A stretch of DNA of 64,000 bases from the NCBI GenBank assembly GCA_947447985.1, contig CANFLX010000002.1:62001-126000 (forward strand). Direction: 5' to 3'. This DNA comes from Comamonadaceae bacterium. Its GTDB lineage: Bacteria > Pseudomonadota > Gammaproteobacteria > Burkholderiales > Burkholderiaceae_C. Shown here one piece after another: positions 1 through 64,000 of the stretch; the stretch's first letter is position 1; every line of letters starts with the position of its first letter. The position numbers and the translations under genes are program-made. Under the pieces are notes generated by a model. That model was not told the DNA's origin and made no database searches. It was given only the letters and a program-made list of their open reading frames with translations.

Positions 1-72
1 GGATGGCTGGGGTGGATGATTTTTTTTGCATGGTAGACCTCAGAGGGTTGGAGGGGAGGGAGCTAATTCAAC

Positions 73-1386
73 TCAATTGGTCGAGATTTCGCGGCCATTG
101 AGTTCTTGCACGGGACGCGCATTGCGTTTGAAAGGGAATGCGTTCACTTGCTCTTTGGCCACGTTGACCGTGGATTTCAGAATAAAGAACCGCACGCCTT
201 CGGTACAAGGTGGCGTAGTCAGCGAGCCTTCGTAGCTGTAGAAGTCAAATTCGCGTGGCAGCAAATTGGCGGGGTTGAAGTTCACGCCTTCCGGGGTGAC
301 CTCAGGTCCTTCTTCCATGGGCATGTTGGCCCACAAGGTTTTGATGCCAGGGTTTTCATTGCCTTCTTTGAGCAAAACACCCACCACTGCCAGTTTGCCT
401 TCGGCATTTTTGTGCACAAAGTGCACCACCATGGCCATGGGTTTGCCGTCAATTTTTTCTTCGCTGGGGCGGTGGAAGTGAAATTGCAGCAGGTCGTAGG
501 CAATGCCGTCAATCCGCAGTTTGCTGCCTGCGGGCACATTGACCTGAATGGTGTGGCCGTTGTTGAGCATCTTCAGCGGGCCTTCCTTGTAGTCGGTCGT
601 GATCACCGTGCGGGTTTTCACAAAGGGTCCGCGGATGTCCAGAGGGGACTGTGACTTGCCTTTGGCGCAGGTGGGGAATTCTTTGCCCCAACGCTCAGGG
701 CCCATTTCGCCCTCATAAGACCAGTGAACGGCTTTTTTCTCAGGTGCGCCTTTGCCGTCGTCCTTGCCGTGACCGCCATCTTTGCCGTGGTCATGGCCAT
801 CGTCCTTGGAATGACCGTCCTTTTCTTCCGCACCCGCTTTTTCGCCCTTGTCGGCTTTGCCTTTGGCCGACTTGGGCAGGCACTCGGGCAGGATGGCAAT
901 CTTTTCGCCTGCAGCAGCCAGGCCAATTTGTGCGGCGCAAATGGTGTTTTTGCGGTCGCCCAGTTCAGAGGCTTTGAGCGCTTTGCGGAAGGATTCCACC
1001 GCCACCGGGTCGTCCGCGCCTTTGGTCAGCATGCGCAGTGCGCCCAGACCCACCTGGCGTTCTGCCGAGAGGGTTTTCTGCGATTTGTAGGCAGCTTCCA
1101 AGTCCGCCAAAGTGGCACCATTCGCCATGGCGGCTTTGACCGCCGCGAGTTGCTGTGCCTGGCTCTCCAGGGGCACCATTTCTTCGCGCAGCGCAGACAT
1201 TTCCTCTTCCGCCGCTTTGATGGCGGCTTCTTTTTCGCCTACGGTCTTGGTCGCTTCTTCGGACGCTGCTTGGAGCTCCGTCAGCTGAGCGGTGGCTTTT
1301 TGATTGCCCTTCAAATTGGTCCAGCCAAAGGCGCCCGCGCCGATCAAGGCCAAGGCAAGGATGACTTCAAAGATGGTTCTTTTCAT
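73..1386 (-). CDS. Membrane-anchored alpha-carbonic anhydrase-like protein with coiled coil
   Basis: 437 aa. Residues 7-23 are hydrophobic (signal anchor), 30-85 are an Ala/Glu/Lys-rich predicted coiled coil, 190-212 are His/Asp/Gly-rich, and 220-437 are an alpha-carbonic anhydrase domain. In that domain I see QSPLDI, the zinc motif FHFH (His303, His305) with third ligand His322 in VHFVH, the proton-shuttle NNGH (His278) and the active-site LTTPPC. The enzyme would interconvert CO2 and bicarbonate in the periplasm, tethered to the inner membrane. The usual Glu two residues before the third His ligand is Val. A sigma28-type promoter lies about 50 bases upstream, which puts the gene in the late flagellar class. 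Family call is strong; catalytic activity and a motility role are inference. Confidence 0.88.
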   Translation of the reverse strand: MKRTIFEVILALALIGAGAFGWTNLKGNQKATAQLTELQAASEEATKTVGEKEAAIKAAEEEMSALREEMVPLESQAQQLAAVKAAMANGATLADLEAAYKSQKTLSAERQVGLGALRMLTKGADDPVAVESFRKALKASELGDRKNTICAAQIGLAAAGEKIAILPECLPKSAKGKADKGEKAGAEEKDGHSKDDGHDHGKDGGHGKDDGKGAPEKKAVHWSYEGEMGPERWGKEFPTCAKGKSQSPLDIRGPFVKTRTVITTDYKEGPLKMLNNGHTIQVNVPAGSKLRIDGIAYDLLQFHFHRPSEEKIDGKPMAMVVHFVHKNAEGKLAVVGVLLKEGNENPGIKTLWANMPMEEGPEVTPEGVNFNPANLLPREFDFYSYEGSLTTPPCTEGVRFFILKSTVNVAKEQVNAFPFKRNARPVQELNGREISTN

Positions 1387-1436
1387 GGTGCTTCTCTGTT
1401 TACGCGATCAAAGGGTCAGGCATAGCGCCAGGGTGG

Positions 1437-1463
1437 GAATCGGCAGCAAGGGAAAAACATTGA
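1437..1463 (-). promoter_or_regulatory. Putative sigma28 (FliA) promoter of the carbonic anhydrase-like gene
   Basis: Read on the minus strand: -35 TCAATGTT (1463-1456), 11-base spacer, -10 GCCGATTC (1444-1437). The -10 box equals that before flaG. Expected transcription start is near 1430, giving a leader of about 45 bases to the ATG at 1386. Confidence 0.7.
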
Positions 1464-1467
1464 GCGC

Positions 1468-2340
1468 TCATTGAGTGCCCCGGAACGACATGCCGCTCCC
1501 CGTGTCGTCGGTCACGATTATCTCCAAGCTTTTGACCCCGCTTGGCGCGGTATGGATGAAGGCAATCCCCGTCAATCTCATCGGCGGGCCGGCCGTCGGA
1601 TTGCGCAGGCAATTTGCAGCCGCGCCAATGTCCGCCGACGCCGCAAAGTAAGGGTTTGTGCTTGCATTGGCCGCTGGAGTGAGGGTCAGAGCAATCGAGG
1701 TACAGGCGCCAAAGGCGGTGAGCGCCGTGGTCGAAGCGTGAGGCGTCTCGGTCAGGCTCAGAGAGGTATTGCTGAGATTGGAGCCGTCCAGTCCGTCAGC
1801 CCAGGTCCCGGTCCAGGTTCCTTGCGCGCTGGCAGTGGTTTCCATCTTGCTTGCAGTGAACTGTGGGATGGTATTCAGTGCCGGGATGTAAAAAATCTCA
1901 GACAAGCCCAAGGTGTGCGCTAACGCAGTCGTTCCGGTGGCTGTCGCGCTGCCCGATAAAAGTGTGCCGGGGGATTGGAAGGACCTCATCGTTACGGTCG
2001 ATGCGCTCGTTAACACCGGCGGCTGCAGGCTGCCGGTATAAATGATGGGGGGGGCGTAGCGGTCGCCCACTTGCAGCAGCATATAGAGGTGCAGGTCTGG
2101 CGTGATGAAGCTCACAAACTGACTGGCACTTCCCACGACGGTGCCCTGGTAGGCCCCCGCCAAGACCAGGCTGGGCGCTACGCCGCCACCAGACCCACCG
2201 GGGTTTTGCCCCGCGTCATTGTTAGCTGCGGGGCTGGAGGTCTGGCCACCACAGGACATCAAAAGGGCTACGGCCAGACCGCAGGCCGCAATGCAGCCCC
2301 AGGCGCGCCCGCGAATCACTGATGGCAAAAAGCCCTTCAT
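1468..2340 (-). CDS. Putative lipoprotein of unknown function
   Basis: 290 aa from the ATG at 2340. The N-terminus has a short Arg-containing segment, a hydrophobic stretch and a lipobox ending LMSC, followed by a Gly/Ser/Asn linker, so it is a predicted lipoprotein. The rest is Thr/Ser/Ala-rich and looks like a beta-rich exported domain; I do not recognise a family. This start is chosen because it overlaps the stop of the upstream gene (ATGA) and begins a clean lipoprotein signal; the frame stays open further upstream without a better start. It is the last gene of the fli run that includes fliJ. A flagellar role is possible but unsupported by sequence. Confidence 0.72.
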   Translation of the reverse strand: MKGFLPSVIRGRAWGCIAACGLAVALLMSCGGQTSSPAANNDAGQNPGGSGGGVAPSLVLAGAYQGTVVGSASQFVSFITPDLHLYMLLQVGDRYAPPIIYTGSLQPPVLTSASTVTMRSFQSPGTLLSGSATATGTTALAHTLGLSEIFYIPALNTIPQFTASKMETTASAQGTWTGTWADGLDGSNLSNTSLSLTETPHASTTALTAFGACTSIALTLTPAANASTNPYFAASADIGAAANCLRNPTAGPPMRLTGIAFIHTAPSGVKSLEIIVTDDTGSGMSFRGTQ

Positions 2341-3074
2341 GCAGCCACCCATCCCGCTTGCAGCCAATGGCAGTAGCCCCGACGGTAAGGCCAGGCGATA
2401 TGGTGTACCGGTGTGCCGCCAGGAAACACCTGGTCGGTTAAATGGTCCAGCCAGTTGCCTTGCGCCTGCAGTTGGCGGCTGAAACGGCTGAGGGCCACGG
2501 CACGGGCAGGCGCTTTGCCCTCGGGTGTGCGTGCCGGTTGCAGGCTGCATTGCATGGCGGGCAAGCCTGTGCCAAGGCGGGCCAGTGTGCAGCCGGAAAA
2601 AGCATCGTGAACGCTGCCCCAGCGCCTGCCATGCAAGCGTTTGGCGATGCGGGCAATGCGCTCGCTGGCCTCATCCACCGAGGGTGTGTGAAAGCGCAAT
2701 TGCCCCAGCACATTGTCCAGAAGCACCAGCGCGCGCGGGTGCGCTTGCAGCACGGTGTCGAGTTGCGTCAAGGCGTCTGCGGTATGGCAATGCAGTGTGG
2801 TGCCGGATGCGCGCAGGGCTGCGCCATGGCGCCTGCGAAACAGCGGAGCGGCCCAGCGGTCCACATCAAAGGTGGTGACGCGGGCAAAGCCCTGTAGCCA
2901 GTTGCTGGACATCATCCAGCCTGCGCTGGCGCCCAAAATAACAAGTTCGTCCGACTTGGAAGGTGCTGCAGGCATCTCCCGCAGCCACAGTGCAATGTCG
3001 GCGCAGGTGTCGGTCCACTGTGTTTGGTGGCGCCACGCATGCCAATGCCAAAAAAGGCCGCCCGAGGGGTTCAT
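2337..3074 (-). CDS. Conserved protein of unknown function, possibly Rossmann-like
   Basis: 245 aa, no signal peptide or membrane segment. An N-terminal stretch (LVILGASAGWM, then FDVD about 20 residues later) resembles the first two strands of a SAM-dependent methyltransferase fold, and VLLDNVLGQL resembles a motif-IV strand. This is only a pattern resemblance. It overlaps fliJ by four bases (ATGA at 3074) and the downstream lipoprotein in the same way, so the three are translationally coupled. The position after fliJ is where many flagellar operons carry fliK, but this protein is not FliK-like. Confidence 0.65.
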   Translation of the reverse strand: MNPSGGLFWHWHAWRHQTQWTDTCADIALWLREMPAAPSKSDELVILGASAGWMMSSNWLQGFARVTTFDVDRWAAPLFRRRHGAALRASGTTLHCHTADALTQLDTVLQAHPRALVLLDNVLGQLRFHTPSVDEASERIARIAKRLHGRRWGSVHDAFSGCTLARLGTGLPAMQCSLQPARTPEGKAPARAVALSRFSRQLQAQGNWLDHLTDQVFPGGTPVHHIAWPYRRGYCHWLQAGWVAA

Positions 3075-3514
3075 GCAGCCCGCGCCTGGTTGAATTGCAG
3101 CATCCCGAGCTCGTCCATGCTTTTTTGCTCGCGCTGGTTGGTGTATTTCTGCACGGCCAGGCGGTCGTTCTCGGTCAGCGTCTTCATTTTCAGTCGCTCC
3201 GCTTCGGCCAACACCATCTGGTGGGCCAGCGTTTGCAAATGCAGCTTCGAGGTGTTGATGTCGCGCTCCACCCGCTCGCGCAGGGTGAGCAATTGCGACA
3301 TGAACTGGCGCTGGTTCATCGCATCAGACATGCCTTTGGAGGTGTCTGCCGCCGCTGCTTTTGCGTGGTACTCCTCGTAGAGTTGCTCCAAACGCTGTTG
3401 GCTTGCCACCAAGGAATCCAGCAGGTTTTGGGCTTGCGCCGTGTCGGCGCGCAGCTTGGTAATTTTTTGTTCGGCCCGTCCTTCCAGGGCAGACCAGCAG
3501 GCGCGGACTTTCAT
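3071..3514 (-). CDS. fliJ: Flagellar export chaperone FliJ
   Basis: 147 aa, the usual FliJ length. Almost entirely predicted alpha-helical coiled coil rich in Gln, Glu, Arg and Leu, as in FliJ, the stalk that links the FliI ATPase ring to the FlhA export gate and escorts chaperones. The ATG at 3514 (MKVRACW) is preferred over an upstream in-frame start at 3556, which would extend into fliI; with 3514 the gap to the fliI stop is five bases. It is directly downstream of fliI, the standard order. Confidence 0.88.
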   Translation of the reverse strand: MKVRACWSALEGRAEQKITKLRADTAQAQNLLDSLVASQQRLEQLYEEYHAKAAAADTSKGMSDAMNQRQFMSQLLTLRERVERDINTSKLHLQTLAHQMVLAEAERLKMKTLTENDRLAVQKYTNQREQKSMDELGMLQFNQARAA

Positions 3515-3519
3515 GGTGC

Positions 3520-4848
3520 TCACAGTTCCATCAATACGCGCATATCGGTGCGGCATTTGGCCTCGTCCTCACCGCTGTACATGTCCTGGCGCAGGAAGTT
3601 TTCCATGGTCTCGCGCAAGGCGATGGCCTGATCGATCTCGGGGTTGGAGCCTGCCTGGTAGGCCCCCACCTGAATCAAGTCCACGTTTTGCTGGTACAGC
3701 GACCACAGGCGGCGAAAGCGGTTGGCCAACTTCAAATCGGTGGGCGAAAGCAGGTTTTGCATCACGCGCGAAATCGAACCCGTGAGGTCAATCGCAGGGT
3801 AGTGCGCCGCATCGGCCAGTTTGCGCGACAGCATCACCTGGCCGTCGAGCGAGGCGCGGGCAATGTCCACAATCGGGTCGTTGCCGTCGTCGCCTTCGGC
3901 CAGCACCGTGTAAATCGCGGTGATCGACCCATGGCCATGGCGACCTACACCCGCGCGCTCAATCAAATTGGGCAACAGCGCAAACACCGAAGGCGGGTAG
4001 CCCTTGGACGTAGGCGGCTCGCCAATGGCCAGACCCACCTCACGTTGCGCATGGGCGACGCGGGTCAGACTGTCGACCAGCATCAGCACGTCTTTGCCCT
4101 GGTCGCGAAAGTATTCGGCCACCACATGGGTCAGGTGCGCGGCTTTGAGGCGCAGCACCGGCGACACATTGGCGGGGGCGGCAATCACCACCGCCTTGGC
4201 CAGACCTTCGGGCCCCAGGGTTTCGGTAATAAAAGCCTGTACTTCGCGGCCGCGTTCGCCAATCAGGCCAATCACCACCACGTCAGCTTTGGTAAATCGG
4301 GTCAGCATGCCCAGCAGCACGCTTTTGCCCACGCCAGAACCAGCGACCAGGCCCACGCGCTGCCCGCGCCCCAGCGTCAGCAAGCCGTTGATGGCTTTTA
4401 CCCCGACGTCGAGCACGCGGTTGATGGGGCCGCGCTCCATCGGGTTCAGGGGCAGGCCGAGCAGGCCGAGTTTGGTGCTGCAGGCGGGTTTGGGTTTGCC
4501 GTCCAGCGGCTCGCCCTGGGCGTCAATCACGCGGCCCAACAATTCTTCGCCGAGCAGGGCGTGACCGCTCTCGCTCAGCACCCGCACCGAGGCGCCCGGG
4601 CCAATGCCCACGGGTTCCGAAAACGGCATGAGGTAAATCGTTTTGTCGGCAAAGCCCACCACTTCGGCCTCGATGCGGTGGCCGTCCTGGCCCACCACTT
4701 CGCAGCAAGCACCCACTGGCGCCATGATGCCGCGTGCCTCCAGGCGCAAGCCCACCAGCCGCACCAGGGTGCCGCTGCGCGCAGGACGCGGGCTGCGCAG
4801 CTGCGCCAAGGCCTGGTCGACTTGCGCGTCGAGGTCAAACATGGCCAT
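3520..4848 (-). CDS. fliI: Flagellum-specific export ATPase FliI
   Basis: 442 aa, normal for FliI. Related to the F1 ATPase beta subunit. Walker A is GSGVGKS (about residues 170-176), and GERGREV and the DSLTR segment are present. It hydrolyses ATP at the cytoplasmic base of the flagellar type III export gate, with FliH and FliJ. The start overlaps the end of fliH by 14 bases; a second ATG six bases further in (4842) is equally possible. No unusual residues seen. Confidence 0.96.
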   Translation of the reverse strand: MAMFDLDAQVDQALAQLRSPRPARSGTLVRLVGLRLEARGIMAPVGACCEVVGQDGHRIEAEVVGFADKTIYLMPFSEPVGIGPGASVRVLSESGHALLGEELLGRVIDAQGEPLDGKPKPACSTKLGLLGLPLNPMERGPINRVLDVGVKAINGLLTLGRGQRVGLVAGSGVGKSVLLGMLTRFTKADVVVIGLIGERGREVQAFITETLGPEGLAKAVVIAAPANVSPVLRLKAAHLTHVVAEYFRDQGKDVLMLVDSLTRVAHAQREVGLAIGEPPTSKGYPPSVFALLPNLIERAGVGRHGHGSITAIYTVLAEGDDGNDPIVDIARASLDGQVMLSRKLADAAHYPAIDLTGSISRVMQNLLSPTDLKLANRFRRLWSLYQQNVDLIQVGAYQAGSNPEIDQAIALRETMENFLRQDMYSGEDEAKCRTDMRVLMEL

Positions 4849-5839
4849 CGGCCTCGTTCAAAATTTCATCAATCGCCGACACCGTGTCGTAGCCCGCATC
4901 CAGGATGGGGTCGACCGCTGCTGCGGCGCTGGCCATGCGCGGCCGTGCGTCTTCAACACCGGTGCTGGGAATGCGGTCGCTGGCCATGCGCTCGGCGCTG
5001 AAGGCGGTTTTGGCGCGCCAACGGGACTCGTTCACCGCCAGGCCGCGGGCCAGCGCGGCCAAGCGTTCGCCGATTAAATCTTCGACCAGCGCATCGTTGG
5101 CGCTGGCACGCACGCTGCCTGGCATCAGCTTGTCGTTGGCTTGCAAGCGCAAGGCCGAGCCTTCCGTCAGACCCGAGCGTGCACGCAGTTCCTGCAGCAT
5201 GGCCACGTCGCTGGAGTGCAGTTCCACCACCACCAATGATTCGTCGTGCTCGGCCAGTTCGTCTACGCAGCGTTGCACCAGGCGCTCAATCGCGCCGCCG
5301 TCCAAGGCCAGCTCGGCCAGCACCAGCTGCTCGGCCAGGTGCAACGCCAGGCGCTTGAGCGGTTCAAAAAAGGTTTGGGGGCTTTGCTGCAGCAGGGCCA
5401 AAGCATCGGCCAGGGCGTTGACCAGCGCATGGTCGTCGCCCAGCGCAACGCGCAGCTTGTTTTCCATTTCAGCTTGCAGCTCTGCGCGCGCTTGTGCAGC
5501 ACCTTCTGCCCGACCTTCTTCGCGTGCTTTGGCCAAGGCCTCGGCGGTCGCCACAGGGGTTTCCACCACCGCGGCAGGGGCGGCTGGCGCAGCCTCCAGG
5601 TCTTGCGACGCTGCGTCACTCGGGGTGGGCAGCGCGGGCGCTGGCAACAAATCGGGGGTGGGAATGTCAAAGTCCGTCAGGCCAAACACCGGCTCACGCT
5701 CGCTGCGCCAGGGTTTGGCCACAAAGCCGTCTTCGGGCGCAATCGGGTGTTTGAGGTCCGTGGGTTGCCAGACGCGCGCCGGGCGTACTTCGGGCTTGCG
5801 GGTGTCTCCGTGGGAACCCGCTGCCGTGCTGTTAGACAT
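4835..5839 (-). CDS. fliH: Flagellar assembly protein FliH
   Basis: 334 aa from the ATG at 5839, longer than the roughly 230 aa typical of enteric FliH. The extra length is a low-complexity Pro/Ala-rich N-terminal part (to about residue 120). The conserved C-terminal half has the Glu/Ala-rich helix and the V-type ATPase peripheral-stalk-like domain that binds FliI. The start is chosen because ATGTCTAA overlaps the fliG stop; a GTG 15 bases upstream (5854) is an alternative. It regulates FliI and docks it to FliN at the C-ring. Confidence 0.9.
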   Translation of the reverse strand: MSNSTAAGSHGDTRKPEVRPARVWQPTDLKHPIAPEDGFVAKPWRSEREPVFGLTDFDIPTPDLLPAPALPTPSDAASQDLEAAPAAPAAVVETPVATAEALAKAREEGRAEGAAQARAELQAEMENKLRVALGDDHALVNALADALALLQQSPQTFFEPLKRLALHLAEQLVLAELALDGGAIERLVQRCVDELAEHDESLVVVELHSSDVAMLQELRARSGLTEGSALRLQANDKLMPGSVRASANDALVEDLIGERLAALARGLAVNESRWRAKTAFSAERMASDRIPSTGVEDARPRMASAAAAVDPILDAGYDTVSAIDEILNEADGHV

Positions 5840-6881
5840 AGTCTGCGCCGCCACCCAGCACCAGATCGCCAGCGTCGGCCAGTTTGCGTGCCGCCCGCAT
5901 GATCATCTTCTGGGCTTCTTCCACGTCGGACAGTCGCATCGGGCCCAATGCTTCCATGTCGTCTTTGAACATACCGCGGGCGCGCTCGGACATATTGCCC
6001 AAAAACTTGTCTTTGACTTCGTCGCTGGCGCCTTTGAGGGCCTTCATCATCAAGTCGGGCTCCACGTTGCGCATGATGACCTGGATGCCCTTGTTGTCCA
6101 CGCTGGTCAGGTTCTCGAAGGTGAACATATTGTCCTGAATCTTCTGCATCAACTCCGGGTCCAGCGTCTTGAGACCGCCCATGACTGAGGCTTCGAGGGC
6201 CGTTTTGGTCAGGTTCAAAATATTGGCGGCGGCCTTGACGCCTCCGAGGCTGGACGACTTGGACGAAGAATTGGTGGAAAACTGCTTCTTCATGATGGCT
6301 TCGAGCTCCACCATGGCCGAGGGCTGCACGGTTTCCAGACTGGCCACGCGTTGCATGATTTCAGCGCGCGAGTCGGGTGGCAAAAAGTTCAGTACTTCTG
6401 CCGCGACCCCGTTTTCCAGCACCGACAAAATGATGGCCACGACCTGCGGGTGTTCGGCATGGATCATGTCGGCGATCGAACGGGCATCCATCCAGCTCAA
6501 AATTTCCAGGCCTTTGCTGCCTTGGCTGGGGTTGATGCGGCCAAGCACAGACGCGGCCTTGTCATCGCCCAAGGCGCGTTTGAATACTTTTTCCACGTAG
6601 TCCGAGGTGCCCAGACCCAGACTGGTCTGGCGCTTGATCTCGGCCACAAATTCATCGAGCACAGCGTTGACGGCTTCTTGCGAGAGTTCCGCCACCTGCA
6701 CCATGGCCACGCCCAGACCTTGCACTTCTTTGGGGTTGAGGTAGCGGATGATGTTGGCCGCCTGCTCCTCGCCGAGCAAGAGCATGAGCACCGCAGCGCG
6801 CTGCGTTCCCGTCAGGGAATCCATTTCCTTGCGCAGGGCGTCGGTATAGCCTGCGCCGGCTTTGGGGTCGTTGTCTGCCAT
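5832..6881 (-). CDS. fliG: Flagellar motor switch protein FliG
   Basis: 349 aa, slightly longer than usual. N-terminal FliF-binding domain with GTQRAAVLMLLLGEEQA, middle domain with the AEHPQ (EHPQR-type) motif that contacts FliM, and a C-terminal helix bundle with alternating Arg/Glu/Asp residues that interact with the stator. It forms the upper C-ring and turns stator torque into rotation and switching. It sits between fliF and fliH in the standard order. Confidence 0.97.
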   Translation of the reverse strand: MADNDPKAGAGYTDALRKEMDSLTGTQRAAVLMLLLGEEQAANIIRYLNPKEVQGLGVAMVQVAELSQEAVNAVLDEFVAEIKRQTSLGLGTSDYVEKVFKRALGDDKAASVLGRINPSQGSKGLEILSWMDARSIADMIHAEHPQVVAIILSVLENGVAAEVLNFLPPDSRAEIMQRVASLETVQPSAMVELEAIMKKQFSTNSSSKSSSLGGVKAAANILNLTKTALEASVMGGLKTLDPELMQKIQDNMFTFENLTSVDNKGIQVIMRNVEPDLMMKALKGASDEVKDKFLGNMSERARGMFKDDMEALGPMRLSDVEEAQKMIMRAARKLADAGDLVLGGGADYV

Positions 6882-6908
6882 GGTGGTACTCGTTAGGAAT
6901 GAGGCCGA

Positions 6909-8771
6909 TCAGCCTGGTTTGATCATGTTCTTCAACACGCTGGCCACACGGGCCGAGTCGTCGGACACGATCATGCGGATCAGCGCAACCTTGTCGTCGT
7001 AGGTGTTGGCGGTGTCCAGCATCTCGGCAGAGATGGAGGACTTGTTGGCCTTCATCTTGGCCTTCATTTCTTCCAGGCTGTCGGATGCGGAGGGCTCTGC
7101 GCCCGCAGCTTCGGCGCTGGCCACCGCCGCATTTTCCAGGGCCAAGGCTTCTTCTTGCGCCAGTTGGATGGTTTGTGCCGCTGCTTGTGCCGCTTCTTTG
7201 TCGCGGTTCATCATGTGCATCACCACGGGGCGCACCACCACCATCAGGAAGGCGACAAACATAAGGCCCAAAAAGCCGGTTTTGACGTTGGTCATCACAG
7301 ACTCGTCTTTGTGCCAGGGAATGCTCATGTCCACAGGGACTTCGGGTTCAAACTTGGCCTGCACCACGCTGACCACGTCTTTGCGGCCTTCGTCAAAGCC
7401 CACCACGCCACGCACCAGCTCTTGCATGCGCTGCAGTTCTTCTTCGGTATAGGGATTGGGTTTGGCGGGCTGGTCTTCACCCTTGTCGTTCTTGGGTTGG
7501 GCAATGGGCGGGCGCTCGTTGATCACGACGGCCACGCTCAGGCGCTGCACGCCACCGGTAGCGCTCTTGGTGTGGCGCACCTGGCGGTCCATCTCGTAGT
7601 TGCGGGTGGCGCGCTGGGCCACGATGTTGCGCTCATCCGAGGCGCCGCCTGCCGGTGTGGCTGCGGTGTTCAGTGACGCAGTAGGCGCCACGGGGGCCGT
7701 GTTGGACAGGGTGCCAGGAATGCCCGCCGCGTCTTTGAGCGTATTGCGGTCTTCGCTGGTCACTTCCGAACGGGTCTTGGGGCCTTTGCCACCGGTGTCA
7801 AAGTCTTCGACCGTCGTCTCGGTCTGGCTGAAGTCCAGGTTCAGGTTGACCTGCGAGCGCACATTGGCGTCGCCCACGATGGGTGCCAGAATTTGGATCA
7901 CGCGCTGGCGGTACAGGTCTTCCATGGCCTGTTTTTGCTTGGTCTGACCCGCATTCATGCCCAAGGCGGGGTCGGACTCGGCGTCCGTCATCAGCTTGCC
8001 GAAGTTGTCGACCACGGCCACGTTCTCGGGGGTGAGCATGGGAATGCTGGAAGCCACCAAATGAACAATGGCCTGAACCTGCATGGGGCTCACGCTGCGA
8101 CCTGCCTGGGGTGTCACGACGACCGAGGCTTTGGGGGGCGTGCGGTCACGCACAAACACCGAGGGTTTGGTGGTGGCCAGGTGCACGCGGGCGGTTTGAA
8201 TCGATTCAATTTGCTGGATGCTGCGCGCCAGCTCCTGCTCCATGGCCGAGTTGTAGCGCACTTGCTCCATGAACTGGCTGGTGGTCATGGCCGACTGGTC
8301 TTTGAGCGCGTCCAGACCCGTAGCTGCCGTCTTGGGCAGACCTTTGGAAGCCAGATAAATGCGCGCCTCGTGGTAGCGGGCTGCTGGCACGGTGATCTGG
8401 CCGCTGCCGGAATCAATCACGGGTTTGAACTCGCCTTGCTTGAGTGCTTCGTACACGCCTTGCTGGTCGGTCTCGGTCACGCCCGTCAGGATGGGACGGT
8501 AGCTCGGCGCTTGAATCAGGGTGTAGACCAGTGCAAACGCCAAAAGGGCGACCGCAATCACCATCAGGGGCAGCGATTTCTTCACCGCGGGCTGGGCCAG
8601 TACACGCTGAATCGGCGCGAACGGGCCCGTGAATTCGGATCCCGCATCGATCGCACCATCGCCGCTACGGGGTGCCATGCGGCGGTCTGCGCCCGAGCGG
8701 GTTTGCAGCGATGCGGAATCAGCGGCGTTGGCCGGAAGAAAGGTGCCAGCAGTTGCAGTTGCGGTTGCCAT
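6909..8771 (-). CDS. fliF: Flagellar MS-ring protein FliF
   Basis: 620 aa. A Ser/Ala-rich N-terminal tail of about 60 residues precedes the first membrane segment (SLPLMVIAVALLAFALVYTL). A YscJ/FliF periplasmic domain follows (QGVYEAL, QVRYNSAMEQELARSI, TARVHLA), then a second membrane segment (GFLGLMFVAFLMVVVRPVV) and the cytoplasmic C-terminal helix that binds FliG (IRMIVSDDSARVASVLKNMI). It forms the MS ring, the base on which the motor and export gate assemble. Confidence 0.97.
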   Translation of the reverse strand: MATATATAGTFLPANAADSASLQTRSGADRRMAPRSGDGAIDAGSEFTGPFAPIQRVLAQPAVKKSLPLMVIAVALLAFALVYTLIQAPSYRPILTGVTETDQQGVYEALKQGEFKPVIDSGSGQITVPAARYHEARIYLASKGLPKTAATGLDALKDQSAMTTSQFMEQVRYNSAMEQELARSIQQIESIQTARVHLATTKPSVFVRDRTPPKASVVVTPQAGRSVSPMQVQAIVHLVASSIPMLTPENVAVVDNFGKLMTDAESDPALGMNAGQTKQKQAMEDLYRQRVIQILAPIVGDANVRSQVNLNLDFSQTETTVEDFDTGGKGPKTRSEVTSEDRNTLKDAAGIPGTLSNTAPVAPTASLNTAATPAGGASDERNIVAQRATRNYEMDRQVRHTKSATGGVQRLSVAVVINERPPIAQPKNDKGEDQPAKPNPYTEEELQRMQELVRGVVGFDEGRKDVVSVVQAKFEPEVPVDMSIPWHKDESVMTNVKTGFLGLMFVAFLMVVVRPVVMHMMNRDKEAAQAAAQTIQLAQEEALALENAAVASAEAAGAEPSASDSLEEMKAKMKANKSSISAEMLDTANTYDDKVALIRMIVSDDSARVASVLKNMIKPG

Positions 8772-8829
8772 AGGAGGAGTCTTTCAGCGCGGAGATAGAG
8801 AAGTATTCGGGGGGTCAGCAGCCGTCGGC

Positions 8830-9168
8830 TCAGACCGGCATGTTCATGATGTCTTCGTAGGCCTTGAGCACTTTGTTGCGCACTTGCAAGGTGGCTTCAA
8901 AGGACAGCGAGGCTTTTTGCATCTTGAGCACCACATCGGTCAGTGGCACGCCTTCGCCGCGCTCAAAGGCCATAGCGGTGTTTTGCGAGTCCACCTGGGC
9001 GGCATTGGTTTGGTTGACCGCCTGGCGAATCAGGTCCGAGAAATCCGTCTTGGGCGCGGGCGCAACGCCCGGCAGGTCAAAGCCCTGGCCCGCGGCCTGG
9101 CTGCCGTGGGTTTGCAGCGTCTTGAGCATGGCGGCGATGCTGCTGGCGGAGTTGGCGGATTCGATCAT
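8830..9168 (-). CDS. fliE: Flagellar hook-basal body protein FliE
   Basis: 112 aa, the usual size. The C-terminal region (FERGEG.PLTDVVLKMQKASLSFEATLQVRNKVLKAYEDIMNMPV type) is the FliE signature. It links the MS ring to the proximal rod and is the first rod component exported. It follows the FleR-like gene by 34 bases and probably shares its sigma54 promoter; no separate promoter was evident. Confidence 0.95.
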   Translation of the reverse strand: MIESANSASSIAAMLKTLQTHGSQAAGQGFDLPGVAPAPKTDFSDLIRQAVNQTNAAQVDSQNTAMAFERGEGVPLTDVVLKMQKASLSFEATLQVRNKVLKAYEDIMNMPV

Positions 9169-9202
9169 GGCGCAGGTCCTGGTCTAAATGGCGGTCAAAA
9201 AT

Positions 9203-10630
9203 TTAAGAATGGGCAGCGAGGGCGGGGGCCGCATCGCGCAGGCGGGCCAGCTTGTAGCGCAAGGTGCGCGGGCTGATACCGAGTTTTTGGGCGGCTTCTT
9301 CGCGGCTGCGCGACGCTTCGAGTGCGGCGCGAATCGCGTGGTGCTCGCTGTGTTTGACGGTGGCCTGCAAGGGGCTGGCAGCGCTGGCCTGGGGCAGGTC
9401 TTGCATCCAGGCAGACGCCTCAGGCATGGCAAACGGGGCGGGAGCGTCGTCAAACATCAGGTGTTCGACGCCGATATGGTTGTCGGGGCACAAGACCATG
9501 GCGCGTTGGATGATGTTTTCCAACTCACGCACATTGCCGGGCCAGCGGTGCGACAGCAGCACGCGTTGTGCCTCTTCGCTCACGCTCCAGGCCTGGTTGC
9601 CACGCACATGGCGGGCCAGCAAGCGGGCCACCAGGGGCAAGATGTCGCCACTGCGCTCGGCCAAAGCGGGTACCCGCAGCTTGAAGGTGCTCAGGCGGAA
9701 GTACAGGTCTTCGCGGAATTCGCGCAGTGCAATTTGCTCGCGCAGGTTTTTGTTGGTTGCCGCGACGACGCGCACATCCAGCGCAATAGCGCGTTCGCCG
9801 CCCAGTCGCACCAGGCAGCGCTCTTGCAGCACGCGCAGCAGCTTGGCTTGCAGGGTCAAGGGCAATTCGCCGATTTCATCCAAAAACAGCGTGCCGCCTT
9901 GGGCTTGTTCAAACAAACCACGGTGTTCTTTGACAGCGCCGGTAAAAGCGCCTTTTTCATGGCCAAAGAGCATGTCTTCAATCATGTGCTCAGGCAGCGC
10001 GGCGCAGTTCAGGCCGATAAAGGGGCCGTTGGCGGCGTTCGACGACTCGTGCAGCACGCGGGCCAGCACTTCTTTGCCCGAACCCGTGGGGCCTTCCACC
10101 AGCACCGCGACGGGGGCTTGCGCCACGCGCTGGGCCAAGGCCAGCAGGTTGCGGCTGACAGGGTCCACGTAGACCACGCTGCGCACAGCGGTGTCGGAAA
10201 TATGCACGGCGGCAGGGGTCTCGGCGGCGACCGCAGCCGCCTTCGGGGCGGTGTCGTGTTTGGCGTGCTGCAGGGCCAGGCCCCAGGCTGCACCAGAAAA
10301 GTCGTCCGCTGCCAGCACATGGCAGGCACCGCCATGCAGAGCCTGTACAGCCAGTTCCAGCTGGCGGCGCTCAAGGCGGCAGACCAGCGGCATGGAGCGG
10401 CCAGTGGTTTGAATCAACGCGAGGGTGTCGTTGAAGAGCGCAATGTCGGCCCCCAGGCCCAGCACCAGCATCGCAGCTGGCGTGGCCTGCAGCGCGGCTT
10501 GCAAGTCGTCCAAGGTGCTCAGCGGCTGCGCGTCCACGCCCGCAGCGGCCAACTGGGCGCGGTCCGCCACCGTCAGGGGGCGAAACGGGTCCAGCCAGAG
10601 GGCGAGGCTTGCGTTAGAGGGTGTGGACAT
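9203..10630 (-). CDS. Sigma54-dependent flagellar activator, FleR/FlrC type
   Basis: 475 aa from the ATG at 10630. Residues 1-130 resemble a receiver domain, but the strand that should end in the phospho-acceptor Asp reads MLVLGLG, so it looks degenerate. The AAA+ domain has Walker A GPTGSGKE (180-187), the sigma54 contact loop GAFTGA (227-232) and Walker B TLFLDEIGE. A Fis-type helix-turn-helix (EEAAQKLGISPRTLRYKL) ends the protein. In related bacteria FleR/FlrC switches on the middle flagellar genes. The sigma54 promoter at 10672-10687 predicts transcription from about 10660, which excludes an upstream start at 10666 and supports 10630. Confidence 0.87.
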   Translation of the reverse strand: MSTPSNASLALWLDPFRPLTVADRAQLAAAGVDAQPLSTLDDLQAALQATPAAMLVLGLGADIALFNDTLALIQTTGRSMPLVCRLERRQLELAVQALHGGACHVLAADDFSGAAWGLALQHAKHDTAPKAAAVAAETPAAVHISDTAVRSVVYVDPVSRNLLALAQRVAQAPVAVLVEGPTGSGKEVLARVLHESSNAANGPFIGLNCAALPEHMIEDMLFGHEKGAFTGAVKEHRGLFEQAQGGTLFLDEIGELPLTLQAKLLRVLQERCLVRLGGERAIALDVRVVAATNKNLREQIALREFREDLYFRLSTFKLRVPALAERSGDILPLVARLLARHVRGNQAWSVSEEAQRVLLSHRWPGNVRELENIIQRAMVLCPDNHIGVEHLMFDDAPAPFAMPEASAWMQDLPQASAASPLQATVKHSEHHAIRAALEASRSREEAAQKLGISPRTLRYKLARLRDAAPALAAHS

Positions 10631-10671
10631 ACAGGTTTTGGACAAAGGGGTGTCAGGTATGAACACCCTTC

Positions 10672-10687
10672 TGCAAGACCCGTGCCA
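10672..10687 (-). promoter_or_regulatory. Putative sigma54 promoter of the FleR-like gene and fliE
   Basis: On the minus strand TGGCAC (10687-10682), five bases, TTGC (10676-10673): a perfect -24/-12 element. Start of transcription near 10660, 30 bases before the ATG at 10630. It fits a hierarchy in which FleQ activates the fleR operon. Confidence 0.75.
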
Positions 10688-10702
10688 CCCAAATTCAGGG
10701 TT

Positions 10703-10939
10703 TTATTGACGATTCCCCGACACTTTGGCGATTGCCTTGGCTGGCTTGGGCTCAAAGCCCTGGCAAGGACGGCCGTCGAGCTGCTGCACCTGCATGCAGG
10801 GCAGCATGCGCGACTTAAAGCCCAGCAATTTGCACTGGTAGGGCAAGGCCGGGTCCCAACTGGTGGCGAAATGGCGGCATTTCCAGCAGCTGATGGCAGG
10901 CGCAGGGCCTTGGGTGTAGGTGGGTAAATTTGGGGGCAT
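10703..10939 (-). CDS. Small cysteine-rich protein of unknown function
   Basis: 78 aa from the ATG at 10939. It has a CWKC pair followed by three further Cys (YQCKLLG, LPCMQ, RPCQGFEPK), a spacing that suggests a small metal-binding fold, possibly zinc or iron-sulfur. No signal peptide. It lies between the divergent 1417-aa gene and the FleR-like gene, upstream of the latter's sigma54 promoter, so it is a separate unit. An upstream start at 11014 would run into the 1417-aa gene's promoter and is less likely. Confidence 0.6.
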   Translation of the reverse strand: MPPNLPTYTQGPAPAISCWKCRHFATSWDPALPYQCKLLGFKSRMLPCMQVQQLDGRPCQGFEPKPAKAIAKVSGNRQ

Positions 10940-11010
10940 GCGGCGATCGGGAACCCGGGGGGCTGATCCGTTTCCAGGAAAAGCAATAAACGCGCCACTG
11001 AAATAGACGC

Positions 11011-11037
11011 TCAAGGTTTCAGCGCTGCGACCGATCC
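11011..11037 (+). promoter_or_regulatory. Putative sigma28 promoter of the 1417-aa repeat protein gene
   Basis: -35 TCAAGGTT (11011-11018), 11-base spacer, -10 ACCGATCC (11030-11037). The predicted start of transcription (about 11043-11045) falls almost on the ATG at 11046. Confidence 0.65.
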
Positions 11038-11045
11038 TGTTCCTG

Positions 11046-14000
11046 ATGATCTACGTTCAAAGCGCCAGCGCTACCGCCAACTACTACTTGCAGAGCGCCA
11101 GCAGCTCGGCGGTGGATGTTGCATCCGCTGTCTCGGCGCTGCAAGTCAACCCGCGCGCGCGGTTCGTGATCCAGGACTCTGCCGCCAACGTTGAAAAGTA
11201 CATTGATACGCTGAAAAAGATCAGCAACAACATCAGCAGCATCACTTTGACCGACACGTCGCCCACCGTGATGCGCGTGTCGTCTGCGCAATTGCTGCAA
11301 AACCCCGCCTTGTTTGCCAAAATGAACGTGGGGGGCGCGTCCAATCCAGTGAGCCTGAGCGTCTCCGATGTGTTGTCCAAAGACGCTGCAGCGGTAGGGG
11401 CCAACAGCAAAGTCAGTCAGTTTTCTGTGAAGGACACCGCCGCGAACATTTCCGCGATGTGGAGCGGTGTGAACAGTGGCGTAAGCAAACTGGGCAACGT
11501 GCAACTGACCGACCCTGCAAATCCACTGAAAATTACATTTGCCCAGTACAGCAACGCAAAAGACACACTGCTGACGCATTTCAAGGGCACCTACGCCTTC
11601 AGCCTGAGCGGCGCAAAAGTGGCTGACGCCTTAACGACCGCCTCGGATGATCGGGTTACCGCACTGGCTATTACCGACCACGCGCAAGCCATTGCGAATG
11701 CCCTGGACGATCTAAAAAATTTGGGTCTCAAAGTAAAGATGGTGACCACGGACGACACCAGTGTGTTGAAGGTCTCAGCGGAGAAGCTGCGGACCGACAG
11801 TGCCGTGATTGGCAAACTCTACAAGGGCTACCAACTCGCCGTTTTTAATGTCGATCTCAGTACCGCGGCGAGATTGAAGTCAAACCAGAAGGTTGTTTCT
11901 TTGGATATTGCGGACACTGCCGACAATATCTCCGCCAATTTGGGCTTTTTGAACAAGCTGGGCGCGTCGCTGCATTCCTTGACCGTGACCGATGCTGCCG
12001 AATTGAATATTGGCGCAGCGGACTTCTTTCGCAACGGTCAGGCCCTGGCCAAGATTGCAGACCCGGTAACCGGCCACAACACCTACCAGCTCAATATTTT
12101 GGACGCCCACGCCGTGGACGCCAAAGTGCTGCAAAGCAATAGCCATGTGCATACCATCGCCGTCAAAGACAGCAGCGCTGCGATTGGACAAAACTTTGAC
12201 GACCTCAACAGCAATTCGCTAGTGACGGGCATCAAACAGAGCGGCCCAGCGGCCCCCCTGAGCATCACCGTAGACCAATTCGACAATGACACCAATGCGC
12301 TGGCATTGCTCAGAGACAGCCATTCTTTCGCTGTGCGTGGCGTCACTGCGGCCCGTGCAAAAGCACTGCTTGCGGACAGAGCCACCAACAACGTGGCATC
12401 CGTGTCAGTGACCGACACCCGTGCCAACCTGTATGACAAGCTGAATGATTTGACTGGCCTGGGCAAATCCCTGACCAGCATCGTGCAGGACACGACGGGG
12501 CAAACCAGCGCACAACAGGCATTTCAACTCACCGCCAGCGAGTGGATGAAACACATCGGAACCCTGTCCAAGATTGTGGGCGGTTATGGCGTCAACGTTA
12601 GCAGCGTGAGTGCCACCAAGGCCATGGCCTTGGCCACAGACCTGCGTGTGCGCTCGATTCAGGTCACAGACACGGGTGCTGCCATTGCGGCAAACCTGGA
12701 TGCCTTGCAGGCGGTGGGCTCCAAGCTTTCGGGTATCGCGCAAACCGATTCGACGGCACTTCAAATTTCGGGTGCGCAATACGCAGCCAATACCAGCACC
12801 TTGGGCAAGCTGGCCGACAGCTACACCTTGTCAGTCTCCAAAGCCAGTGCCAGCCAGGTCAGCGCCTTGGCGGGCTCTGCCCATGTTCAGTCCATTGGCG
12901 TGGTCGACACAGTCGCCCATATCGCATCCAACCTGGCCGCTATTCAAACCGCAGCCACCGCAGCGGGTGGACCGGCCCTCACCGTCGCGTTGAGTGGCCC
13001 ATCGGCTGCCTTCACCTTGAGCAAGACACAACTGAGTGACTATGCGGACGCATTGAACACCATCCAAGGCAATTACGCCGTCAAGGTCACCGGCTTGTCC
13101 GTGACAGACGCAGTCGGTCTGGCCGGTAACGGGCACGTGGTGGGCATGGCGGTCAACGCGTCTTCCACGGAGCTTTCCGATGTAAGCCAGCTCGGCCAGC
13201 TTGGCGCATTGGGCGGCAAGCTCAGCAGCATTGCCCAAAGCGATGCGGGCACGCCACTGACGCTGGCGCAAGAGGACTGGCTCAGCAACCGGGCAATTTT
13301 GGCCAAGGCGCAGGGCTACAGCGTTGCACTCACGGGCGTGAAGGCGGCCAGTGCGGACAACCTGCTGACCAACAACCCGCAGGTGGTGTCCGTGGCGGTC
13401 ACCGATACCGCTGCGGAAATTTCACGCAGCTTCAACCAACTGGCCGCCCTGGGCGCGTCCCTGCAGGGTATTGCACAGGCCGCGGGCGACGCTGGGAATC
13501 TGCAGCTGTCGATGGCGCAGTGGACCGCTGGAGAGAGCACCGTAGAAAAGATAAGCGGTGACTACCACGTCGACATATCGCGCGCGGGTGCCGAACAGGC
13601 CCAGTCGCTGGTAGCCAACGACAAGATCGCAAGCGTGGGCGTGCTGGCAAGCGCCTTGGATGTATCGACCCAGCTTGCCGATTTAATGGCCAACAGCAAG
13701 GTCTCGTCGCTGCAATTGTCCGATCCCGTGAACCCGATCGCCATGTCGATGGAACAACTGGTGAACGACGGGCAGGGTAACAATCTGCTGGGAAAAATTC
13801 AGGGCGGCTACCGTCTGGCGTTGAGCGGCGTGGCTGTCTCCGACCTCAGCGCAGCCAGGGCTCAGGGACATGTGGCAAGCATGGAAGTCAGTGGAACGGC
13901 TGGCCAAATCCAAGCGGGCTTGCCCGCACTCATGGGCGCAGGTCCTCGCCTGACGTCGCTGACGCTGACCGGAGCCGATCCGAGCGTGGTGCTGGATTAC

Positions 14001-15299
14001 AGCGACTTCCAAAAATACAACAGCGTGCTGGGCATGATCAAGCAGCCGTTTAGTTTGGTGGTGAACAAGGTCACCGCCAGTGGCGCTGAGGCGCTGGCCC
14101 AAAACACGGTGTTCAATGTCAGCATGGGCGTGCGTGATACCGCGGCCAACATTTCGACCAATCTGAATACCTTGGCAAATCTGGGCGCGCAAATCACGAC
14201 CCTTCAAACCACGGAGGCTTCTCCCGTTTTGAATGTCAGCGCGGCACAGTTTTCAACTGCGCAGGGCACCCTCAACAAGATCAAAGCCTCTGACGGGACG
14301 TCCAACTACCAACTGGCGGTGACCGGTGGCGACTCCAATTTTGTCCGCGGCGTGCTGGCGGATGCTGCTGCACTGGCCCATGTGCAAAGCCTGGATTTCG
14401 CCGATTCGGCCTTGAATATTGCAAACAATTTTGACTTGTTGCAAAGCAGCAAAGTAACCGCAGTGCGTTTAACGACCAGCGCGCCGGTACTGACCCTCAA
14501 CGCAAGCCAATACGCACTGTCAGCCTCCCTGGCCAAGATCAAGACATCTTTTGGCTTGAATGTCACCGGCGCCGCCGTCAACGCTGCGGCCACGCTGCAA
14601 GCAGACCAACGCGTGAATGGCTTTGAAATCTCAGCCTCAGCCGCTCAAATTGGCGCTTCGCTCTATGACCTGCTGGGCTTGAGCAAACTCACCCACCTGG
14701 ACATCACCCAAAGTGCGGGCCCGGCGGCCCTGATGTCCATCATCGCAGACCAATACCTGGCGGTGCAGGACAGCCTGGGCAAGGTGCGCGGCAATTACGC
14801 GCTCAATGTGACCAACGTATCCACGGCTGCGCTGGACAGTATTGCGGGCCACAACAATGTTGCAGGCGTGCAGGTCAGCGGAACAAGTGCAGAGGTCGCA
14901 AGTGCCTGGGACGCCTTGGTGGCCTTGGGCGATCAGTTGACAGGCGTCCAGTTCACGGGCGCAGACCCACTGGCCATCACCTTGGAGCAATGGAACCAGT
15001 CAGCAAGCGCGCTGAGCAAACTGCCCGCAGGCAAAGCCCTGGCGCTGCTGGATGTAGCGCCCGATGAGGCGACCAATGCCGCAGCGTACAGCAACGTCAC
15101 TACCGTGGCCGTCAAGGGCACCGCCAGCCAGGTGGCGACTGCCTTTGACGATCTGGTGGCACTGGGCGCCCAGTTGGATGACATTGAATTGACCGACCCC
15201 GCCTCGCCCCTGCTCTTGACCCAAAGCCAAGCCGATGCAGGCGCGGCCGTGCTTGCCAAGATCAATGGCGGGTTCGACCTGCAAATCCAGAGTGCCTAA
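11046..15299 (+). CDS. Giant cysteine-free repeat protein (DTAANIxxNLDxL repeats)
   Basis: 1417 aa. Built almost wholly of about 16 degenerate repeats of roughly 80-90 residues. Each unit has a strand/turn VxSVxVTDTAA, a helix IxxNLDxLxxLGxxL, a strand TSIxxTD and a tail LxLSxxQYxxxxxxLxKIxGxYxLxVxxV. There is no cysteine, signal peptide or membrane segment. Similar repeats occur in very large secreted surface proteins of proteobacteria. The end has no classic RTX nonapeptides, so the export route is open: type I secretion or the flagellar type III exporter. The sigma28 promoter and position inside the flagellar locus point to late flagellar expression. No Shine-Dalgarno precedes the ATG. Confidence 0.85.
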   Translation: MIYVQSASATANYYLQSASSSAVDVASAVSALQVNPRARFVIQDSAANVEKYIDTLKKISNNISSITLTDTSPTVMRVSSAQLLQNPALFAKMNVGGASNPVSLSVSDVLSKDAAAVGANSKVSQFSVKDTAANISAMWSGVNSGVSKLGNVQLTDPANPLKITFAQYSNAKDTLLTHFKGTYAFSLSGAKVADALTTASDDRVTALAITDHAQAIANALDDLKNLGLKVKMVTTDDTSVLKVSAEKLRTDSAVIGKLYKGYQLAVFNVDLSTAARLKSNQKVVSLDIADTADNISANLGFLNKLGASLHSLTVTDAAELNIGAADFFRNGQALAKIADPVTGHNTYQLNILDAHAVDAKVLQSNSHVHTIAVKDSSAAIGQNFDDLNSNSLVTGIKQSGPAAPLSITVDQFDNDTNALALLRDSHSFAVRGVTAARAKALLADRATNNVASVSVTDTRANLYDKLNDLTGLGKSLTSIVQDTTGQTSAQQAFQLTASEWMKHIGTLSKIVGGYGVNVSSVSATKAMALATDLRVRSIQVTDTGAAIAANLDALQAVGSKLSGIAQTDSTALQISGAQYAANTSTLGKLADSYTLSVSKASASQVSALAGSAHVQSIGVVDTVAHIASNLAAIQTAATAAGGPALTVALSGPSAAFTLSKTQLSDYADALNTIQGNYAVKVTGLSVTDAVGLAGNGHVVGMAVNASSTELSDVSQLGQLGALGGKLSSIAQSDAGTPLTLAQEDWLSNRAILAKAQGYSVALTGVKAASADNLLTNNPQVVSVAVTDTAAEISRSFNQLAALGASLQGIAQAAGDAGNLQLSMAQWTAGESTVEKISGDYHVDISRAGAEQAQSLVANDKIASVGVLASALDVSTQLADLMANSKVSSLQLSDPVNPIAMSMEQLVNDGQGNNLLGKIQGGYRLALSGVAVSDLSAARAQGHVASMEVSGTAGQIQAGLPALMGAGPRLTSLTLTGADPSVVLDYSDFQKYNSVLGMIKQPFSLVVNKVTASGAEALAQNTVFNVSMGVRDTAANISTNLNTLANLGAQITTLQTTEASPVLNVSAAQFSTAQGTLNKIKASDGTSNYQLAVTGGDSNFVRGVLADAAALAHVQSLDFADSALNIANNFDLLQSSKVTAVRLTTSAPVLTLNASQYALSASLAKIKTSFGLNVTGAAVNAAATLQADQRVNGFEISASAAQIGASLYDLLGLSKLTHLDITQSAGPAALMSIIADQYLAVQDSLGKVRGNYALNVTNVSTAALDSIAGHNNVAGVQVSGTSAEVASAWDALVALGDQLTGVQFTGADPLAITLEQWNQSASALSKLPAGKALALLDVAPDEATNAAAYSNVTTVAVKGTASQVATAFDDLVALGAQLDDIELTDPASPLLLTQSQADAGAAVLAKINGGFDLQIQSA

Positions 15300-15385
15300 G
15301 GTGGGGCCGACCGCTGAAGTCCACGCCTGCGAAACAGCGCCGCACTGCTTGCCCGCATTTATTTTTAGCTTTTTCAAAAATCTGC

Positions 15386-15412
15386 TCAAGAAAGAATTTT
15401 TCGAGCCGACTC
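15386..15412 (+). promoter_or_regulatory. Putative upstream sigma28 promoter (P1) of the 1617-aa repeat protein gene
   Basis: -35 TCAAGAAA (15386-15393), 11 bases, -10 GCCGACTC (15405-15412). Weaker than the downstream copy: the usual GAT of the -10 box reads GAC. Confidence 0.4.
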
Positions 15413-15466
15413 TCCCACCATCAAAACCCTTTAGTAGGTTTTGGATAAGTAAATGTAAATATTTGC

Positions 15467-15493
15467 TCAAGCTTTACAAAGGGATGCCGATTC
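15467..15493 (+). promoter_or_regulatory. Putative main sigma28 promoter (P2) of the 1617-aa repeat protein gene
   Basis: -35 TCAAGCTT (15467-15474), 11 bases, -10 GCCGATTC (15486-15493). Predicted start near 15500 gives a leader of about 50 bases with a GGAG Shine-Dalgarno before the ATG at 15551. The 250-base gap 15300-15550 holds these two promoters; I see no clear terminator for the upstream gene in it. Confidence 0.72.
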
Positions 15494-15550
15494 ACCCTGT
15501 GTACAGACCGCAATGCCTCGGCACCCGCCACAATTTTTTGGAGAATTCTC

Positions 15551-18500
15551 ATGAGTTCAGTAAGTGCAGTTAGTTCCTCAACTCCCATCATTCCGGTTTT
15601 TAAGCCCACGAAGGTTGAAAAACTGGACCAGATCGGTGGTTTGTTTCAAACCTCTCTGCCTGACTCCACGGACGACAACAGCGTCGCCTTTGTCTACTCC
15701 AAGACCACGGTCGCCAAGGATGCGGCCTTGCCCAAGGCTGCCATTTTTCTGAAAAACGCCGATGGCTCTTACTTTTCGGTCGACCTGCACCGGGATGCCG
15801 ACACCAAGGTGACTGACAAAGTGAGCATGGTGGCCACGAGCAGCACCATTGATTTGTACATTTACAACCCCGACGCCACCGGGTCTGCTGAAAAATACTC
15901 TTTCGACGCGACTGGCAAGATGACCGGTGATGGCCCCGCCACGCTGGGTGCCATGGAGGTTTCTTCCGCAGAAATCAGCACCAAGCGCGACCTCGATGGC
16001 AATGGCGGTATCGGCGCCAATTTGGATAAAACCGCCAACGGCCCCGGCATGTTGGATGCCACCGGCGGCATGTACCAGGTGAACGTCTTGGGCCAAAACG
16101 TGTTGGTCGTGGGCAATGCGCTGGAAAAGGCGAAGTCTATCGACGTGTCTGCCAACGCACTGCGCAATGTTGACGGCAGCGCATGGGCACCCGAAACCGA
16201 ATTTGCCAGCTACCGTGCGGTTTCCACGGTGGCCGCTGACAAGAGCGTTTCCTGGACCGTCTACGGCACCACGGCCGTTGACGAAAGCGGCGCTGGCGGC
16301 GATGTGCATAAATTCACCTTCAAGGCCGCAGACGACAAAAAGGGCTTCGTTTTGGATGGCGAAGAGGTGACCCTGAGCGCCAGCCAGTTGGCGACGGCTG
16401 AGAAGACGAGCAAGCGCGACCTTAACGCAGACGGAACTTTTGGCGTCAAAGTGCAAACGGACGCTGTGGACGCCAAGGGCGGCTTGTACTCGGGCAGCAT
16501 TTTGGGTCAAGATTTTTATCTCATTGGCACGGGACTCAAAACCGCCGCCAAAGCCGATGCCGCGCAGGACCTCTCCGGTTCCTTGTTGAACGGCGAAGGC
16601 GAAGCCTGGGTCAAGCCTGAGGGCTACACGATTTCTGCACTGGTGAAAAACAAGGCGGACGCCGATCACCCGTATTCCATGTACGCCTACAAATCTGCAA
16701 GCGGCTCGGACCCTGAGGCAGCGGACTATGTTGCCGCCGACAAAAACGACGTGTTGCGTTTTGATTTTGACGTGACTGCCGGCGGCAACTACAAAGTCAC
16801 CGATGCCACCGCAGACGGTGTCGCGATGACGGCAAGCGACCTTGCCAAGGCGGAAAAAACCACAACACGTGACTTGAACCAAGACGCCGTTTTCGGCGTC
16901 ACGATTCAACCCGGTGCAGTGGACGCAACCGGTGGCCTGTACCAGGCGACCGCCTTGGGCAACAGCTTTTTGGTGGTTGGCAAAAGCCTGGTGTCTTCTG
17001 CCGCCAAGCCCATGGATTTGTCGTCCGCACTGCTGACCACCGATGGTGAGGCGTGGAAACCCGACGATGTTGCAAACATCAGCAACCAGCTCAAAATTGT
17101 GACTGAAGTGGGGCAGGACAAAGCGGTTACCGGCTACAGCGTTTATGTCAAAGAAGACGCGGGAAGCTTTGCCAAATACAGCTTTGGTGCAGACTTCAAA
17201 CAGACGGGCGAGCGCACTGAATTGACGCAAGAGGACTTGGCGACCGCCGAAAAAACCAATAACCGTGATTTGAGCGGTGACAACAAATTTGGCGTGATCT
17301 TGACCGGCTCGCCAGACGCCAAGGGCGGTCTGTACCAAGGCCACTTTGAGAGCCAGGACAATGTTTTCATCCGCAGCGACGCCAAACTGGCCCTGGGCGG
17401 CTTGGTGGCCAGCAAGGCCGTTGACATGAGCAACGCCCTGAAAACCGAAGAAGGTTACTGGGACGTGGAATCGGGTTACAACATCACGGCCGCCTACACC
17501 GAGGGCACAGGTGAGGCACAGACCTACAACGTGATCGCGGCCAACGCCCAGGATGTGTCGGATGTGCGCAAATACACCTTCAACGCCGCGACCAACATGC
17601 TCGACACCGAGCACTCCGGCGACATGTCTTTGATCGATCTGGCAGCGGCCGAAAAAGCCCAAAAACGCGATCTGAATGGCGACAGCGTTGTTGCCGTCAA
17701 AGTCTCAGCAACCCTGGACAAAGTCGGTGGCTTGTTCCAAGTCCAATCGGCCACTAAAAACTATCTGGCCATCAGTTCCACGGCCGTCAAGGACCTGAGC
17801 ACCGCCATTTTGGACTCTGATGGCAAAGCCTGGGCCGTTCCCGGTAACAACGCCAGTGTCGTCTTGTCAAAACAGGGGGATAGCTACAAGATTTACACCA
17901 AGAGCACGGATGCCACGCCCACCTACAACGAATATGCCGTATCGGCTGACTTCAAGTATGTGGAGGACAGTGCAAAAACATTAAGCCTGACTGATTTGGC
18001 AGACGCCGAAAAGACCAGCGGCCGCGACATCAATGGCGACCGTGCGATTGGTGCGACCGTGTCCAAGGTCATTGACAAGACCGGCCTCTACGAAGCCACC
18101 ATTGACAACCAGAAAATGGTACTTTTCTCGTCGACCAACCCTGGCAAGAGCACCGCGCTGAGCGACAAGGTATTGCTGTCCAGCGACGAAACCAGCCCCT
18201 GGGCGGCGGGTTCGGACTACAGCCTGCGCAGCGTGGTGAAAAACGAGGACGACACCATCCAGGTCTATGCCACCAAAGTTCAGGACGGTAAAGATGTGAC
18301 CAGCCGGTTCACCTTCACTGCCGACCGTGTTTTGTCGGAACAAGAGGACCTGACGGCTGACCAGCTCGCAACGGCTGAAAAGACCCTGGGCCGTGACCTG
18401 AACGCTGACAAAGCGGTGGGCCTGGCGGTGACCGGGGTTGAAGACAAGGTTGGCGGCTTGTACAAAGCGTCGGTCATGGGCCAGGACTTCTATGTGTTGG

Positions 18501-20404
18501 GCGTCAAGGGTTTGAAGACCGGAACAAGCACTGCCAGTGCCATTGACCTGTCCAGAGCCTTGCTCGATACCGAGGGCAACGCCTGGAAGCTGGACGACGG
18601 CTTTAAGGTCGGTGGCGTGATCACCACCAAAAACGCCGATGGCGACATCACAAGCTACGACCTGTACACCTACAAAAAGACCGGCTCTGATGTGACGGAT
18701 GTCAAGAAGACCAGTTGGGACGCCAATATGAACTACATGGATTCGGTGGCAGCCGACCCTGTGGCGCTGGTGGATGTGGAAGCCAAAAACGCCCGTGATT
18801 TGAGCGGTGATGGCACGGTGGGTTTCCGCAAAGTGGGAACCGACGATGCGCAATACCTGGGTGTTACTTCGGCCCGCGTGGTGGGCAATGACTTGAAGTT
18901 CTGGCTTGCAGGCAGTGACCTCAAACCCGGCTCACCTTCCAAGCCCCTGACCATCAAGGACGCACTGCTCAGTGACGATGGCACTGCGCCCTGGCAAATC
19001 GACGAGGGATACAAGATCAAGGCCGTCCTGGATGGCACAGGCGTCAACACGGACAAGCGCTATGTCTATGCCACCAACACGGAGAACAATTCCGTGCTGC
19101 GGTACAGCTTTAGCAAGGTCGATGGCAAGAGCGCGGGTGCCGGCGAGTCCGTGAACAGCATCGATCTGGCCAAGCTGGAAACTGACTTGAAGAAGGACTT
19201 GAACGGCGACACCAAGGTGGGTGTTCTGTCGGTTACCGACGTCAAAGACGACACACGCTCTACCGGCCTGGTGAAAGCAAGCTTGTTGGGACAAGACTTT
19301 TTTGTGGTCAATAAAGTGCCCACAGGCACCAAGAACATCAACCTGACTTCGGCGCTGTTGAACGCTGACGGTAGCGCGTGGACAAAACCCAGCGACTTCG
19401 CAATCAAGGGTGTCTACCAGCCCGACGCAAACACAACCGAGGTGTATGGCACGGGGGCCAACGACCAGTTGCAGCGCTACAAGTTCACCCCGACGATGGC
19501 GAATGATGTTGCCACCGGCAGCTGGACGGTGAGTGAGCCCACCGATTTGGATCCCTTGGCCATCACGGGAACCACACTGGCCAAAGACGAAGCGTCGGCC
19601 AAAAAAGACCTCAACGGCGACGGTGCGATTGGTTTCAAGGTCGGCGCGGGCATCGCCTCGCAATCCAACGGTTGGTCCGTAGGCAAGGCGGGCGTCGGCA
19701 CGCCGCCAATCGATGCACCCGACACCGACCAGGTCTACATCGTGGGCAAAAACCTGGCCAAGATGGGCACGGTAGCGACCAACCTGGCCAACTCGGCGGC
19801 CTTGCAATCTACGGGTGAGGACGGCAATTTGGCCTATTGGAAGCCTGACGCAGGGTTTGTGGTCAATTCGATCCAGCAGCCCGTTGAGACACCCGGCACC
19901 GTCAATCTGTTCGCTTCCAAGGTGGATGCAGACAGCGGCAACACGACCTATATGAAGTACGTGTTTACGCAAGGGCAAGACGCAGACAAGACTTGGACCT
20001 TGGACTCCGCCAGCTCGTCGGCAACGCCTTTGACATCGAAAGACTTCGTGCAAACCGAGATCGATGCCAAGCGGGATTTGAATGGCGACGGTGCCGTGGG
20101 CCTCAAAGCGGGTGACACCGTGGTCTCTGGATTGATCAAGGCCAGCATTGACAACCAGGAGTTCCTCATGGTCGCCAAATCTCTGACTTCGGGCACCTCG
20201 TCCAAGCCGCTGGGCTTTAACGCCCTGTTGCAAAAGTCGGACGGCACGGCCTGGACACCGGATGAGGGCGTCACAGCGACCTCTTGGACGGCCCTCGTGG
20301 CTCCTCTGGCGGAGGGCGTGCCCGCCGACACCAAGTTTGCACTGGTCAAGAGTGACAGCTCGACCTCGTACTTCGGCGCCGACTACAAGGAACTGACCGC
20401 CTGA
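15551..20404 (+). CDS. Giant cysteine-free repeat protein with DLNGDG calcium-site-like motifs
   Basis: 1617 aa, about 12 repeats of roughly 130 residues. Each unit runs: (K/R)RDLNGDGxxG, a GGLYxAxxxGQDFxVVG strand pair, DLSxALLxxDGxAWxPxxGY, strands ending in YxF, then LxxxDLAxAEK leading into the next RDLNGD. The DxNxDGxxG loops resemble calcium-binding (dockerin/EF-like) loops, and the layout recalls the Trp-rich repeat of some cyanobacterial surface proteins; this is resemblance only. No cysteine, Sec signal or membrane segment. Two sigma28-like promoters precede it and a strong terminator follows, so it is its own late-flagellar transcription unit. Likely an extracellular polymer or filament-associated protein (inference). 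Confidence 0.86.
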   Translation: MSSVSAVSSSTPIIPVFKPTKVEKLDQIGGLFQTSLPDSTDDNSVAFVYSKTTVAKDAALPKAAIFLKNADGSYFSVDLHRDADTKVTDKVSMVATSSTIDLYIYNPDATGSAEKYSFDATGKMTGDGPATLGAMEVSSAEISTKRDLDGNGGIGANLDKTANGPGMLDATGGMYQVNVLGQNVLVVGNALEKAKSIDVSANALRNVDGSAWAPETEFASYRAVSTVAADKSVSWTVYGTTAVDESGAGGDVHKFTFKAADDKKGFVLDGEEVTLSASQLATAEKTSKRDLNADGTFGVKVQTDAVDAKGGLYSGSILGQDFYLIGTGLKTAAKADAAQDLSGSLLNGEGEAWVKPEGYTISALVKNKADADHPYSMYAYKSASGSDPEAADYVAADKNDVLRFDFDVTAGGNYKVTDATADGVAMTASDLAKAEKTTTRDLNQDAVFGVTIQPGAVDATGGLYQATALGNSFLVVGKSLVSSAAKPMDLSSALLTTDGEAWKPDDVANISNQLKIVTEVGQDKAVTGYSVYVKEDAGSFAKYSFGADFKQTGERTELTQEDLATAEKTNNRDLSGDNKFGVILTGSPDAKGGLYQGHFESQDNVFIRSDAKLALGGLVASKAVDMSNALKTEEGYWDVESGYNITAAYTEGTGEAQTYNVIAANAQDVSDVRKYTFNAATNMLDTEHSGDMSLIDLAAAEKAQKRDLNGDSVVAVKVSATLDKVGGLFQVQSATKNYLAISSTAVKDLSTAILDSDGKAWAVPGNNASVVLSKQGDSYKIYTKSTDATPTYNEYAVSADFKYVEDSAKTLSLTDLADAEKTSGRDINGDRAIGATVSKVIDKTGLYEATIDNQKMVLFSSTNPGKSTALSDKVLLSSDETSPWAAGSDYSLRSVVKNEDDTIQVYATKVQDGKDVTSRFTFTADRVLSEQEDLTADQLATAEKTLGRDLNADKAVGLAVTGVEDKVGGLYKASVMGQDFYVLGVKGLKTGTSTASAIDLSRALLDTEGNAWKLDDGFKVGGVITTKNADGDITSYDLYTYKKTGSDVTDVKKTSWDANMNYMDSVAADPVALVDVEAKNARDLSGDGTVGFRKVGTDDAQYLGVTSARVVGNDLKFWLAGSDLKPGSPSKPLTIKDALLSDDGTAPWQIDEGYKIKAVLDGTGVNTDKRYVYATNTENNSVLRYSFSKVDGKSAGAGESVNSIDLAKLETDLKKDLNGDTKVGVLSVTDVKDDTRSTGLVKASLLGQDFFVVNKVPTGTKNINLTSALLNADGSAWTKPSDFAIKGVYQPDANTTEVYGTGANDQLQRYKFTPTMANDVATGSWTVSEPTDLDPLAITGTTLAKDEASAKKDLNGDGAIGFKVGAGIASQSNGWSVGKAGVGTPPIDAPDTDQVYIVGKNLAKMGTVATNLANSAALQSTGEDGNLAYWKPDAGFVVNSIQQPVETPGTVNLFASKVDADSGNTTYMKYVFTQGQDADKTWTLDSASSSATPLTSKDFVQTEIDAKRDLNGDGAVGLKAGDTVVSGLIKASIDNQEFLMVAKSLTSGTSSKPLGFNALLQKSDGTAWTPDEGVTATSWTALVAPLAEGVPADTKFALVKSDSSTSYFGADYKELTA

Positions 20405-20427
20405 TCCATTCCTGAGCAGCGCGAATC

Positions 20428-20459
20428 AAAAGAGCAGCCTTCGGGCTGCTCTTTTTTTT
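20428..20459 (+). terminator. Rho-independent terminator after the 1617-aa gene
   Basis: Nine-base perfect stem AGAGCAGCC / GGCTGCTCT around a TTCG tetraloop, followed by eight T. It closes the 1617-aa gene and separates it from fliB. The remaining bases to 20587 hold no clear promoter. Confidence 0.92.
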
Positions 20460-20587
20460 GCCCTTTTCCCTGACGGGCATGACGGAAACGCGACTGGCTC
20501 GGATGTTGCTTGACCGGGTTGATTATTTTCTAGTTCGCTGAAACCGGACTGGCGAGCCCCTGATTCAACCCACCGGAACTTTGATCC

Positions 20588-21826
20588 ATGGCCACTTTGC
20601 ACCCCACACGCCGCATTCAGGCGCTTTTGCCTCTGTATGTGCCGCGTTTTTCTTGTATCGGGCCCGCGTGCGGGGACAGTTGCTGCGCCGGGTGGACGGT
20701 GTCGATTGATAAGAAAACCTTTAACGCCTACCGGAAAACCACCAACCCGGCGCTGGCAGATCGGCTGGAAACGCACGTCAAGCGCGTCCGCAGTCAGGCT
20801 TCGGACGGCAACTATGCCCACATGGAGCTGGTGCCAAGCACCGGCGAATGCCCGATGGTTGAGGACAAGCTGTGCGCGGTGCAAAAAGAGTTGGGCGAGG
20901 ACAAGTTGTCCAACACCTGCTTCACCTATCCCCGCGCAAACCATGAGGCGGGGGGGGTGTACCACCAGGCGCTCACGCTCTCGTGCCCTGAAGCGGCCCG
21001 TTTGGCCCTGCTTGCCGATGATGCGTTTGATTTTGCGGAGCAGGCCATCCATGTTCGCCCCGATACCTTGCAGCATCTCAAACCCCAGGCGGGGCTTTCC
21101 TTGGCGCAAATGAACGAAGTGCGTTTTTTTTGCATTCAAATCCTGAAGACAGAAGGTTTGCAGGTGTGGCAGAAGCTGGCCATCGTCGGTTTGCTGTGTG
21201 AGTCCTTGAGTGAGACCTTAAAAAACGGCATGCCGCGGCGTGTGTCCGACATTCTGCAAGACACCCAAGACTTGATCAGCAGCGGACAAACCGCGGTCAT
21301 GTTTGACAGCATGCAGCCGCAATACGCCATCCAGGCCGTCACCTTTACCCTCTTGTGGCAGGCCAAAAGCCAATACATCCGCCCACAACACAGGCCTGTT
21401 TACGAAGCCATGGCAGAAGGCCTGGGTGCCGATGAGAGTGGCCGGGTCTCAGAGGAGCAGTTGGTGGCACGCTACGCGCAAGGCGTAGCCCGTTTGCCCC
21501 TGGCACTTGCGCCTGCGCCAGCGCTCTTGCAAAACTATGTGTTGAACGAAATGCTTCGTGAGAACTTTCCTTTTGGCCAGGGCGGCGCCAACCCGATGGA
21601 GCACTACCTTCGCCTGGTCACCCGGTTCGGCCTGGTGCGCTTCATGCTGGCGGTGCAGTGCACTGAAGACCAGCCACTGCCCACGCCCGAGTGGCTGGCG
21701 CATACGGTGCAGGTGTTTGCACGGCGTTTTCAACATGACAAGGCATTTGCGACCCAAGTGGACAACAGCTTTAAGAATTCAGGCTGGGACCAGCTGGACA
21801 AAGTGCTCAGGTTTTTGAAGGCCTGA
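20588..21826 (+). CDS. fliB: Flagellin lysine-N-methylase FliB
   Basis: 412 aa, close to the Salmonella FliB length. The N-terminal cysteine cluster CIGPACGDSCCAGW (residues 23-36) and later CPM, LCAVQ, NTCFTYPR cysteines are the hallmark of the family. FliB methylates the side-chain amine of surface lysines of flagellin, which in Salmonella promotes adhesion. It faces fliC convergently across a shared terminator, so the substrate gene is its neighbour. Cytoplasmic, no signal peptide. Confidence 0.88.
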   Translation: MATLHPTRRIQALLPLYVPRFSCIGPACGDSCCAGWTVSIDKKTFNAYRKTTNPALADRLETHVKRVRSQASDGNYAHMELVPSTGECPMVEDKLCAVQKELGEDKLSNTCFTYPRANHEAGGVYHQALTLSCPEAARLALLADDAFDFAEQAIHVRPDTLQHLKPQAGLSLAQMNEVRFFCIQILKTEGLQVWQKLAIVGLLCESLSETLKNGMPRRVSDILQDTQDLISSGQTAVMFDSMQPQYAIQAVTFTLLWQAKSQYIRPQHRPVYEAMAEGLGADESGRVSEEQLVARYAQGVARLPLALAPAPALLQNYVLNEMLRENFPFGQGGANPMEHYLRLVTRFGLVRFMLAVQCTEDQPLPTPEWLAHTVQVFARRFQHDKAFATQVDNSFKNSGWDQLDKVLRFLKA

Positions 21827-21875
21827 GCGCCAAGCCATCGCCGCACGACCAGCAGCTGGGCAAGTACCGCCCCAT

Positions 21876-21906
21876 GCAAAAAGCCACCGCAAGGGTGGCT
21901 TTTTGC
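21876..21906. terminator. Bidirectional terminator between fliB and fliC
   Basis: Inverted repeat GCAAAAAGCCACC / GGTGGCTTTTTGC with a short loop. The A-tract on one side and T-tract on the other let it terminate both convergent genes. Confidence 0.9.
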
Positions 21907-21937
21907 AGTCCGGGCCCAAGCCCGGTCAGGCTGCTGA

Positions 21938-23119
21938 TTACTTCAGCAAGGCCAGCACGCTTTGTTGCGACTGGTTAGCCTGTGCCAACATCGCGGTCGA
22001 TGCCTGGGCGATGATCTGGGTGCGAGCCAGTTCGGTCGATGCCTTGGCATAGTCGGTGTCTTGCACCCGGCTGCGAGACGCCGAGGTGTTTTGCGACACG
22101 TTGGCCAGGTTGTCCGCAGCGTAGGTCAGGCGGTTGATCACTGCACCCAGGCTCGAGCGCTGGCTGTTGACGTTGGTGATTGCGGTGTCCAGACCGCTGA
22201 TCGCGTTAGAGGCGTCGCCTGGCAGCTTGATGTTCAGTGCATCCAAGCTGGCCAAGCCGCCGGTGGTGACCTTGGCGGTTGCGCTAAATCCATTTGCCAC
22301 ATCGTCGTTACCGGTCAAAACGATGGTGTTATCAGCGCCGGACACAGTCAAACCAGCAAATGTTGCACCCAATGCAGTTACCACGTCTGCTGCCAAGGCC
22401 TTCTGTCCATCTGAATCTGCGCCGCCATCCACGGCTGCCTTGTAGGCGGCTGCCTGGTCTTTGCTGATGGTGAATTGAAATTGCTGGTTGTTGGCGTTGA
22501 TGGTGATCACATCGCCCTCTTTGAAACCACTGCCCGTGATCGTGGTCGTAGCGGCTTCAGCTTTGCCGTCACCTGTAGTTGCGGTATCAACCTTGATCGT
22601 GCTTTCACCAAAGGACATTTGGTTGATCGTGGTCTCGATCGTTTGGCCCTTGTTGGCGCCCACTTGGAAAGAGAACTTTCCGTCGCTGGCAGCGCCACCC
22701 GTGCCGTCGAGCACCGACATACCGTTCCACTGGGTGTTTTTGGTGATGCGGTTAATTTCAGTCTTGAGTTGTGTGAACTCGTCGTTCAAAGCGCCGCGGT
22801 CGCCTGCCACGTTGGTGTCGGAAGCCGATTGCACGGCCAGTTCACGCATACGCTGCATCATGTCGCCCACAGCGACCAAAGCGCCGTCAGCGGTTTGCAG
22901 CATGGAGATGGCGTCGTTGGAGTTGCGAACTGCTTGGTCCAGACCCTTGATTTGCGAGGTCATTTTGGAGGCGATGGCCAGGCCAGCTGCATCGTCTTTT
23001 GCACCGTTGATGCGCAGACCGGTGGACAGTTGCTGCATAGCTTTGGACTGTGCAAGGGTGTTAGACGCCATGGCGTTTTGTGCAATGAGCGAGCTAACGT
23101 TGGTGTTGATGACTGACAT
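21938..23119 (-). CDS. fliC: Flagellin FliC
   Basis: 393 aa. Conserved N-terminal D0/D1 (MSVINTNVSSLIAQNA, LSTGLRINGAKDDAAGLAIA, MQRMRELAVQSA, the region recognised by TLR5 in many species) and C-terminal D1/D0 (SRIQ-type ASRSRVQDTDYA, QASTAMLAQANQSQQSVLALL) flank a variable middle of about 120 residues. It is the main filament subunit, exported by the flagellar type III system. A strong AGGAGAA Shine-Dalgarno precedes the ATG and a sigma28 promoter lies at 23186-23212. Only one flagellin gene is present in this window. Confidence 0.98.
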   Translation of the reverse strand: MSVINTNVSSLIAQNAMASNTLAQSKAMQQLSTGLRINGAKDDAAGLAIASKMTSQIKGLDQAVRNSNDAISMLQTADGALVAVGDMMQRMRELAVQSASDTNVAGDRGALNDEFTQLKTEINRITKNTQWNGMSVLDGTGGAASDGKFSFQVGANKGQTIETTINQMSFGESTIKVDTATTGDGKAEAATTTITGSGFKEGDVITINANNQQFQFTISKDQAAAYKAAVDGGADSDGQKALAADVVTALGATFAGLTVSGADNTIVLTGNDDVANGFSATAKVTTGGLASLDALNIKLPGDASNAISGLDTAITNVNSQRSSLGAVINRLTYAADNLANVSQNTSASRSRVQDTDYAKASTELARTQIIAQASTAMLAQANQSQQSVLALLK

Positions 23120-23185
23120 GGTATTTCTCCTGGAAGTGAAACTTAAGGGTTACAAGAAATCCGTTGTGGCGTCTTGTTGATAAAT

Positions 23186-23212
23186 GAATCGGTGAATTAA
23201 TTGGAAACTTGA
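23186..23212 (-). promoter_or_regulatory. Putative sigma28 promoter of fliC
   Basis: On the minus strand -35 TCAAGTTT (23212-23205), 11 bases, -10 ACCGATTC (23193-23186). Transcription start near 23179 gives a leader of about 60 bases. This is the reference site for the pattern because fliC is the classic FliA target. Confidence 0.85.
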
Positions 23213-23231
23213 GGGCTAATTGAAATTAATT

Positions 23232-23615
23232 TCATACTTTTGCGTTCAACAAGAGTCCTTTCATGTCGTCGATGCTGTGGGCCATCTGGATCACCACATC
23301 GGTAGGAATCTTGCGCACGACTTCGCCGGTCTGTGCATTCGTCACGATCACCACGGGGCGATCCAAACTTTTGTCAATAGAAAAGCCCAGGCCTGTCTTC
23401 TTGGAAGCCAGTTGGTCGTTCAAGGACCGCACCGCCTCTTGCAGGTTGCGCTTGGCTTCGGCCGCGTCGTACTGAATCTCAACCGGTTTGGGCGCGCTCA
23501 CCTTGGGTGCGCTGGGTTGGTCGGCCACGGTGCTGCGTCCCACCACCGCTGCAGGTGCAGGAGTGACGGCAGGCGCGCGGGAGGCGGCGCTGGCACTTTG
23601 AATCTCAGAAGTCAT
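23232..23615 (-). CDS. flaG: Flagellar protein FlaG
   Basis: 127 aa from the ATG at 23615. The Ala/Pro-rich N-terminal half is variable; the C-terminal domain (LNDQLASKKTGLGFSIDKSL, VVIVTNAQTGEVVRKIP) is the FlaG signature. FlaG limits filament length in several polar-flagellated bacteria. The start is chosen because an upstream in-frame extension would enter the region between the gene and its sigma28 promoter without a better start. Confidence 0.92.
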   Translation of the reverse strand: MTSEIQSASAASRAPAVTPAPAAVVGRSTVADQPSAPKVSAPKPVEIQYDAAEAKRNLQEAVRSLNDQLASKKTGLGFSIDKSLDRPVVIVTNAQTGEVVRKIPTDVVIQMAHSIDDMKGLLLNAKV

Positions 23616-23706
23616 GGTGTTCCATCCTTTCTTTGTCCGCACTGGCAAGGGCAGCACCCTGGTCAGTTGCAACGGTTGTTGCACAAATTAAACCTATGTG
23701 CTTTGG

Positions 23707-23733
23707 GAATCGGCACTTACAAAGAAATCTTGA
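23707..23733 (-). promoter_or_regulatory. Putative sigma28 promoter of flaG
   Basis: On the minus strand -35 TCAAGATT (23733-23726), 11 bases, -10 GCCGATTC (23714-23707). It gives flaG a promoter separate from fliD. Confidence 0.8.
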
Positions 23734-23751
23734 GGCTGGAACCCACATTTT

Positions 23752-26226
23752 TTACTTATTGGTGTACGTCGACATCAAACCGGCGTAGGTATTGGTCATG
23801 CTGCTGCGCAGGGCGGTGGACTGGCCGACGATGCTGTCCATGGCGGCAAATTGCTGCGCATAGCGCGCTTTGAGCTTGGTCATGCGCGCCTCCAGGGCGC
23901 TCAGGTCTTTTTGGTAATTGGTGATTTTTTTGGTGGCGTTGGCACTGTTGGTGCTGATGGCCCCGGTGCTGGCGAGCATGCCAGTGAGCTTTTTCACCGC
24001 GTCACCGGCCACGCCTGCGTCCAGCTGGCTGTAGGTGCTGAGGTTCTCGCGGTTAGCCGACAGCATGGTGACCGCGTTGTCAAAGCTACTGCCGATGGCC
24101 GCGTCAAACTGGGTGGCGTCCAGGGACAGCACGCCTTGGCTGTCAATGGTGACGCCCAAGTTGCGCAAACCCTTGATGCTGCCTGAGGGGGGGGCGGTAT
24201 CTGCGGCGCTGCCCAGCACCATGGCCCGGATCTGGCTGCGCACCTGGCTCACGATCGAGTTGCCAACCAGCGATGCGCCGTAATCGGTCACCGTGGACTT
24301 GGGGTCCGACACCACATTGAGCATGGAGTTGGCGTCGTTGTAGGCGGTCACCAAGGCCTGCAGCTTTGTTTTGACAGCAGCGGTGTCCGGCGCGAAGCTG
24401 AGTGTGGCCGGCGTGCCAACAGGTGTTTTGGCCGACAAGCTCAGGGTGGCGCCCGCAATGGCGTCGGTCACCTGGTTGGTGCTGGAGGTGATCGCCACGC
24501 CGTCAACGGTCAGCGCGGCGTCGCTGGCGGTTTGCAGCGGCGGTAAGAAATCCAGCCCTGCAATGCTGGGTGCGCCGGCAGTGACCACCAAGTCGGCGAC
24601 GTTGGTCCCGGGCGTGATGCTGGTGGCTGTGATCGAGTCGCCGCTGCCGCCATCGATGTCAAAGCCGGTCAAGGTGCCCGAATAGCTGCCCTTGTCGACG
24701 CCCAGTCCTGTGGTCGCACCGGCGGACAGTGACTTGAAGGCGGTCACCAGGTCCGCAGCACTGATATCGCTGTTGGCGGTGTAGGTGAGCCCCCCCACCG
24801 TGACACTGCGACCCATGCCCAGTCCTTCGCCAAAACTGACTGTCGTACTTTCGGTGGAGGCTGCGCTCCCTTGGACGGTCGTCCACGTGGGAGCGACATC
24901 CGCAAAAATTTCCAGATCGGTGACGTTTTCATTCTGGGCGGTGCTGGTGGCAGTCAGGGTGGCGCCACTGGCGGGGCCGCTGGTAAAGCCGCTCCAAGTG
25001 CCTGAGTAGGTTCCGCTGGCACCACCAGTGCCTTGCTGGTCGCCGGACTGGAGTCCGGCAAAGGCCGCTGCCACATCGTCAGCGCTGACATTGGCCGTGG
25101 CGGTGTAAGTAAGCCCTGCCATGGTGACGTGTTGGCCGGGCGCTAATCCTGCGTTGAATGTGACGGTTGTGGCCTCGGTCCGAGCGACGCCTTGGCCACC
25201 CTGTGCGGTCACCGTGCTGGGGTTGCCGGTCAAGGGATTTGCCGCCGCCGCGCCCGCCACGAGCAGGTCTGCGACGTTGGCGTTGGCGGTGGCGCTTCTT
25301 GCCGTGATGGCCGTGCCCGAGGCCGCCGTGGTGGAAAAACCCGTGAGCTTTCCAGAATAAGTGCCTTTGGTTCCCGCGCCCGTGGTAGCGCCCGCGGCCA
25401 AGGAGCCAAAGGCTGCGGCCAGTTCGCTGGCCGACACAGCGCTGGTGGCGGTGTAGGTCAGCCCGCCCACGGTCATGCTCTGGCCAGCGCCCAGACCCGC
25501 GCCAAAGTTGACGGTGCTTGATTCCGTCACTGCAGCACCCGTCGTGGCGCTGCCTTGGGTGGTCGTGAGGGTGGGGCGACCGGGCATGGGCTGGCTGGTC
25601 AGCGTGAAATCTTTGGTGGCACCTGAGCTGCCTGTCAGCATCAGCTTGAACGGGGCGGCGGCGTCGCCGGTGTTCACGATTTGGGCGTTGACGCCCAGAT
25701 TGGCTTGGTTGATGGCGCTGGCCACGCCTTTGGGCGTGGCGTCCATGACCGCAATGGTCTTGGGCGCTGCGCCATGCACAGACAGCAGCAAATTAAAGGG
25801 TGCTCCGCCGTTGATGGGCGTGTTTCCCTTGGCGAATCCGGTGGCGCCTACCGTGCGTTGCGCTGCAGCGAGCTGGGTCACCTCCACCGTGTGCGTACCG
25901 GCAGTTGCAGTGGAGCCCGCTGTGACCGACAGTGCGCCAGGCTGGCTATTGACCGGTGCCTGCGACGTAAAGGAGCTTTGGTTTTTGAGTGCGGCAAATG
26001 CAGTTTGCAGGTTGCCCAGCACATATTTGATGGCGCCATAGCCCGAGATGTTGGCCGTGGACGCCGCAATGCGCTTGTCAATAACGGCCTTTGCCGGGGC
26101 GCGTTCCGCCTCGGTCAGGCTGGTGGCCAGCGCCTGCGTGTCAATGCCCGAGCCTGCACCCAATAAGTTGGCAATCTGCGTGGGGTTGGTGACCCCTGTG
26201 CTTGTGGTGCTGGTGGTGGTGGTCAT
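23752..26226 (-). CDS. fliD: Flagellar filament cap protein FliD with three adhesin-like repeats
   Basis: 824 aa against about 470 usually. Residues 17-125 (LLGAGSGIDTQALATSL, VTQLAAAQR) and 555-824 (FLPPLQTASDAALTVDGV, Flagellin_IN-like; LRNLGVTIDSQGVLSLD; YQKDLSALEARM) are standard FliD. The extra length is three tandem units of about 107 residues (235-325, 350-440, 457-548), each with VxFGxGLGxGQSMTVGGLTYTA, a helix SAxxLAAAFxSLxxGATTG and GTYSGxLTGF. Similar units occur in large bacterial adhesins. FliD caps the filament and can bind surfaces, so the repeats may add adhesive domains at the tip. Confidence 0.95.
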   Translation of the reverse strand: MTTTTSTTSTGVTNPTQIANLLGAGSGIDTQALATSLTEAERAPAKAVIDKRIAASTANISGYGAIKYVLGNLQTAFAALKNQSSFTSQAPVNSQPGALSVTAGSTATAGTHTVEVTQLAAAQRTVGATGFAKGNTPINGGAPFNLLLSVHGAAPKTIAVMDATPKGVASAINQANLGVNAQIVNTGDAAAPFKLMLTGSSGATKDFTLTSQPMPGRPTLTTTQGSATTGAAVTESSTVNFGAGLGAGQSMTVGGLTYTATSAVSASELAAAFGSLAAGATTGAGTKGTYSGKLTGFSTTAASGTAITARSATANANVADLLVAGAAAANPLTGNPSTVTAQGGQGVARTEATTVTFNAGLAPGQHVTMAGLTYTATANVSADDVAAAFAGLQSGDQQGTGGASGTYSGTWSGFTSGPASGATLTATSTAQNENVTDLEIFADVAPTWTTVQGSAASTESTTVSFGEGLGMGRSVTVGGLTYTANSDISAADLVTAFKSLSAGATTGLGVDKGSYSGTLTGFDIDGGSGDSITATSITPGTNVADLVVTAGAPSIAGLDFLPPLQTASDAALTVDGVAITSSTNQVTDAIAGATLSLSAKTPVGTPATLSFAPDTAAVKTKLQALVTAYNDANSMLNVVSDPKSTVTDYGASLVGNSIVSQVRSQIRAMVLGSAADTAPPSGSIKGLRNLGVTIDSQGVLSLDATQFDAAIGSSFDNAVTMLSANRENLSTYSQLDAGVAGDAVKKLTGMLASTGAISTNSANATKKITNYQKDLSALEARMTKLKARYAQQFAAMDSIVGQSTALRSSMTNTYAGLMSTYTNK
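24582..25524 (-). repeat. Three tandem repeats inside fliD
   Basis: Three diverged copies of roughly 320 bases encoding FliD residues 235-325, 350-440 and 457-548, with shared motifs GGLTYTA and YSGxLTGF. Confidence 0.85.
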
Positions 26227-26263
26227 GGACGAAGGGGCGCCGTAAAGAGTTCACTGCTCTTGT

Positions 26264-26290
26264 TGATCGGCACGAAGGTGCAGATCTTGA
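26264..26290 (-). promoter_or_regulatory. Putative sigma28 promoter of fliD
   Basis: On the minus strand -35 TCAAGATC (26290-26283), 11 bases, -10 GCCGATCA (26271-26264). It lies in the 74-base gap between flgL and fliD, about 38 bases from the ATG. Confidence 0.72.
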
Positions 26291-26300
26291 GCGGCGTGAA

Positions 26301-27224
26301 TCACTTCAAATAATTGAACAGCGACAGCTGCGAAATTTTGGAAAAACTGGCTTGGGCAGCCTGCATCGCGGTCAACTGCAGATTCATTTTGCTGATGGCA
26401 CCCGCATAGTCCACGTCCTCGGACGAGGAAAGTGCGGTTTTCAGCGTGAGCTTGGTATCGGTCAAGATGGAACTTTGCTGGTCCAGAACATTGAGGTTGG
26501 TGCCCACGTCCGCCTGGGCCAGTGTCACACCTTCGCTGAGTTTGTCGACTTCTTCGAGGCCACGCTGCACATTGCTGGCGTTGTAGGTTTTGACACTGCC
26601 AATCAGGTCGTCCAGCGCCTGGAAAAAACCGATACCCTGGCTGCTGCCGTCGTCTGTCGGTCGCACCACGCGTACAAAGGCACTCGGACCTGGGCGGTTC
26701 ATGGCGGTTGTTGTCCGTTCCCCCACCGCGATTTCGGTTCTTGCCTGGTCGCCCTGGTAGCTGACAGTGCCGTCCGCTCCGGTTTGAAACGCGGGCGTCT
26801 TGGTCTTGCTGCCGGAAAAAATATAGTTTCCGTTGGTGTCCTGGCTATTGGCCAAACTCAGCAGCTGGTCGCGCATGGCCTGCATTTCATTGGCAATGGC
26901 TTTACGCGACGCGGGGTCCAAGGTGTCATTGGCCGCCATGATGGTCAGCTCCTTGATTTTCACCAGGGCGTTGTTGGCGTTGCCCAGCGTGGAATCCTCC
27001 AGGCTCAAACGCGTCTGCGCCGTAGAAATATTGCTCGCAAAGCTGTCTTGGCGTCCGATGATGGACTTGAGCCGGCTGATCGCGGCCGACTGGTCAGGCG
27101 CATCACTGGGTTGGAGAACTTGCTTTTGGCTGGCGATTTGGGCCTGTGACCGTGTGAGCTCATTTTGCAAGTTGCTCATTTGGGTGCTGGCGCGGTCAAA
27201 CAGCAAGCCGGTAGAAATTTGCAT
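26301..27224 (-). CDS. flgL: Hook-filament junction protein FlgL (HAP3)
   Basis: 307 aa, normal length. Flagellin-like N-terminus (MQISTGLLFDRASTQMSNLQNEL, IASQKQVLQPSDAP) and C-terminus (LQLTAMQAAQASFSKISQLSLFNYL). It connects the hook through FlgK to the flagellin filament. It starts 16 bases after flgK and belongs to the flg operon. Confidence 0.96.
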   Translation of the reverse strand: MQISTGLLFDRASTQMSNLQNELTRSQAQIASQKQVLQPSDAPDQSAAISRLKSIIGRQDSFASNISTAQTRLSLEDSTLGNANNALVKIKELTIMAANDTLDPASRKAIANEMQAMRDQLLSLANSQDTNGNYIFSGSKTKTPAFQTGADGTVSYQGDQARTEIAVGERTTTAMNRPGPSAFVRVVRPTDDGSSQGIGFFQALDDLIGSVKTYNASNVQRGLEEVDKLSEGVTLAQADVGTNLNVLDQQSSILTDTKLTLKTALSSSEDVDYAGAISKMNLQLTAMQAAQASFSKISQLSLFNYLK

Positions 27225-27240
27225 GACAGTTCCCTAGGAA

Positions 27241-30200
27241 TTAGCGTATCTGCAGCACGCTGTCGAACAGTTGGCTGGCCACCTGAAGAGCTTTGGCCGC
27301 AGCCTGGTAAGCCTGCTGGTATCGAATCAAATCGCCAGCCTCTTTGTCCAGGCTCACTCCTGCGACCTGGTCGTGTGAGGTGATCGCCTGGTCATGCACG
27401 ACAGACAGCGCAGTTTGTGAAATCGTGGCCTGGTGGGCAATATTGCCCATCTCATTGACATGATCAATGTAGGCGTTCGACAAGGTTTTGCTGCCCACGA
27501 CGGCCTTGCTCTCCAAGGCGTTCAAAGAGAGGATATTTTCGTTATTGCCGACCCCGTCACTGTTGCCGTCCATGGTGAACACGTCACCTTGCTTGGGTGG
27601 CGACGTCAGGGAAAGTTGCAAGCCTTGGAAACTGATCGCAGGGCTGAGCGCGTTGGGGTCTAGCGTTCGCTCAGCCACCACCGTATTGGTGGCCGTGTCG
27701 GTAATCAGGTAGTGCGTGTCTGACAGGAACTCCACCTTCATCGGGTTGGCACGCAGCGCTTGGCGTTGGTCTATGGGCGCACCCGTGTAACTGGCAGAAA
27801 CGCTGGCGGCACCTGGGCTGCCGGTGACCAACACAATCAGGTCGTCTTTGGCCTGGCCGGAAATATAAGCGCCGGTGCGAAAGCCCAGATTCGACAGATC
27901 CGTGGGACTGCCCGCGCTGCCAAAGCCGAGTTGGATCGGTTTGGTAATGGGCGCGCCATTGGCATCCGTCAAAGGCTGGGTCAGGCTCAGCATGCCCCGG
28001 TAAACGCCGCCTGTGATACCCAGCGCGTTGGGCGACCCGGTGTTGACCAGGTTGCTAATCGACATGTTTTCACCCTCATGGCCCGCTGCATTCATCAGCA
28101 CCAGCTGGCCGTCGGTGGTGATGCTTGCCGTGACATGGCTGGTCGGGGCGGCATTGATTGCATTCACCAGGTCGATGGGTCTGGCGGGTCTGGGCATGCC
28201 GGTGGTATTGATCTCCACCCCGTTGAGCACCAGGGATGCGGTCGACAGGTTGAGCTGTTTTTGATCGACCCGGATCTCATTGGATGCACGCGCCTGCACA
28301 CCGGTTTGCGGTGCCACGCTGTTGATCCAGTTGGCAACCGTGACCGCATCGTTCACCGGCCCCGGTAGCGCTGGCAGAGGCACGCCATCGAGCGTCAGGG
28401 TATGGTCGGCGATACCGTCTTCAATGGCTTGTACCCGCGCGCCTTGCAACACTGCAGCAAACGGCTTGGTTCCTGAAATCTGGTCTTTGCTGTCGTACAC
28501 CGGTTGCAATTGCACACTGGCTTGTGCGCCGTAAAAAACGTCCATTCCCTTGTAGGTGAGGGCGGTGCCTGCCCCAAAGGTAACCCCCCCGCGGGTCGCA
28601 CTGGCCAAACCAGGGCGCGCCGGCGAGGTAGGCATGGTGGTCAGTACCAGCCGGGTCGGGTCGTTGGGGTCCAGGGCAATGTCGGTGATACCCGCCGCTA
28701 TCGCAGGGTTTGTGCCTTCGCCAAAACCCATGCCACCGCTGACCGCACTGGGTAGCGGCGCGCGTGTTGGCCACACGGGGTTGGTGGTGAGTACCAACTT
28801 GCTGATGTCGTTGGGGTCCCGCGCAATGTCTGTGATACCGGCAGCAATCACCGCAGGATTGCTTAACAGGCTGGCCTTGGTCGCAACGATCGCAGCAGCA
28901 GCTTGGGCGGCAGTGAAATGCAGGCCAATGCCCGGGACGGGCACACCGAAAAAGCTTGTCGGACCCGTACTGATGCCAGTGATTTGTACCGATTGGAGGG
29001 GGTTGCCCAAGAGGCTGGCTTTTTGGGCAACGATGGCAGCGGCCGTATCTGCCGCCGTCGTACCTGCGCCAACGCCGGAAATCGGCAGTCCTAAGAAGCT
29101 CACCGCGCCGGTGGCCGTACCACTGATTTGCACCGACTGCTTGGCGTCATTCAGGTAGGCGTCGCTGTAGCTTGCACCAGCGGCGAAGCCGTTGTCCAGT
29201 GTCAATACGCTGCCTTGCAATGCGGCATTGCCGGACATGGACTGTCCCACCAGTTGTCTGCCGTCACGGGTGAGTACCTGGATCTGCTGACCTGGCTGAA
29301 AGGTGTCCAAATAGATGCTGACGTCCTGCATGCCACTGGGAATGGTGGCGACCGCGGTGGCCGGAATGCTGTTAGACACCACAACGGTTTTGGCAGCACT
29401 TGGGTGCTCGTTGTTGACCAACGCAGTGCTCAAAGCAGGTGGGCCCGAACTGGAGTCCGATGCGGGGTCCACATAGGCCAAGCTGGCTTGAGCCACACTT
29501 GTATTGTTGGCATCCTTCATCACCCTGAACTGCGCTGCCGCAGCGATGAGCAGGGGATCATCCAATGCAACGGTCACCGCGGCAGCGGCGTTGCTCGCTT
29601 TGGGGTCTATGGCAAACAGCGCCTTGCCGGGCTTGCCATAGGCGTCTATGCCTTGTTCATGGATGGCGTTCGTCTGGTTCACAAAGGTTCGCGCCAGGTC
29701 GTCCAGGGAACTTTGGGAGTTGACCAAGACCTGAGAGCGAAAAGCCATCAGGCCAGACAGCGTGCCACTGGTAATGCCCGCCAATGTCGTGGCCTTGCCG
29801 TAGGGGTCTAAGACCAAAGAGGCTTTTTCCTGGGACGCTGAGTTGTAGTCTGCGCCAATGGGTGTGACGGTCGTGCCGGTTACCACAACGTCTTGGGTGA
29901 TCGTCGGACCCAGGCTTACCGTGACCCTGCCGTTGGCGGTAAAGGCGGTGTTGACATGCGCGAGGGTGGAGAGCTTTTGTAGCAACAAATCACGCTGGTC
30001 TAGCAAATCAGGCGGCTGTGCTGCTTCTGTGATTTGCTTGGTGAGCTGTGCATTGACCACGCCAAGCTGCTTGGTGAGCGTGTTTATTTGTGATACGGCA
30101 TCGTCCACGGCGCTGCGTGTTTCGCTGTCGATCAAACTAAGTTGCTGCGACAACTGACCAAACCGCTGCGCCACGCCCTGTGCATCCCGCAAAAAACTGC

Positions 30201-30591
30201 TGCGAAGCACCGTAGACGAGGTGTCGGCTGACAAGGCGCGGGCCGATGAAAAAAACTGGTCAAAGGCAGTGTTGAGGCCCATCGTTTGGCCACCCATCAC
30301 GTCCACCACGCGGTTTGCGTAGTTGACCATGGGGCCTTGCGCGGAGTAGTCGCTGTTGGTGTTGCGCAAGTTCGACGACACAAAGGCATCGTACTGGCGC
30401 TTGACATTGTTGATCGCCACGCCTGAGCCCAAGAACAGGCCCCCCGTCTTGGTCACCGGCAATGCGGCGAGTGCGACGTCTTGACGCGAATAGCCCTCGG
30501 TGGATACGTTGGCGATGTTGTTACTAACGGTCGACAGCGCGTTTTGGTAGGCCGCAACGGCGTTGCCGGCAATGCCTGCTATGTCGCTCAT
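27241..30591 (-). CDS. flgK: Hook-filament junction protein FlgK (HAP1), greatly enlarged
   Basis: 1116 aa; most FlgK proteins are 550-700. The N-terminus (GNAVAAYQNALSTVSNNIANVSTEGYSRQ) and C-terminus (DKEAGDLIRYQQAYQAAAKALQVASQLFDSVL) are typical. Residues 485-675 hold two or more copies of a module with VQISGTATGAVSFLG, DTAAAIVAQKASLL, AGITDIALDPNDPTRLVLTT and SATRGGVTFGAG. The same module occurs in FlgE of this locus. FlgK joins hook to filament. The ATG overlaps the flgJ stop by four bases. Confidence 0.94.
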   Translation of the reverse strand: MSDIAGIAGNAVAAYQNALSTVSNNIANVSTEGYSRQDVALAALPVTKTGGLFLGSGVAINNVKRQYDAFVSSNLRNTNSDYSAQGPMVNYANRVVDVMGGQTMGLNTAFDQFFSSARALSADTSSTVLRSSFLRDAQGVAQRFGQLSQQLSLIDSETRSAVDDAVSQINTLTKQLGVVNAQLTKQITEAAQPPDLLDQRDLLLQKLSTLAHVNTAFTANGRVTVSLGPTITQDVVVTGTTVTPIGADYNSASQEKASLVLDPYGKATTLAGITSGTLSGLMAFRSQVLVNSQSSLDDLARTFVNQTNAIHEQGIDAYGKPGKALFAIDPKASNAAAAVTVALDDPLLIAAAAQFRVMKDANNTSVAQASLAYVDPASDSSSGPPALSTALVNNEHPSAAKTVVVSNSIPATAVATIPSGMQDVSIYLDTFQPGQQIQVLTRDGRQLVGQSMSGNAALQGSVLTLDNGFAAGASYSDAYLNDAKQSVQISGTATGAVSFLGLPISGVGAGTTAADTAAAIVAQKASLLGNPLQSVQITGISTGPTSFFGVPVPGIGLHFTAAQAAAAIVATKASLLSNPAVIAAGITDIARDPNDISKLVLTTNPVWPTRAPLPSAVSGGMGFGEGTNPAIAAGITDIALDPNDPTRLVLTTMPTSPARPGLASATRGGVTFGAGTALTYKGMDVFYGAQASVQLQPVYDSKDQISGTKPFAAVLQGARVQAIEDGIADHTLTLDGVPLPALPGPVNDAVTVANWINSVAPQTGVQARASNEIRVDQKQLNLSTASLVLNGVEINTTGMPRPARPIDLVNAINAAPTSHVTASITTDGQLVLMNAAGHEGENMSISNLVNTGSPNALGITGGVYRGMLSLTQPLTDANGAPITKPIQLGFGSAGSPTDLSNLGFRTGAYISGQAKDDLIVLVTGSPGAASVSASYTGAPIDQRQALRANPMKVEFLSDTHYLITDTATNTVVAERTLDPNALSPAISFQGLQLSLTSPPKQGDVFTMDGNSDGVGNNENILSLNALESKAVVGSKTLSNAYIDHVNEMGNIAHQATISQTALSVVHDQAITSHDQVAGVSLDKEAGDLIRYQQAYQAAAKALQVASQLFDSVLQIR
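28566..29139 (-). repeat. FlgK copy of a module shared with FlgE
   Basis: Encodes FlgK residues 485-675: repeated ATGAVSFLG / TGPTSFFGV strands and two ITDIAxDPNDxxxLVLTT segments. Related to FlgE residues 435-640. Confidence 0.75.
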
Positions 30592-31133
30592 GGAGCGTCT
30601 CCTTCAGGCTGTGTGGGGTCGGTCTGCAGGGGCAGGTCGCGCTGTGTCAATGGAATCGGTCCACCCACGCGGGGCAGGGGGGCCAGGGGCTGGGCCACGG
30701 GCGTCAAGGACATGGGTTTTGCTGGCTCAGGCAGCAAAGACATGGGCTTGGGTTTGAGATTGCGTGCCTCGAGCAGTGCTGCGGTGCTGGGCTGCGGCGC
30801 ACTGGTGTCGGGCATGTGCTTGACCAGCATGTCCGCCAACCCCAAAGAACTGCGTTTGGCCATGGCCATCGACACTTCTTTGTCAAACATGGCCTCGAAG
30901 GTGTCTTTGCCTGCGGACTCCACCAAATCGCTTTTGGGCGTGGCGTCGCGCATGGACTTCATCATCATCTGCAAAAACATGGCCTCAAACTGCTGGGCCG
31001 TTTCGCGGGTTGCGGCTTTGGCGTCCGCGTGCGCTTTTCCCTTGAGCTTGCCCAGGCCCCCGAAATCGAGGTAAGACCCGCTCACATCCGCGTTGGCGGG
31101 TGCAGGCAGAGGGGCGTTGTTGTTGATGTCCAT
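30588..31133 (-). CDS. flgJ: Rod-capping protein FlgJ, rod domain only
   Basis: 181 aa. The Rod-binding domain is clear (QQFEAMFLQMMMKSMRDATPKSDLVESAGKDTFEAMFDKEVSMAMAKR). After it comes only a Pro/Leu-rich tail; the C-terminal peptidoglycan hydrolase domain of about 150 residues found in enteric and many betaproteobacterial FlgJ is missing. It would cap the growing rod, while another enzyme must open the cell wall; the LysM/SLT gene at 39933-41144 is the obvious candidate. It sits between flgI and flgK in standard order. Confidence 0.9.
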   Translation of the reverse strand: MDINNNAPLPAPANADVSGSYLDFGGLGKLKGKAHADAKAATRETAQQFEAMFLQMMMKSMRDATPKSDLVESAGKDTFEAMFDKEVSMAMAKRSSLGLADMLVKHMPDTSAPQPSTAALLEARNLKPKPMSLLPEPAKPMSLTPVAQPLAPLPRVGGPIPLTQRDLPLQTDPTQPEGDAP

Positions 31134-31158
31134 GGCAGCAGCAGTGCGAAGTCTTGCC

Positions 31159-32295
31159 TTAAATCACCAGCAACTCGGCGCGCAGGCTGCCGGAGCTCTT
31201 CAGGGCTTCCAAGATCGCAATCAGGGCCGAGGGTGTGGCGCCAACCTGGTTCACCGCGTCCACGATCTGGCGCAAATCCACGCCAGGTTGGAACAAGAAC
31301 ATGGGCTTGTCGGGCTCGCTGACTTTGACGTCTGCGTTTTGAACTTCTTTGGTCGTGCCGTTGGACAGCATGCCGGGTTGTGAGACTTCGTTGGTCATGG
31401 CGACCGACACGCTGATGGTGCCGTGGCTGACCGCGGCCGCCGTCACGCGCACGTTGCGGCTGATGACCACCGTGCCCGTGCGGGCGTTGACCACCACGCG
31501 TGCGGGGGGCTCGCCGGGTTGCACGTCGATGTTTTCAATCATGCTCATGAAGGACACGCGCTGGCTGCTGTCCATGGGAGCACGCACAAAGATAGAAACG
31601 CTGTCGAGTGCTGTGGCCACCTCGCCACCAAACTTGGTGTTGATGGCCTGGATGATGCTGGATGCGGTAGTGAAGTCGCCATCGCGCAGGTTCAAGAGCA
31701 CGTTGTCCGATTTGTCAAAGGAGTTTTCGACCGTTTTTTCGACGGTGGCGCCGCTTGGAATGCGGGCTGCAGTGGTCACACCCGTGAGGACTTTGGAGCC
31801 CGCAGCACCCACGTCCACGCTGGTGGACGACAAAGAGCCTTGGGCCAGCGCGTAAATTTGTCCGTCCACGCCGCGCAAACTGGTCAGCAGCAAAGTACCG
31901 CCACGCAGGTTGGTGGCCTTGCCGATGGCAGACACATTGATGTCAATGCGCTGACCGGGCTTGGCCATGCCTGGCAGGTCGGCGGTGATCATCACGGCCG
32001 CCACGTTTTTGAGGTCGATCTTGCCGCCGCTGGTGGCCGCTTCGTAGTCGGTCAGCGGGTTTTCCTGGTTCACGCCCATGCGGTTGAGCAGGGTTTTCAT
32101 GCTCTGGGTGGTGAACGACAAATCCGAGCCATCACCCGTGCCTTGCAGGCCCACCACCAGGCCGTAACCGATCAGCTGGTTGCCACGCATGGCGGCCATG
32201 GTGGTCAGGTCTTTGATGCGGTCGGCGTGCGCCAGCGTGAATGGCAGCACCCACAGCAAAGCCGCCAGGGGCAGAGTGCAGAAGAATTTTTTCAT
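31159..32295 (-). CDS. flgI: Flagellar P-ring protein FlgI
   Basis: 378 aa, normal length. A Sec signal peptide (residues 1-24, ending FTLAHA) precedes the mature start DRIKDLTTMAAMRGNQLIGYGLVVGL, the family signature. It forms the periplasmic P ring around the rod in the peptidoglycan. Needs FlgA as chaperone; flgA is at 41285. Confidence 0.98.
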   Translation of the reverse strand: MKKFFCTLPLAALLWVLPFTLAHADRIKDLTTMAAMRGNQLIGYGLVVGLQGTGDGSDLSFTTQSMKTLLNRMGVNQENPLTDYEAATSGGKIDLKNVAAVMITADLPGMAKPGQRIDINVSAIGKATNLRGGTLLLTSLRGVDGQIYALAQGSLSSTSVDVGAAGSKVLTGVTTAARIPSGATVEKTVENSFDKSDNVLLNLRDGDFTTASSIIQAINTKFGGEVATALDSVSIFVRAPMDSSQRVSFMSMIENIDVQPGEPPARVVVNARTGTVVISRNVRVTAAAVSHGTISVSVAMTNEVSQPGMLSNGTTKEVQNADVKVSEPDKPMFLFQPGVDLRQIVDAVNQVGATPSALIAILEALKSSGSLRAELLVI

Positions 32296-32315
32296 GGGGG
32301 TGCTCTCAAGAGGCC

Positions 32316-32972
32316 TTAGAACGGCCAGAGTTTCAGCAAACCGCTGGTGGCCCAGCCAGCGCGACTGGCCGCCGCCATATCGCCCGTACCCCGGTAGGTG
32401 ATTTGGGCGTTGGCCAGACGGCGCGATTGCACGGTGTTGTTGGGTGCGATGTCGTCAGGGCGTACGACGCCCGCGACTTGAATAATCTCGGCGCCTTCGG
32501 TGAGGGCGAGTTGTTTCTCGCCGCGCAGCACCAGGTTGCCATTGGCCATGACGTCAATCACCGACACAGCGACAGAACCCGTCAGGCTGGCCGTTTGGTC
32601 AGCGGTGCCGGTGCCTTCACTCTTGATGGTGCCGCCCAGCAGGTTGGCGCCTGACAGCAGGCCGCCCCCCATGCCCGCAGGCACCACGTCGTTGCTCGAG
32701 GTGCGCTTGACCACGCCGCTTTGCGTACGACCCGCTTGCGTCGATTCGTTCAGCAAAACGGTAATCACATCGCCCACCTGGAAGCCCCGACCGCGGCCAA
32801 AGAAGGACTCGCTTTGGGCGCCGTTGTAAATGGCACCCGTGGCCACTTGCGGCGCAGTCTGTGCCACGGGGTACACCGGGCGGAAGCCTTCGGAGTGCGT
32901 GATCGGCTCGCGAGGCAAGACTGAGCAGGCGCTCAATGCCAAGGCGGCGAGGGCCATCAAAACATGTTTCAT
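32316..32972 (-). CDS. flgH: Flagellar L-ring lipoprotein FlgH
   Basis: 218 aa from the ATG at 32972. A lipoprotein signal ends LALSACS. The conserved GAIYNGAQSESFFGRGRGFQVGDVITVLLNE and VLRGEKQLALTEGAE and the C-terminal LANAQITYRGTGDM are typical. It forms the outer-membrane L ring. A TTG four codons upstream (32984) directly follows the flgG stop but would add MAHS before the signal, so the ATG is preferred. Confidence 0.96.
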   Translation of the reverse strand: MKHVLMALAALALSACSVLPREPITHSEGFRPVYPVAQTAPQVATGAIYNGAQSESFFGRGRGFQVGDVITVLLNESTQAGRTQSGVVKRTSSNDVVPAGMGGGLLSGANLLGGTIKSEGTGTADQTASLTGSVAVSVIDVMANGNLVLRGEKQLALTEGAEIIQVAGVVRPDDIAPNNTVQSRRLANAQITYRGTGDMAAASRAGWATSGLLKLWPF

Positions 32973-32984
32973 CGAGTGGGCCAA

Positions 32985-33770
32985 TTACATGTTCTGGTTG
33001 ATGTACTTCAGCATGCCGTCGACGGCAGAGATGGCCTTGGAGTTGATCTCGTAGGCGCGCTGCGTCTCAATCATGTTGACCATTTCTTCAACCACATTGA
33101 CGTTGGAAGCTTCCAGCGTGCCTTGCATCAGGGTGCCTGCGCCGGCGGTGCCTGGGGGAACGACCTGCGGTACGCCGCTGGCGGGGGTTTGCAACATGAT
33201 GTTTTGGCCTGCAGCCTGCAAACCGGCGGGGTTCAGAAAGCGGGCGATCAGCACTTGTCCCAGCGTTTGCTGTCCAGCGCCGCCTTGCAATTCAACCGAT
33301 ACGGTACCGTCGCGACCAATGGTCACGCTGGCAGCGGTCGGAGGGATCGTGATGGGCGGCTGCAAAGGCGCGCCATTGGAGGTCACCAACTGTCCGGTTG
33401 ACGACACCTTGAAGCTGCCATCGCGCGTGTAAGCCGTGGTGCCATTGGCCTGCAGAATCTGAAAATGCCCGTCGCCCGCGATCGCCAGATCGAGCGGATT
33501 CTGGCTGTTGATCATGTTGCCCTGCTGGTTCAGCTTTTCGGTGGCGACCACGCGCACACCGGTACCCAGCATCAAGCCGGTCGGTGCCTGGGTGGTCGCA
33601 CCCGTCTGGCCGCCCGCCTGGCGCACGTTTTGGTACAGCAAGTCTTCAAAAACCGCGCGATCGCGCTTGAAGCCCGTGGTGTTCACGTTGGCCAAGTTAT
33701 TGGAAATCACATTCATGCGCGTCTGCTGCGCGTCGAGGCCTGTTTTGGCCACCCACATTGATGCGTCCAT
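32985..33770 (-). CDS. flgG: Distal rod protein FlgG
   Basis: 261 aa, the family length. N-terminal SMWVAKTGLDAQQTRMNVISNNLANVNTTGFKR, a central GDGHFQI/YTRDGSF domain and C-terminal SNVNVVEEMVNMIETQRAYEINSKAI. It builds the distal rod. A sigma54-type promoter lies in the 62-base gap before it (33807-33822), which could give flgG-flgH-flgI-flgJ-flgK-flgL extra expression. Confidence 0.98.
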   Translation of the reverse strand: MDASMWVAKTGLDAQQTRMNVISNNLANVNTTGFKRDRAVFEDLLYQNVRQAGGQTGATTQAPTGLMLGTGVRVVATEKLNQQGNMINSQNPLDLAIAGDGHFQILQANGTTAYTRDGSFKVSSTGQLVTSNGAPLQPPITIPPTAASVTIGRDGTVSVELQGGAGQQTLGQVLIARFLNPAGLQAAGQNIMLQTPASGVPQVVPPGTAGAGTLMQGTLEASNVNVVEEMVNMIETQRAYEINSKAISAVDGMLKYINQNM

Positions 33771-33806
33771 TGACTGCTCCAGTGTTCGTTAAGTTACAAG
33801 GCTATA

Positions 33807-33822
33807 AGCAAGGCGCGTGCCT
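33807..33822 (-). promoter_or_regulatory. Putative sigma54 promoter of flgG
   Basis: On the minus strand AGGCAC (33822-33817), five bases, TTGC (33811-33808). One mismatch in the -24 box. Start near 33796, 26 bases before the flgG ATG. Confidence 0.55.
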
Positions 33823-33832
33823 AGAAAAACCG

Positions 33833-34597
33833 TCAGCTGGCTTTCATCATGGTTGCACCAGATTCGTCACAAGTCTTGCTTTCTTTAATCAGGTTGACTT
33901 GCTGCTCAAACGAGCGGCTCTGGTCCATGAGCTTGACCATGATGGACAAGGCGTTGACGTTGCTGCCCTCCAAGGCGCCCGCCGTGAGGTTGGGTGGAAC
34001 AGGTCCGGGCGTAATGTCCGTGCCCGGCTTGGCGCCAGAGACGGCAAACAAGCCGTCTTCGCGCCGCTGCAGCGGGGTCTGGCTGGCGTCGCGCATCAAG
34101 AGCGCGCCGATTTGCAGGGGCGGGGTGTTGGTCGGCTGTGCCGGGTCGCTGCCAAATACGGTGCCATCCGAGCGGATCGTGACCCGTACCCCGGGCGGCA
34201 CGGTGAGCGCACCGCCATTTTGGCTGCGTACCAAGACGCCGGCGCCCGTCTCTAGCGCGCCGTTGGCATTGACGCGCAGGTCGCCCCGGCGCGTGAAGGC
34301 CAGGTTTCCGTCGGCCGCAGTCACGCCGAGCACCGTGCTGCCGCTCAGGGCGACGTCCAGGTCGTTGCCGGTGGCAACCACCGGGCCGGCCTTCATGCTG
34401 ATGTAGTCCTCGGAAAAAGTTTGCGGCTGGTAGCGGCTCTTCATGCCCGCGCCCTCGACCGCGACCGTGCGCATCGCCGCCTCAAAGCTGCGTTTGAAGC
34501 CGGTGGTGGTGACGTTGGCCAGTTCATTGACCGACATCTGCCGGCCCACCGTCTGTTCGTTCATTGCCACTGCGGCGTTAAAGGCCAAGCGATCCAT
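33833..34597 (-). CDS. flgF: Proximal rod protein FlgF
   Basis: 254 aa. N-terminal AMNEQTVGRQMSVNELANVTTTGFKR and a C-terminal SNVNALSIMVKLMDQSRSFEQQVNLIK are those of FlgF/FlgG-type rod proteins. Gene order (after flgE, before flgG) assigns FlgF. It builds part of the proximal rod. Confidence 0.95.
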   Translation of the reverse strand: MDRLAFNAAVAMNEQTVGRQMSVNELANVTTTGFKRSFEAAMRTVAVEGAGMKSRYQPQTFSEDYISMKAGPVVATGNDLDVALSGSTVLGVTAADGNLAFTRRGDLRVNANGALETGAGVLVRSQNGGALTVPPGVRVTIRSDGTVFGSDPAQPTNTPPLQIGALLMRDASQTPLQRREDGLFAVSGAKPGTDITPGPVPPNLTAGALEGSNVNALSIMVKLMDQSRSFEQQVNLIKESKTCDESGATMMKAS

Positions 34598-34629
34598 GGT
34601 CGGGGCTCCTTAAGGTGCTAGCGCCGGGC

Positions 34630-37600
34630 TTATGAACGCAGGTTGATGATGGCCGAAGTCATCGTCGAGCTGGTTTCAATCGCTTTGGCATTGGCCTGGA
34701 AGTTACGCTGGGCGGTAATCAAGTCCACCAGCTCTTGCGTCAAGTCAACGTTGGCCCGTTCGGTCGCACCGGCGCGCAGCGTGCCAAAGCCGGCCGAACC
34801 GGCAGTACCGAGAATGGGTTTGCCCGAGGACGCCGAGGCCAAAAAGCTGGAGTCACCAATCTGGCGCAAGCCCGAGGGGCTGGAAAAATTGGTCAGCAAA
34901 ATTTTGGCCAGCGACTTTTGCGTACCGTTAGAGAACGATGCGCTCACCAATCCGTCATTGCCAATGGTGACACCCACCAAGGAGCCTTCGGGGGCGCCAT
35001 CTTGCGACTGCGACAGCACTGCGAACGGTGATGTGTACTGGGTTGAGGCCGCGTAGTTCACATTGATGGTCAAAGCGCCCTTACCACCGGCGAGGTACAC
35101 CGTCTCCAACTGCGTTCCCTGGATGGGGGAGTACAGCTTACCGGCAGTGTTGAAGGTGAGTTCGCCCTTGTCCAAGAAGATGGGCGACCAAGCGGGCAGG
35201 CCAGTAAAGCCGTCGCCGTTGGTGGTTTCCTTGCCGTCTTTGTCGATGTATTTGGGTTGCAAGGCGCCGTTGACCACATCCTTGTGCTGGCTGGGTTTGA
35301 TCCAGGTGGAGGTGGTTCCACGGCCGGCCTCAACTTGGTCCAGGCCCCAGTTGCTGCTGCCGGAAATCTTGATAAAGGAGTCTGAACCTGTGGTTCCCGT
35401 GGTGAACACGAAGTTGTTGTTGGCGTAGTCGTAGGTCACCTTCACGCCATTGACCGTGGTGGGCGAATCTTCCAGCACGCCGTCCACGCTTTTGCGTTCT
35501 GCCAGCGAGTTGATGCCTTTTTGCAACTCCTTCATGAAGTTGTCCAGCGAGTACGTGGTGCTCGGTGGCACCACGACCGTGCCCTTGATGCCGTCGACGG
35601 TGACGACAAATTTGTTGTTGGTGGCGTCCACGACAAAGTTGTTGGCCACGTTCACGGTCGGTGGTTTGCCCACGGCAACAGCGGGTTCTGACGAAATACC
35701 GCGCGTAGCGACCGAGGACTTGGTCACTGCCACCGGCACCATCTTGCCGTCGACGACCTTGCTCTCGGCAAAGCCAAACAACGCAGGTGCTGACGAGCCC
35801 ACGGGCACCGTAATGGCAATGGCTGAGGTGTCACCGGTCGTGCCCGAGGTCACGCTAAAAGATTTGTTGACCGCGTCGTAACTCACCTGGATGCCGTAGC
35901 GTTGGTCAGTGACTGCGCGCAGCGGATTGCGGTTGTTGGGGAGCATTTTGACGCCCGACAAGCCGTCGTTGTCCAGGGTGACAGGGATGGTTCCCAGGCC
36001 CAAAATCGTGTTGGGCGAGGTGCCCGAGGCCAGCGTGATCACGTTCGCACCGGCGTTGGTGCTGTCGGTGATTTTGAAGCTCTGGGTGTTGTAGTCGTAA
36101 GCCACCGTGATGGGCGACCTGGGCAGGCCAGGGCTGAGTGGGGCGCTAGCGCCAAACGTCACACCGCCGTTGGTGGCGGCGCTGATTGCGGTGGGCGTAA
36201 CACCGGCGCTGGTGGTTAAGCCTTCGTCAATCTGGTTGACTTCGACGGATTTATCACAGGTCACGCCGGTCACATCGGGCGTGAAAACGCTGGGTGCGGC
36301 TTGGCTTTGGTCGTAGACCAAAATGAGTTTGCTGGAGTCACTCGGATCAATCTGGATGTCGCGAATGCCCAGGGAATTGGCATTCGGCGACGCATCTACG
36401 GTGCTGGCCAGAATGGCGGCTTTGGCGGCAACGATTTTGGAGGCCACCTGGCTCGCCGTGTCGTCCGCGCCGGAACGCGGTATCGCAACTCCCATGAAGG
36501 TGGTCGCCCCTGTGGCCGGCCCTGTGAGCTGCACGGTCTGCTTGGGGTACTGGTGGTAAGTCAGCACCACGGTTGTGCCGTCTGCACCGGCCTCAATGCT
36601 CTCCAGGCCGGGGTTCGCTGCGATGATGTCTGCAGCAGAGTCAACAATATTGCTGATGGTCTTGACCACGGTGTCGCCCTCTGCCGCACCGCTCACGGTG
36701 GCACCCATGAAAGTCAGCGGCGTTGAACTCACAGTGCCCGAGACCGTCACAAACTGGCGCGCGTGGCCACCGAGCACCGAGTTGTCGATCTGGGTCTGCA
36801 TGATCTCGGTCAGTTCGTCGATCGACACATTGCTCGGGTCGGTAAAACCCGAGAGTTTGATTTCTGTTTTGATGGGCGAGCCGTTGGCTACGCGCGAGTC
36901 CGTCAGCGTAAACACCGTGTCGGGATTGACGGTGCTGGCCGTGGTGCTGGTGAAGTTGAAGCTGGTTTCGTCGCCAAATTTGCGGTTGAGGTATTTGGTG
37001 GCTTCTGCGGCCAGCGTGGCGCCAGTCAGCACCGTCGATGAATTTTTCATGTAGCTCAAATCGACCTTCACCGGCGCGGTAGAGCCGTCCACGTTGACCG
37101 TGAACAGGTTGCTCAGGTCAATGGCCTTGTCGGTGAGGCCGGCAAAGGTATTGGTGCCACCGGTCAAGTCCACTGTCGAGCCCACACCGGTAATGCCTGC
37201 AGGCGTGGAGGTGCGTTTGTCGGTCAGCTCGTCGAGCGAAATCAGCTGCGTCTTGGCGGTCGTGAGTTCGTCTTTGACCTCGCTGTAGGACTTGATCTGG
37301 CCGTACTGGTTGACGTATTGCAGATCGCCATTGATGTCGGTGGACTGTGCCAGCGCCGCAGACACCTGGTCTTCGCCCACGAACACATGGGTTTGCCATT
37401 TGTTGTAGGGGCTGGTCTGGTTGGCGTTTTGGGTTTTGACGTAGTAAATCGTCGCCAAGTAGCCGTTACCCCCGTTGTCATAGACGGTAAAGGCCGTCGA
37501 TTTGTTGAAGCTTGCCGGGTTGGTGCGGCTAAAGGTCTCAGTAATCACCGCCGCGTCGGCTGGAAAGTTCAGGCCCAAAGACACCTCTGAGGTTTGCTTG

Positions 37601-38058
37601 GCTTCGCCCGATGTCTTTTGGGGAATGGTCAAGACCACGCGGTCGTTCACGTTGGCGCTACCGGTTGAGTCCACCGTCGCTGCCATCAGGCGCTGGCCTG
37701 CCGAGTTCACCACGTTGAACTGCTCGTTGAGCGAGAAGGAGCCGTTGCGGGTGTAAGTGTCGGTCAGACCGTCGGCTGAGCGCAGCGGAAAGAAGCCGTC
37801 GCCCGTGATGGCCAAGTCCAGTGCGTTGGATGAGAAGGAAATATTGCCCTGGCTGAACTCCTGGCTCACCTGCTTCAAGGACACGCCCTGACCGACGGTG
37901 CTGGAGGCCTTTTGCAAGGGCGAGGTGGCAAAAATGTCACCAAAGTCAGCGCGCGAGCGCTTGAAACCGGTGGTACCCACGTTGGAGATGTTGTTGGCGG
38001 TCACGCCCAACATGGCAGTGGCAGCGTTGAGTCCGGTCAGCGAGGTATAGAAAGACAT
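34630..38058 (-). CDS. flgE: Flagellar hook protein FlgE, greatly enlarged
   Basis: 1142 aa; typical FlgE is 400-450 and long betaproteobacterial forms are often 400-600. Residues 1-150 (FYTSLTGLNAATAMLGVTANNISNVGTTGFKRSR, DLAITGDGFF) and about 1000-1142 (GLVGVTIGNDG-like, SNGTQKSLAKILLTNF, ERANVDLTQELVDLITAQRNFQANAKAIET) are the conserved core. Roughly 270-980 is inserted surface domain. It includes two copies (435-505 and 507-640) of a module also in FlgK, and a repeated YDY(N/A)NxxF segment. It has one Cys (about 601). A GGAG Shine-Dalgarno precedes the ATG. It builds the hook, whose outer face would be much thicker than usual. Confidence 0.95.
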   Translation of the reverse strand: MSFYTSLTGLNAATAMLGVTANNISNVGTTGFKRSRADFGDIFATSPLQKASSTVGQGVSLKQVSQEFSQGNISFSSNALDLAITGDGFFPLRSADGLTDTYTRNGSFSLNEQFNVVNSAGQRLMAATVDSTGSANVNDRVVLTIPQKTSGEAKQTSEVSLGLNFPADAAVITETFSRTNPASFNKSTAFTVYDNGGNGYLATIYYVKTQNANQTSPYNKWQTHVFVGEDQVSAALAQSTDINGDLQYVNQYGQIKSYSEVKDELTTAKTQLISLDELTDKRTSTPAGITGVGSTVDLTGGTNTFAGLTDKAIDLSNLFTVNVDGSTAPVKVDLSYMKNSSTVLTGATLAAEATKYLNRKFGDETSFNFTSTTASTVNPDTVFTLTDSRVANGSPIKTEIKLSGFTDPSNVSIDELTEIMQTQIDNSVLGGHARQFVTVSGTVSSTPLTFMGATVSGAAEGDTVVKTISNIVDSAADIIAANPGLESIEAGADGTTVVLTYHQYPKQTVQLTGPATGATTFMGVAIPRSGADDTASQVASKIVAAKAAILASTVDASPNANSLGIRDIQIDPSDSSKLILVYDQSQAAPSVFTPDVTGVTCDKSVEVNQIDEGLTTSAGVTPTAISAATNGGVTFGASAPLSPGLPRSPITVAYDYNTQSFKITDSTNAGANVITLASGTSPNTILGLGTIPVTLDNDGLSGVKMLPNNRNPLRAVTDQRYGIQVSYDAVNKSFSVTSGTTGDTSAIAITVPVGSSAPALFGFAESKVVDGKMVPVAVTKSSVATRGISSEPAVAVGKPPTVNVANNFVVDATNNKFVVTVDGIKGTVVVPPSTTYSLDNFMKELQKGINSLAERKSVDGVLEDSPTTVNGVKVTYDYANNNFVFTTGTTGSDSFIKISGSSNWGLDQVEAGRGTTSTWIKPSQHKDVVNGALQPKYIDKDGKETTNGDGFTGLPAWSPIFLDKGELTFNTAGKLYSPIQGTQLETVYLAGGKGALTINVNYAASTQYTSPFAVLSQSQDGAPEGSLVGVTIGNDGLVSASFSNGTQKSLAKILLTNFSSPSGLRQIGDSSFLASASSGKPILGTAGSAGFGTLRAGATERANVDLTQELVDLITAQRNFQANAKAIETSSTMTSAIINLRS
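36138..36756 (-). repeat. FlgE copy of a module shared with FlgK
   Basis: Encodes FlgE residues 435-640. Motifs VQLTGPATGATTFMGVAIP, ASKIVAAKAAIL, IRDIQIDPSDSSKLILVY and TNGGVTFGAS line up with the FlgK module. Confidence 0.75.
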
Positions 38059-38118
38059 GGTGTTTTACTCCTGGAGTGGCGTAGCGCGAGCGTAAAAAGA
38101 GGGGGTGTGGAAGGGGGG

Positions 38119-38841
38119 TTAGCCGTAAATCTTGGTGACGTCGGAGAGCTTGATCGTCTTGCCCCCGGTGACTTGCAAGACCATGGATTTGTCGGCTTGC
38201 TGGCTCACACCCAGCACGGTAGCCATGGTGCTGACCACGGGGGTGATCGTTTTGCCTTGGGATACTGCCTTGGCCACAAAACGGTAGGTTCCGCCGGGCA
38301 GCGCATTGCCGACCTCGTCCTGGCCGTTCCAGTTAAAGAGCATGTCGCCCGCCGTTTGTGCGCCCGCCGTTTGGGTGCTGACCAGCACGCCCTTGGAATC
38401 AAAGACCTGCAGCTGCACACCATCGGCGCCATTGGGCAGGGCGATGGTGGCAGGCACGGTTTGGCCGCTGACCAAGACGGCCGGACCGTCGGGCACCGAT
38501 ACTTTTGCGCCAATGAGGCCCGCAGTGCTGGTGATCTGGGTACTCGACATGCTGGAGGTGAAGTTCTCCAGGCTGGTGGACATATTGGTGGTGGCCTCGA
38601 GTTGCGAGAACTGCGCGAGCTGCGCCACAAAGGCTTCGTTTTTCACCGGGTCCAGCGGATCCTGGTTTTTGAGCTGGGTGGTGAACAGCGTCAAGAAGTC
38701 CTTTTGCCCCATGGCCGATTGGCCGGTGGCCGCCGTCATCTTGGCCGCAGCGTCTTGTGCCGTGGTGCGGATGCTGGTGGGCACGGCAGAGGCCCAGGCG
38801 CTGTCGCTGCTGGTATTTCCGAGGAGGTTGAGGTTGGCCAT
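38119..38841 (-). CDS. flgD: Hook-capping scaffold protein FlgD
   Basis: 240 aa. The N-terminal scaffold signature GQKDFLTLFTTQLKNQDPLDPVKNEAFVAQLAQFSQLE is intact, then a TM-free beta-domain with FlgD-type ALPNGADGVQLQVFDSKG and FNWNGQDEVGNALPGGTY. It caps the growing hook. Between flgC and flgE as usual. Confidence 0.97.
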   Translation of the reverse strand: MANLNLLGNTSSDSAWASAVPTSIRTTAQDAAAKMTAATGQSAMGQKDFLTLFTTQLKNQDPLDPVKNEAFVAQLAQFSQLEATTNMSTSLENFTSSMSSTQITSTAGLIGAKVSVPDGPAVLVSGQTVPATIALPNGADGVQLQVFDSKGVLVSTQTAGAQTAGDMLFNWNGQDEVGNALPGGTYRFVAKAVSQGKTITPVVSTMATVLGVSQQADKSMVLQVTGGKTIKLSDVTKIYG

Positions 38842-38861
38842 GGTGGTGCTTCGCAGTTAAA

Positions 38862-39287
38862 TCAGCTTTTGATGATGTCGAGCGTGCGCATCATCAGTTG
38901 GCGCGCGGTGTTGACGACTTCAACGTTGTTTTGGTAGGAGCGCGCAGCGGCCATCATTTCGACCATCTCCGACATCTCGTTGACGTTGGACAGGTAGACG
39001 TAACCGTCTTTGTCCGCCGACGGGTTACCGGGGTCGGACATGCGCGAGATCGACTTGGGGTCGTCCGAGATCGCAGCCACTTTCACACCACCCTTGTTGG
39101 CCAGGTCGGTGGCATTGAGCTGCGTGTCCATGATGGTTTTGAAGGTGACGCGTTTGCCGCGAAAGGCATCCTTGTCCGAACTCGCCACCGTGCCGGCATT
39201 GGCCAAATTGGAGGCGGTGGCATTCATGCGCACCGTCTGCGCATTCAAGGCCGAGCCGGCGATGCCGAAAATATTGTCAAGTGCCAT
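38862..39287 (-). CDS. flgC: Proximal rod protein FlgC
   Basis: 141 aa. N-terminal IFGIAGSALNAQTVRMNATASNLANAGT and C-terminal VNEMSEMVEMMAAARSYQNNVEVVNTARQLM are typical. Ends four bases from the flgB stop region in the standard flgBC pair. Confidence 0.97.
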   Translation of the reverse strand: MALDNIFGIAGSALNAQTVRMNATASNLANAGTVASSDKDAFRGKRVTFKTIMDTQLNATDLANKGGVKVAAISDDPKSISRMSDPGNPSADKDGYVYLSNVNEMSEMVEMMAAARSYQNNVEVVNTARQLMMRTLDIIKS

Positions 39288-39290
39288 GGC

Positions 39291-39674
39291 TTAGTCTCCG
39301 CGCAGTGCTTTGCGAATACCGCTGATGCGGTTTTCCAGAATGCTCAAGGTGGTTTGGTAGTCGGCGGCGTACTGGCCGAACTTGGCTTGTTCCACCGGCA
39401 ACTCCACCGTGTTGCCGTCAAAGGCGACGTTAAAAGGGGTGCGGTACTTCAGGCCGCTGCCGTTGGCAATATCGCCCATGGGTATGTGCGCAGCGTCGGT
39501 CGTGCGCATGGTGGTGCCTTGCGTGTCTTTCAAGACCTGGCGGAAATCAATGTCCTGGGCTTTGAAGTTGGGCGTGTCCGCATTGGCAATATTGCGCGAC
39601 AGCACTTCCATACGCTGGCTGCGCATGCCCAGGGCCTTCTCGTGCAGGCTAAAAGCGTTGTCAATGATGTTCAT
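39291..39674 (-). CDS. flgB: Proximal rod protein FlgB
   Basis: 127 aa from the ATG at 39674 (MNIIDNAFSLHEKALGMRSQRMEVLSRN type start), the family length; the open frame further upstream to 39728 lacks conservation. It has the ANADTPNFKAQDIDF motif. First gene of the flg operon. The 258-base gap upstream to 39932 carries a sigma54 promoter and an inverted repeat. Confidence 0.96.
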   Translation of the reverse strand: MNIIDNAFSLHEKALGMRSQRMEVLSRNIANADTPNFKAQDIDFRQVLKDTQGTTMRTTDAAHIPMGDIANGSGLKYRTPFNVAFDGNTVELPVEQAKFGQYAADYQTTLSILENRISGIRKALRGD

Positions 39675-39751
39675 GCGCTCTCCAATGGTCCAGGTTGAAC
39701 TGCCGGTTTGCCGACACAGTTGCCGCAATACCGCTTCATGCAGGGACTTAT

Positions 39752-39767
39752 TGCAACTTGCATGCCA
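39752..39767 (-). promoter_or_regulatory. Putative sigma54 promoter of the flgB operon
   Basis: On the minus strand TGGCAT (39767-39762), five bases, TTGCA. Start near 39740, with a leader of about 65 bases to the flgB ATG. Expected to drive flgB through flgL. Confidence 0.72.
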
Positions 39768-39824
39768 CCTTCGAATTGCCGCTTTTTCAAGGAGGCCAGG
39801 GACCCCAAAGCGTGCTTTTCACCG

Positions 39825-39858
39825 CAGCGCTTGGTGCGCCCGCGCCTGCCAAGCGCTG
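39825..39858. repeat. Inverted repeat between the LysM/SLT gene and flgB
   Basis: Perfect 10-base arms CAGCGCTTGG / CCAAGCGCTG around a 14-base GC-rich loop. No T-run follows on the minus strand, so it may be a weak terminator or attenuator for the LysM/SLT gene, or a protein binding site upstream of the flgB promoter. Confidence 0.5.
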
Positions 39859-39932
39859 GGGGTGCGGCAAATCTTTGCCGCTGTCGGAAAAGCAGTTGCC
39901 GCCGGCCCTGCCGGTGCGCAGCGCGCGTCGGC

Positions 39933-41144
39933 TCAGGGCAGGGTGTTTTCGACGTACTGCTGGGCGCGCTGCGCTTGCACGCGCAGCGCGTTCGGCAGCA
40001 ACTGGCCCAGCCGGGCGGCGGCGTTTTGCAGCAGGCCCTGGCGGATCGATTGGCGGGTGATGGGTGCGGCCGTGTCATTGCCCACATGCAGCGCGCGCGC
40101 CTGCTGGCCGCCGATATTGAGCGGTGCGTTGCTTTGTGCCTCAGCCCGGGAGGCGGGGTTGAGCACCGACAAATACAAGTCCTCCAGGCCAGCGGGGCCC
40201 TGGCTCTTGAGGCCGACATCGTCAAAGTACTTGTCCACCAGGCTGAGTTGCTTGTGCACGCTCAAGTCCAATATGGCACGTGGATTGGCGCCGTAGCCCG
40301 CCGAGGCTGCGCCACGCGCGGGGCCATCGCAAAACTGGATGATGCCGTGGCAGCGCTGGTTGCTGGCACGCGGGTTCATGCCATCGCTCTCCATGAGCGT
40401 CATGCGGGCAAAGTCATCCGGGGAAAAGCGGTGGTTGTCCGCCATTTCCAAAATCTTGTCGTAGACCGCCGCCTTCTCCGAGGGCGGAATAAAGCCCTTG
40501 GCGACGGCACGGTCCAGGGTTTGTTGCAAGACCGGGTGGGCCGCGCCGGCCACGCCGTTGGCAGCCACTGGCACTGTGGCCGTGGTGTAAATGGGGGCCC
40601 GGCTCTGGGCCACCGCACTGGCGGCGGGGGTGAAGTTGCGCGAACGCACGTCATACGCCAGGGGCTGGGCCTTGGCCGGATTGGCAGGCAGGGTTCCGGC
40701 TTGCGGGCCCGCATCCAGACGGCGCACGGCGGCCACCGGCATGCTCTGCAAATCGGCGTGGAGGGCCGACAGGTCGATGCTTTGGCCGGGATAGACCAGG
40801 TCGGCGTTGCCAATGCGGTTGCTACTGGCCAGCTGCTGGGCCAGGCGCATTTCCTGGGGCCCGCTGAGTGCCACGCCGCGCGCCTGGGCCTGGTCGCGCA
40901 CCAGACCAATCAGGGTTTCCCCTGCAGAAATAGTATGTGTACCCGTTGCCAGCCGTGGCTGGGGCTTGCTGGCGCTGGGCGAGGGCGTCCCGGCTGCGGC
41001 TTTGCTCTGTGCCTGTTGCAACACCTGGGCGAAGGGCTTGGCCGCAGCCGACGTGCTTGCGGGCGAGGGCGCGGGCGCGGTAGCGCCTGCGACTGGCAAA
41101 AGCGGTGCGCTGGCGTTACTGGGTGCTGCGTTGCGGGTCCACAT
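39933..41144 (-). CDS. LysM and transglycosylase-type (SLT) protein, probable flagellar muramidase
   Basis: 403 aa. Residues 1-60 are a Ser/Ala/Pro-rich tail with KPFAQVLQQAQSK, no Sec signal. Residues 69-125 are a LysM domain (HTISAGETLIGLVRDQA, NRIGNADLVYPGQSI) that would bind peptidoglycan. Residues about 225-335 are lysozyme-like: catalytic Glu252 in MESDGMNPRAS, then GIIQF, as in SLT transglycosylases. Between flgB and flgA, divergent from flgA. Since FlgJ here lacks its hydrolase domain, this enzyme may clear the wall for the rod. Lack of a signal peptide suggests export by the flagellar type III system, as for FlgJ (inference). Confidence 0.8.
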   Translation of the reverse strand: MWTRNAAPSNASAPLLPVAGATAPAPSPASTSAAAKPFAQVLQQAQSKAAAGTPSPSASKPQPRLATGTHTISAGETLIGLVRDQAQARGVALSGPQEMRLAQQLASSNRIGNADLVYPGQSIDLSALHADLQSMPVAAVRRLDAGPQAGTLPANPAKAQPLAYDVRSRNFTPAASAVAQSRAPIYTTATVPVAANGVAGAAHPVLQQTLDRAVAKGFIPPSEKAAVYDKILEMADNHRFSPDDFARMTLMESDGMNPRASNQRCHGIIQFCDGPARGAASAGYGANPRAILDLSVHKQLSLVDKYFDDVGLKSQGPAGLEDLYLSVLNPASRAEAQSNAPLNIGGQQARALHVGNDTAAPITRQSIRQGLLQNAAARLGQLLPNALRVQAQRAQQYVENTLP

Positions 41145-41215
41145 GGTGATGCGATGGCCTGTTGGGTTGCTCGGCTTGCAAGACGCGGTACCGGTGGCGC
41201 GTGGGTCGCGCTGTA

Positions 41216-41231
41216 TGGCATTGTTCTTGCG
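41216..41231 (+). promoter_or_regulatory. Putative sigma54 promoter of flgA
   Basis: TGGCAT (41216-41221), five bases, TTGCG. Start near 41242, a leader of about 43 bases to the flgA ATG. It lies in the 140-base gap between divergent genes. Confidence 0.72.
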
Positions 41232-41284
41232 CTAAAGGGGTGGGGCTGAATGTCCTGTCACTTTTTCAACACATAAGAACCTTC

Positions 41285-42118
41285 ATGCAATTGCTGTGCC
41301 ACTTGAACCCAAGACTGCTTCACCGCAAGGCGGTGGGGCTTGCCTGCCTTGTGCGAGGCATGGGCCTGGTGCTTTCCCTGTTTATTACTGCCGCGCTGGC
41401 CCAGGTGCCTGGCGTGGCGGCGCCGGACAAGCTTTTGGCCGAAGTCGGCCACTGGGTGCAGCAGACCCAGCAGCTCGAGGCCAGCCAATTCAGCTTTGCC
41501 CCGCTGGACAGCCGGGTGCAGTTGCAGACCTGTGACCGCGCGCTGGTGATGGACACGCCTTTTGCCGCGCGGGAGACGGTACGGGTGCGCTGCCTGGGCA
41601 ATCCGAGCTGGCAGCTCTACTTGCGTGTGCTGCTCAAACCCGGCGTTGCACCCGGCTTGGTGGCGCCCAACGCCCCGGCGTCCGCTGCCACCACGGGCGC
41701 TAACAGCGCTACGGCCGCAGCAGCAGTCGGGCCGACGCGCCGGGTCGTGGTCGCCAACCAGACCCTGCGCGCAGGCAGCATCGCCTCGCGTGACCTGTTG
41801 CGCGAGGTCGATGTGCCGGCGCAAGGGGTGGAATTGCAGGCGGTCAGTGCGATCCGCGAGGTCGAAAACAGCGAGCTGGTGCGCGACGTGCAGGCTGGCA
41901 CGCCGCTGCGCAGCTTCGATGTGCGCCGCGCTGTGGTGGTCAAGCAAGGCCAGTTGGTGCTGCTCACGGTGGGCCAGGGCAACGGCTTTAGCATCACCGC
42001 GCGGGTGGAAGCGCTGCAGGATGGCAAAATAGGTGACCAAATTCGCTTAAAAAATCCCGACTCGGGCCGATTACTAACGGGGATAGTGACCGGCCCCAAC
42101 GCTGCCCGCGGTCTGTAA
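41285..42118 (+). CDS. flgA: P-ring assembly chaperone FlgA
   Basis: 277 aa from the ATG at 41285. Sec signal with hydrophobic core MGLVLSLFITAALA, then FlgA features: an N-terminal QLQTCDRALVMD-like beta domain and a C-terminal SAF domain (VVVANQTLRAGSIASRDLLREVDVPA, LRSFDVRRAVVVKQGQLVLL, GDQIRLKNPDSGRLLTGIVTGP). Periplasmic chaperone for FlgI. The open frame before 41285 crosses the sigma54 promoter, so the later ATG is preferred. Confidence 0.95.
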   Translation: MQLLCHLNPRLLHRKAVGLACLVRGMGLVLSLFITAALAQVPGVAAPDKLLAEVGHWVQQTQQLEASQFSFAPLDSRVQLQTCDRALVMDTPFAARETVRVRCLGNPSWQLYLRVLLKPGVAPGLVAPNAPASAATTGANSATAAAAVGPTRRVVVANQTLRAGSIASRDLLREVDVPAQGVELQAVSAIREVENSELVRDVQAGTPLRSFDVRRAVVVKQGQLVLLTVGQGNGFSITARVEALQDGKIGDQIRLKNPDSGRLLTGIVTGPNAARGL

Positions 42119-42149
42119 GAAATTTCTTTCCTTTTTTTGCAATCTGCCC

Positions 42150-42176
42150 TCAAGTTTTCCCTGCTTAGTCCGATTC
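42150..42176 (+). promoter_or_regulatory. Putative sigma28 promoter of flgM
   Basis: -35 TCAAGTTT (42150-42157), 11 bases, -10 TCCGATTC (42169-42176). Start near 42183, 45 bases before the ATG. FlgM expressed from its own sigma factor's promoter is the usual feedback arrangement. Confidence 0.8.
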
Positions 42177-42227
42177 TGTGAGTAATAAACCCTTTTGACC
42201 GACTGAAGTTACCAAAGTGAGCCCACC

Positions 42228-42569
42228 ATGACCGACGCCATCAACCCCCTTTCCCGGCAGGTACCGTCAGACAACCTGGCCCGCAAGGCCTTGGAAAAGT
42301 CGACGAAAGCGGCGACATTGGCACCGACCTCCGTCGGTGTGGCCGCCACGCCGGAGACCGAAATCGCCGCCAACAAGTCTGTTGCCGCCGCCAAGGGTGC
42401 GGATGTCGCTGGCTTTAGCGCCATCAAGGCACGTCTCAAGCAAGAGCCCGACTTTGACCGCACCAAGGTCGACTCGATCAAGCATGCGATCGAAAACGGC
42501 CAGTACCCCTTGAATCCCCGGCGTATCGCCGAGAGTTTTGTCGCCCTGGAGCAACTGATCAGCCATTGA
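42228..42569 (+). CDS. flgM: Anti-sigma28 factor FlgM
   Basis: 113 aa. The C-terminal half (FSAIKARLKQEPDFDRTKVDSIKHAIENGQYPLNPRRIAESFVALEQL) is the FliA-binding FlgM signature, preceded by a disordered Ala/Thr-rich N-terminus. It holds FliA inactive until it is exported after hook completion. Confidence 0.97.
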   Translation: MTDAINPLSRQVPSDNLARKALEKSTKAATLAPTSVGVAATPETEIAANKSVAAAKGADVAGFSAIKARLKQEPDFDRTKVDSIKHAIENGQYPLNPRRIAESFVALEQLISH

Positions 42570-42591
42570 GCGCTGTGAGCGAAGCCGCACT

Positions 42592-42981
42592 TTGAACGAT
42601 CCGATCCCCTACGCCACCAAGCTCGCAGAGCAGTTGTCGCACATGCTCGAGCAGGAGTTCGAGGCCTTGCGCAACCAGCAGATCGACCAGTTCGAGCAAC
42701 TGCAGCCGGTCAAAAACGAGTTGCTCGCCGAAATCACCCGCCTGGCACCCCCCGGCACTGAAATACAGACCCTGCCCGAATGGCATGACTTCCGTGCGCT
42801 CATGGTCGATTGCCGGGATATGCACCGGCGCAACACGGTGCTCATTGAGCGCAAGCTCGAAGCGATACGTGGCACCTTGCAAAGCATGCGTGTCGACGAC
42901 GCAGCCAGCCCGGTCGAGGTCTATGACCGGCTCGGCCACATTTCCCGCTTTTCCCGCAATTCAGGTTACAGCGACGCTTAA
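42592..42981 (+). CDS. flgN: Flagellar export chaperone FlgN
   Basis: 129 aa, helical, FlgN-like. It binds FlgK and FlgL before export. The start is a TTG at 42592, 22 bases after flgM; the first in-frame ATG (42643) would remove the conserved first helix, so TTG is chosen. The stop lies in a hairpin shared with the convergent FhlB-like gene. Confidence 0.88.
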   Translation: MNDPIPYATKLAEQLSHMLEQEFEALRNQQIDQFEQLQPVKNELLAEITRLAPPGTEIQTLPEWHDFRALMVDCRDMHRRNTVLIERKLEAIRGTLQSMRVDDAASPVEVYDRLGHISRFSRNSGYSDA

Positions 42982-42990
42982 AAAGCGTCG
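42972..42990. terminator. Hairpin containing both stop codons of convergent flgN and the FhlB-like gene
   Basis: Perfect eight-base stem CGACGCTT / AAGCGTCG around an AAA loop. The TAA stops of flgN (42979-42981) and of the FhlB-like gene (42978-42980 on the other strand) lie in the loop region. No long T-run, so termination strength is uncertain. Confidence 0.6.
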
Positions 42991-43325
42991 GACGCCGTGT
43001 CCGCTTCGGCGTCGGTTTCTGTTGTGCTTGCCGTTGCGGTTGATGCTGCTGGCGCCGATTTCTCATCGCCCGGGCGCATGCCTTTGAGCCAATACACCCA
43101 GGACAAAATCACCGCCACCGCGGTATAGAGCTCGGGCGGCACTTCCTGGTCCACGTCCAGGCGGCTGAGCAAGGCCAGCAGCGCCGGGTCTTGCGTGATG
43201 TAGACGCCGTGTGCCCTGGCCTGCGCGATCATTTCCAGCGCCAGTTCGTCTTCGGCCTTGGCCGTGACCATGGGCGTGGCAAAAGTGCCGTATTCCAGCG
43301 CAATGGCCTGGCGACGCTGGCTCAT
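42978..43325 (-). CDS. FlhB C-terminal-domain-like export switch protein (FhlB/YlqH type)
   Basis: 115 aa from the ATG at 43325. Resembles the cytoplasmic domain of FlhB/EscU after the autocleavage site (EYGTFATPMVTAKAEDELALEMIAQARAHGVYITQDPALLALLSRLDV, YTAVAVILSWVYWL), but has no membrane part and no NPxH motif. Such small proteins can replace or assist the FlhB C-domain in export substrate switching. Its ATG overlaps the fliK stop (ATGA), so the two are coupled. The Ala/Thr/Glu-rich tail is variable. Confidence 0.85.
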   Translation of the reverse strand: MSQRRQAIALEYGTFATPMVTAKAEDELALEMIAQARAHGVYITQDPALLALLSRLDVDQEVPPELYTAVAVILSWVYWLKGMRPGDEKSAPAASTATASTTETDAEADTASDAF

Positions 43326-44617
43326 ACCCGAAAGTCCAGCACCGTGCCGGGGCGCGCCTGGGCTTGCACCGGCGCACTCGCGCTCGGGCGCGCGCCCGGA
43401 TGGGCATGAAAGCTGCGCATGGACAGACCCACTTCGCGCAAATTTTCCCGCAGCGCCTGCGCGCCTTCTTGCGCCAGTGCCACCACCGCCGGACGCAAGG
43501 CCCACATAGACAGGTCCAACTCAGTGTCGCCATGCAGGTCGGCCTTGAGCCACAGTTCGCCGAAGTCGGGGCTGGTGGAGTGGGCGTTGACGGTGTAGAC
43601 CGAGGCTTGGCCTGGCGCCTGCGGCTGGCGCTCAAAGCGCAGCTCCACCGGCGCTTGGTTGGCAAAAGGCAGTACCACCGCCAGGGACATCACACCCTCG
43701 GACTGGGCTTTGACCGCGCCGATTTGCGCGGCGTCCAGATCACCGAGCGCGCGCTTGATGTGTTGCACCTCGGGGCCGTCGTCCTCGCCGGCCTCTTTGA
43801 CGGCTTTGAGCAACTGGTGCAGCAGCTGCTTGGGGTCCAGGGGCGCTGGATTGCGAATGCGGCCAATGCTGGTCTCAGAGGCCATGGCGCTGACCAGCGC
43901 CATGCGGATGGCCTCGGGCGTCAGGCGTTCCGCGGACAAGCGCATGGCCTGCCACTGCGCCTGCATCTGGGCTTGCATCTGCACTTGCTGCTGCGGCGAG
44001 CCCGCGATCTTGGCCAGCAAGGCGTCCAGGCCCTCGCCCGGCGCGAACATCTGGCGCAGGTCGGGCATGCCCGGTTCGCGGTACAACAGGCTGCCCAAAC
44101 GCGAGAACACTCCGGGAAAACCGGCAAAAGGCGCATTGGCTACGGCGCTGGCGCTCCCCATGCCGGCCAGCGCCACGGCTGTCACGGCTTGGGTCGCCGC
44201 CGGTGCCGGTGCCGGGGTCGTCGCAGGTGTTGCCGTCTTGGCGCTGATCTCGGGCGCATACGGCGTGGCGGTTTGCGCCGTGGGCGGGCCGGGCGTGGCG
44301 CTGGCCAAGGGGAAGGGGGTCTTGGCGCCCGGGCCCAGCAACTGCAAGGTCACGCTGCCATCGGCATGCGACTGCACCTGAAAGCTCAGGCGCTGCCCCA
44401 CTTCCCAGCCGTTGGCGCGTGGCACCCCGATTTGCCGTCCACGCAGCAGCAGCGCGAGCTGCTCGCCCTGGGACTGCACGGTGGCCTGCACGATCTGCCC
44501 GTCCTTGAGCTCCAGCGCACGCGCCGTGACCGCCTCCACCAGGGGCACCGAGGCCTGGCCCTGCAAAAACAGCGGGCTGGGCCGGATGGGCGCCGTGCTT
44601 TCGGCGACGGCAATCAC
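43322..44617 (-). CDS. fliK: Flagellar hook-length control protein FliK
   Basis: 431 aa. N-terminal region with a beta-domain-like start (VQATVQSQGEQLALLL), a long Ala/Thr/Pro linker, a Met/Gln-rich stretch (about 205-222), and a C-terminal Flg_hook-like domain (SLAVVLPFANQAPVELRFERQP, LWLKADLHGDTELDLSMWA, LRENLREVGL). It measures hook length and acts with FlhB to switch export. No other fliK is in the window: the usual spot after fliJ holds unknown genes. Confidence 0.82.
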   Translation of the reverse strand: MIAVAESTAPIRPSPLFLQGQASVPLVEAVTARALELKDGQIVQATVQSQGEQLALLLRGRQIGVPRANGWEVGQRLSFQVQSHADGSVTLQLLGPGAKTPFPLASATPGPPTAQTATPYAPEISAKTATPATTPAPAPAATQAVTAVALAGMGSASAVANAPFAGFPGVFSRLGSLLYREPGMPDLRQMFAPGEGLDALLAKIAGSPQQQVQMQAQMQAQWQAMRLSAERLTPEAIRMALVSAMASETSIGRIRNPAPLDPKQLLHQLLKAVKEAGEDDGPEVQHIKRALGDLDAAQIGAVKAQSEGVMSLAVVLPFANQAPVELRFERQPQAPGQASVYTVNAHSTSPDFGELWLKADLHGDTELDLSMWALRPAVVALAQEGAQALRENLREVGLSMRSFHAHPGARPSASAPVQAQARPGTVLDFRV

Positions 44618-45105
44618 GGGAACTGAACCCAGCGCTTGCGCTCTTCGCTGGTGGACGGGACAAAGCGCGCGTTCGGCGGTGGCGCTTCTACGGGTGCGAC
44701 CCGGCTGCCCAGATGGATGCGCAGCAATTCGTCGTGGTCCGGCACCCGCAGCGCGACGCCCTTGCGCAGCTTAGGCAGCTTGCCCGGCGCAAAAGCCTGC
44801 GGGTTTTGGGCGACAAAGGCCTGGCGCAAGAGGTCGATCTTTAGCGGGCTGTCGGGCAGGGTGTGGGCAATCACCTGGTCGAGCGACTCGGTGGGCTTGG
44901 GCAGGTAGCTGCGTGCCACCGGCGCTGGAGCGGGGGTGGCGGTGGCGGTGGCGGGCGCGCCGTTGGGTGTGGCAGCACTGCTTTGCGCATGCGCTGCAGT
45001 GCCGGGCAGGGTCAGCAGGTACGCCGCCACCAGCAAGACCCAGGCGCCTGGGCAAGCCCCGGCCTGGCGGGGCGCGCGCGGGGTCCATGGGTGGGGGACT
45101 GGCAT
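44614..45105 (-). CDS. FimV/LysM-like exported protein
   Basis: 163 aa from the ATG at 45105. Signal-like hydrophobic segment (WVLLVAAYLLTLPGTAAHA), an Ala/Thr/Pro linker, then a domain with SLDQVIAHTLPDSPLKIDLLRQAFVAQNPQAFAPGKLPKLRKGVALRVPDHDELL. That is the pattern of the FimV N-terminal region (VxxALxxxNPxAFxxGxxxxLxxGxxLRxP), a polar hub domain in pseudomonads. It overlaps fliK by four bases. A link to polar placement is inference. The earlier frame to 45336 is not conserved in character. Confidence 0.68.
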   Translation of the reverse strand: MPVPHPWTPRAPRQAGACPGAWVLLVAAYLLTLPGTAAHAQSSAATPNGAPATATATPAPAPVARSYLPKPTESLDQVIAHTLPDSPLKIDLLRQAFVAQNPQAFAPGKLPKLRKGVALRVPDHDELLRIHLGSRVAPVEAPPPNARFVPSTSEERKRWVQFP

Positions 45106-45145
45106 GGGAATTCCTGAAAAGAAAGGGGGCCGGGGATGCGCGGAC

Positions 45146-46318
45146 TTAGCGCGAGGCCTCTGCCGACCACGCGGTCCAGTGGGTTTGGATGTTTTGCGAC
45201 TTGCCTGCAATGGGCCGCAGCATGGCGTAGTACGTGCCCACCGACTGCACTTTGGCGAGCACGGATTGGCCTGCTGCGCCGGACTCCAGAGCCCCTTGGA
45301 CCGCGCTGCGGTCCTGCGCCAGCACCCACTCGTCACCTACACGCACGCCCGACGCACTGCCGGCATTGATGCGCACCAGGGCCCCTGCCGCCTGGGTGAC
45401 ATCGGCCAGCACCGGCAGGCAGGCCAGACTTTGCTGCAAGGTCTGGCTCCAGGCCTGCACTTGCTGCGCCACTTTCTCGCGCGCCAGGGCGCTCAGGCCC
45501 GGGCTGCCCCAGTTGTCATCGACCGTGTTTAGCTGCAAAACGGCACTGGACTGCAGCGTGGGTTTGAGCTGGTTGCGCGCGGTGAGCGTCATGCGCAGCT
45601 GCACGGTCAGGCTGGCGCTGTCCGGCGATGCGCTGAACAGGCCAGGCAGCTCGGCGCGTGGCGCAGGATTGGGCACAGCCACCGGCGCGTCGGGCGCACG
45701 GTTGGGTGCGCCGAGCAGCTGAAAATGAAGCTGCCAGGGCAGCTCGTCCTGGTTGGAGCCCAGCAGTGCCTGCTGGTAACTTGAGCGCCCCTCGGTGCGC
45801 ATGGCCTCCACCAGGCGCCACTGCGCAGAAGCCGCGCCGGCGCCTTGCAACTGTGCGAGCACGCTGCTTTGCAAGGCATTCAATACTGGTGCTTGGTCTG
45901 CGCCCCACGGGCTGTTGCTGCTCCAGCTCCAGGCCAGCACATGCTGCAAGGGCCAGGTGAGCGGGGTTTTGCACTGCGCAGCGGGCTTGGCGCTGCCCTC
46001 GCCACCGTCGCTGTGCTGCCACTGCAGCTTTGCGGTGGGTTCGCCCTGGGCGTCGGTGCCGTAGGCCAGCACGCGCACGCCACGCACTTTCATGCCCGAG
46101 CGAAAGGCGCTGAGCTCGTGCAGCGCGCCGTTGCCGTCAATCCATTGGGTGGCAGATACCTGCGTCGGGCCTTCGAGTGCGGCTTGCACCAGGCCTTTGC
46201 GGATGGCGGCGAGCTTGTCCTCGGGCGAGAGCGTGTCAGCCCACAAGGCACCCGCGCCCAACAGCATCGCTGTGGCGGCGGCAGTGCGCCAGGCTCGGCA
46301 GGGGGCGAAAAATGTCAT
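45146..46318 (-). CDS. FlgT-like flagellar assembly protein
   Basis: 390 aa, Sec signal (AAATAMLLGAGALWA) then a three-part protein. Residues 30-110 resemble the N-terminal domain (IRKGLVQAALEGPTQVSATQWIDGNGALHELSAFRSGMKVRGVRVL). The C-terminal part has the FlgT-type INAGSASGVRVGDEWVLAQDRS fold. In Vibrio FlgT organises the H ring around the basal body. Lies just after the FlgP-like gene, as in Vibrio-like clusters. No FlgO seen. Assignment rests on pattern and neighbour. Confidence 0.65.
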   Translation of the reverse strand: MTFFAPCRAWRTAAATAMLLGAGALWADTLSPEDKLAAIRKGLVQAALEGPTQVSATQWIDGNGALHELSAFRSGMKVRGVRVLAYGTDAQGEPTAKLQWQHSDGGEGSAKPAAQCKTPLTWPLQHVLAWSWSSNSPWGADQAPVLNALQSSVLAQLQGAGAASAQWRLVEAMRTEGRSSYQQALLGSNQDELPWQLHFQLLGAPNRAPDAPVAVPNPAPRAELPGLFSASPDSASLTVQLRMTLTARNQLKPTLQSSAVLQLNTVDDNWGSPGLSALAREKVAQQVQAWSQTLQQSLACLPVLADVTQAAGALVRINAGSASGVRVGDEWVLAQDRSAVQGALESGAAGQSVLAKVQSVGTYYAMLRPIAGKSQNIQTHWTAWSAEASR

Positions 46319-46325
46319 GGCGGCT

Positions 46326-46850
46326 TTATTTGTTTTTGCTTGCCAACTGTCCCAGGTAGAGCATGCGCAGGTCTTGCACCGTGGCCTTGTCCAGCGTCAG
46401 TGTGGTCTCGTAGGTGTCGTCGCCCGAGGGGGTGATGCTCACCAGCGTGGCGCCATAAATCACGCCTTCGACCCGGCTGCGGAAGGTGTCGTTTTGCACC
46501 ACCATGTCGGCCACCGTGGCAGTGGCGTCCATGCGCAGGCCATAGACCTGTTCGGTCAGCGATCGGTAGGCATCGAGCTTGGCCGCCCGGATGGCCAAGA
46601 GGCGCTGTTGCGCGGGCAGGCGGTGGTTTTGCACACTGATGACTGCGTAACCGGTGGCGGTGAGCGACTCGCGCCGCTCCACCAGCGGCAGACTGGCCAT
46701 GGGAATTTCGACATTGGCGGAGGTGCTAGGGGTGCTGATGGGGGCAGCAGGCGCGGCGTTCAAGCCCGACATCGTGGGCAAGGCCTGGCAGGCGCACAGC
46801 AGTGCTGCGGACAGGGAAAGTGCCAGTTTGAGGGGGGGCAAGCGGTTCAT
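46326..46850 (-). CDS. flgP: FlgP-like lipoprotein (LPP20 family)
   Basis: 174 aa from the ATG at 46850. Lipoprotein signal (SLSAALLCACQ), then the LPP20 core (AVISVQNHRLPAQQRLLAIRAAKLDAYRSLTEQVYGLRMDATATVADM). FlgP forms outer-membrane-associated basal disks (Campylobacter) or the outer H ring (Vibrio). The longer open frame upstream (to 47960) is antisense-frame noise over the Sel1 gene. A sigma28 promoter lies 30 bases upstream, and the operon continues through FlgT-like, FimV-like, fliK and FhlB-like genes. Confidence 0.85.
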   Translation of the reverse strand: MNRLPPLKLALSLSAALLCACQALPTMSGLNAAPAAPISTPSTSANVEIPMASLPLVERRESLTATGYAVISVQNHRLPAQQRLLAIRAAKLDAYRSLTEQVYGLRMDATATVADMVVQNDTFRSRVEGVIYGATLVSITPSGDDTYETTLTLDKATVQDLRMLYLGQLASKNK

Positions 46851-46879
46851 AGCGGTGTCCTTAGAGGTAGTCCATAGCA

Positions 46880-46906
46880 GTATCGGCAGCAAGGGGCAAA
46901 GCTTGA
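46880..46906 (-). promoter_or_regulatory. Putative sigma28 promoter of flgP and following genes
   Basis: On the minus strand -35 TCAAGCTT (46906-46899), 11 bases, -10 GCCGATAC (46887-46880). The spacer end CCTTGCT directly before GCCGAT is shared with the carbonic anhydrase promoter. Start near 46873. Confidence 0.75.
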
Positions 46907-46998
46907 GCACCTCCGCGCACCTCTTTATGACACTGCACCAACCGGACCAACCGCACCACGCCGCACCACGCCGCACTTGCGGCTGGAACCTGTGAGCG

Positions 46999-49650
46999 TC
47001 AGGCGGCGCGTCGCAGTTCTGCCGCTGCCGGTGCACCGGCCGCAGGTGCCGCTGCAGGCGCCAGGGCCAGCGCCACGGGCGCAGTGGGCGCCTGGCCGGC
47101 CGCGGCCTGGTACCAGCGCAGGGCTTGCGCATAGTCTTGCGCGGTACCCTGGCCGTTGGCGTACATGGAGCCCAGGTTGAACTGCGCAGCGCTGTCGCCC
47201 CGTTCGGCCGCTTGCAAGTAGCAATGCAGGGCCTGGCCGAGGTCTTGCGCCACGCCTTCCCCCCAAAAGTACCTGCGCCCGAGTTGCGCCCAGGCGCTGG
47301 CTTCGCCCAGCGCGCTGGCCTGGTGCAGCAGTGCCAGGGCCTGGACCGGGTCGGCTTTGCAGCCCTCGCCCTTGTCCAGCAGGGCGGCGAGCTGCAGCAT
47401 GGCTGGCGCGTGGCCAAGCTGTGCTGCGCGCTCAAAGTGCGCAAACGCCTCGTGGGGCGCGGCGGCCACCGCCTGGCCCTGCAGGCGCAACTGACCCCAG
47501 TTGTAGTGGGCCAGCGCGTCGTCCTGGTCGGCGGCGGCTTGCAGGTGCTCCAGCGCCTGGCGCGTGGCAGCGCCCGCGACCAGGGTAGCCGCTTGGCCCA
47601 GCGCCAGGACGGCCAGGTTGTTGTGGGCCTGTGCCACGCCGGCCTGCGCGGCGCGTTCATAGCACTGGGCGGCCTGTTCCAGGTCAGGCGCCGTGCCCAG
47701 ACCTTGCGCATGCAGCAGGCCCAGGTTGAAGGCGGCAGTTGCATCGCCCTGCTCGGCGGCTTGTTGGTAGGCCAGCAGCTGGCGGCCATAGTCGGGCGCG
47801 CTTTGCAGGCCTTGGGCTTGCAGCAAGCGCAGCTGGTACAGGGCTGCGGGGTGGTCTTGGGCGGCAGCTTTTTGCAGCCAGAGCAAGGCGCCCATTTCGT
47901 CGCTGGGCACATCGCCGCCGCTGTGCAGCAGCATGCCTGCGGCGTATTGCGCCAGGGCATCGCCTTGTTGGGCGGCTTGCAGGTACAGCGCCAGGGCAGC
48001 GCTCAGGTCTTGGGCCACGCCCACGCCTTGGGCGTGCATGACGCCCAGGTTGTGCTGGGCCCAGGCATTGCCCAGTTCGGCACTGGCCTGGTAGTAAGAC
48101 AGGGCGCTCTCGCGGGCAGGCGCTGCGGCAGTGGGCGCGTCGGCCACAAAGGCCAGGCGGGGTGTGGGTTGCGGCTGCAACAGCGGATCGTGCAGGCAGC
48201 CCAGGTTGAAGAGGGCGTCGCTGTAGCCGTGTTCGGCCGCGCTGTGCAGCCAGGCCAGGGCTTGGGCGGCATCTTCGCTGGGGGAAGCCGAAGCGGGGGA
48301 AGGCGCCGGAGCGCCCCAGGCCTGCGCCATGGCGGCGTTGAACTGGGCCAGGGTGTTGCCCTGTGCGGCGGCCAGCATGAAGTAATGGTGCGCACGCGCC
48401 AGATCAACTGCGGCGCCTTGGCCTTGCAGGTGCATCAAAGCCAGGTTGGTCTGGGCCAGCGCGTCGCCCTGGTCGGCGGCGAGCTGGTACCACTGGCGCG
48501 CCAGCGTGAAGTCGGTGGACACGCCTAAGCCGCCCTGGTACATCACGCCCAGGTTGCACTGCGCGCGCGCATCGCCCTGGTCGGCGGCGTGGTGGAACCA
48601 CTGGCGTGCCTGGGCATTGTTCTGGGCCACGCCCTGGCCGGCGCTGTACATGGCGCCGAGCTGGAATTGGGCGACAGCCAGACCCCGGTCCGCCGCCATT
48701 TGGTACCACTGCAGGGCTTCTGCATAGTCTTGTGCCACGCCAAAGCCGTTGGCGCTCAAGGTCCCTAAGTTGAACTGCGCCGGCGCGTGGCCCAGCGCGG
48801 CGGCCGTGCGGTAGTGGCCCAGGGCGCGCTCCAAGTCGGCACCACCGCCTTCGCCCGCCCCGTGGTCCTGGGCGTACCAGACGCCCAGGTTGTAGTGCGC
48901 GTCGCCGTGGCCTTGGGCGGCGGCCAGGCCAAAGTAGTGCATCGCACCCTCGTCGTCGGTGGTGCCGCCCTGGCCTTGCGAGAGCATCAGCCCCAGGTTG
49001 TACTGGGCCGGTGCGTCGCCCTGTTCGGCGGCGAGTTGGTACCACTTGCGCGCCAGGGTCGGGTCGTATTGCGGGCTATTCGTGTCGGCGAGCAACAGGC
49101 CCAGGTTGAACTGGGCGTAGGTGTGGCCTTGCGCCGCAGCCGATTCAAACCATTTGCGCGCGCTGGCGCTGTCCTGCGCCACGCCTTCGCCTGCGGCGTA
49201 CATGCAGGCCAGGTTGAACTGCGCGGTGGCATGGCCTTGCACGGCGGCCCGCTCAAACCACACTGCCGCCTGCGCCTGGTCTTGCGCCACGCCCTGGCCG
49301 TTGGCAAACATAAAGGCCAGGTTGGTCTGTACGTCGGGCAGGCCCTGTGCTGCGGCCAGTTGGTACCAGTGCAGCGCCTGGGTGTAGTCCTGGGCCACGC
49401 CCTGACCGTTGGCATACATAAAGCCCAGGTTGTACTGGGCGGCGGCATAGTCTTGTGCGGCGGCCAGGCGGTACCACTTCAGGGCTTCGGCATAGTCTTG
49501 CGCCACGCCCTGGCCGTTGGCGTACATAAAGCCCAGGTTGTTTTGCGCCGCCGCGTAGTCCAGCGAGGCCAGCGGGCGCGAGATGCGCAGGGCGTTGGCA
49601 TAGTCGCCCCGGCGGTAGGCCGCGTCAGCGTCGGCAAGCAGATTGTTCAA
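46999..49650 (-). CDS. Large Sel1-like repeat protein
   Basis: 883 aa, no signal peptide. About 23 tandem Sel1-like (TPR-type) repeats of 36 residues with consensus AxxxYNLGxMYANGQGVAQDYAQALxWYQLAAAQGxAxA; a few units near residues 430-520 are interrupted by Pro/Ser/Ala insertions. Sel1 arrays are alpha-solenoids for protein-protein contacts. The start is a TTG at 49650, 13 bases after the 71-aa ORF. In Vibrio the T-ring protein MotX is also a Sel1 protein, but it is exported, unlike this one. The sigma54 promoter upstream suggests expression with middle flagellar genes. Role unknown. Confidence 0.88.
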   Translation of the reverse strand: MNNLLADADAAYRRGDYANALRISRPLASLDYAAAQNNLGFMYANGQGVAQDYAEALKWYRLAAAQDYAAAQYNLGFMYANGQGVAQDYTQALHWYQLAAAQGLPDVQTNLAFMFANGQGVAQDQAQAAVWFERAAVQGHATAQFNLACMYAAGEGVAQDSASARKWFESAAAQGHTYAQFNLGLLLADTNSPQYDPTLARKWYQLAAEQGDAPAQYNLGLMLSQGQGGTTDDEGAMHYFGLAAAQGHGDAHYNLGVWYAQDHGAGEGGGADLERALGHYRTAAALGHAPAQFNLGTLSANGFGVAQDYAEALQWYQMAADRGLAVAQFQLGAMYSAGQGVAQNNAQARQWFHHAADQGDARAQCNLGVMYQGGLGVSTDFTLARQWYQLAADQGDALAQTNLALMHLQGQGAAVDLARAHHYFMLAAAQGNTLAQFNAAMAQAWGAPAPSPASASPSEDAAQALAWLHSAAEHGYSDALFNLGCLHDPLLQPQPTPRLAFVADAPTAAAPARESALSYYQASAELGNAWAQHNLGVMHAQGVGVAQDLSAALALYLQAAQQGDALAQYAAGMLLHSGGDVPSDEMGALLWLQKAAAQDHPAALYQLRLLQAQGLQSAPDYGRQLLAYQQAAEQGDATAAFNLGLLHAQGLGTAPDLEQAAQCYERAAQAGVAQAHNNLAVLALGQAATLVAGAATRQALEHLQAAADQDDALAHYNWGQLRLQGQAVAAAPHEAFAHFERAAQLGHAPAMLQLAALLDKGEGCKADPVQALALLHQASALGEASAWAQLGRRYFWGEGVAQDLGQALHCYLQAAERGDSAAQFNLGSMYANGQGTAQDYAQALRWYQAAAGQAPTAPVALALAPAAAPAAGAPAAAELRRAA

Positions 49651-49662
49651 GGCGGGCCTGGC

Positions 49663-49878
49663 TTATTGCTGCGGTTCGCGCAGTTGCGCCAGTGCGTGGT
49701 GTCGCACCGGATGGGCCTGGTGTTCCACCGCGTAGAGCTTTTGCCCGTGCGGCACATGGGCCTGGTGGGAGACGATGGCCGTGGTGTGCGACACCAGGTC
49801 CGTACCAAGCGCACGCAGGCCGTGGGCGGCAGCTTCGAGGTGCTGGGCGCCACTGGGGCGGTGTTTCACATCATTCAT
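49663..49878 (-). CDS. Small His/Ala-rich ORF of unknown function
   Basis: 71 aa (MNDVKHRPSGAQHLEAAAHG start), helical, His-rich (11 His). It lies between a sigma54-type promoter and the Sel1 gene, ending 12 bases before the Sel1 start, with AGGACC near the ATG. Its position supports it being real, but length and composition leave doubt. Confidence 0.5.
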   Translation of the reverse strand: MNDVKHRPSGAQHLEAAAHGLRALGTDLVSHTTAIVSHQAHVPHGQKLYAVEHQAHPVRHHALAQLREPQQ

Positions 49879-49962
49879 GGGCAGGTCCTGGTGCGGTTGG
49901 GGCGGCGGGTGCGGTGTCCGAATGGTCTGATTTTTGACGATTTTCGCGGTATTTTTGTTTTA

Positions 49963-49978
49963 CGCAAACTGTGTGCCA
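49963..49978 (-). promoter_or_regulatory. Putative sigma54 promoter of the 71-aa ORF and Sel1 gene
   Basis: On the minus strand TGGCAC (49978-49973), five bases, TTGCG (49967-49963): perfect -24/-12 element in the AT-richer gap 49879-50004. Start near 49951. Confidence 0.72.
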
Positions 49979-50004
49979 ATTTTCTTTTTGCCGCTGGTGC
50001 GCCA

Positions 50005-51435
50005 TCAGCCTGCCGCCCTCGCGCCCAGCAAGCCCTGCACTTCGGTGGGTGACAAGGTGGCCACGCCAAAGTGCTGGTGCTCGGTCAGCAGGGGCGCAAA
50101 CCAGTGTTCGGCAAAGGCGCTAAAGAGTTCCGCGTTCCAGGGCAGTTGCTTTTGGCTGCTCAGGGTGGCCCAGTTCCAGCGGGTGGTGTGCGGTGCGATC
50201 CAGTGTGCACTCCAGGGCAGGTGGGGGTTGGCACTCAGGCGCTCCCAGTCCCAGGCCCAGTCGGCGCGCGCCAGCAAGTCTGCGCTCCAGGGCAACTGCG
50301 CGCTGCTGGACAGGCCCGCCCAGTCCCAGTCGGCGGCAAACTGCGCGATCAGCGCCTCGCTCCAGGGCAGGCCGGGGTTCCAGCTCAGGCCGTCCCAGTC
50401 CCAGCGGTCTTGGTAGCGTTCAATCAGCGCGCCCGACCAGGGCAGGGCCGGGTTGGCGCTCAGCGCGTCCCAGTCCCAGGCGTCTGGCGTTGCGGCCAAC
50501 AGGGTCTCGCTCCAAGGCAAGGCGGTGTTTTTGCTCAGGCCGGAACGGCTCCAGCGCGCGTTCCACGCCTGCAAGAGCGCCTCGTCCAGAGGCAGATGCG
50601 GGTTGGCGCTCAGCGCGGGCCAGTCCCAATGGGCCGCGTAGCGGGCAATCAAGGCCTCGCTCCAGGGCAGGTGGGCAGCGCTGCTCAGGGCTTTCCAGTC
50701 CCAATGCGGCAGGTGGGCGTCGAGCAAGCCGTCGCTGTAGCGCAGGCTGGCGTTGCCGCTGAGCCAGGGCCAGTTCCAGTGCGCTGCAAACGCGGCAACG
50801 AGCGCGGCGTCCAGCGGCAAGGACACATTGGCGCTCAGGCCGGTCCAGTCCCAGCGCTCGGTATAGGCGCCCAGAATCGCGGCCGTCCAGGGTACGCCGG
50901 TGTTCCAGCTCAGGGCAGTCCAGTCCCAGCGGTGGGCGTTGCTGTGGATGAAGGCGGCCGTCCAGGGCAGGTCGGCGTTGCCGCTGAGCACGGCCCAGTC
51001 CCAGCGGTAGGCGTTGGCATCTAACAGCGCGGCGCTCCAGGGCAGGGCCGGGTTGGCGCTGAGGGCGCGCCAGTTCCAGCGCTCTGTGTGCTGCGCTATT
51101 AAATCGTCGCTCCAGGGCAGGCTGGGGTTTTTGCTCAAAGCGTCCCAGTCCCAGGCCTCGGCGTGCTGGGCCAGCAGCTCGGGCGTCCAGTCCAGCGCAC
51201 GGCTGGCGCTCAGGCGTTTCCAGTCCCACGGGGGGGCAAAGCCTGCCAGCAGGTCGCCTGAGAGCGGGTAATGGGTTTGCAGGCAGCCCAGGAACAGCGC
51301 CGGGTGTGCACGAAAAAATGCCAGCGTGTGCGCCTCTTGAATCAAGGCCAGTGCGCCCGAGGCAGCGTCCAGGCGCTGCTGCGTGGCCAGCGTGAGCGCC
51401 TGCGCCGCCGTGCGCGTGACAGTGAGCTGGTTCAT
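50005..51435 (-). CDS. Protein of 15 exact-length 25-residue Trp-rich repeats
   Basis: 476 aa from the ATG at 51435. Residues 1-69 are a helical lead. Residues 70-444 are 15 repeats of exactly 25 residues without a single insertion: WDWxxLSANPxLPWSxxLIAxYxxR. Residues 445-476 are a short cap. No signal peptide or membrane segment. Probably a regular cytoplasmic solenoid with a Trp ladder. Similar WDW/LPWS repeats exist in uncharacterised bacterial proteins; no function is known to me. It overlaps the J-domain gene by four bases, so the two are coupled. Confidence 0.88.
   Translation of the reverse strand: MNQLTVTRTAAQALTLATQQRLDAASGALALIQEAHTLAFFRAHPALFLGCLQTHYPLSGDLLAGFAPPWDWKRLSASRALDWTPELLAQHAEAWDWDALSKNPSLPWSDDLIAQHTERWNWRALSANPALPWSAALLDANAYRWDWAVLSGNADLPWTAAFIHSNAHRWDWTALSWNTGVPWTAAILGAYTERWDWTGLSANVSLPLDAALVAAFAAHWNWPWLSGNASLRYSDGLLDAHLPHWDWKALSSAAHLPWSEALIARYAAHWDWPALSANPHLPLDEALLQAWNARWSRSGLSKNTALPWSETLLAATPDAWDWDALSANPALPWSGALIERYQDRWDWDGLSWNPGLPWSEALIAQFAADWDWAGLSSSAQLPWSADLLARADWAWDWERLSANPHLPWSAHWIAPHTTRWNWATLSSQKQLPWNAELFSAFAEHWFAPLLTEHQHFGVATLSPTEVQGLLGARAAG
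50104..51228 (-). repeat. Fifteen in-frame 75-base repeats
   Basis: DNA encoding the 15 x 25-residue W-rich repeats. The period is exactly 75 bases throughout; copies have diverged at the DNA level. Confidence 0.88.
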
Positions 51436-52706
51436 GGTGCGGCGGTGGCTGCAGCGCCGTCTGGCTTGGGATGCGCTTGTGGCTTGCCGCTGGCGCCCAG
51501 CGCCTGTGTGTAGCGCTGCAGTTCGCTGTGCAGGTAGCTGGCTTGCTGGTTGAACCACACAGTCCAGTTGCTTTGGGTGCTCAGGGTTTGCCAGGTGGCG
51601 CTGCGCAAAATGCCGGCGCGCTCGCGCTGGTGCTGGGCCAGTCGCTCTTTGAGCGCGGCGGCTTGCTGCGCCGGGCTGCGACGGGTGGCTGCGGTGCTGG
51701 CACCGGCAAGCGCGGCGCTGGCCTGCGGGGCTTGCTGCAGTTCGTGCGCCAAGGCTTGCAAGGCGGCGAAGTCGTTGTGTTCATAGCTGGCTTGCAGGCG
51801 CTGAAACAGGGCTTGCGCCTCAGACTTGTCGTCTTCTTCCACCCGGTCCGGGTGCAGGCGCATGGCGAGTTTGCGGTACAGCTGCTTCATTTGGGCCTGG
51901 GCCTGCGGCTCCAGCGCGGGGGCGGGCGCGGCTTTGCCGTCCTGGGCCTGGGTGTAGCGCTCAAACTGGTCTTGCGCTTGTTCGGCCTGGCTGCGCGTCT
52001 CTTCGCTGCCCGACTGCGCATGCAGCGCTTGCAGGTGCTGGCGCTTGGCGTCCAGGCAGTCGCGCAGCAAGGGGCCTATTGCCGCATCTTGGGCCTGGTC
52101 AAAGGCGTTAAGCGTGCGGTGCATCTCGGCCAGATCGGCTTGCAGTGCCAGGGCATGGGCTTGCAGCAAGGCGGTTTGCCAGGGCGGGGCCCATTGCTGG
52201 GGGTCGTTAAAAGTGGTCAAGGCGGACGCTTCTGCGCGCAAGGCGTCGGGTGCAGCGTCTTGCGCTTGGGCGTGTTCTACCGCGAGCTGGCTCAGGCCCC
52301 GCGCACAGTCGTCGGCCAGGGTGGCCTTGGTTTGCAGCAGCAGGCCGGCCGATTGCGCCTCGGGCAGCACTTGCAGGCGCGCCAGGTCGCCGCTGAGCAC
52401 GGTGTGGCCGTCCACCACGCACACGGAAGTGTGCAAGCGCGGCGCCCCCGCGCGCAGCCGGTGCAGCGTGGCCCCCATGGCGCCCAGGCGTTCCCAGGCG
52501 ATGCCCGGTGCCTGGTCTTGGGGCGCACCCGAGACCACCAGCGTGAGCGCCACGCCTTTGCGGCAGCAGCCCAACAGCAGCTCAAACAAGGGCCGACCGC
52601 AGGGCCCGGCCAGGGCGCACAGCACCTGCGCGCGGGCGCTGCCGAGCTGCTGCGCCACCATGGCGTGGGCGTCGGCAAAGTGCAGCGAATCAGAAGCGTC
52701 GGTCAT
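51432..52706 (-). CDS. J-domain protein with phospholipase D-like N-terminal domain
   Basis: 424 aa from the ATG at 52706. Residues 15-130 resemble a PLD-like fold (VLCALAGPCGRPLFELLLGCCRKGVALTLVVSG, HTSVCVVDGHTVLSG), but the HxK catalytic pair reads HxS, so it is probably inactive. A coiled coil follows. A J domain is near residues 275-320 (KQLYRKLAMRLHPDRVEEDD, with the HPD motif) and would recruit an Hsp70. The C-terminus is Ala/Gln-rich helix. It follows a Sel1 gene and overlaps the W-rich repeat gene. The three look like one functional set; its client is unknown. Confidence 0.82.
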   Translation of the reverse strand: MTDASDSLHFADAHAMVAQQLGSARAQVLCALAGPCGRPLFELLLGCCRKGVALTLVVSGAPQDQAPGIAWERLGAMGATLHRLRAGAPRLHTSVCVVDGHTVLSGDLARLQVLPEAQSAGLLLQTKATLADDCARGLSQLAVEHAQAQDAAPDALRAEASALTTFNDPQQWAPPWQTALLQAHALALQADLAEMHRTLNAFDQAQDAAIGPLLRDCLDAKRQHLQALHAQSGSEETRSQAEQAQDQFERYTQAQDGKAAPAPALEPQAQAQMKQLYRKLAMRLHPDRVEEDDKSEAQALFQRLQASYEHNDFAALQALAHELQQAPQASAALAGASTAATRRSPAQQAAALKERLAQHQRERAGILRSATWQTLSTQSNWTVWFNQQASYLHSELQRYTQALGASGKPQAHPKPDGAAATAAP

Positions 52707-52820
52707 GCAGAGCGTGGGCGTTCGGGGCAGGGCGTGAACAGGGGCGGGTTGCAAGGTGCATTTCTGCGGGCTGGCGCGGTCAAGCGCCGGGTGCGCCGGG
52801 CGGTACGCAGCGCAGCGCGC

Positions 52821-54146
52821 CTAGTCAAAGTCCTTGAAATGGTTTTTCTGGCAGGCGCGCGCCATGTCCTGGGCCTGGGCGATCTGGGCGGGTGCCATTT
52901 GCTGGGTGACAAAGTCGCGCCCGCTGACCGCTGCCGCGTGGCCACCTACCGCACCCAGGTTGAACCACATGTGGGCGCGCACAAAGTCTTGCAGCACGCC
53001 TGCGCCATGGGCGTACAACCAGCCCAGCGCGGCCTGGCCGTCGGCGTGACCCTGCGCCGCAGCCAGGCGGTAGCAGGCCAGGGCCTGGGCGTAATTGGGG
53101 GGCGTGCTGGCCTGGTGCAAGGCACCCAGGTCGTACTGGGCCTGGGCGTCGCCCTGGTCGGCAGCCAGTTGCAGCCACTGCATGGCCACTTCGGCGCTGG
53201 CAAGCGTGCCCTGGCCGTTGGCAATCATCACGCCCAAGTTGTACTGCGCCAGCGCGTCTCCTTGGTCGGCAGCCAGTTGGTACCAGGCCAGAGCCACCGA
53301 CTCGTCTTGTTCGATGTCTTGGCCGGTGGCGTACATCAGGCCCAGGTTGTACTGGGCAGCGGCGTCGCCCTGGTTGGCGGCGGCCAAATACCAGTGCAGC
53401 GCTTGTTGGGGGTCTTTGGCTGTGCCCTGGCCCAGGCTGTACATCACGCCCAGGTTGTACTGGGCGGCCGCGTCACCGGCTTGGGCTGCGCGGGTGTACC
53501 ACTGCACCGCGCGCTCCGGGTCCAGCGGGCCGTCCTGGCCGCTGGAGAACATAAAACCCAGGTTGAACTGCGCGTGCACATGGCCTTGCTCGGCGGCCAG
53601 CGTGTACCAGTGCTCGGCCTGTGCCGGGTCGCGCGGCACGCCATGGCCGTTGGCATACATCACACCCAATCCGTATTGCGCCGCCGGGTCGCCACTGGCC
53701 GCACCGGTCTGGTAGCAGGCCAGCGCCTGGCTGAAGTCTTGGGCTACGCCCTGGCCGTTGGCGTACATCACGCCCAGGTTGCGTTGCGCGGTGGTGTCGC
53801 CTTGGGCGGCGGCTGCGCCATACCATTGCAAGGCCTGGGCAAAGTCGACCTCTCCGCCCTGGCCGTTGGCGTAGAGCGCCGCCAGGTTGGACTGGGCATA
53901 GGCCAGGCCCTGGGTGGCGGCCGCGCCGTACCACTTGCGGGCCTGCACAAAGTCTTGCGCCACACCCTGGCCGTGGGCGTACATGACGGCCAGATTGGAC
54001 TGCGCCTGTGCCGCGCCACGCTCGGCCGCCTTTTGGTAGCACTGCAGCGCCTGGGCGAAATCCTGGGGCACGCCTTGGCCGTTGGCATACATCAGGCCCA
54101 GGTTGTTGAGCGCTGCGAGTTGAAGATCGGGGGCGTTGTCGGTCAC
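52821..54146 (-). CDS. Sel1-like repeat protein
   Basis: 441 aa, no signal peptide, GTG start at 54146. About 11 Sel1 repeats of 36 residues (AQYNLGVMYANGQGVAQDFxQALxWYxxAAAQGxA), then a different C-terminal helix (FVTQQMAPAQIAQAQDMARACQKNHFKDF). Same repeat type as the 883-aa protein but shorter. Head of the three-gene set with the J-domain and W-rich repeat proteins, and divergent from the FleQ-like activator. Cytoplasmic scaffold by family; role here unknown. Confidence 0.86.
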   Translation of the reverse strand: MTDNAPDLQLAALNNLGLMYANGQGVPQDFAQALQCYQKAAERGAAQAQSNLAVMYAHGQGVAQDFVQARKWYGAAATQGLAYAQSNLAALYANGQGGEVDFAQALQWYGAAAAQGDTTAQRNLGVMYANGQGVAQDFSQALACYQTGAASGDPAAQYGLGVMYANGHGVPRDPAQAEHWYTLAAEQGHVHAQFNLGFMFSSGQDGPLDPERAVQWYTRAAQAGDAAAQYNLGVMYSLGQGTAKDPQQALHWYLAAANQGDAAAQYNLGLMYATGQDIEQDESVALAWYQLAADQGDALAQYNLGVMIANGQGTLASAEVAMQWLQLAADQGDAQAQYDLGALHQASTPPNYAQALACYRLAAAQGHADGQAALGWLYAHGAGVLQDFVRAHMWFNLGAVGGHAAAVSGRDFVTQQMAPAQIAQAQDMARACQKNHFKDFD

Positions 54147-54450
54147 GGGCTCGGGCTGGAATGGGGCGTGGATTGGCTGCGGCGCACAGGCGCTCCGGTG
54201 GCGAAAACGCCCTGCGCCATTATGCCGTTTGCACTGGGGTTGAAGGGGGATTTAGGCGAAGAATACGAATTACACATTTTTGTTGTTTTTTACAAAAAAA
54301 TTGAAAACATCTGTGTACTGTCCAAAAAACGACACTTTTTCTGACCATAATGGTCGCGTTGGCTTGTTGTGCGCGCTGCGCGCAGGCCGGCCACCCCATC
54401 CATGCCTGCGGTACCCCACCGCCAACCCATTTTTTGTAGCCAAGCTTCCT
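54147..54450. other. Intergenic region between divergent Sel1 and FleQ-like genes
   Basis: About 300 bases, with a strikingly AT-rich core at 54240-54350 in this GC-rich locus, as expected for promoters of both genes. No convincing sigma54 or sigma28 site was found. The frame of the FleQ-like gene is open back to 54280, but this stretch reads as promoter rather than coding sequence. Confidence 0.5.
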
Positions 54451-55593
54451 TTGTCCAAGTCCAGAGTTCCGTTGCGATTTATCGGTGAAAGCGACGCTAT
54501 CCGGGCGATCCGCGATTTGCTGCCCGTGGTGGCGGCGTCGAGTTCCACCGTGCTCATCACGGGCGAGAGCGGCACGGGCAAGGAAATCGTGGCGCGGTCG
54601 CTGCACGATTTGTCCCACCGCGCGGGCGCCAACTTTGTGCCCATCAACTGCGCCGCCATCCCCAAGGACCTGATCGAGAGCGAGCTTTTTGGCCACCGCA
54701 AGGGCGCGTTTACCGGCGCGGTGACCGACCGGGTAGGGCGCTTTGAGCTGGCCCAAAACGGCTCTATCTTTCTGGACGAAATTGGCGACTTGCCGCTGGA
54801 GCTGCAAGTCAAGTTGCTGCGCGTGCTGCAAGAGCGCGTGGTGGACCCGGTAGGCAGCACCAAACCCGTGGCCGTGGACGTGCGCGTGATTGCCGCTACC
54901 CACCGCGACCTGGAGGCGGAGATTGCTGCCGGGCGCTTTCGCGAAGACTTGTACTACCGCCTCAACGTGCTGCCCCTGAACACGCCGCCGCTGCGCGAGC
55001 GTGCAAACGACGTGCCGCTGCTGCTGAACTTCTTCGCCAAGCAACACGCTGCTGCGGGCGAAAAGCCGATCACCTTTGCGCCGGACTTTGCCTACGCGCT
55101 GCAGGCCTACCCCTGGCCGGGCAATGTGCGCGAGCTCTCCAACCTGATTGACCGCTTTAGCACCCTGTTTGCCGGGCAGTGCCTGGAGCTCAAGACATTT
55201 TCTTCCTCACTCCTGCCCAAGGGTCTGGCGGCCTTCAAGACCCAGGCCGAGGCGGGGGAGTTGCCCGCCATGGACCCGTCCATGCAAAGCACGGCGGGCG
55301 CCTGGGTGGATTCACCCGGGACGGGGGGCATGTTTGACGAAGGGGGCGAAGACGAATCCGGCGAAGACGCGCCCAACGCGGTCGAACAGATGACCTTTAT
55401 GTCGCAAGGCCTGCCCGTCTTGCCGCCCGAGGGCTTGTCGCTTAAGCACCGTCTGGCGGAAATTGAGCGCGATTTGATCTCGCAGGCGCTGAGCCGCACC
55501 AATGGCAACGTCTCGCAGACCGCGCGCATTTTGAACGTGCAGCGCACGACGCTGATCGAAAAAATCCAGAAATTCGGCTTGCGCGAGGGCTAA
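54451..55593 (+). CDS. Sigma54-dependent flagellar master activator, FleQ/FlrA type, without receiver domain
   Basis: 380 aa from a TTG at 54451 (a TTG at 54280 would give 437). AAA+ domain from about residue 9: [16 protein letters not shown], Walker A GESGTGKE (38-45), GAFTGA (85-90), Walker [10 protein letters not shown], arginine-finger region [15 protein letters not shown]-terminal Fis-type helix-turn-helix ([22 protein letters not shown]). FleQ and FlrA usually carry an N-terminal receiver-like domain of about 120 residues that is absent here. By position and family it is the likely top regulator of the sigma54 flagellar promoters. No strong Shine-Dalgarno is visible, so the start is uncertain. 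Confidence 0.82.
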
Positions 55594-55710
55594 ATCCCTG
55601 CGGCCCTGCTGGGTTTGGCAGCTGGGGGTGCTCGCACGCTACCCTCGCGCTGCAGGCCGCTCAAGCCAGCGGCCCACTTCCCTGTCCACAGCAAGCCAGG
55701 CCTGAACCGG

Positions 55711-56766
55711 TCAAGGGCTTTCTTTGCCTTGGGGCTGGGTGCGCGGGTATTGCACCAGCGTTTCCTTGGGCTTGGGCGGCGGCGCTGGGGGGGCAGGTGG
55801 TGCCACCACCACCGGTTTGGCTGCGGCCTCGGCGGCTTTTTGCTGGCGCAGGGCGGCTTCTATTTCGCGCCGAACCGCTGCCGGATCGGGGCGCGGCGCG
55901 GCGGGCGCCGCGCGCACTTGGGAGGACAGGGCGTTCAAGGCACTGGACTGGCTTTGGACCTTGGCGTCGAGCGCCTGGATCAGTTTGGCCAGGTCCGGTG
56001 CGCCTTTGGCATCGGCTGGTTTGGAGGCGGCCTGGGCCGCTGCTTGGGCCATGGCGCTCACCACCTCGTCCAAGCGGGCATCGAGCTTGGCCTGACCGCC
56101 CACGATGGTGTCTTGGCGCGAGGAAATGTCGCGCAGGGTTTCGCCCGCGCCGGTGATGAGTTCCATGGTTTCATTCATCGTGACAATGCGTTTGCCCACG
56201 GCCAGAAGCATCTCGTCGGCCTGGGTGATGCGTGACTGCAGGCGGTAGGACATGATGCCAAACAAGGCCATGGACGTCAGCATCAAGGCACCGAAAGTCG
56301 CCAGCACCACGATGCCGTTGATGCGTTGCTTGCTGTGCGACTCGACCAGCGCGGCCGAGGCGGCGTGCATTTCGCCGGTGACATGGTGCATGTCGGCAGT
56401 CACGCTATGCATGTCCGCCGCAGATTTGGCCGCCAGGCCAGCGGCGCGGTTGGCCAGTTCGGCCGAGTCCAGCATGGCCGAGCGCATGGCGACCATGTCG
56501 GCGTCGTCCTCGTGTATTTCGCCATGTCCTCCTTCATGCCCTTCGTGGTGCTCACCATGTTCGCCATGGTGCCCGTCCTCGACGGTGGGCGCTTGGGCTG
56601 CGCTGATGAAACCCTCAGACGCAGGGCCATCGACCGGCAGGTCAAACTGGGCGTCGATCGGGTTGTCGGCGTCCGCTGTCGCCTGAGGCGCGGGGGCGCT
56701 AACGCCGGAGATGGCGTCAATCGCCTGGGCCTCTTCGGCAGAGAGTTTGGATGTGGTGTCGGTCAT
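55711..56766 (-). CDS. Single-pass membrane protein with His-rich segment and coiled coil, unknown function
   Basis: 351 aa. Residues 1-63 acidic and Ala-rich; 64-86 His/Gly/Glu-rich (GHHGEHGEHHEGH); 95-140 amphipathic helix with repeated DMHxVT; 151-173 membrane segment; 175-290 predicted coiled coil; the tail is Pro/Ala-rich. No known family. Last gene of the fli-flhB run, 30 bases after the 147-aa gene, convergent with the FleQ-like gene. The His-rich part may bind metal. The layout recalls scaffold proteins, but no function can be assigned. Confidence 0.75.
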   Translation of the reverse strand: MTDTTSKLSAEEAQAIDAISGVSAPAPQATADADNPIDAQFDLPVDGPASEGFISAAQAPTVEDGHHGEHGEHHEGHEGGHGEIHEDDADMVAMRSAMLDSAELANRAAGLAAKSAADMHSVTADMHHVTGEMHAASAALVESHSKQRINGIVVLATFGALMLTSMALFGIMSYRLQSRITQADEMLLAVGKRIVTMNETMELITGAGETLRDISSRQDTIVGGQAKLDARLDEVVSAMAQAAAQAASKPADAKGAPDLAKLIQALDAKVQSQSSALNALSSQVRAAPAAPRPDPAAVRREIEAALRQQKAAEAAAKPVVVAPPAPPAPPPKPKETLVQYPRTQPQGKESP

Positions 56767-56796
56767 AGCGGTTACCCGGTTGGCAGTGGTGTGGGG

Positions 56797-57240
56797 CTAG
56801 GTGGGGTCTTGCAGCAGGGTCTGCAGGGTTTCAAGTTGCGCGCGCACGGCGTCGTTCTCGACCTTGAGGTGAATCAGGCGGGCCGGGAAATTCATCTCGG
56901 GCATTTCGGTGTCATAGACCGGTCGCTCTGGCCCGCCATCGTCGCTGCCGGTGATGCTGCGCCGGCGCGCCTTGGCAGCCGATGCCGGGTTGAGCACCTT
57001 GGATGCGCGCTCAATGTTGTCGCTGCGCGGAACTTTGGCCAGGTTGTCGCTCACTGCGCTGGTGGTGAGCAGCACCTGGTGGGCATCGACCGCGATGTCC
57101 TGGTCTTGTGCAAAGTGGTCTTTTTCGGTGCGGCGCACCTCGGTGCCGGCTTTGCCCGACTTGCTTTTGGCCACATGGCTGCCCTCGGGCATTTCGACCG
57201 AGTGCGGCACGCCGCTGGGGATGAATTGGGGTTCGCTCAT
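56797..57240 (-). CDS. Conserved-looking protein of unknown function
   Basis: 147 aa, soluble, no signal. Basic and acidic clusters in the middle (KAKSGKAGTEVRRTEKDHF-like, SAAKARRRSITGSDDGG) and a short C-terminal helix that reads as coiled coil (LIHLKVENDAVRAQLETLQTLL). Placed between the DamX-like gene and the 351-aa membrane protein gene with short gaps, so probably one operon. No family recognised. Confidence 0.7.
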   Translation of the reverse strand: MSEPQFIPSGVPHSVEMPEGSHVAKSKSGKAGTEVRRTEKDHFAQDQDIAVDAHQVLLTTSAVSDNLAKVPRSDNIERASKVLNPASAAKARRRSITGSDDGGPERPVYDTEMPEMNFPARLIHLKVENDAVRAQLETLQTLLQDPT

Positions 57241-57262
57241 GGTGTTACGGTGCGCGGCTGGA

Positions 57263-58693
57263 CTAGGGCGCGAAGTGGTCTTTCATGGAACGGGCCGAGC
57301 GGATTTGCGGGTCTTTGGGAACACCGCTGCTCGCGGCAAAGGTGTTGGCCTCGGCCAAGGAGGCAAACGGGCCGGACACCACCGCAAACTGAACGGACGC
57401 CTGGCCATTGAGGTAGGTGGCCACGATGCGTGCCCGGCGCAGATTGGCATGGGCTTGCATCCACAGGGTGGCTTCGCTGTAACTCGGCACGATGGTGTGC
57501 TGAACCAGGAAGGTGCCCGGCGGCATTTGCTTGACCCAGGACTGGCCGACCTGCGCCTGCGCGGGTGTGGAAATGATTTCTTCAACTTCAGTGGGCGGCG
57601 CTGCGCTGCTGCTGCGCGGGGCTGCTACGGCTTCCGGCGCTTTGGCCGGTGCCACCCCGGCCGGGGTGCCCGTGCCCAAGGCGTTAGGGGCTGCGGCAGG
57701 CACCAGCGCCGAGGCCGCACCCGAGGCCGGCGCAGGCACTGCGGCACTGGCGTCTTGCTGGGGGGCGGTCGCCGGGCTGGCTGTGCTGGCCGCGGGCAGC
57801 GGCTCGGGTGCTTTGCGCGGGCCTATGCCCAGCAAGGCCGCAGTTTGCTGGCTGCCATAGAGCATGAGCACCGCCAGCACGCAGGCCACCAGCAAGGCGG
57901 TGATGCCGGAGAGCCACAGCAGGGTTTTGCGCAGGCTGCCTTTGGTTTTTTCTTTTTTGGCAGCGGCTTGTGGGGGTGCAGCGGGCGCCGCAGGTGCATT
58001 GGGCGCGGGGGCCGCAGGTGGGGCGCTGGCTGCGGCCACCGGTTCGGGACGCGGTGGCGCAGCTGCCGGGGCGGTGGTGGCTGCATGCCAAGGGGTGATT
58101 TTTTTCAGCAATGCGCTGACCGCGCCTTCGCGGCCTTGGGCACGGGCTTGCTCCAGTAGCGCCTGCGCTTGTTCCTCGCTCGGTGGCTCGACTTCCCAGT
58201 TCAGGATGCGACGGCCAAACGAGGCCAGCAGGCGCTGCTTCTTGCTGGTGGTGGTCAACAGCATCACGACGCGGATATTGGCGGCCGGAAAGTGCTGCAC
58301 CAAGCGCGCAAGCAACTGAATCTCATGGTCGGGCAGGGCGGATGCGTCGTGCACGATCCAGATTTTGGGTGGCGCCACCGCCACCTTGGTGCCCATGGCG
58401 TCTTCAATGGAATAGGCCTGCAGGACCTCGTTAAAGCGGGTGATCAAGGCTTCGGCACTGGCCGGGAAATACACCTCCAGGCCCATCTGGGGCGCGGCCT
58501 CGCGCAGACGGGCCACCAGCAGTTTGCCGTAGTGGTCCAGGATGGCGTCGTGGCTGCTGACGACCGACAGGCTCATGTTGTCGTCGATGAGGGCCGCCAC
58601 ATAGCCTTCGAGGCGCATGCGGTCGGCGACCCGGAAAAACAGGGGCTGCACTCCGGCTACTGCCTCGTCGCCATAAGAGTTGAAGTCGTTCAT
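57263..58693 (-). CDS. DamX-like protein: degenerate ATPase domain, membrane segment, SPOR domain
   Basis: 476 aa. Residues 1-200 resemble the ExeA/DamX AAA domain (IWIVHDASALPDHEIQLLARLVQHFPAANIRVVMLL) but no Walker A is visible. Residues 255-279 are a membrane segment (type II), then a Pro/Ala linker. Residues about 389-476 are a SPOR domain (GTFLVQHTIVPSYSEATLWMQ, VQFAVVSGPFASLAEANTFAASSG), which binds bare glycan strands at division sites and poles. Its ATG overlaps the flhB stop, tying it to flagellar export genes. A role in positioning flagella at the pole is plausible inference. Confidence 0.78.
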   Translation of the reverse strand: MNDFNSYGDEAVAGVQPLFFRVADRMRLEGYVAALIDDNMSLSVVSSHDAILDHYGKLLVARLREAAPQMGLEVYFPASAEALITRFNEVLQAYSIEDAMGTKVAVAPPKIWIVHDASALPDHEIQLLARLVQHFPAANIRVVMLLTTTSKKQRLLASFGRRILNWEVEPPSEEQAQALLEQARAQGREGAVSALLKKITPWHAATTAPAAAPPRPEPVAAASAPPAAPAPNAPAAPAAPPQAAAKKEKTKGSLRKTLLWLSGITALLVACVLAVLMLYGSQQTAALLGIGPRKAPEPLPAASTASPATAPQQDASAAVPAPASGAASALVPAAAPNALGTGTPAGVAPAKAPEAVAAPRSSSAAPPTEVEEIISTPAQAQVGQSWVKQMPPGTFLVQHTIVPSYSEATLWMQAHANLRRARIVATYLNGQASVQFAVVSGPFASLAEANTFAASSGVPKDPQIRSARSMKDHFAP

Positions 58694-59847
58694 GCGGCGG
58701 CTGCAGAGGTTTGCTGTTTGCCGTCGGCGTCAAACAGCATGGTTTCGGGAATTTTCGGGTTGGGCCGCGCCATGGGCTCGACGCCGGGCTGCACCTGCGC
58801 CAGGCTAAACACATAGGCGATCACCTGCGCCACGGCAAAGTACAGGGCCTCGGGGATGGGCTGGTCGAGCTCGGTAGTGAAGTACAGCGCACGCGCGAGC
58901 TGCGGCGCCTGGAAAATTTCGATGTGGTTGTTCTTGGCTTCTTCGCGAATGCGCGCAGCCACAAAGTCAGCACCCTTGGCCAGCAAAATCGGCGCGCCGT
59001 CGGCCGTCGGGTCGTAGGACAGGGCGATGGCGAAATGCTCCGGGTTGGTGATGATGACGTCGGCATCCTTGACCTTTTGCATCATGCGCACGGTGGCCAC
59101 TTCACGCTGGCGGCGGCGAATCTGGGCTTTGACCTCGGGTCGGCCTTCCATGTCCTTGTGTTCGTCGCGGATCTCTTGCTTGGACATGCGCATGCGCTTC
59201 ATGAAAGAGTAGCGCTGGTAGGGCGCGTCAATCATGGCAATGAGCACCAGGCTCAAGGTGAGCCACAGCACCGATTCGGAAATCAGCGAACCGGCCATGC
59301 TCAGTGCGGGCTCCAGCGACATGCTGCCCAGGGACATGAGGGCGGCGAAATGGCGGTCGAGCAGCATCAGCAAGACCACCGCAATCAACGTGAATTTCAG
59401 CACCGACTTGAGCAATTCGACCGCAGCGTGGCCGCCAAACATGCGTTTGATACCCGCCACCGGATCAAGCTTGGACAGCTTGGGCATGATGGCGTCCCAA
59501 GAGAACAGAAAACCACCCGTGGCGCCCGAGGCCAAAATCGCCACCACCATGGTCACCAGCATGAGCGGCAGCACCAGCAAAAAAGCGTGGCTGGCTTGCA
59601 AGGCAAAGGCCTGGGGGAGCAGGGCGGGCGTGTCCAGGTACTTGCGGTCCAGGGTGAAGCCGGCTGCAAAATACACCGAGAGCTGGTGAAACCAGATGCC
59701 GCCCAGCGACATCAGCATGAGCACGGCGCCAATCATCACGCCCGCAGCGGGCAACTCGGCCGAGCGCGCGACCTGGCCTTCGTCGCGCGCGCGTTTGAGA
59801 CGTCGGGCTGTGGGTTCTTCGGTGCGTTCGGCGCTGTCGTCAGCCAT
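58690..59847 (-). CDS. flhB: Flagellar export gate protein FlhB
   Basis: 385 aa, normal length. N-terminal ERTEEPTARRLKRARDEGQVARSAEL, four membrane segments, then the cytoplasmic domain. The autocleavage motif normally written NPTH reads NPEH here (Asn268-Pro269-Glu270-His271, VIITNPEHFAIALSYDP). FlhB controls the switch from rod/hook to filament export. It follows fliR by 12 bases. Confidence 0.96.
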   Translation of the reverse strand: MADDSAERTEEPTARRLKRARDEGQVARSAELPAAGVMIGAVLMLMSLGGIWFHQLSVYFAAGFTLDRKYLDTPALLPQAFALQASHAFLLVLPLMLVTMVVAILASGATGGFLFSWDAIMPKLSKLDPVAGIKRMFGGHAAVELLKSVLKFTLIAVVLLMLLDRHFAALMSLGSMSLEPALSMAGSLISESVLWLTLSLVLIAMIDAPYQRYSFMKRMRMSKQEIRDEHKDMEGRPEVKAQIRRRQREVATVRMMQKVKDADVIITNPEHFAIALSYDPTADGAPILLAKGADFVAARIREEAKNNHIEIFQAPQLARALYFTTELDQPIPEALYFAVAQVIAYVFSLAQVQPGVEPMARPNPKIPETMLFDADGKQQTSAAAA

Positions 59848-59859
59848 GGTGCTGCTGCC

Positions 59860-60630
59860 TTATTGCAGGCCAAACTGGCCGCGAATTTCCACAAAACCCT
59901 GCAGCCACAGCCACTGGATGCGCGCGCCCATGCTGGGCAAGGCCACCATCAAAATGCCAAAACCGGCCACGATCATGACCGGCAAGCCCAGCGAAAAAAT
60001 ATTCAGACTGGGAGCGGCACGCGTGGCCACGCCCAGGCCGATATTGATGAACAGCATGGTCACCATCACCGGCAGCGCCAGCAGCAGGGCGCCCAAAAAC
60101 ATCATTGAGCTCCACTGCACAAAATGCGCCCAAGCCCCGGCCGTGACCAGGCCCTTGCCAATCGGCATGGTGGCAAAGCTGTCGATCACCAGGCCCAGCA
60201 AAATGGCGTGGCCGCCCATGCCGACAAAAATCAGCGTCGACAAAATCAGCAGAAACTGCGCCAGCACCGGCACATTGCCCAAGTTGGGGTCCATCAAATT
60301 GGCCATGGACAGGCCCACAGCGGTGGACACCGACTGGCCGGCCAGCAAAATCGCAGCGGTGATGATTTGCAAGGTCAAGCCCATGACCAGGCCAATGGCG
60401 ATTTGGTTGAATACTTCCACCAGGCCCGAGGGCGACACCGGATCGATCACCGGCCAGGTGAACACCGGGTAGACCATCCAGGTCAGCGCCACCGCCAGCA
60501 AAATGCGCATGCGCACATTGAGTGCGCGCAGAGAAAAAATGGGCGCTGCCATCAGCAGGGCCGAGATGCGCAGCATGGGCCACAGGAACGTGTAAAAACG
60601 TTCGATGATGTCGTTGGCCAGAAGGTTCAT
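59860..60630 (-). CDS. fliR: Flagellar export gate protein FliR
   Basis: 256 aa, six predicted membrane segments. Typical stretches FLWPMLRISALLMAAPIFS, GLVMGLTLQIITAAILLAGQ and MVTMLFINIGLGVATRAAPSLNIFSLGLP are present. Part of the FliPQR core of the export gate. Confidence 0.96.
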   Translation of the reverse strand: MNLLANDIIERFYTFLWPMLRISALLMAAPIFSLRALNVRMRILLAVALTWMVYPVFTWPVIDPVSPSGLVEVFNQIAIGLVMGLTLQIITAAILLAGQSVSTAVGLSMANLMDPNLGNVPVLAQFLLILSTLIFVGMGGHAILLGLVIDSFATMPIGKGLVTAGAWAHFVQWSSMMFLGALLLALPVMVTMLFINIGLGVATRAAPSLNIFSLGLPVMIVAGFGILMVALPSMGARIQWLWLQGFVEIRGQFGLQ

Positions 60631-60660
60631 GCTGCGGAGTTAAACGCCCTTTGGTGGCGT

Positions 60661-60930
60661 TCAGGCAAACAGGGTGGGAATGCGCATGAACAGGCTGCGC
60701 GTGTAATCCACCAGTGTGGCGAGCTGCCAGCCCCCCACAATCGCCAGCGTGATGGCCAGGGCGGCGAGCTTGGGGATAAAGCTCAGGGTGGACTCGTTGA
60801 TCGAGGTGGCCGCCTGGATGATGCCGATAAACAGGCCCACGGCCAGCGACACGCCCAGGAGGGGCGCCGAAATCAGCACAATCATCCACAGTGCCTGGTG
60901 GCCGAGGTCTACGACGGCTGCAATGTCCAT
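60661..60930 (-). CDS. fliQ: Flagellar export gate protein FliQ
   Basis: 89 aa, two membrane segments; APLLGVSLAVGLFIGIIQAATSINESTLSFIPK is the FliQ signature. Lies between fliP and fliR. Confidence 0.97.
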   Translation of the reverse strand: MDIAAVVDLGHQALWMIVLISAPLLGVSLAVGLFIGIIQAATSINESTLSFIPKLAALAITLAIVGGWQLATLVDYTRSLFMRIPTLFA

Positions 60931-60969
60931 GGTGGGGTTCCCGTGAAATGGTGGAGCGCGGCGCGGGCG

Positions 60970-61713
60970 CTAGTGCACAAAGCTGGCGGCCAACGAGCCC
61001 ATGATCAGGCTCCAGCCGTCTACCAGCACAAACAGCATGAGCTTAAACGGCATGGAAATCATCATCGGCGAGAGCATGGCCATGCCCATGGACATGAGCA
61101 CACTGGCCACAATCAGGTCGATCACGACAAAAGGGATGTAGATCAGAAAGCCGATGGTGAAGGCGCTTTTGAGCTCGGAGGTGATAAAGGCCGGTACCAG
61201 CGTGGTAAACGGCACTTGGCCTGCGTCGGTCACATCGGCCTTGCGGGCCATTTGCATGAACAGGCCGATGTCGTCCTCGCGGGTTTGCTTGAGCATGAAG
61301 CCGCGCAACGGCGCCTCGGCAGCCGCCAGGGCTTTGTCAAACTTCATGCCGTTTTCCATATACGGCACCACGGCGTTGGTGTAGACGTCGGTGAGCACCG
61401 GCGACATGATGAACAGCGTCAAAAACAGCGAAATCCCCACCAGCACGTTGTTGGGCGGCGTCTGGCCGGTGCCTAGCGCCTGGCGCAGGATGGACATGAC
61501 GATGATGATGCGCACAAACGAGGTCATCATCAGCAAGAGCGAGGGCAGCAGCGTGAGCGTGGTCATCAACGCCAGCAGCTGCAAAGACAGGCTGTACTGC
61601 GCGTCTTTGCCGCTGCCGGTCACGTTGACCATAGGAATGCCCTGGCTCCAGGCCGCAACCGGCACCACAAGCAGCATGGCCGCAACAGCGGCCCAGATCC
61701 ATTTAGTTTTCAC
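60970..61713 (-). CDS. fliP: Flagellar export gate protein FliP
   Basis: 247 aa with a signal-like N-terminus and four membrane segments. FliP hallmarks: LLMMTSFVRIIIVMSILRQALGTGQTPPNNVLVGISLFLT and FVVIDLIVASVLMSMGMAMLSPMMISMPFKLMLFVLVDGW. GTG start at 61713, overlapping fliO by 11 bases. Confidence 0.97.
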   Translation of the reverse strand: MKTKWIWAAVAAMLLVVPVAAWSQGIPMVNVTGSGKDAQYSLSLQLLALMTTLTLLPSLLLMMTSFVRIIIVMSILRQALGTGQTPPNNVLVGISLFLTLFIMSPVLTDVYTNAVVPYMENGMKFDKALAAAEAPLRGFMLKQTREDDIGLFMQMARKADVTDAGQVPFTTLVPAFITSELKSAFTIGFLIYIPFVVIDLIVASVLMSMGMAMLSPMMISMPFKLMLFVLVDGWSLIMGSLAASFVH

Positions 61714-62002
61714 GCACGGCTTCCTGTTGCGGGCCCGGGTCGTCCCATTGGCCCAAGGCGGTAAATTGGCTGGCGGTCATGCCCACGAGCACCTGGTGGG
61801 CGCCGACCCGCACCAGCGCCATTTTTTGGCGGGGACCCACGCTGATGGTTTCCAGCACTTGCAGCATGGGTGCGCCCTTGTGTTGGATTTGCAAGCCCTT
61901 CATGCGCTTGAGCGTCCACAAGAGCGCCGCGAGCAAACCCAGCACCAGCAGCATGCTGGCGCTGATGCGCAGCCAATCAATGCTGGTGGTGGCGGTGCCC
62001 AT
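61703..62002 (-). CDS. fliO: Flagellar biosynthesis protein FliO
   Basis: 99 aa, one N-terminal membrane segment (ASMLLVLGLLAALLWTL) and a small cytoplasmic domain (LQVLETISVGPRQKMALVRVGAHQVLVGMTASQ), the FliO pattern. It helps FliP assemble. Gap of six bases from fliN. Confidence 0.93.
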   Translation of the reverse strand: MGTATTSIDWLRISASMLLVLGLLAALLWTLKRMKGLQIQHKGAPMLQVLETISVGPRQKMALVRVGAHQVLVGMTASQFTALGQWDDPGPQQEAVREN

Positions 62003-62008
62003 GGCGGT

Positions 62009-62317
62009 TTAGAGGTTTTTCATCCGCTCAGAGGCGGGCACCACACGGGTCAGGCGAATGCCATAGCGCTCGTTGACCAGCACCACCTCGCCCTGCGCGA
62101 CCACGGTGTTGTTGATCAGCAGGTCCAGCGGCTCGCCGGCAATGCGGTCGAGTTCGACCACGCTGCCTTGCGTGAGGCGCATCAAGTCCTTGATTTTGAT
62201 CATGGCGCGGCCCACTTCGATGCTCATCGTCACGCTGATGTTTTGCAGCACCTCGGGGTTGATCTGATTTTCCGGGTCTTTGGGGCCGGACAGCATGGGG
62301 GTATCGGTGTCGCTCAT
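62009..62317 (-). CDS. fliN: Flagellar motor switch protein FliN
   Basis: 102 aa, a single SpoA domain: VLQNISVTMSIEVGRAMIKIKDLMRLTQGSVVELDRIAGEPLDLLINNTVVAQGEVVLVNERYGIRLT. Forms the base of the C-ring and docks FliH. Confidence 0.97.
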   Translation of the reverse strand: MSDTDTPMLSGPKDPENQINPEVLQNISVTMSIEVGRAMIKIKDLMRLTQGSVVELDRIAGEPLDLLINNTVVAQGEVVLVNERYGIRLTRVVPASERMKNL

Positions 62318-62336
62318 GGCGTCATTCCTGTGAGGT

Positions 62337-63329
62337 TTAGTGGTTACCGGGAACTACGGCGCGTTGTATCTGCACGGCAGTCTGGGCGCCCAGGGTGCCG
62401 ACCTGCACGTCAAAGGCAGGAATGCCATTGGGCTGCAGGCTGGCGAATTCGGGTTTTTTGAAATACAGGATGTCGCCGGGCTGCATCGTCTCGACCACGC
62501 GCAAGGTGGTGTTGACCTGGCCCAAAATGACATTGGCTTCAAGGCAGGCGCCGCCCACGGCCTCTTCGAGGTTTTCGCGCCAAACGCGGTCCGAGTCTTC
62601 GTTGCCGTCGCCGGTTTGCACCCGGCTGCGCAGCAGTTCGCGCACCGGTTTGAGCGATGCATAGGGGTGGATCACGTCGATGAAACCCAGGTTTTGGGTC
62701 GCGGTTTCCGTTTCGAAGCGGCTCAGGATGACCAGGTCGTTTTCATCGGCAATCTGGGCGAACTGGGGGTTGATCTCGGAGCTGACAAACTCAAACTCCA
62801 GCGGCATGACCGGGGCCCAGGCCTCGCGCAGATTGCGGAACGTCACGTCCAAAATCATGTTGATGATGCGCGTCTCCATGGGCGTGAACATGCGTCCGGA
62901 CGATAGCTGCCCTACCGCGCCCTGGCCAAAGCCACCAAAAAAGCTGTCCAGCGAGCTAAACACGATGGTCGGGTCAATCACCACCATGGAATAGCCGCGC
63001 AGCGGGTTCATGCGGATGACGTTGACCGACAAGGGCGCGCGCAGCTCTTTGATGTAATCGCCAAACTTGACGATCTGTACCTTGAGCGGGTTGACGCGCG
63101 GGCTGCTGCGCAGTACTTCGAGCAAGCCCGGGCGAAAAAGGCGGATGAAGCGCTCGTTGATCATGTCAATCGACGTGACGTTGACGCCCAGGCTGCTGTC
63201 TTCGCTGGCAATGTCGTGCTTGCGCACGCGCGCGGCGGTGTTAAAGCCAGTGTCGACCGCGATGGAGCCGTCGCTCACGCCTTCAGCCAGGGCCGAGAGC
63301 TCGTCGGCTGAAAGAAGGTTATCTGCCAT
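62337..63329 (-). CDS. fliM: Flagellar motor switch protein FliM
   Basis: 330 aa. N-terminal LLSADELSALAEGV (the CheY-P binding start), a CheC-like middle domain with the GGxG-type FFGGFGQGAV loop that contacts FliG, and a C-terminal SpoA domain (ANVILGQVNTTLRVVETMQPGDIL). Central C-ring protein. Confidence 0.97.
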   Translation of the reverse strand: MADNLLSADELSALAEGVSDGSIAVDTGFNTAARVRKHDIASEDSSLGVNVTSIDMINERFIRLFRPGLLEVLRSSPRVNPLKVQIVKFGDYIKELRAPLSVNVIRMNPLRGYSMVVIDPTIVFSSLDSFFGGFGQGAVGQLSSGRMFTPMETRIINMILDVTFRNLREAWAPVMPLEFEFVSSEINPQFAQIADENDLVILSRFETETATQNLGFIDVIHPYASLKPVRELLRSRVQTGDGNEDSDRVWRENLEEAVGGACLEANVILGQVNTTLRVVETMQPGDILYFKKPEFASLQPNGIPAFDVQVGTLGAQTAVQIQRAVVPGNH

Positions 63330-63359
63330 AAGGATGTACGTGTACCGAGTCAGGCCAGC

Positions 63360-64000
63360 TTACTGGACGATGAAGGAGGTGAAGTAGATCTCTTCAATGC
63401 CACCAAAGTCTTCGTATTTTTCGAGCAAGGTGTTCATCGCGTCGCGGATCTTGATAGCCAAATCTTTGCGGAAATCGGGCTTGGCCAGATCGGGCTCGGT
63501 CGTCATGCGCATGGCGTCCATGACGACCGAGCGCAGTGCGAATTCGTGCTTCTTGATGTTTTCGACCACCCGCTCGTCGTACCGCGTCATGACGGCAATT
63601 TGCACCGACATCACCTTGCGCGAACCCGCCAGATTCACCAAAAACTCGCGCTCGAGCTGGCTGTAGGTGTATTCAAAGCGTGGGCTGTCAGGCGATTTTT
63701 TATTGAGCTTGGGTGGTCCGCCGGCGTCTTTGCCGCCTTCGGCCTTTTTCTCGCCGTGGCCGCCAGCGGCGGGAGCGCCGTGACCGCCTTCGGCTTTTTT
63801 CTCGCCATGGCCGTCGGCAGCAGGTGCGCCGTGCCCTTCGGCTGCGGGCGCGCCATGGCCGCCGTCCGCACCCTCAGCCATCATCTGGTCGGCCGTAGGT
63901 GCAGGCTTGTTGAAAAAGCCGGTGATAAACAAGGTTCCCACCATCGTGCCGGCGATCAGAACTACCAGTGCAACCACGGCAAGAATGATCTTGACAATGG
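63360..64000 (-). CDS. fliL: Flagellar basal body-associated protein FliL, 5' end outside the window
   Basis: The frame stays open to the last base; a GTG at 63977 lies inside the membrane segment (IVKIILAVVALVVLIAGTMVG), so the true start is beyond 64000. After the membrane segment comes an unusual insert of about 60 residues made of repeated GHGAPAA and GHGEKKAEGG units, then the FliL periplasmic domain (YTYSQLEREFLVNLAGSRKVMSVQIAVMTRYDERVVENIKKHEFALRSVVMDAM). FliL supports stator function. The insert is rich in His, Gly and Lys. Confidence 0.93.
   Translation of the reverse strand, partial: IVKIILAVVALVVLIAGTMVGTLFITGFFNKPAPTADQMMAEGADGGHGAPAAEGHGAPAADGHGEKKAEGGHGAPAAGGHGEKKAEGGKDAGGPPKLNKKSPDSPRFEYTYSQLEREFLVNLAGSRKVMSVQIAVMTRYDERVVENIKKHEFALRSVVMDAMRMTTEPDLAKPDFRKDLAIKIRDAMNTLLEKYEDFGGIEEIYFTSFIVQ

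Follow-up and report, generated by a model that had tools for sequence, protein, structure and literature searches.

When the flagellar hook is complete, FlgM leaves the cell and FliA is freed. The E. coli FliA promoters described in the excerpted text of PMC4183435 (flgKL, flgMN, fliC and fliDST) consist of TCAAG or TAAAG, 14 bases, and GCCGAT or a near form, as do the sites considered here; the flgKL promoter, for instance, is TCAAG-N14-GCCGATAA. According to the abstract of that paper, 30 of the 52 E. coli FliA sites lie inside genes, most of these without detectable RNA, so a site need not imply regulation. In Vibrio cholerae, the excerpts of PMC6890996 and PMC10865825 assign the very large adhesin FrhA to the final class of the flagellar hierarchy, which makes it comparable to two giant proteins described below.

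We analyzed a stretch of 64,000 nt (the window) of Comamonadaceae bacterium GCA_947447985.1 (contig CANFLX010000002.1, positions 62,001-126,000, forward strand). A first-pass annotation had claimed nine promoter-like 27-mers with an identical 11-base spacer, each oriented toward the adjacent gene. All nine were found at the coordinates below, with this spacer and directed at the gene in question. The promoter grammar itself is known; what is new is the genes that it would govern here. From the sequences, the FliA late class very probably takes in an alpha-carbonic anhydrase, predicted to be periplasmic and anchored in the inner membrane, and two giant repeat proteins that lack cysteine. The features are as follows.

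73..1386, minus strand: alpha-type carbonic anhydrase, 437 aa, with a probable N-terminal membrane anchor, a probable coiled coil and a His-rich linker (PF00194)
1437..1463, minus strand: predicted sigma28-type promoter of the carbonic anhydrase, TCAATGTT-N11-GCCGATTC, 50 nt before the ATG (matrix; kept in orthologues)
11011..11037, plus strand: predicted sigma28-type promoter of the 1417-aa gene, at 8 nt from the ATG (matrix)
11046..15299, plus strand: 1417-aa cysteine-free protein, 17 repeats of about 82 aa (repeat analysis)
15386..15412, plus strand: possible second site, weak, upstream of the 1617-aa gene, score 12.25, rank 10; about 2.5 such positions expected by chance
15467..15493, plus strand: predicted sigma28-type promoter of the 1617-aa gene, without mismatch, at 57 nt from the ATG (matrix)
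15551..20404, plus strand: 1617-aa cysteine-free protein, 11 repeats starting like RDLNGD (repeat analysis)
20588..21826, plus strand: fliB, flagellin lysine-N-methylase (NF038110, 219.8 bits, cut-off 85)
21938..23119, minus strand: fliC, flagellin (PF00669, PF00700)
23186..23212, minus strand: predicted sigma28-type promoter of fliC (27-mer match and matrix)
23232..23615, minus strand: flaG, start re-set to MTSEIQ by analogy with relatives (PF03646)
23707..23733, minus strand: predicted sigma28-type promoter of flaG, 0 mismatches (27-mer match and matrix)
23752..26226, minus strand: fliD, 824 aa (PF02465, PF07195)
26264..26290, minus strand: predicted sigma28-type promoter of fliD, scoring lower (13.2 with the site excluded from training)
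42150..42176, plus strand: predicted sigma28-type promoter of flgM (27-mer match and matrix)
42228..42569, plus strand: flgM, anti-sigma28 factor (PF04316)
46326..46850, minus strand: flgP-like LPP20-family lipoprotein, 174 aa (PF02169, 34.3 bits, cut-off 25.9)
46880..46906, minus strand: predicted sigma28-type promoter of flgP (27-mer match and matrix)

Scanning both strands with TCAAGNTT-N11-GCCGATTC returned the nine sites as the window's top nine (12-15 of 15 matches; the next had 11), the 15386 and fliD sites having three mismatches each. We then used a weight matrix trained on nine a priori flagellar sites, namely those of fliC, flaG, fliD, flgM and flgP in the window and four outside it; three of the nine lie on contigs C30 and C32, possibly from a co-binned relative. 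Eight of the claimed sites came out on top with scores of at least 18.4 (five of them training sites), the next position scoring 14.0. The three outside the training set were those of the carbonic anhydrase (19.3), the 1417-aa gene (19.1) and the 1617-aa gene (15467; 25.4). The ninth, 15386-15412, fell to rank 10 (12.25); it was indistinguishable from chance in shuffles and we rejected it as evidence. When each site was left out of training in turn, the flagellar sites ranked 4-5, except fliD (rank 9), and the others ranked 6 (carbonic anhydrase), 7 (1417-aa gene), 2 and 10 (second and first sites of the 1617-aa gene).

The eight window positions scoring at least 18 compare with a mean of 0.09 in 200 dinucleotide shuffles (maximum of two in one shuffle), where the best score had a median of 14.4 and a maximum of 20.7 and scores of at least 12.2 were expected at 2.5 positions. 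Among half-site pairs scoring at least 18, a spacer of 11 occurred eight times, a spacer of 15 once, and the 12 other spacers in the range 5-18 never. By score and spacer, eight of the nine sites fit the form expected of FliA promoters, with a -35 of TAAAG or TCAAG, a -10 of GCCGATNN and N11 between the 8-mers; 15386 does not. The sites stand shortly 5' of a start codon and point toward it, the box ending 8-91 nt away for the eight supported sites and 138 nt away for 15386.

Genome-wide, the pattern gave 10 matches at up to one mismatch (none for a reversed-pattern control) and 16 at up to two mismatches, 11 of which stand 5' of flagellar genes or of the claimed new members. The first-pass annotation had named equally many good matches in random coding sequence as what would speak against its claim; the reversed pattern, run as that control, gave 3 against the 16. 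At three mismatches, the class that holds the 15386 and fliD sites, 81 matches stood against 63 in the control, and we rejected scanning at this level as too noisy. Although that class lends some substance to the view that the sites are chance matches, we consider this highly improbable, given the eight high scores, the single spacer, the right strand and place, and the retention of sites in relatives. In 79 other genomes of the genus we counted 82 sites against 8 control matches; the compared genomes are related, so these counts are not independent. Among the 80 of these sites that were checked, 48 lie upstream of flgP (17), flgM (12), flaG/fliC (14), fliS (4) or the carbonic anhydrase (1), three have a giant repeat ORF downstream, and 24 have downstream neither any of 21 reference genes nor a recurrent gene.

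The genome encodes both FliA and FlgM (NF005413; PF04316). The gene fliA lies just beyond the window, and its protein passes the NCBI FliA cut-off (NF005413, 224.4 bits against 201). The name flgP is that of the first-pass annotation, the lipoprotein having no NCBIfam match, and we take the labels fliE, fliG-fliJ, flgL and some others as usually applied. Reading of the sites by FliA is what we infer from their form and place, as we do the protein locations and roles. FlgM would leave the cell on hook completion and free FliA, and RNA polymerase with FliA would then read fliC, flaG, fliD, flgM and flgP together with the genes of the carbonic anhydrase and of the 1417-aa and 1617-aa proteins. 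The term "late flagellar gene" denotes here the timing of production and not a part in building the flagellum. As a prediction for the new members it is supported by comparison with relatives: orthologues of two of the three, the carbonic anhydrase and the 1417-aa gene, also have the site upstream.

The carbonic anhydrase matches PF00194 over residues 229-436 (E 4e-41, 141.7 bits against a cut-off of 27). Residues H303, H305 and H322 (in QFHFH and VVHFVH) are invariant in an alignment of 23 orthologues, and we take them to be the three-histidine zinc-binding pattern of alpha-carbonic anhydrases. In all 23 orthologues (own included), the best match on the coding strand within 300 nt upstream lies 77-130 nt before the ATG. 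The site scores at least 14 in 18 of the 23 (second-best matches, at most 6.5) and is decayed in the other five (8.0-12.1); CCGA is invariant in the upstream DNA alignment. This scoring ran up to locus L071; L072-L077 (four are matches split in two) were covered by a separate scoring of L048-L077 irrespective of orientation. A second, overlapping locus set included 30 loci coding for the window-type protein, of which 29 carry a site scoring at least 14; L106 is the one without. In the other clade of the enzyme, 15 of 19 loci carry it as TAAAG-N15-CCGAT, with L121 of Limnohabitans sp. Jir61 among them; three of the four that lack it have fliA about 10 kb away. These 49 loci leave out the truncated L083, L105, L123, L125, L126 and L129 of L078-L132, and L133-L157, which match in the carbonic anhydrase half only, are outside the site counts. 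FliA passes the cut-off in 43 of the 49 genomes. Of 31 genomes that have the lower-scoring fliF type, 29 encode the N-terminal domain of the enzyme, against none of 47 with only the other type. Thus the site is conserved, and the enzyme co-occurs with one flagellar type.

FliA might read the site while the enzyme is a general CO2-handling hitch-hiker in a flagellar region with other promoters, its link to swimming being incidental. We regard this as a serious alternative, though somewhat less probable than its opposite. The gene lies downstream of a fliE-J run in 27 of the 49 loci, so read-through could express it too, and alpha-carbonic anhydrase genes are widespread, with matches in 78 of 120 relatives, many of them to the catalytic domain alone. 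Against this, the 19 loci of the second clade have other neighbours, with matches to none of 17 genes of the window's flagellar cluster, yet most carry the sigma28-type site, and fliA is about 10 kb away in seven of them (4 downstream, 3 upstream). The confinement of the N-terminal domain to one flagellar lineage also argues against an incidental link.

Because the enzyme tracks one flagellar lineage and has a sigma28-type promoter in two gene neighbourhoods, the data suggest that swimming in these freshwater bacteria involves the chemistry of CO2/bicarbonate or of periplasmic pH. Most likely, the enzyme would be an accessory of this flagellum, acting on periplasmic CO2/bicarbonate and pH while the cells swim. 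A bolder version, which we think unlikely, is that one class of flagellum has its own membrane-anchored carbonic anhydrase, switched on only after hook completion and interconverting CO2 and bicarbonate beside the stators, thus feeding or buffering motor protons (a proton antenna); giant surface proteins would belong to that late class as well. Among the papers listed in our literature search, none connects carbonic anhydrase with FliA or with the swimming programme. The excerpts of PMC3948606, PMC5493296, PMC3409859 and PMC5438104 name other carbonic anhydrases without a flagellar link; for instance, a Vibrio fischeri "can" transposon mutant is listed with a growth defect (PMC3948606).

The site of the 1417-aa gene is only 8 nt before the ATG, from which a leaderless mRNA may be expected; the orthologue G171:C134 has the same distance. 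The 1417-aa protein passes the cut-off of no Pfam or NCBIfam family, and its two-repeat unit is predicted to be alpha/beta (structure prediction, pLDDT 94). A single-sequence search of 119 genomes returned one weak relative, and a repeat profile search of 102 genomes returned four. At E <=1.1e-13 the family has sites in all four species (own included), the three further species having one or two each; a marginal relative in G031 (E 1.5e-5) lacks a site scoring 14 or more. The 1617-aa protein has no homologue in the 119 other genomes. Both giants are most likely secreted proteins, at the surface or associated with the filament.

Like FrhA, both are giant repeat proteins whose genes have a predicted flagellar-class promoter, and they may be type I secretion substrates (surface adhesins) of the swimming stage, a reading to which we give nearly even chances. 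Three relatives (G034, G023 and G041) have another giant cysteine-free ORF, preceded by a sigma28 site and by two ORFs, one transporter-like and one HlyD-like; the G023 set, the only one run against Pfam, comprises a C39-type ABC transporter, HlyD_3 and ALTTAQ repeats. In the excerpts of PMC6890996, frhA is down without FlrA, FlrBC or FliA in V. cholerae O395, but in strain A1552 its level goes up in late stationary phase when FlrA is missing. A dedicated type I transporter adjoins the giants of relatives, whereas none was seen adjoining those of the window: the G023 transporter has no match in the window's part of C2, and the genome's closest match, at C7:54705, shares 36% identity. The window giants also match no RTX family in Pfam at E<=1, and in G069 (L272) the transporter set is present without a site of at least 15 directly before the giant.

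Export through the flagellum, which the giants would decorate or extend, seems to us improbable, if still worth weighing. Both giants lack cysteine and have no signal peptide visible by eye, fliB sits between the 1617-aa gene and fliC, and a 1248-aa gene lies about 3 kb from fliC in G015. On the other side, a type I transporter adjoins giants of other kinds in relatives, and the giants' matches to FliD and FliC obtained without composition correction (best to FliD, 21%, E 1.6e-11) vanish, or fall to E 0.007 at best, with it. We accordingly rejected the idea that the giants are related to flagellin, FliD or FlgE. In a fold comparison, neither repeat matched a PDB entry at E<=0.001; the best values were 0.077 and 0.13. 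The presence of giant repeat genes in the predicted late class connects the swimming switch to very large, probably secreted proteins. Judged from sequence, the carbonic anhydrase and the giants look like overlooked members of the swimming programme.

Compared with E. coli as excerpted in PMC4183435, the sites of the window likewise stand upstream of flgM, fliC and fliD. All nine contain TCAA preceded by C, a base absent from the first-pass annotation, and the -10 ends in TC, CC, CA or AC and not AA. In the window and its relatives, in contrast to E. coli, the genes behind such sites include flgP, fliS, the carbonic anhydrase and giant repeat genes. FrhA itself belongs to the RTX adhesins; the window giants match no RTX family and have no transporter seen beside them. 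A relative's giant repeat ORF, an ALTTAQ-repeat protein (PF20080), likewise stands behind a sigma28-type site, but the window repeats are unrelated to it. With other bacterial alpha-carbonic anhydrases (PF00194) the window enzyme shares the catalytic domain and the zinc-site histidines; it differs from them in about 215 additional N-terminal aa with the probable membrane anchor and the His-rich linker, in the restriction of its N-terminal part within the genus to one flagellar lineage, and in its sigma28-type site.

The window spans C2:62001-126000 in a draft genome (2.85 Mb, 86 contigs, 99.6% complete, 2.4% contamination) and carries a flagellar gene cluster, with these features:

73..1386, minus strand: 437-aa alpha-type carbonic anhydrase (CA) gene
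3071-9168, minus strand: fliE-J run, fliF confirmed, the other genes presumably as named
9203-10666: sigma54 activator
11046..15299, plus strand: giant gene, 1417-aa repeat protein
15551..20404, plus strand: giant gene, 1617-aa repeat protein
Further cluster genes in the window: fliB, fliC, flaG, fliD, flgK, flgE, flgJ, flgM, flgN and an LPP20-type flgP
C2:132-133 kb, just beyond the window on its contig: fliA and fliS

FlgK (27241-30591, 1116 aa) and FlgE (34630-38058, 1142 aa) are unusually large and have an inserted module in common (about FlgK 483-679 and FlgE 433-642; composition-corrected E 5e-10, 35% identical over 154 aa). FliD is likewise large (824 aa), and an 883-aa protein with 18 Sel1 repeats (46999-49650) lies just upstream of flgP.

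The first-pass annotation had described nine sigma28-type promoters with one tight grammar between 1437 and 46906. All nine exist, they are the nine best window matches to TCAAGNTT-N11-GCCGATTC, and a C precedes TCAA in every one. We trained a matrix solely on sites upstream of genes with a known flagellar role (five inside the window, four outside it). The top eight window positions are eight of the nine sites (scores about 18.4-25.9, five of them from the training set), and the next-best position scores 14.0. The three untrained sites score 19.1, 19.3 and 25.4, and the weakest of the eight, before fliD, scores 13.2 with fliD excluded from training. The site at 15386, one of two before the 1617-aa gene, scores 12.25. 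In 200 dinucleotide shuffles of the window, a mean of 0.09 positions reached 18 and 2.5 reached 12.2; the best score per shuffle had a median of 14.4 and a maximum of 20.7. When half-sites were paired across spacers of 5-18, matches scoring ≥18 occurred eight times at spacer 11, once at 15 and nowhere else. Based on the shuffles and the spacer test, eight sites exceed chance and 15386 does not, so the grammar holds for eight sites and 15386 was dropped.

Chance matches, taken as the same pattern read backwards, were not equally numerous across the genome: 10 matches vs 0 at ≤1 mismatch, 16 vs 3 at ≤2 and 81 vs 63 at ≤3. Seven of the 16 are window sites (CA, 1417-aa, 1617-aa, fliC, flaG, flgM and flgP), four precede fliS and second copies of fliS, flgM and flgP, four overlap longer reading frames where no flagellar gene was recognised, and the last sits at the end of a contig. 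Contigs C30 and C32 (loci L036 and L037) carry the second copies, in a second fliA-fliS-motA and flgM-flgP region with 75-88% DNA identity to the genome's own cluster where aligned. Because other species are similarly close to these contigs (74-86%), they may stem from a co-binned relative; the region is either that or a partial second locus. The assembly yielded a single fliF despite this region.

Allowing ≤1 mismatch, the pattern matched 92 times across 80 genomes of the genus, our own among them, vs 8 times for the control. Of the 82 sites beyond our own genome, we compared the neighbourhoods of 80 (the other two, in G015:C42, were read separately). By comparison with 21 reference proteins, the downstream genes are flgP (17), flgM (12), flaG or fliC (14), fliS (4) and CA (1); reading of ORFs added a giant repeat ORF (3), COQ7 (2) and a 131-aa protein (3, look-alikes), and 24 sites precede none of these. 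Judging by the genes downstream, the grammar is a sigma28 signature of the lineage. The original interpretation stands, as the grammar precedes flagellar genes in relatives, where the CA and 1417-aa sites are also kept. Most likely, export of the anti-sigma28 factor FlgM would release FliA (sigma28), which would then read the eight promoters. The COQ7-type ubiquinone-biosynthesis gene has its sigma28-like site 90 nt before the start in two genomes (L199, L268), and Pfam, run on L268, confirmed COQ7 there.

The CA protein comprises a membrane anchor, a coiled-coil-like stretch, a His-rich linker and an alpha-carbonic anhydrase domain. Most records with relatives of it are genomes from metagenomes, with Comamonadaceae, Burkholderiales, Limnohabitans, Rhodoferax or Polaromonas in their titles. 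We scanned 300 nt upstream, on the coding strand, in 23 orthologues (own included). The best match begins 77-130 nt before the ATG in all 23, scoring ≥14 in 18 and 8.0-12.1 in five, with second-best matches ≤6.5; in the alignment CCGA is invariant and the flanks diverge. Another set, selected by name and overlapping the first, gave 49 scored loci. Thirty encode a window-type protein, and 27 of these show fliI, fliJ or the run's next gene upstream; L090 shows only a lipoprotein gene there, and L081 and L103 come without flank to judge. A site ≥14 precedes CA in 29 of the 30, the one without being L106, beside fliJ. In the other 19 loci, CA has a different location: none of 17 window flagellar-cluster genes was matched there, and fliA lies ~10 kb from CA in seven. 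Fifteen of the 19 carry TAAAG-N15-(A/G)CCGAT, once per locus at 55-111 nt before the CA start; three of the four without it have fliA ~10 kb away. This spacing is one base longer, and the N11 matrix scores only 2-11 there, so we treat this form as a variant and do not score it as a match.

The genus fliF falls into two types by score (346-390 vs 267-290 bits), separated by a 56-bit gap (genomes G000-G071, G169-G199); one genome, G007, has both. Of 31 genomes with the lower-scoring type, 29 carry the CA N-terminal domain; of 47 with only the other, none does. The Fisher value for this contrast overstates independence because the genomes are related. Excluded were nine genomes with fragments (four with the domain) and 16 without fliF (six with it). 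The anchor and the family would place CA in the periplasm; any part it plays in supplying protons or sensing CO2/bicarbonate is speculative.

The 1417-aa protein has 17 repeats of ~82 aa, zero cysteine and no family above cut-off. A repeat-profile search of 102 other genus genomes found relatives in four: G171 (1418 aa, 66% identical), G015 (1248 aa), G018 (718 aa) and, marginally, G031 (E 1.5e-5, no site ≥14). G015 and G018 have two sites each (25.3 and 21.4; 18.2 and 20.4). G171 has one (16.1), exactly 8 nt before the ATG as in the window, which suggests a leaderless mRNA in both. The G171 gene again adjoins a sigma54-activator-like ORF and fliE, and in G015 fliC is ~3 kb away. There, a 619-aa M10-like metalloprotease follows, with an ALTTAQ-like ORF beyond on the opposite strand (L190:547-2406 and 27-479). 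A two-repeat unit is predicted as an alpha/beta repeat (pLDDT 94); Foldseek against the PDB gave no convincing match (best E 0.077; TM ≤0.30 among the best 50 matches listed), and the repeat is perhaps a new solenoid. The 1617-aa protein (11 repeats, zero cysteine) has a perfect site at 15467 and no homologue in 119 other genomes searched; its predicted assignment comes solely from site and position.

In three relatives (G034, G023, G041), a transporter-like ORF, an HlyD-like ORF and a sigma28-type site accompany a giant cysteine-free ORF of at least 3255, 728 and 584 aa, respectively, each running off the stretch end. The G023 and G041 sites each overlap a short ORF whose status is uncertain. 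The G034 and G023 sets adjoin a sigma54 activator and fliE-J run; no flagellar gene was seen on the G041 contig. Pfam, run on the G023 set, identified a C39-type ABC transporter, HlyD and ALTTAQ repeats. A fourth relative, G069, has the genes but lacks a site ≥15 immediately upstream of its giant. Because these giants sit with transporter and HlyD-like ORFs, type I secretion is the leading idea for the class; the window giants have no such neighbours in the window's part of the contig. V. cholerae frhA (PMC6890996) is a precedent for a type I secreted giant in the flagellar class. The giants are predicted to be displayed at the surface.

The surprise would be that a flagellar class includes a carbonic anhydrase among its conserved members. 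The promoter kind itself is ordinary. E. coli flgKL has the same TCAAG-N14-GCCGATAA form (PMC4183435).
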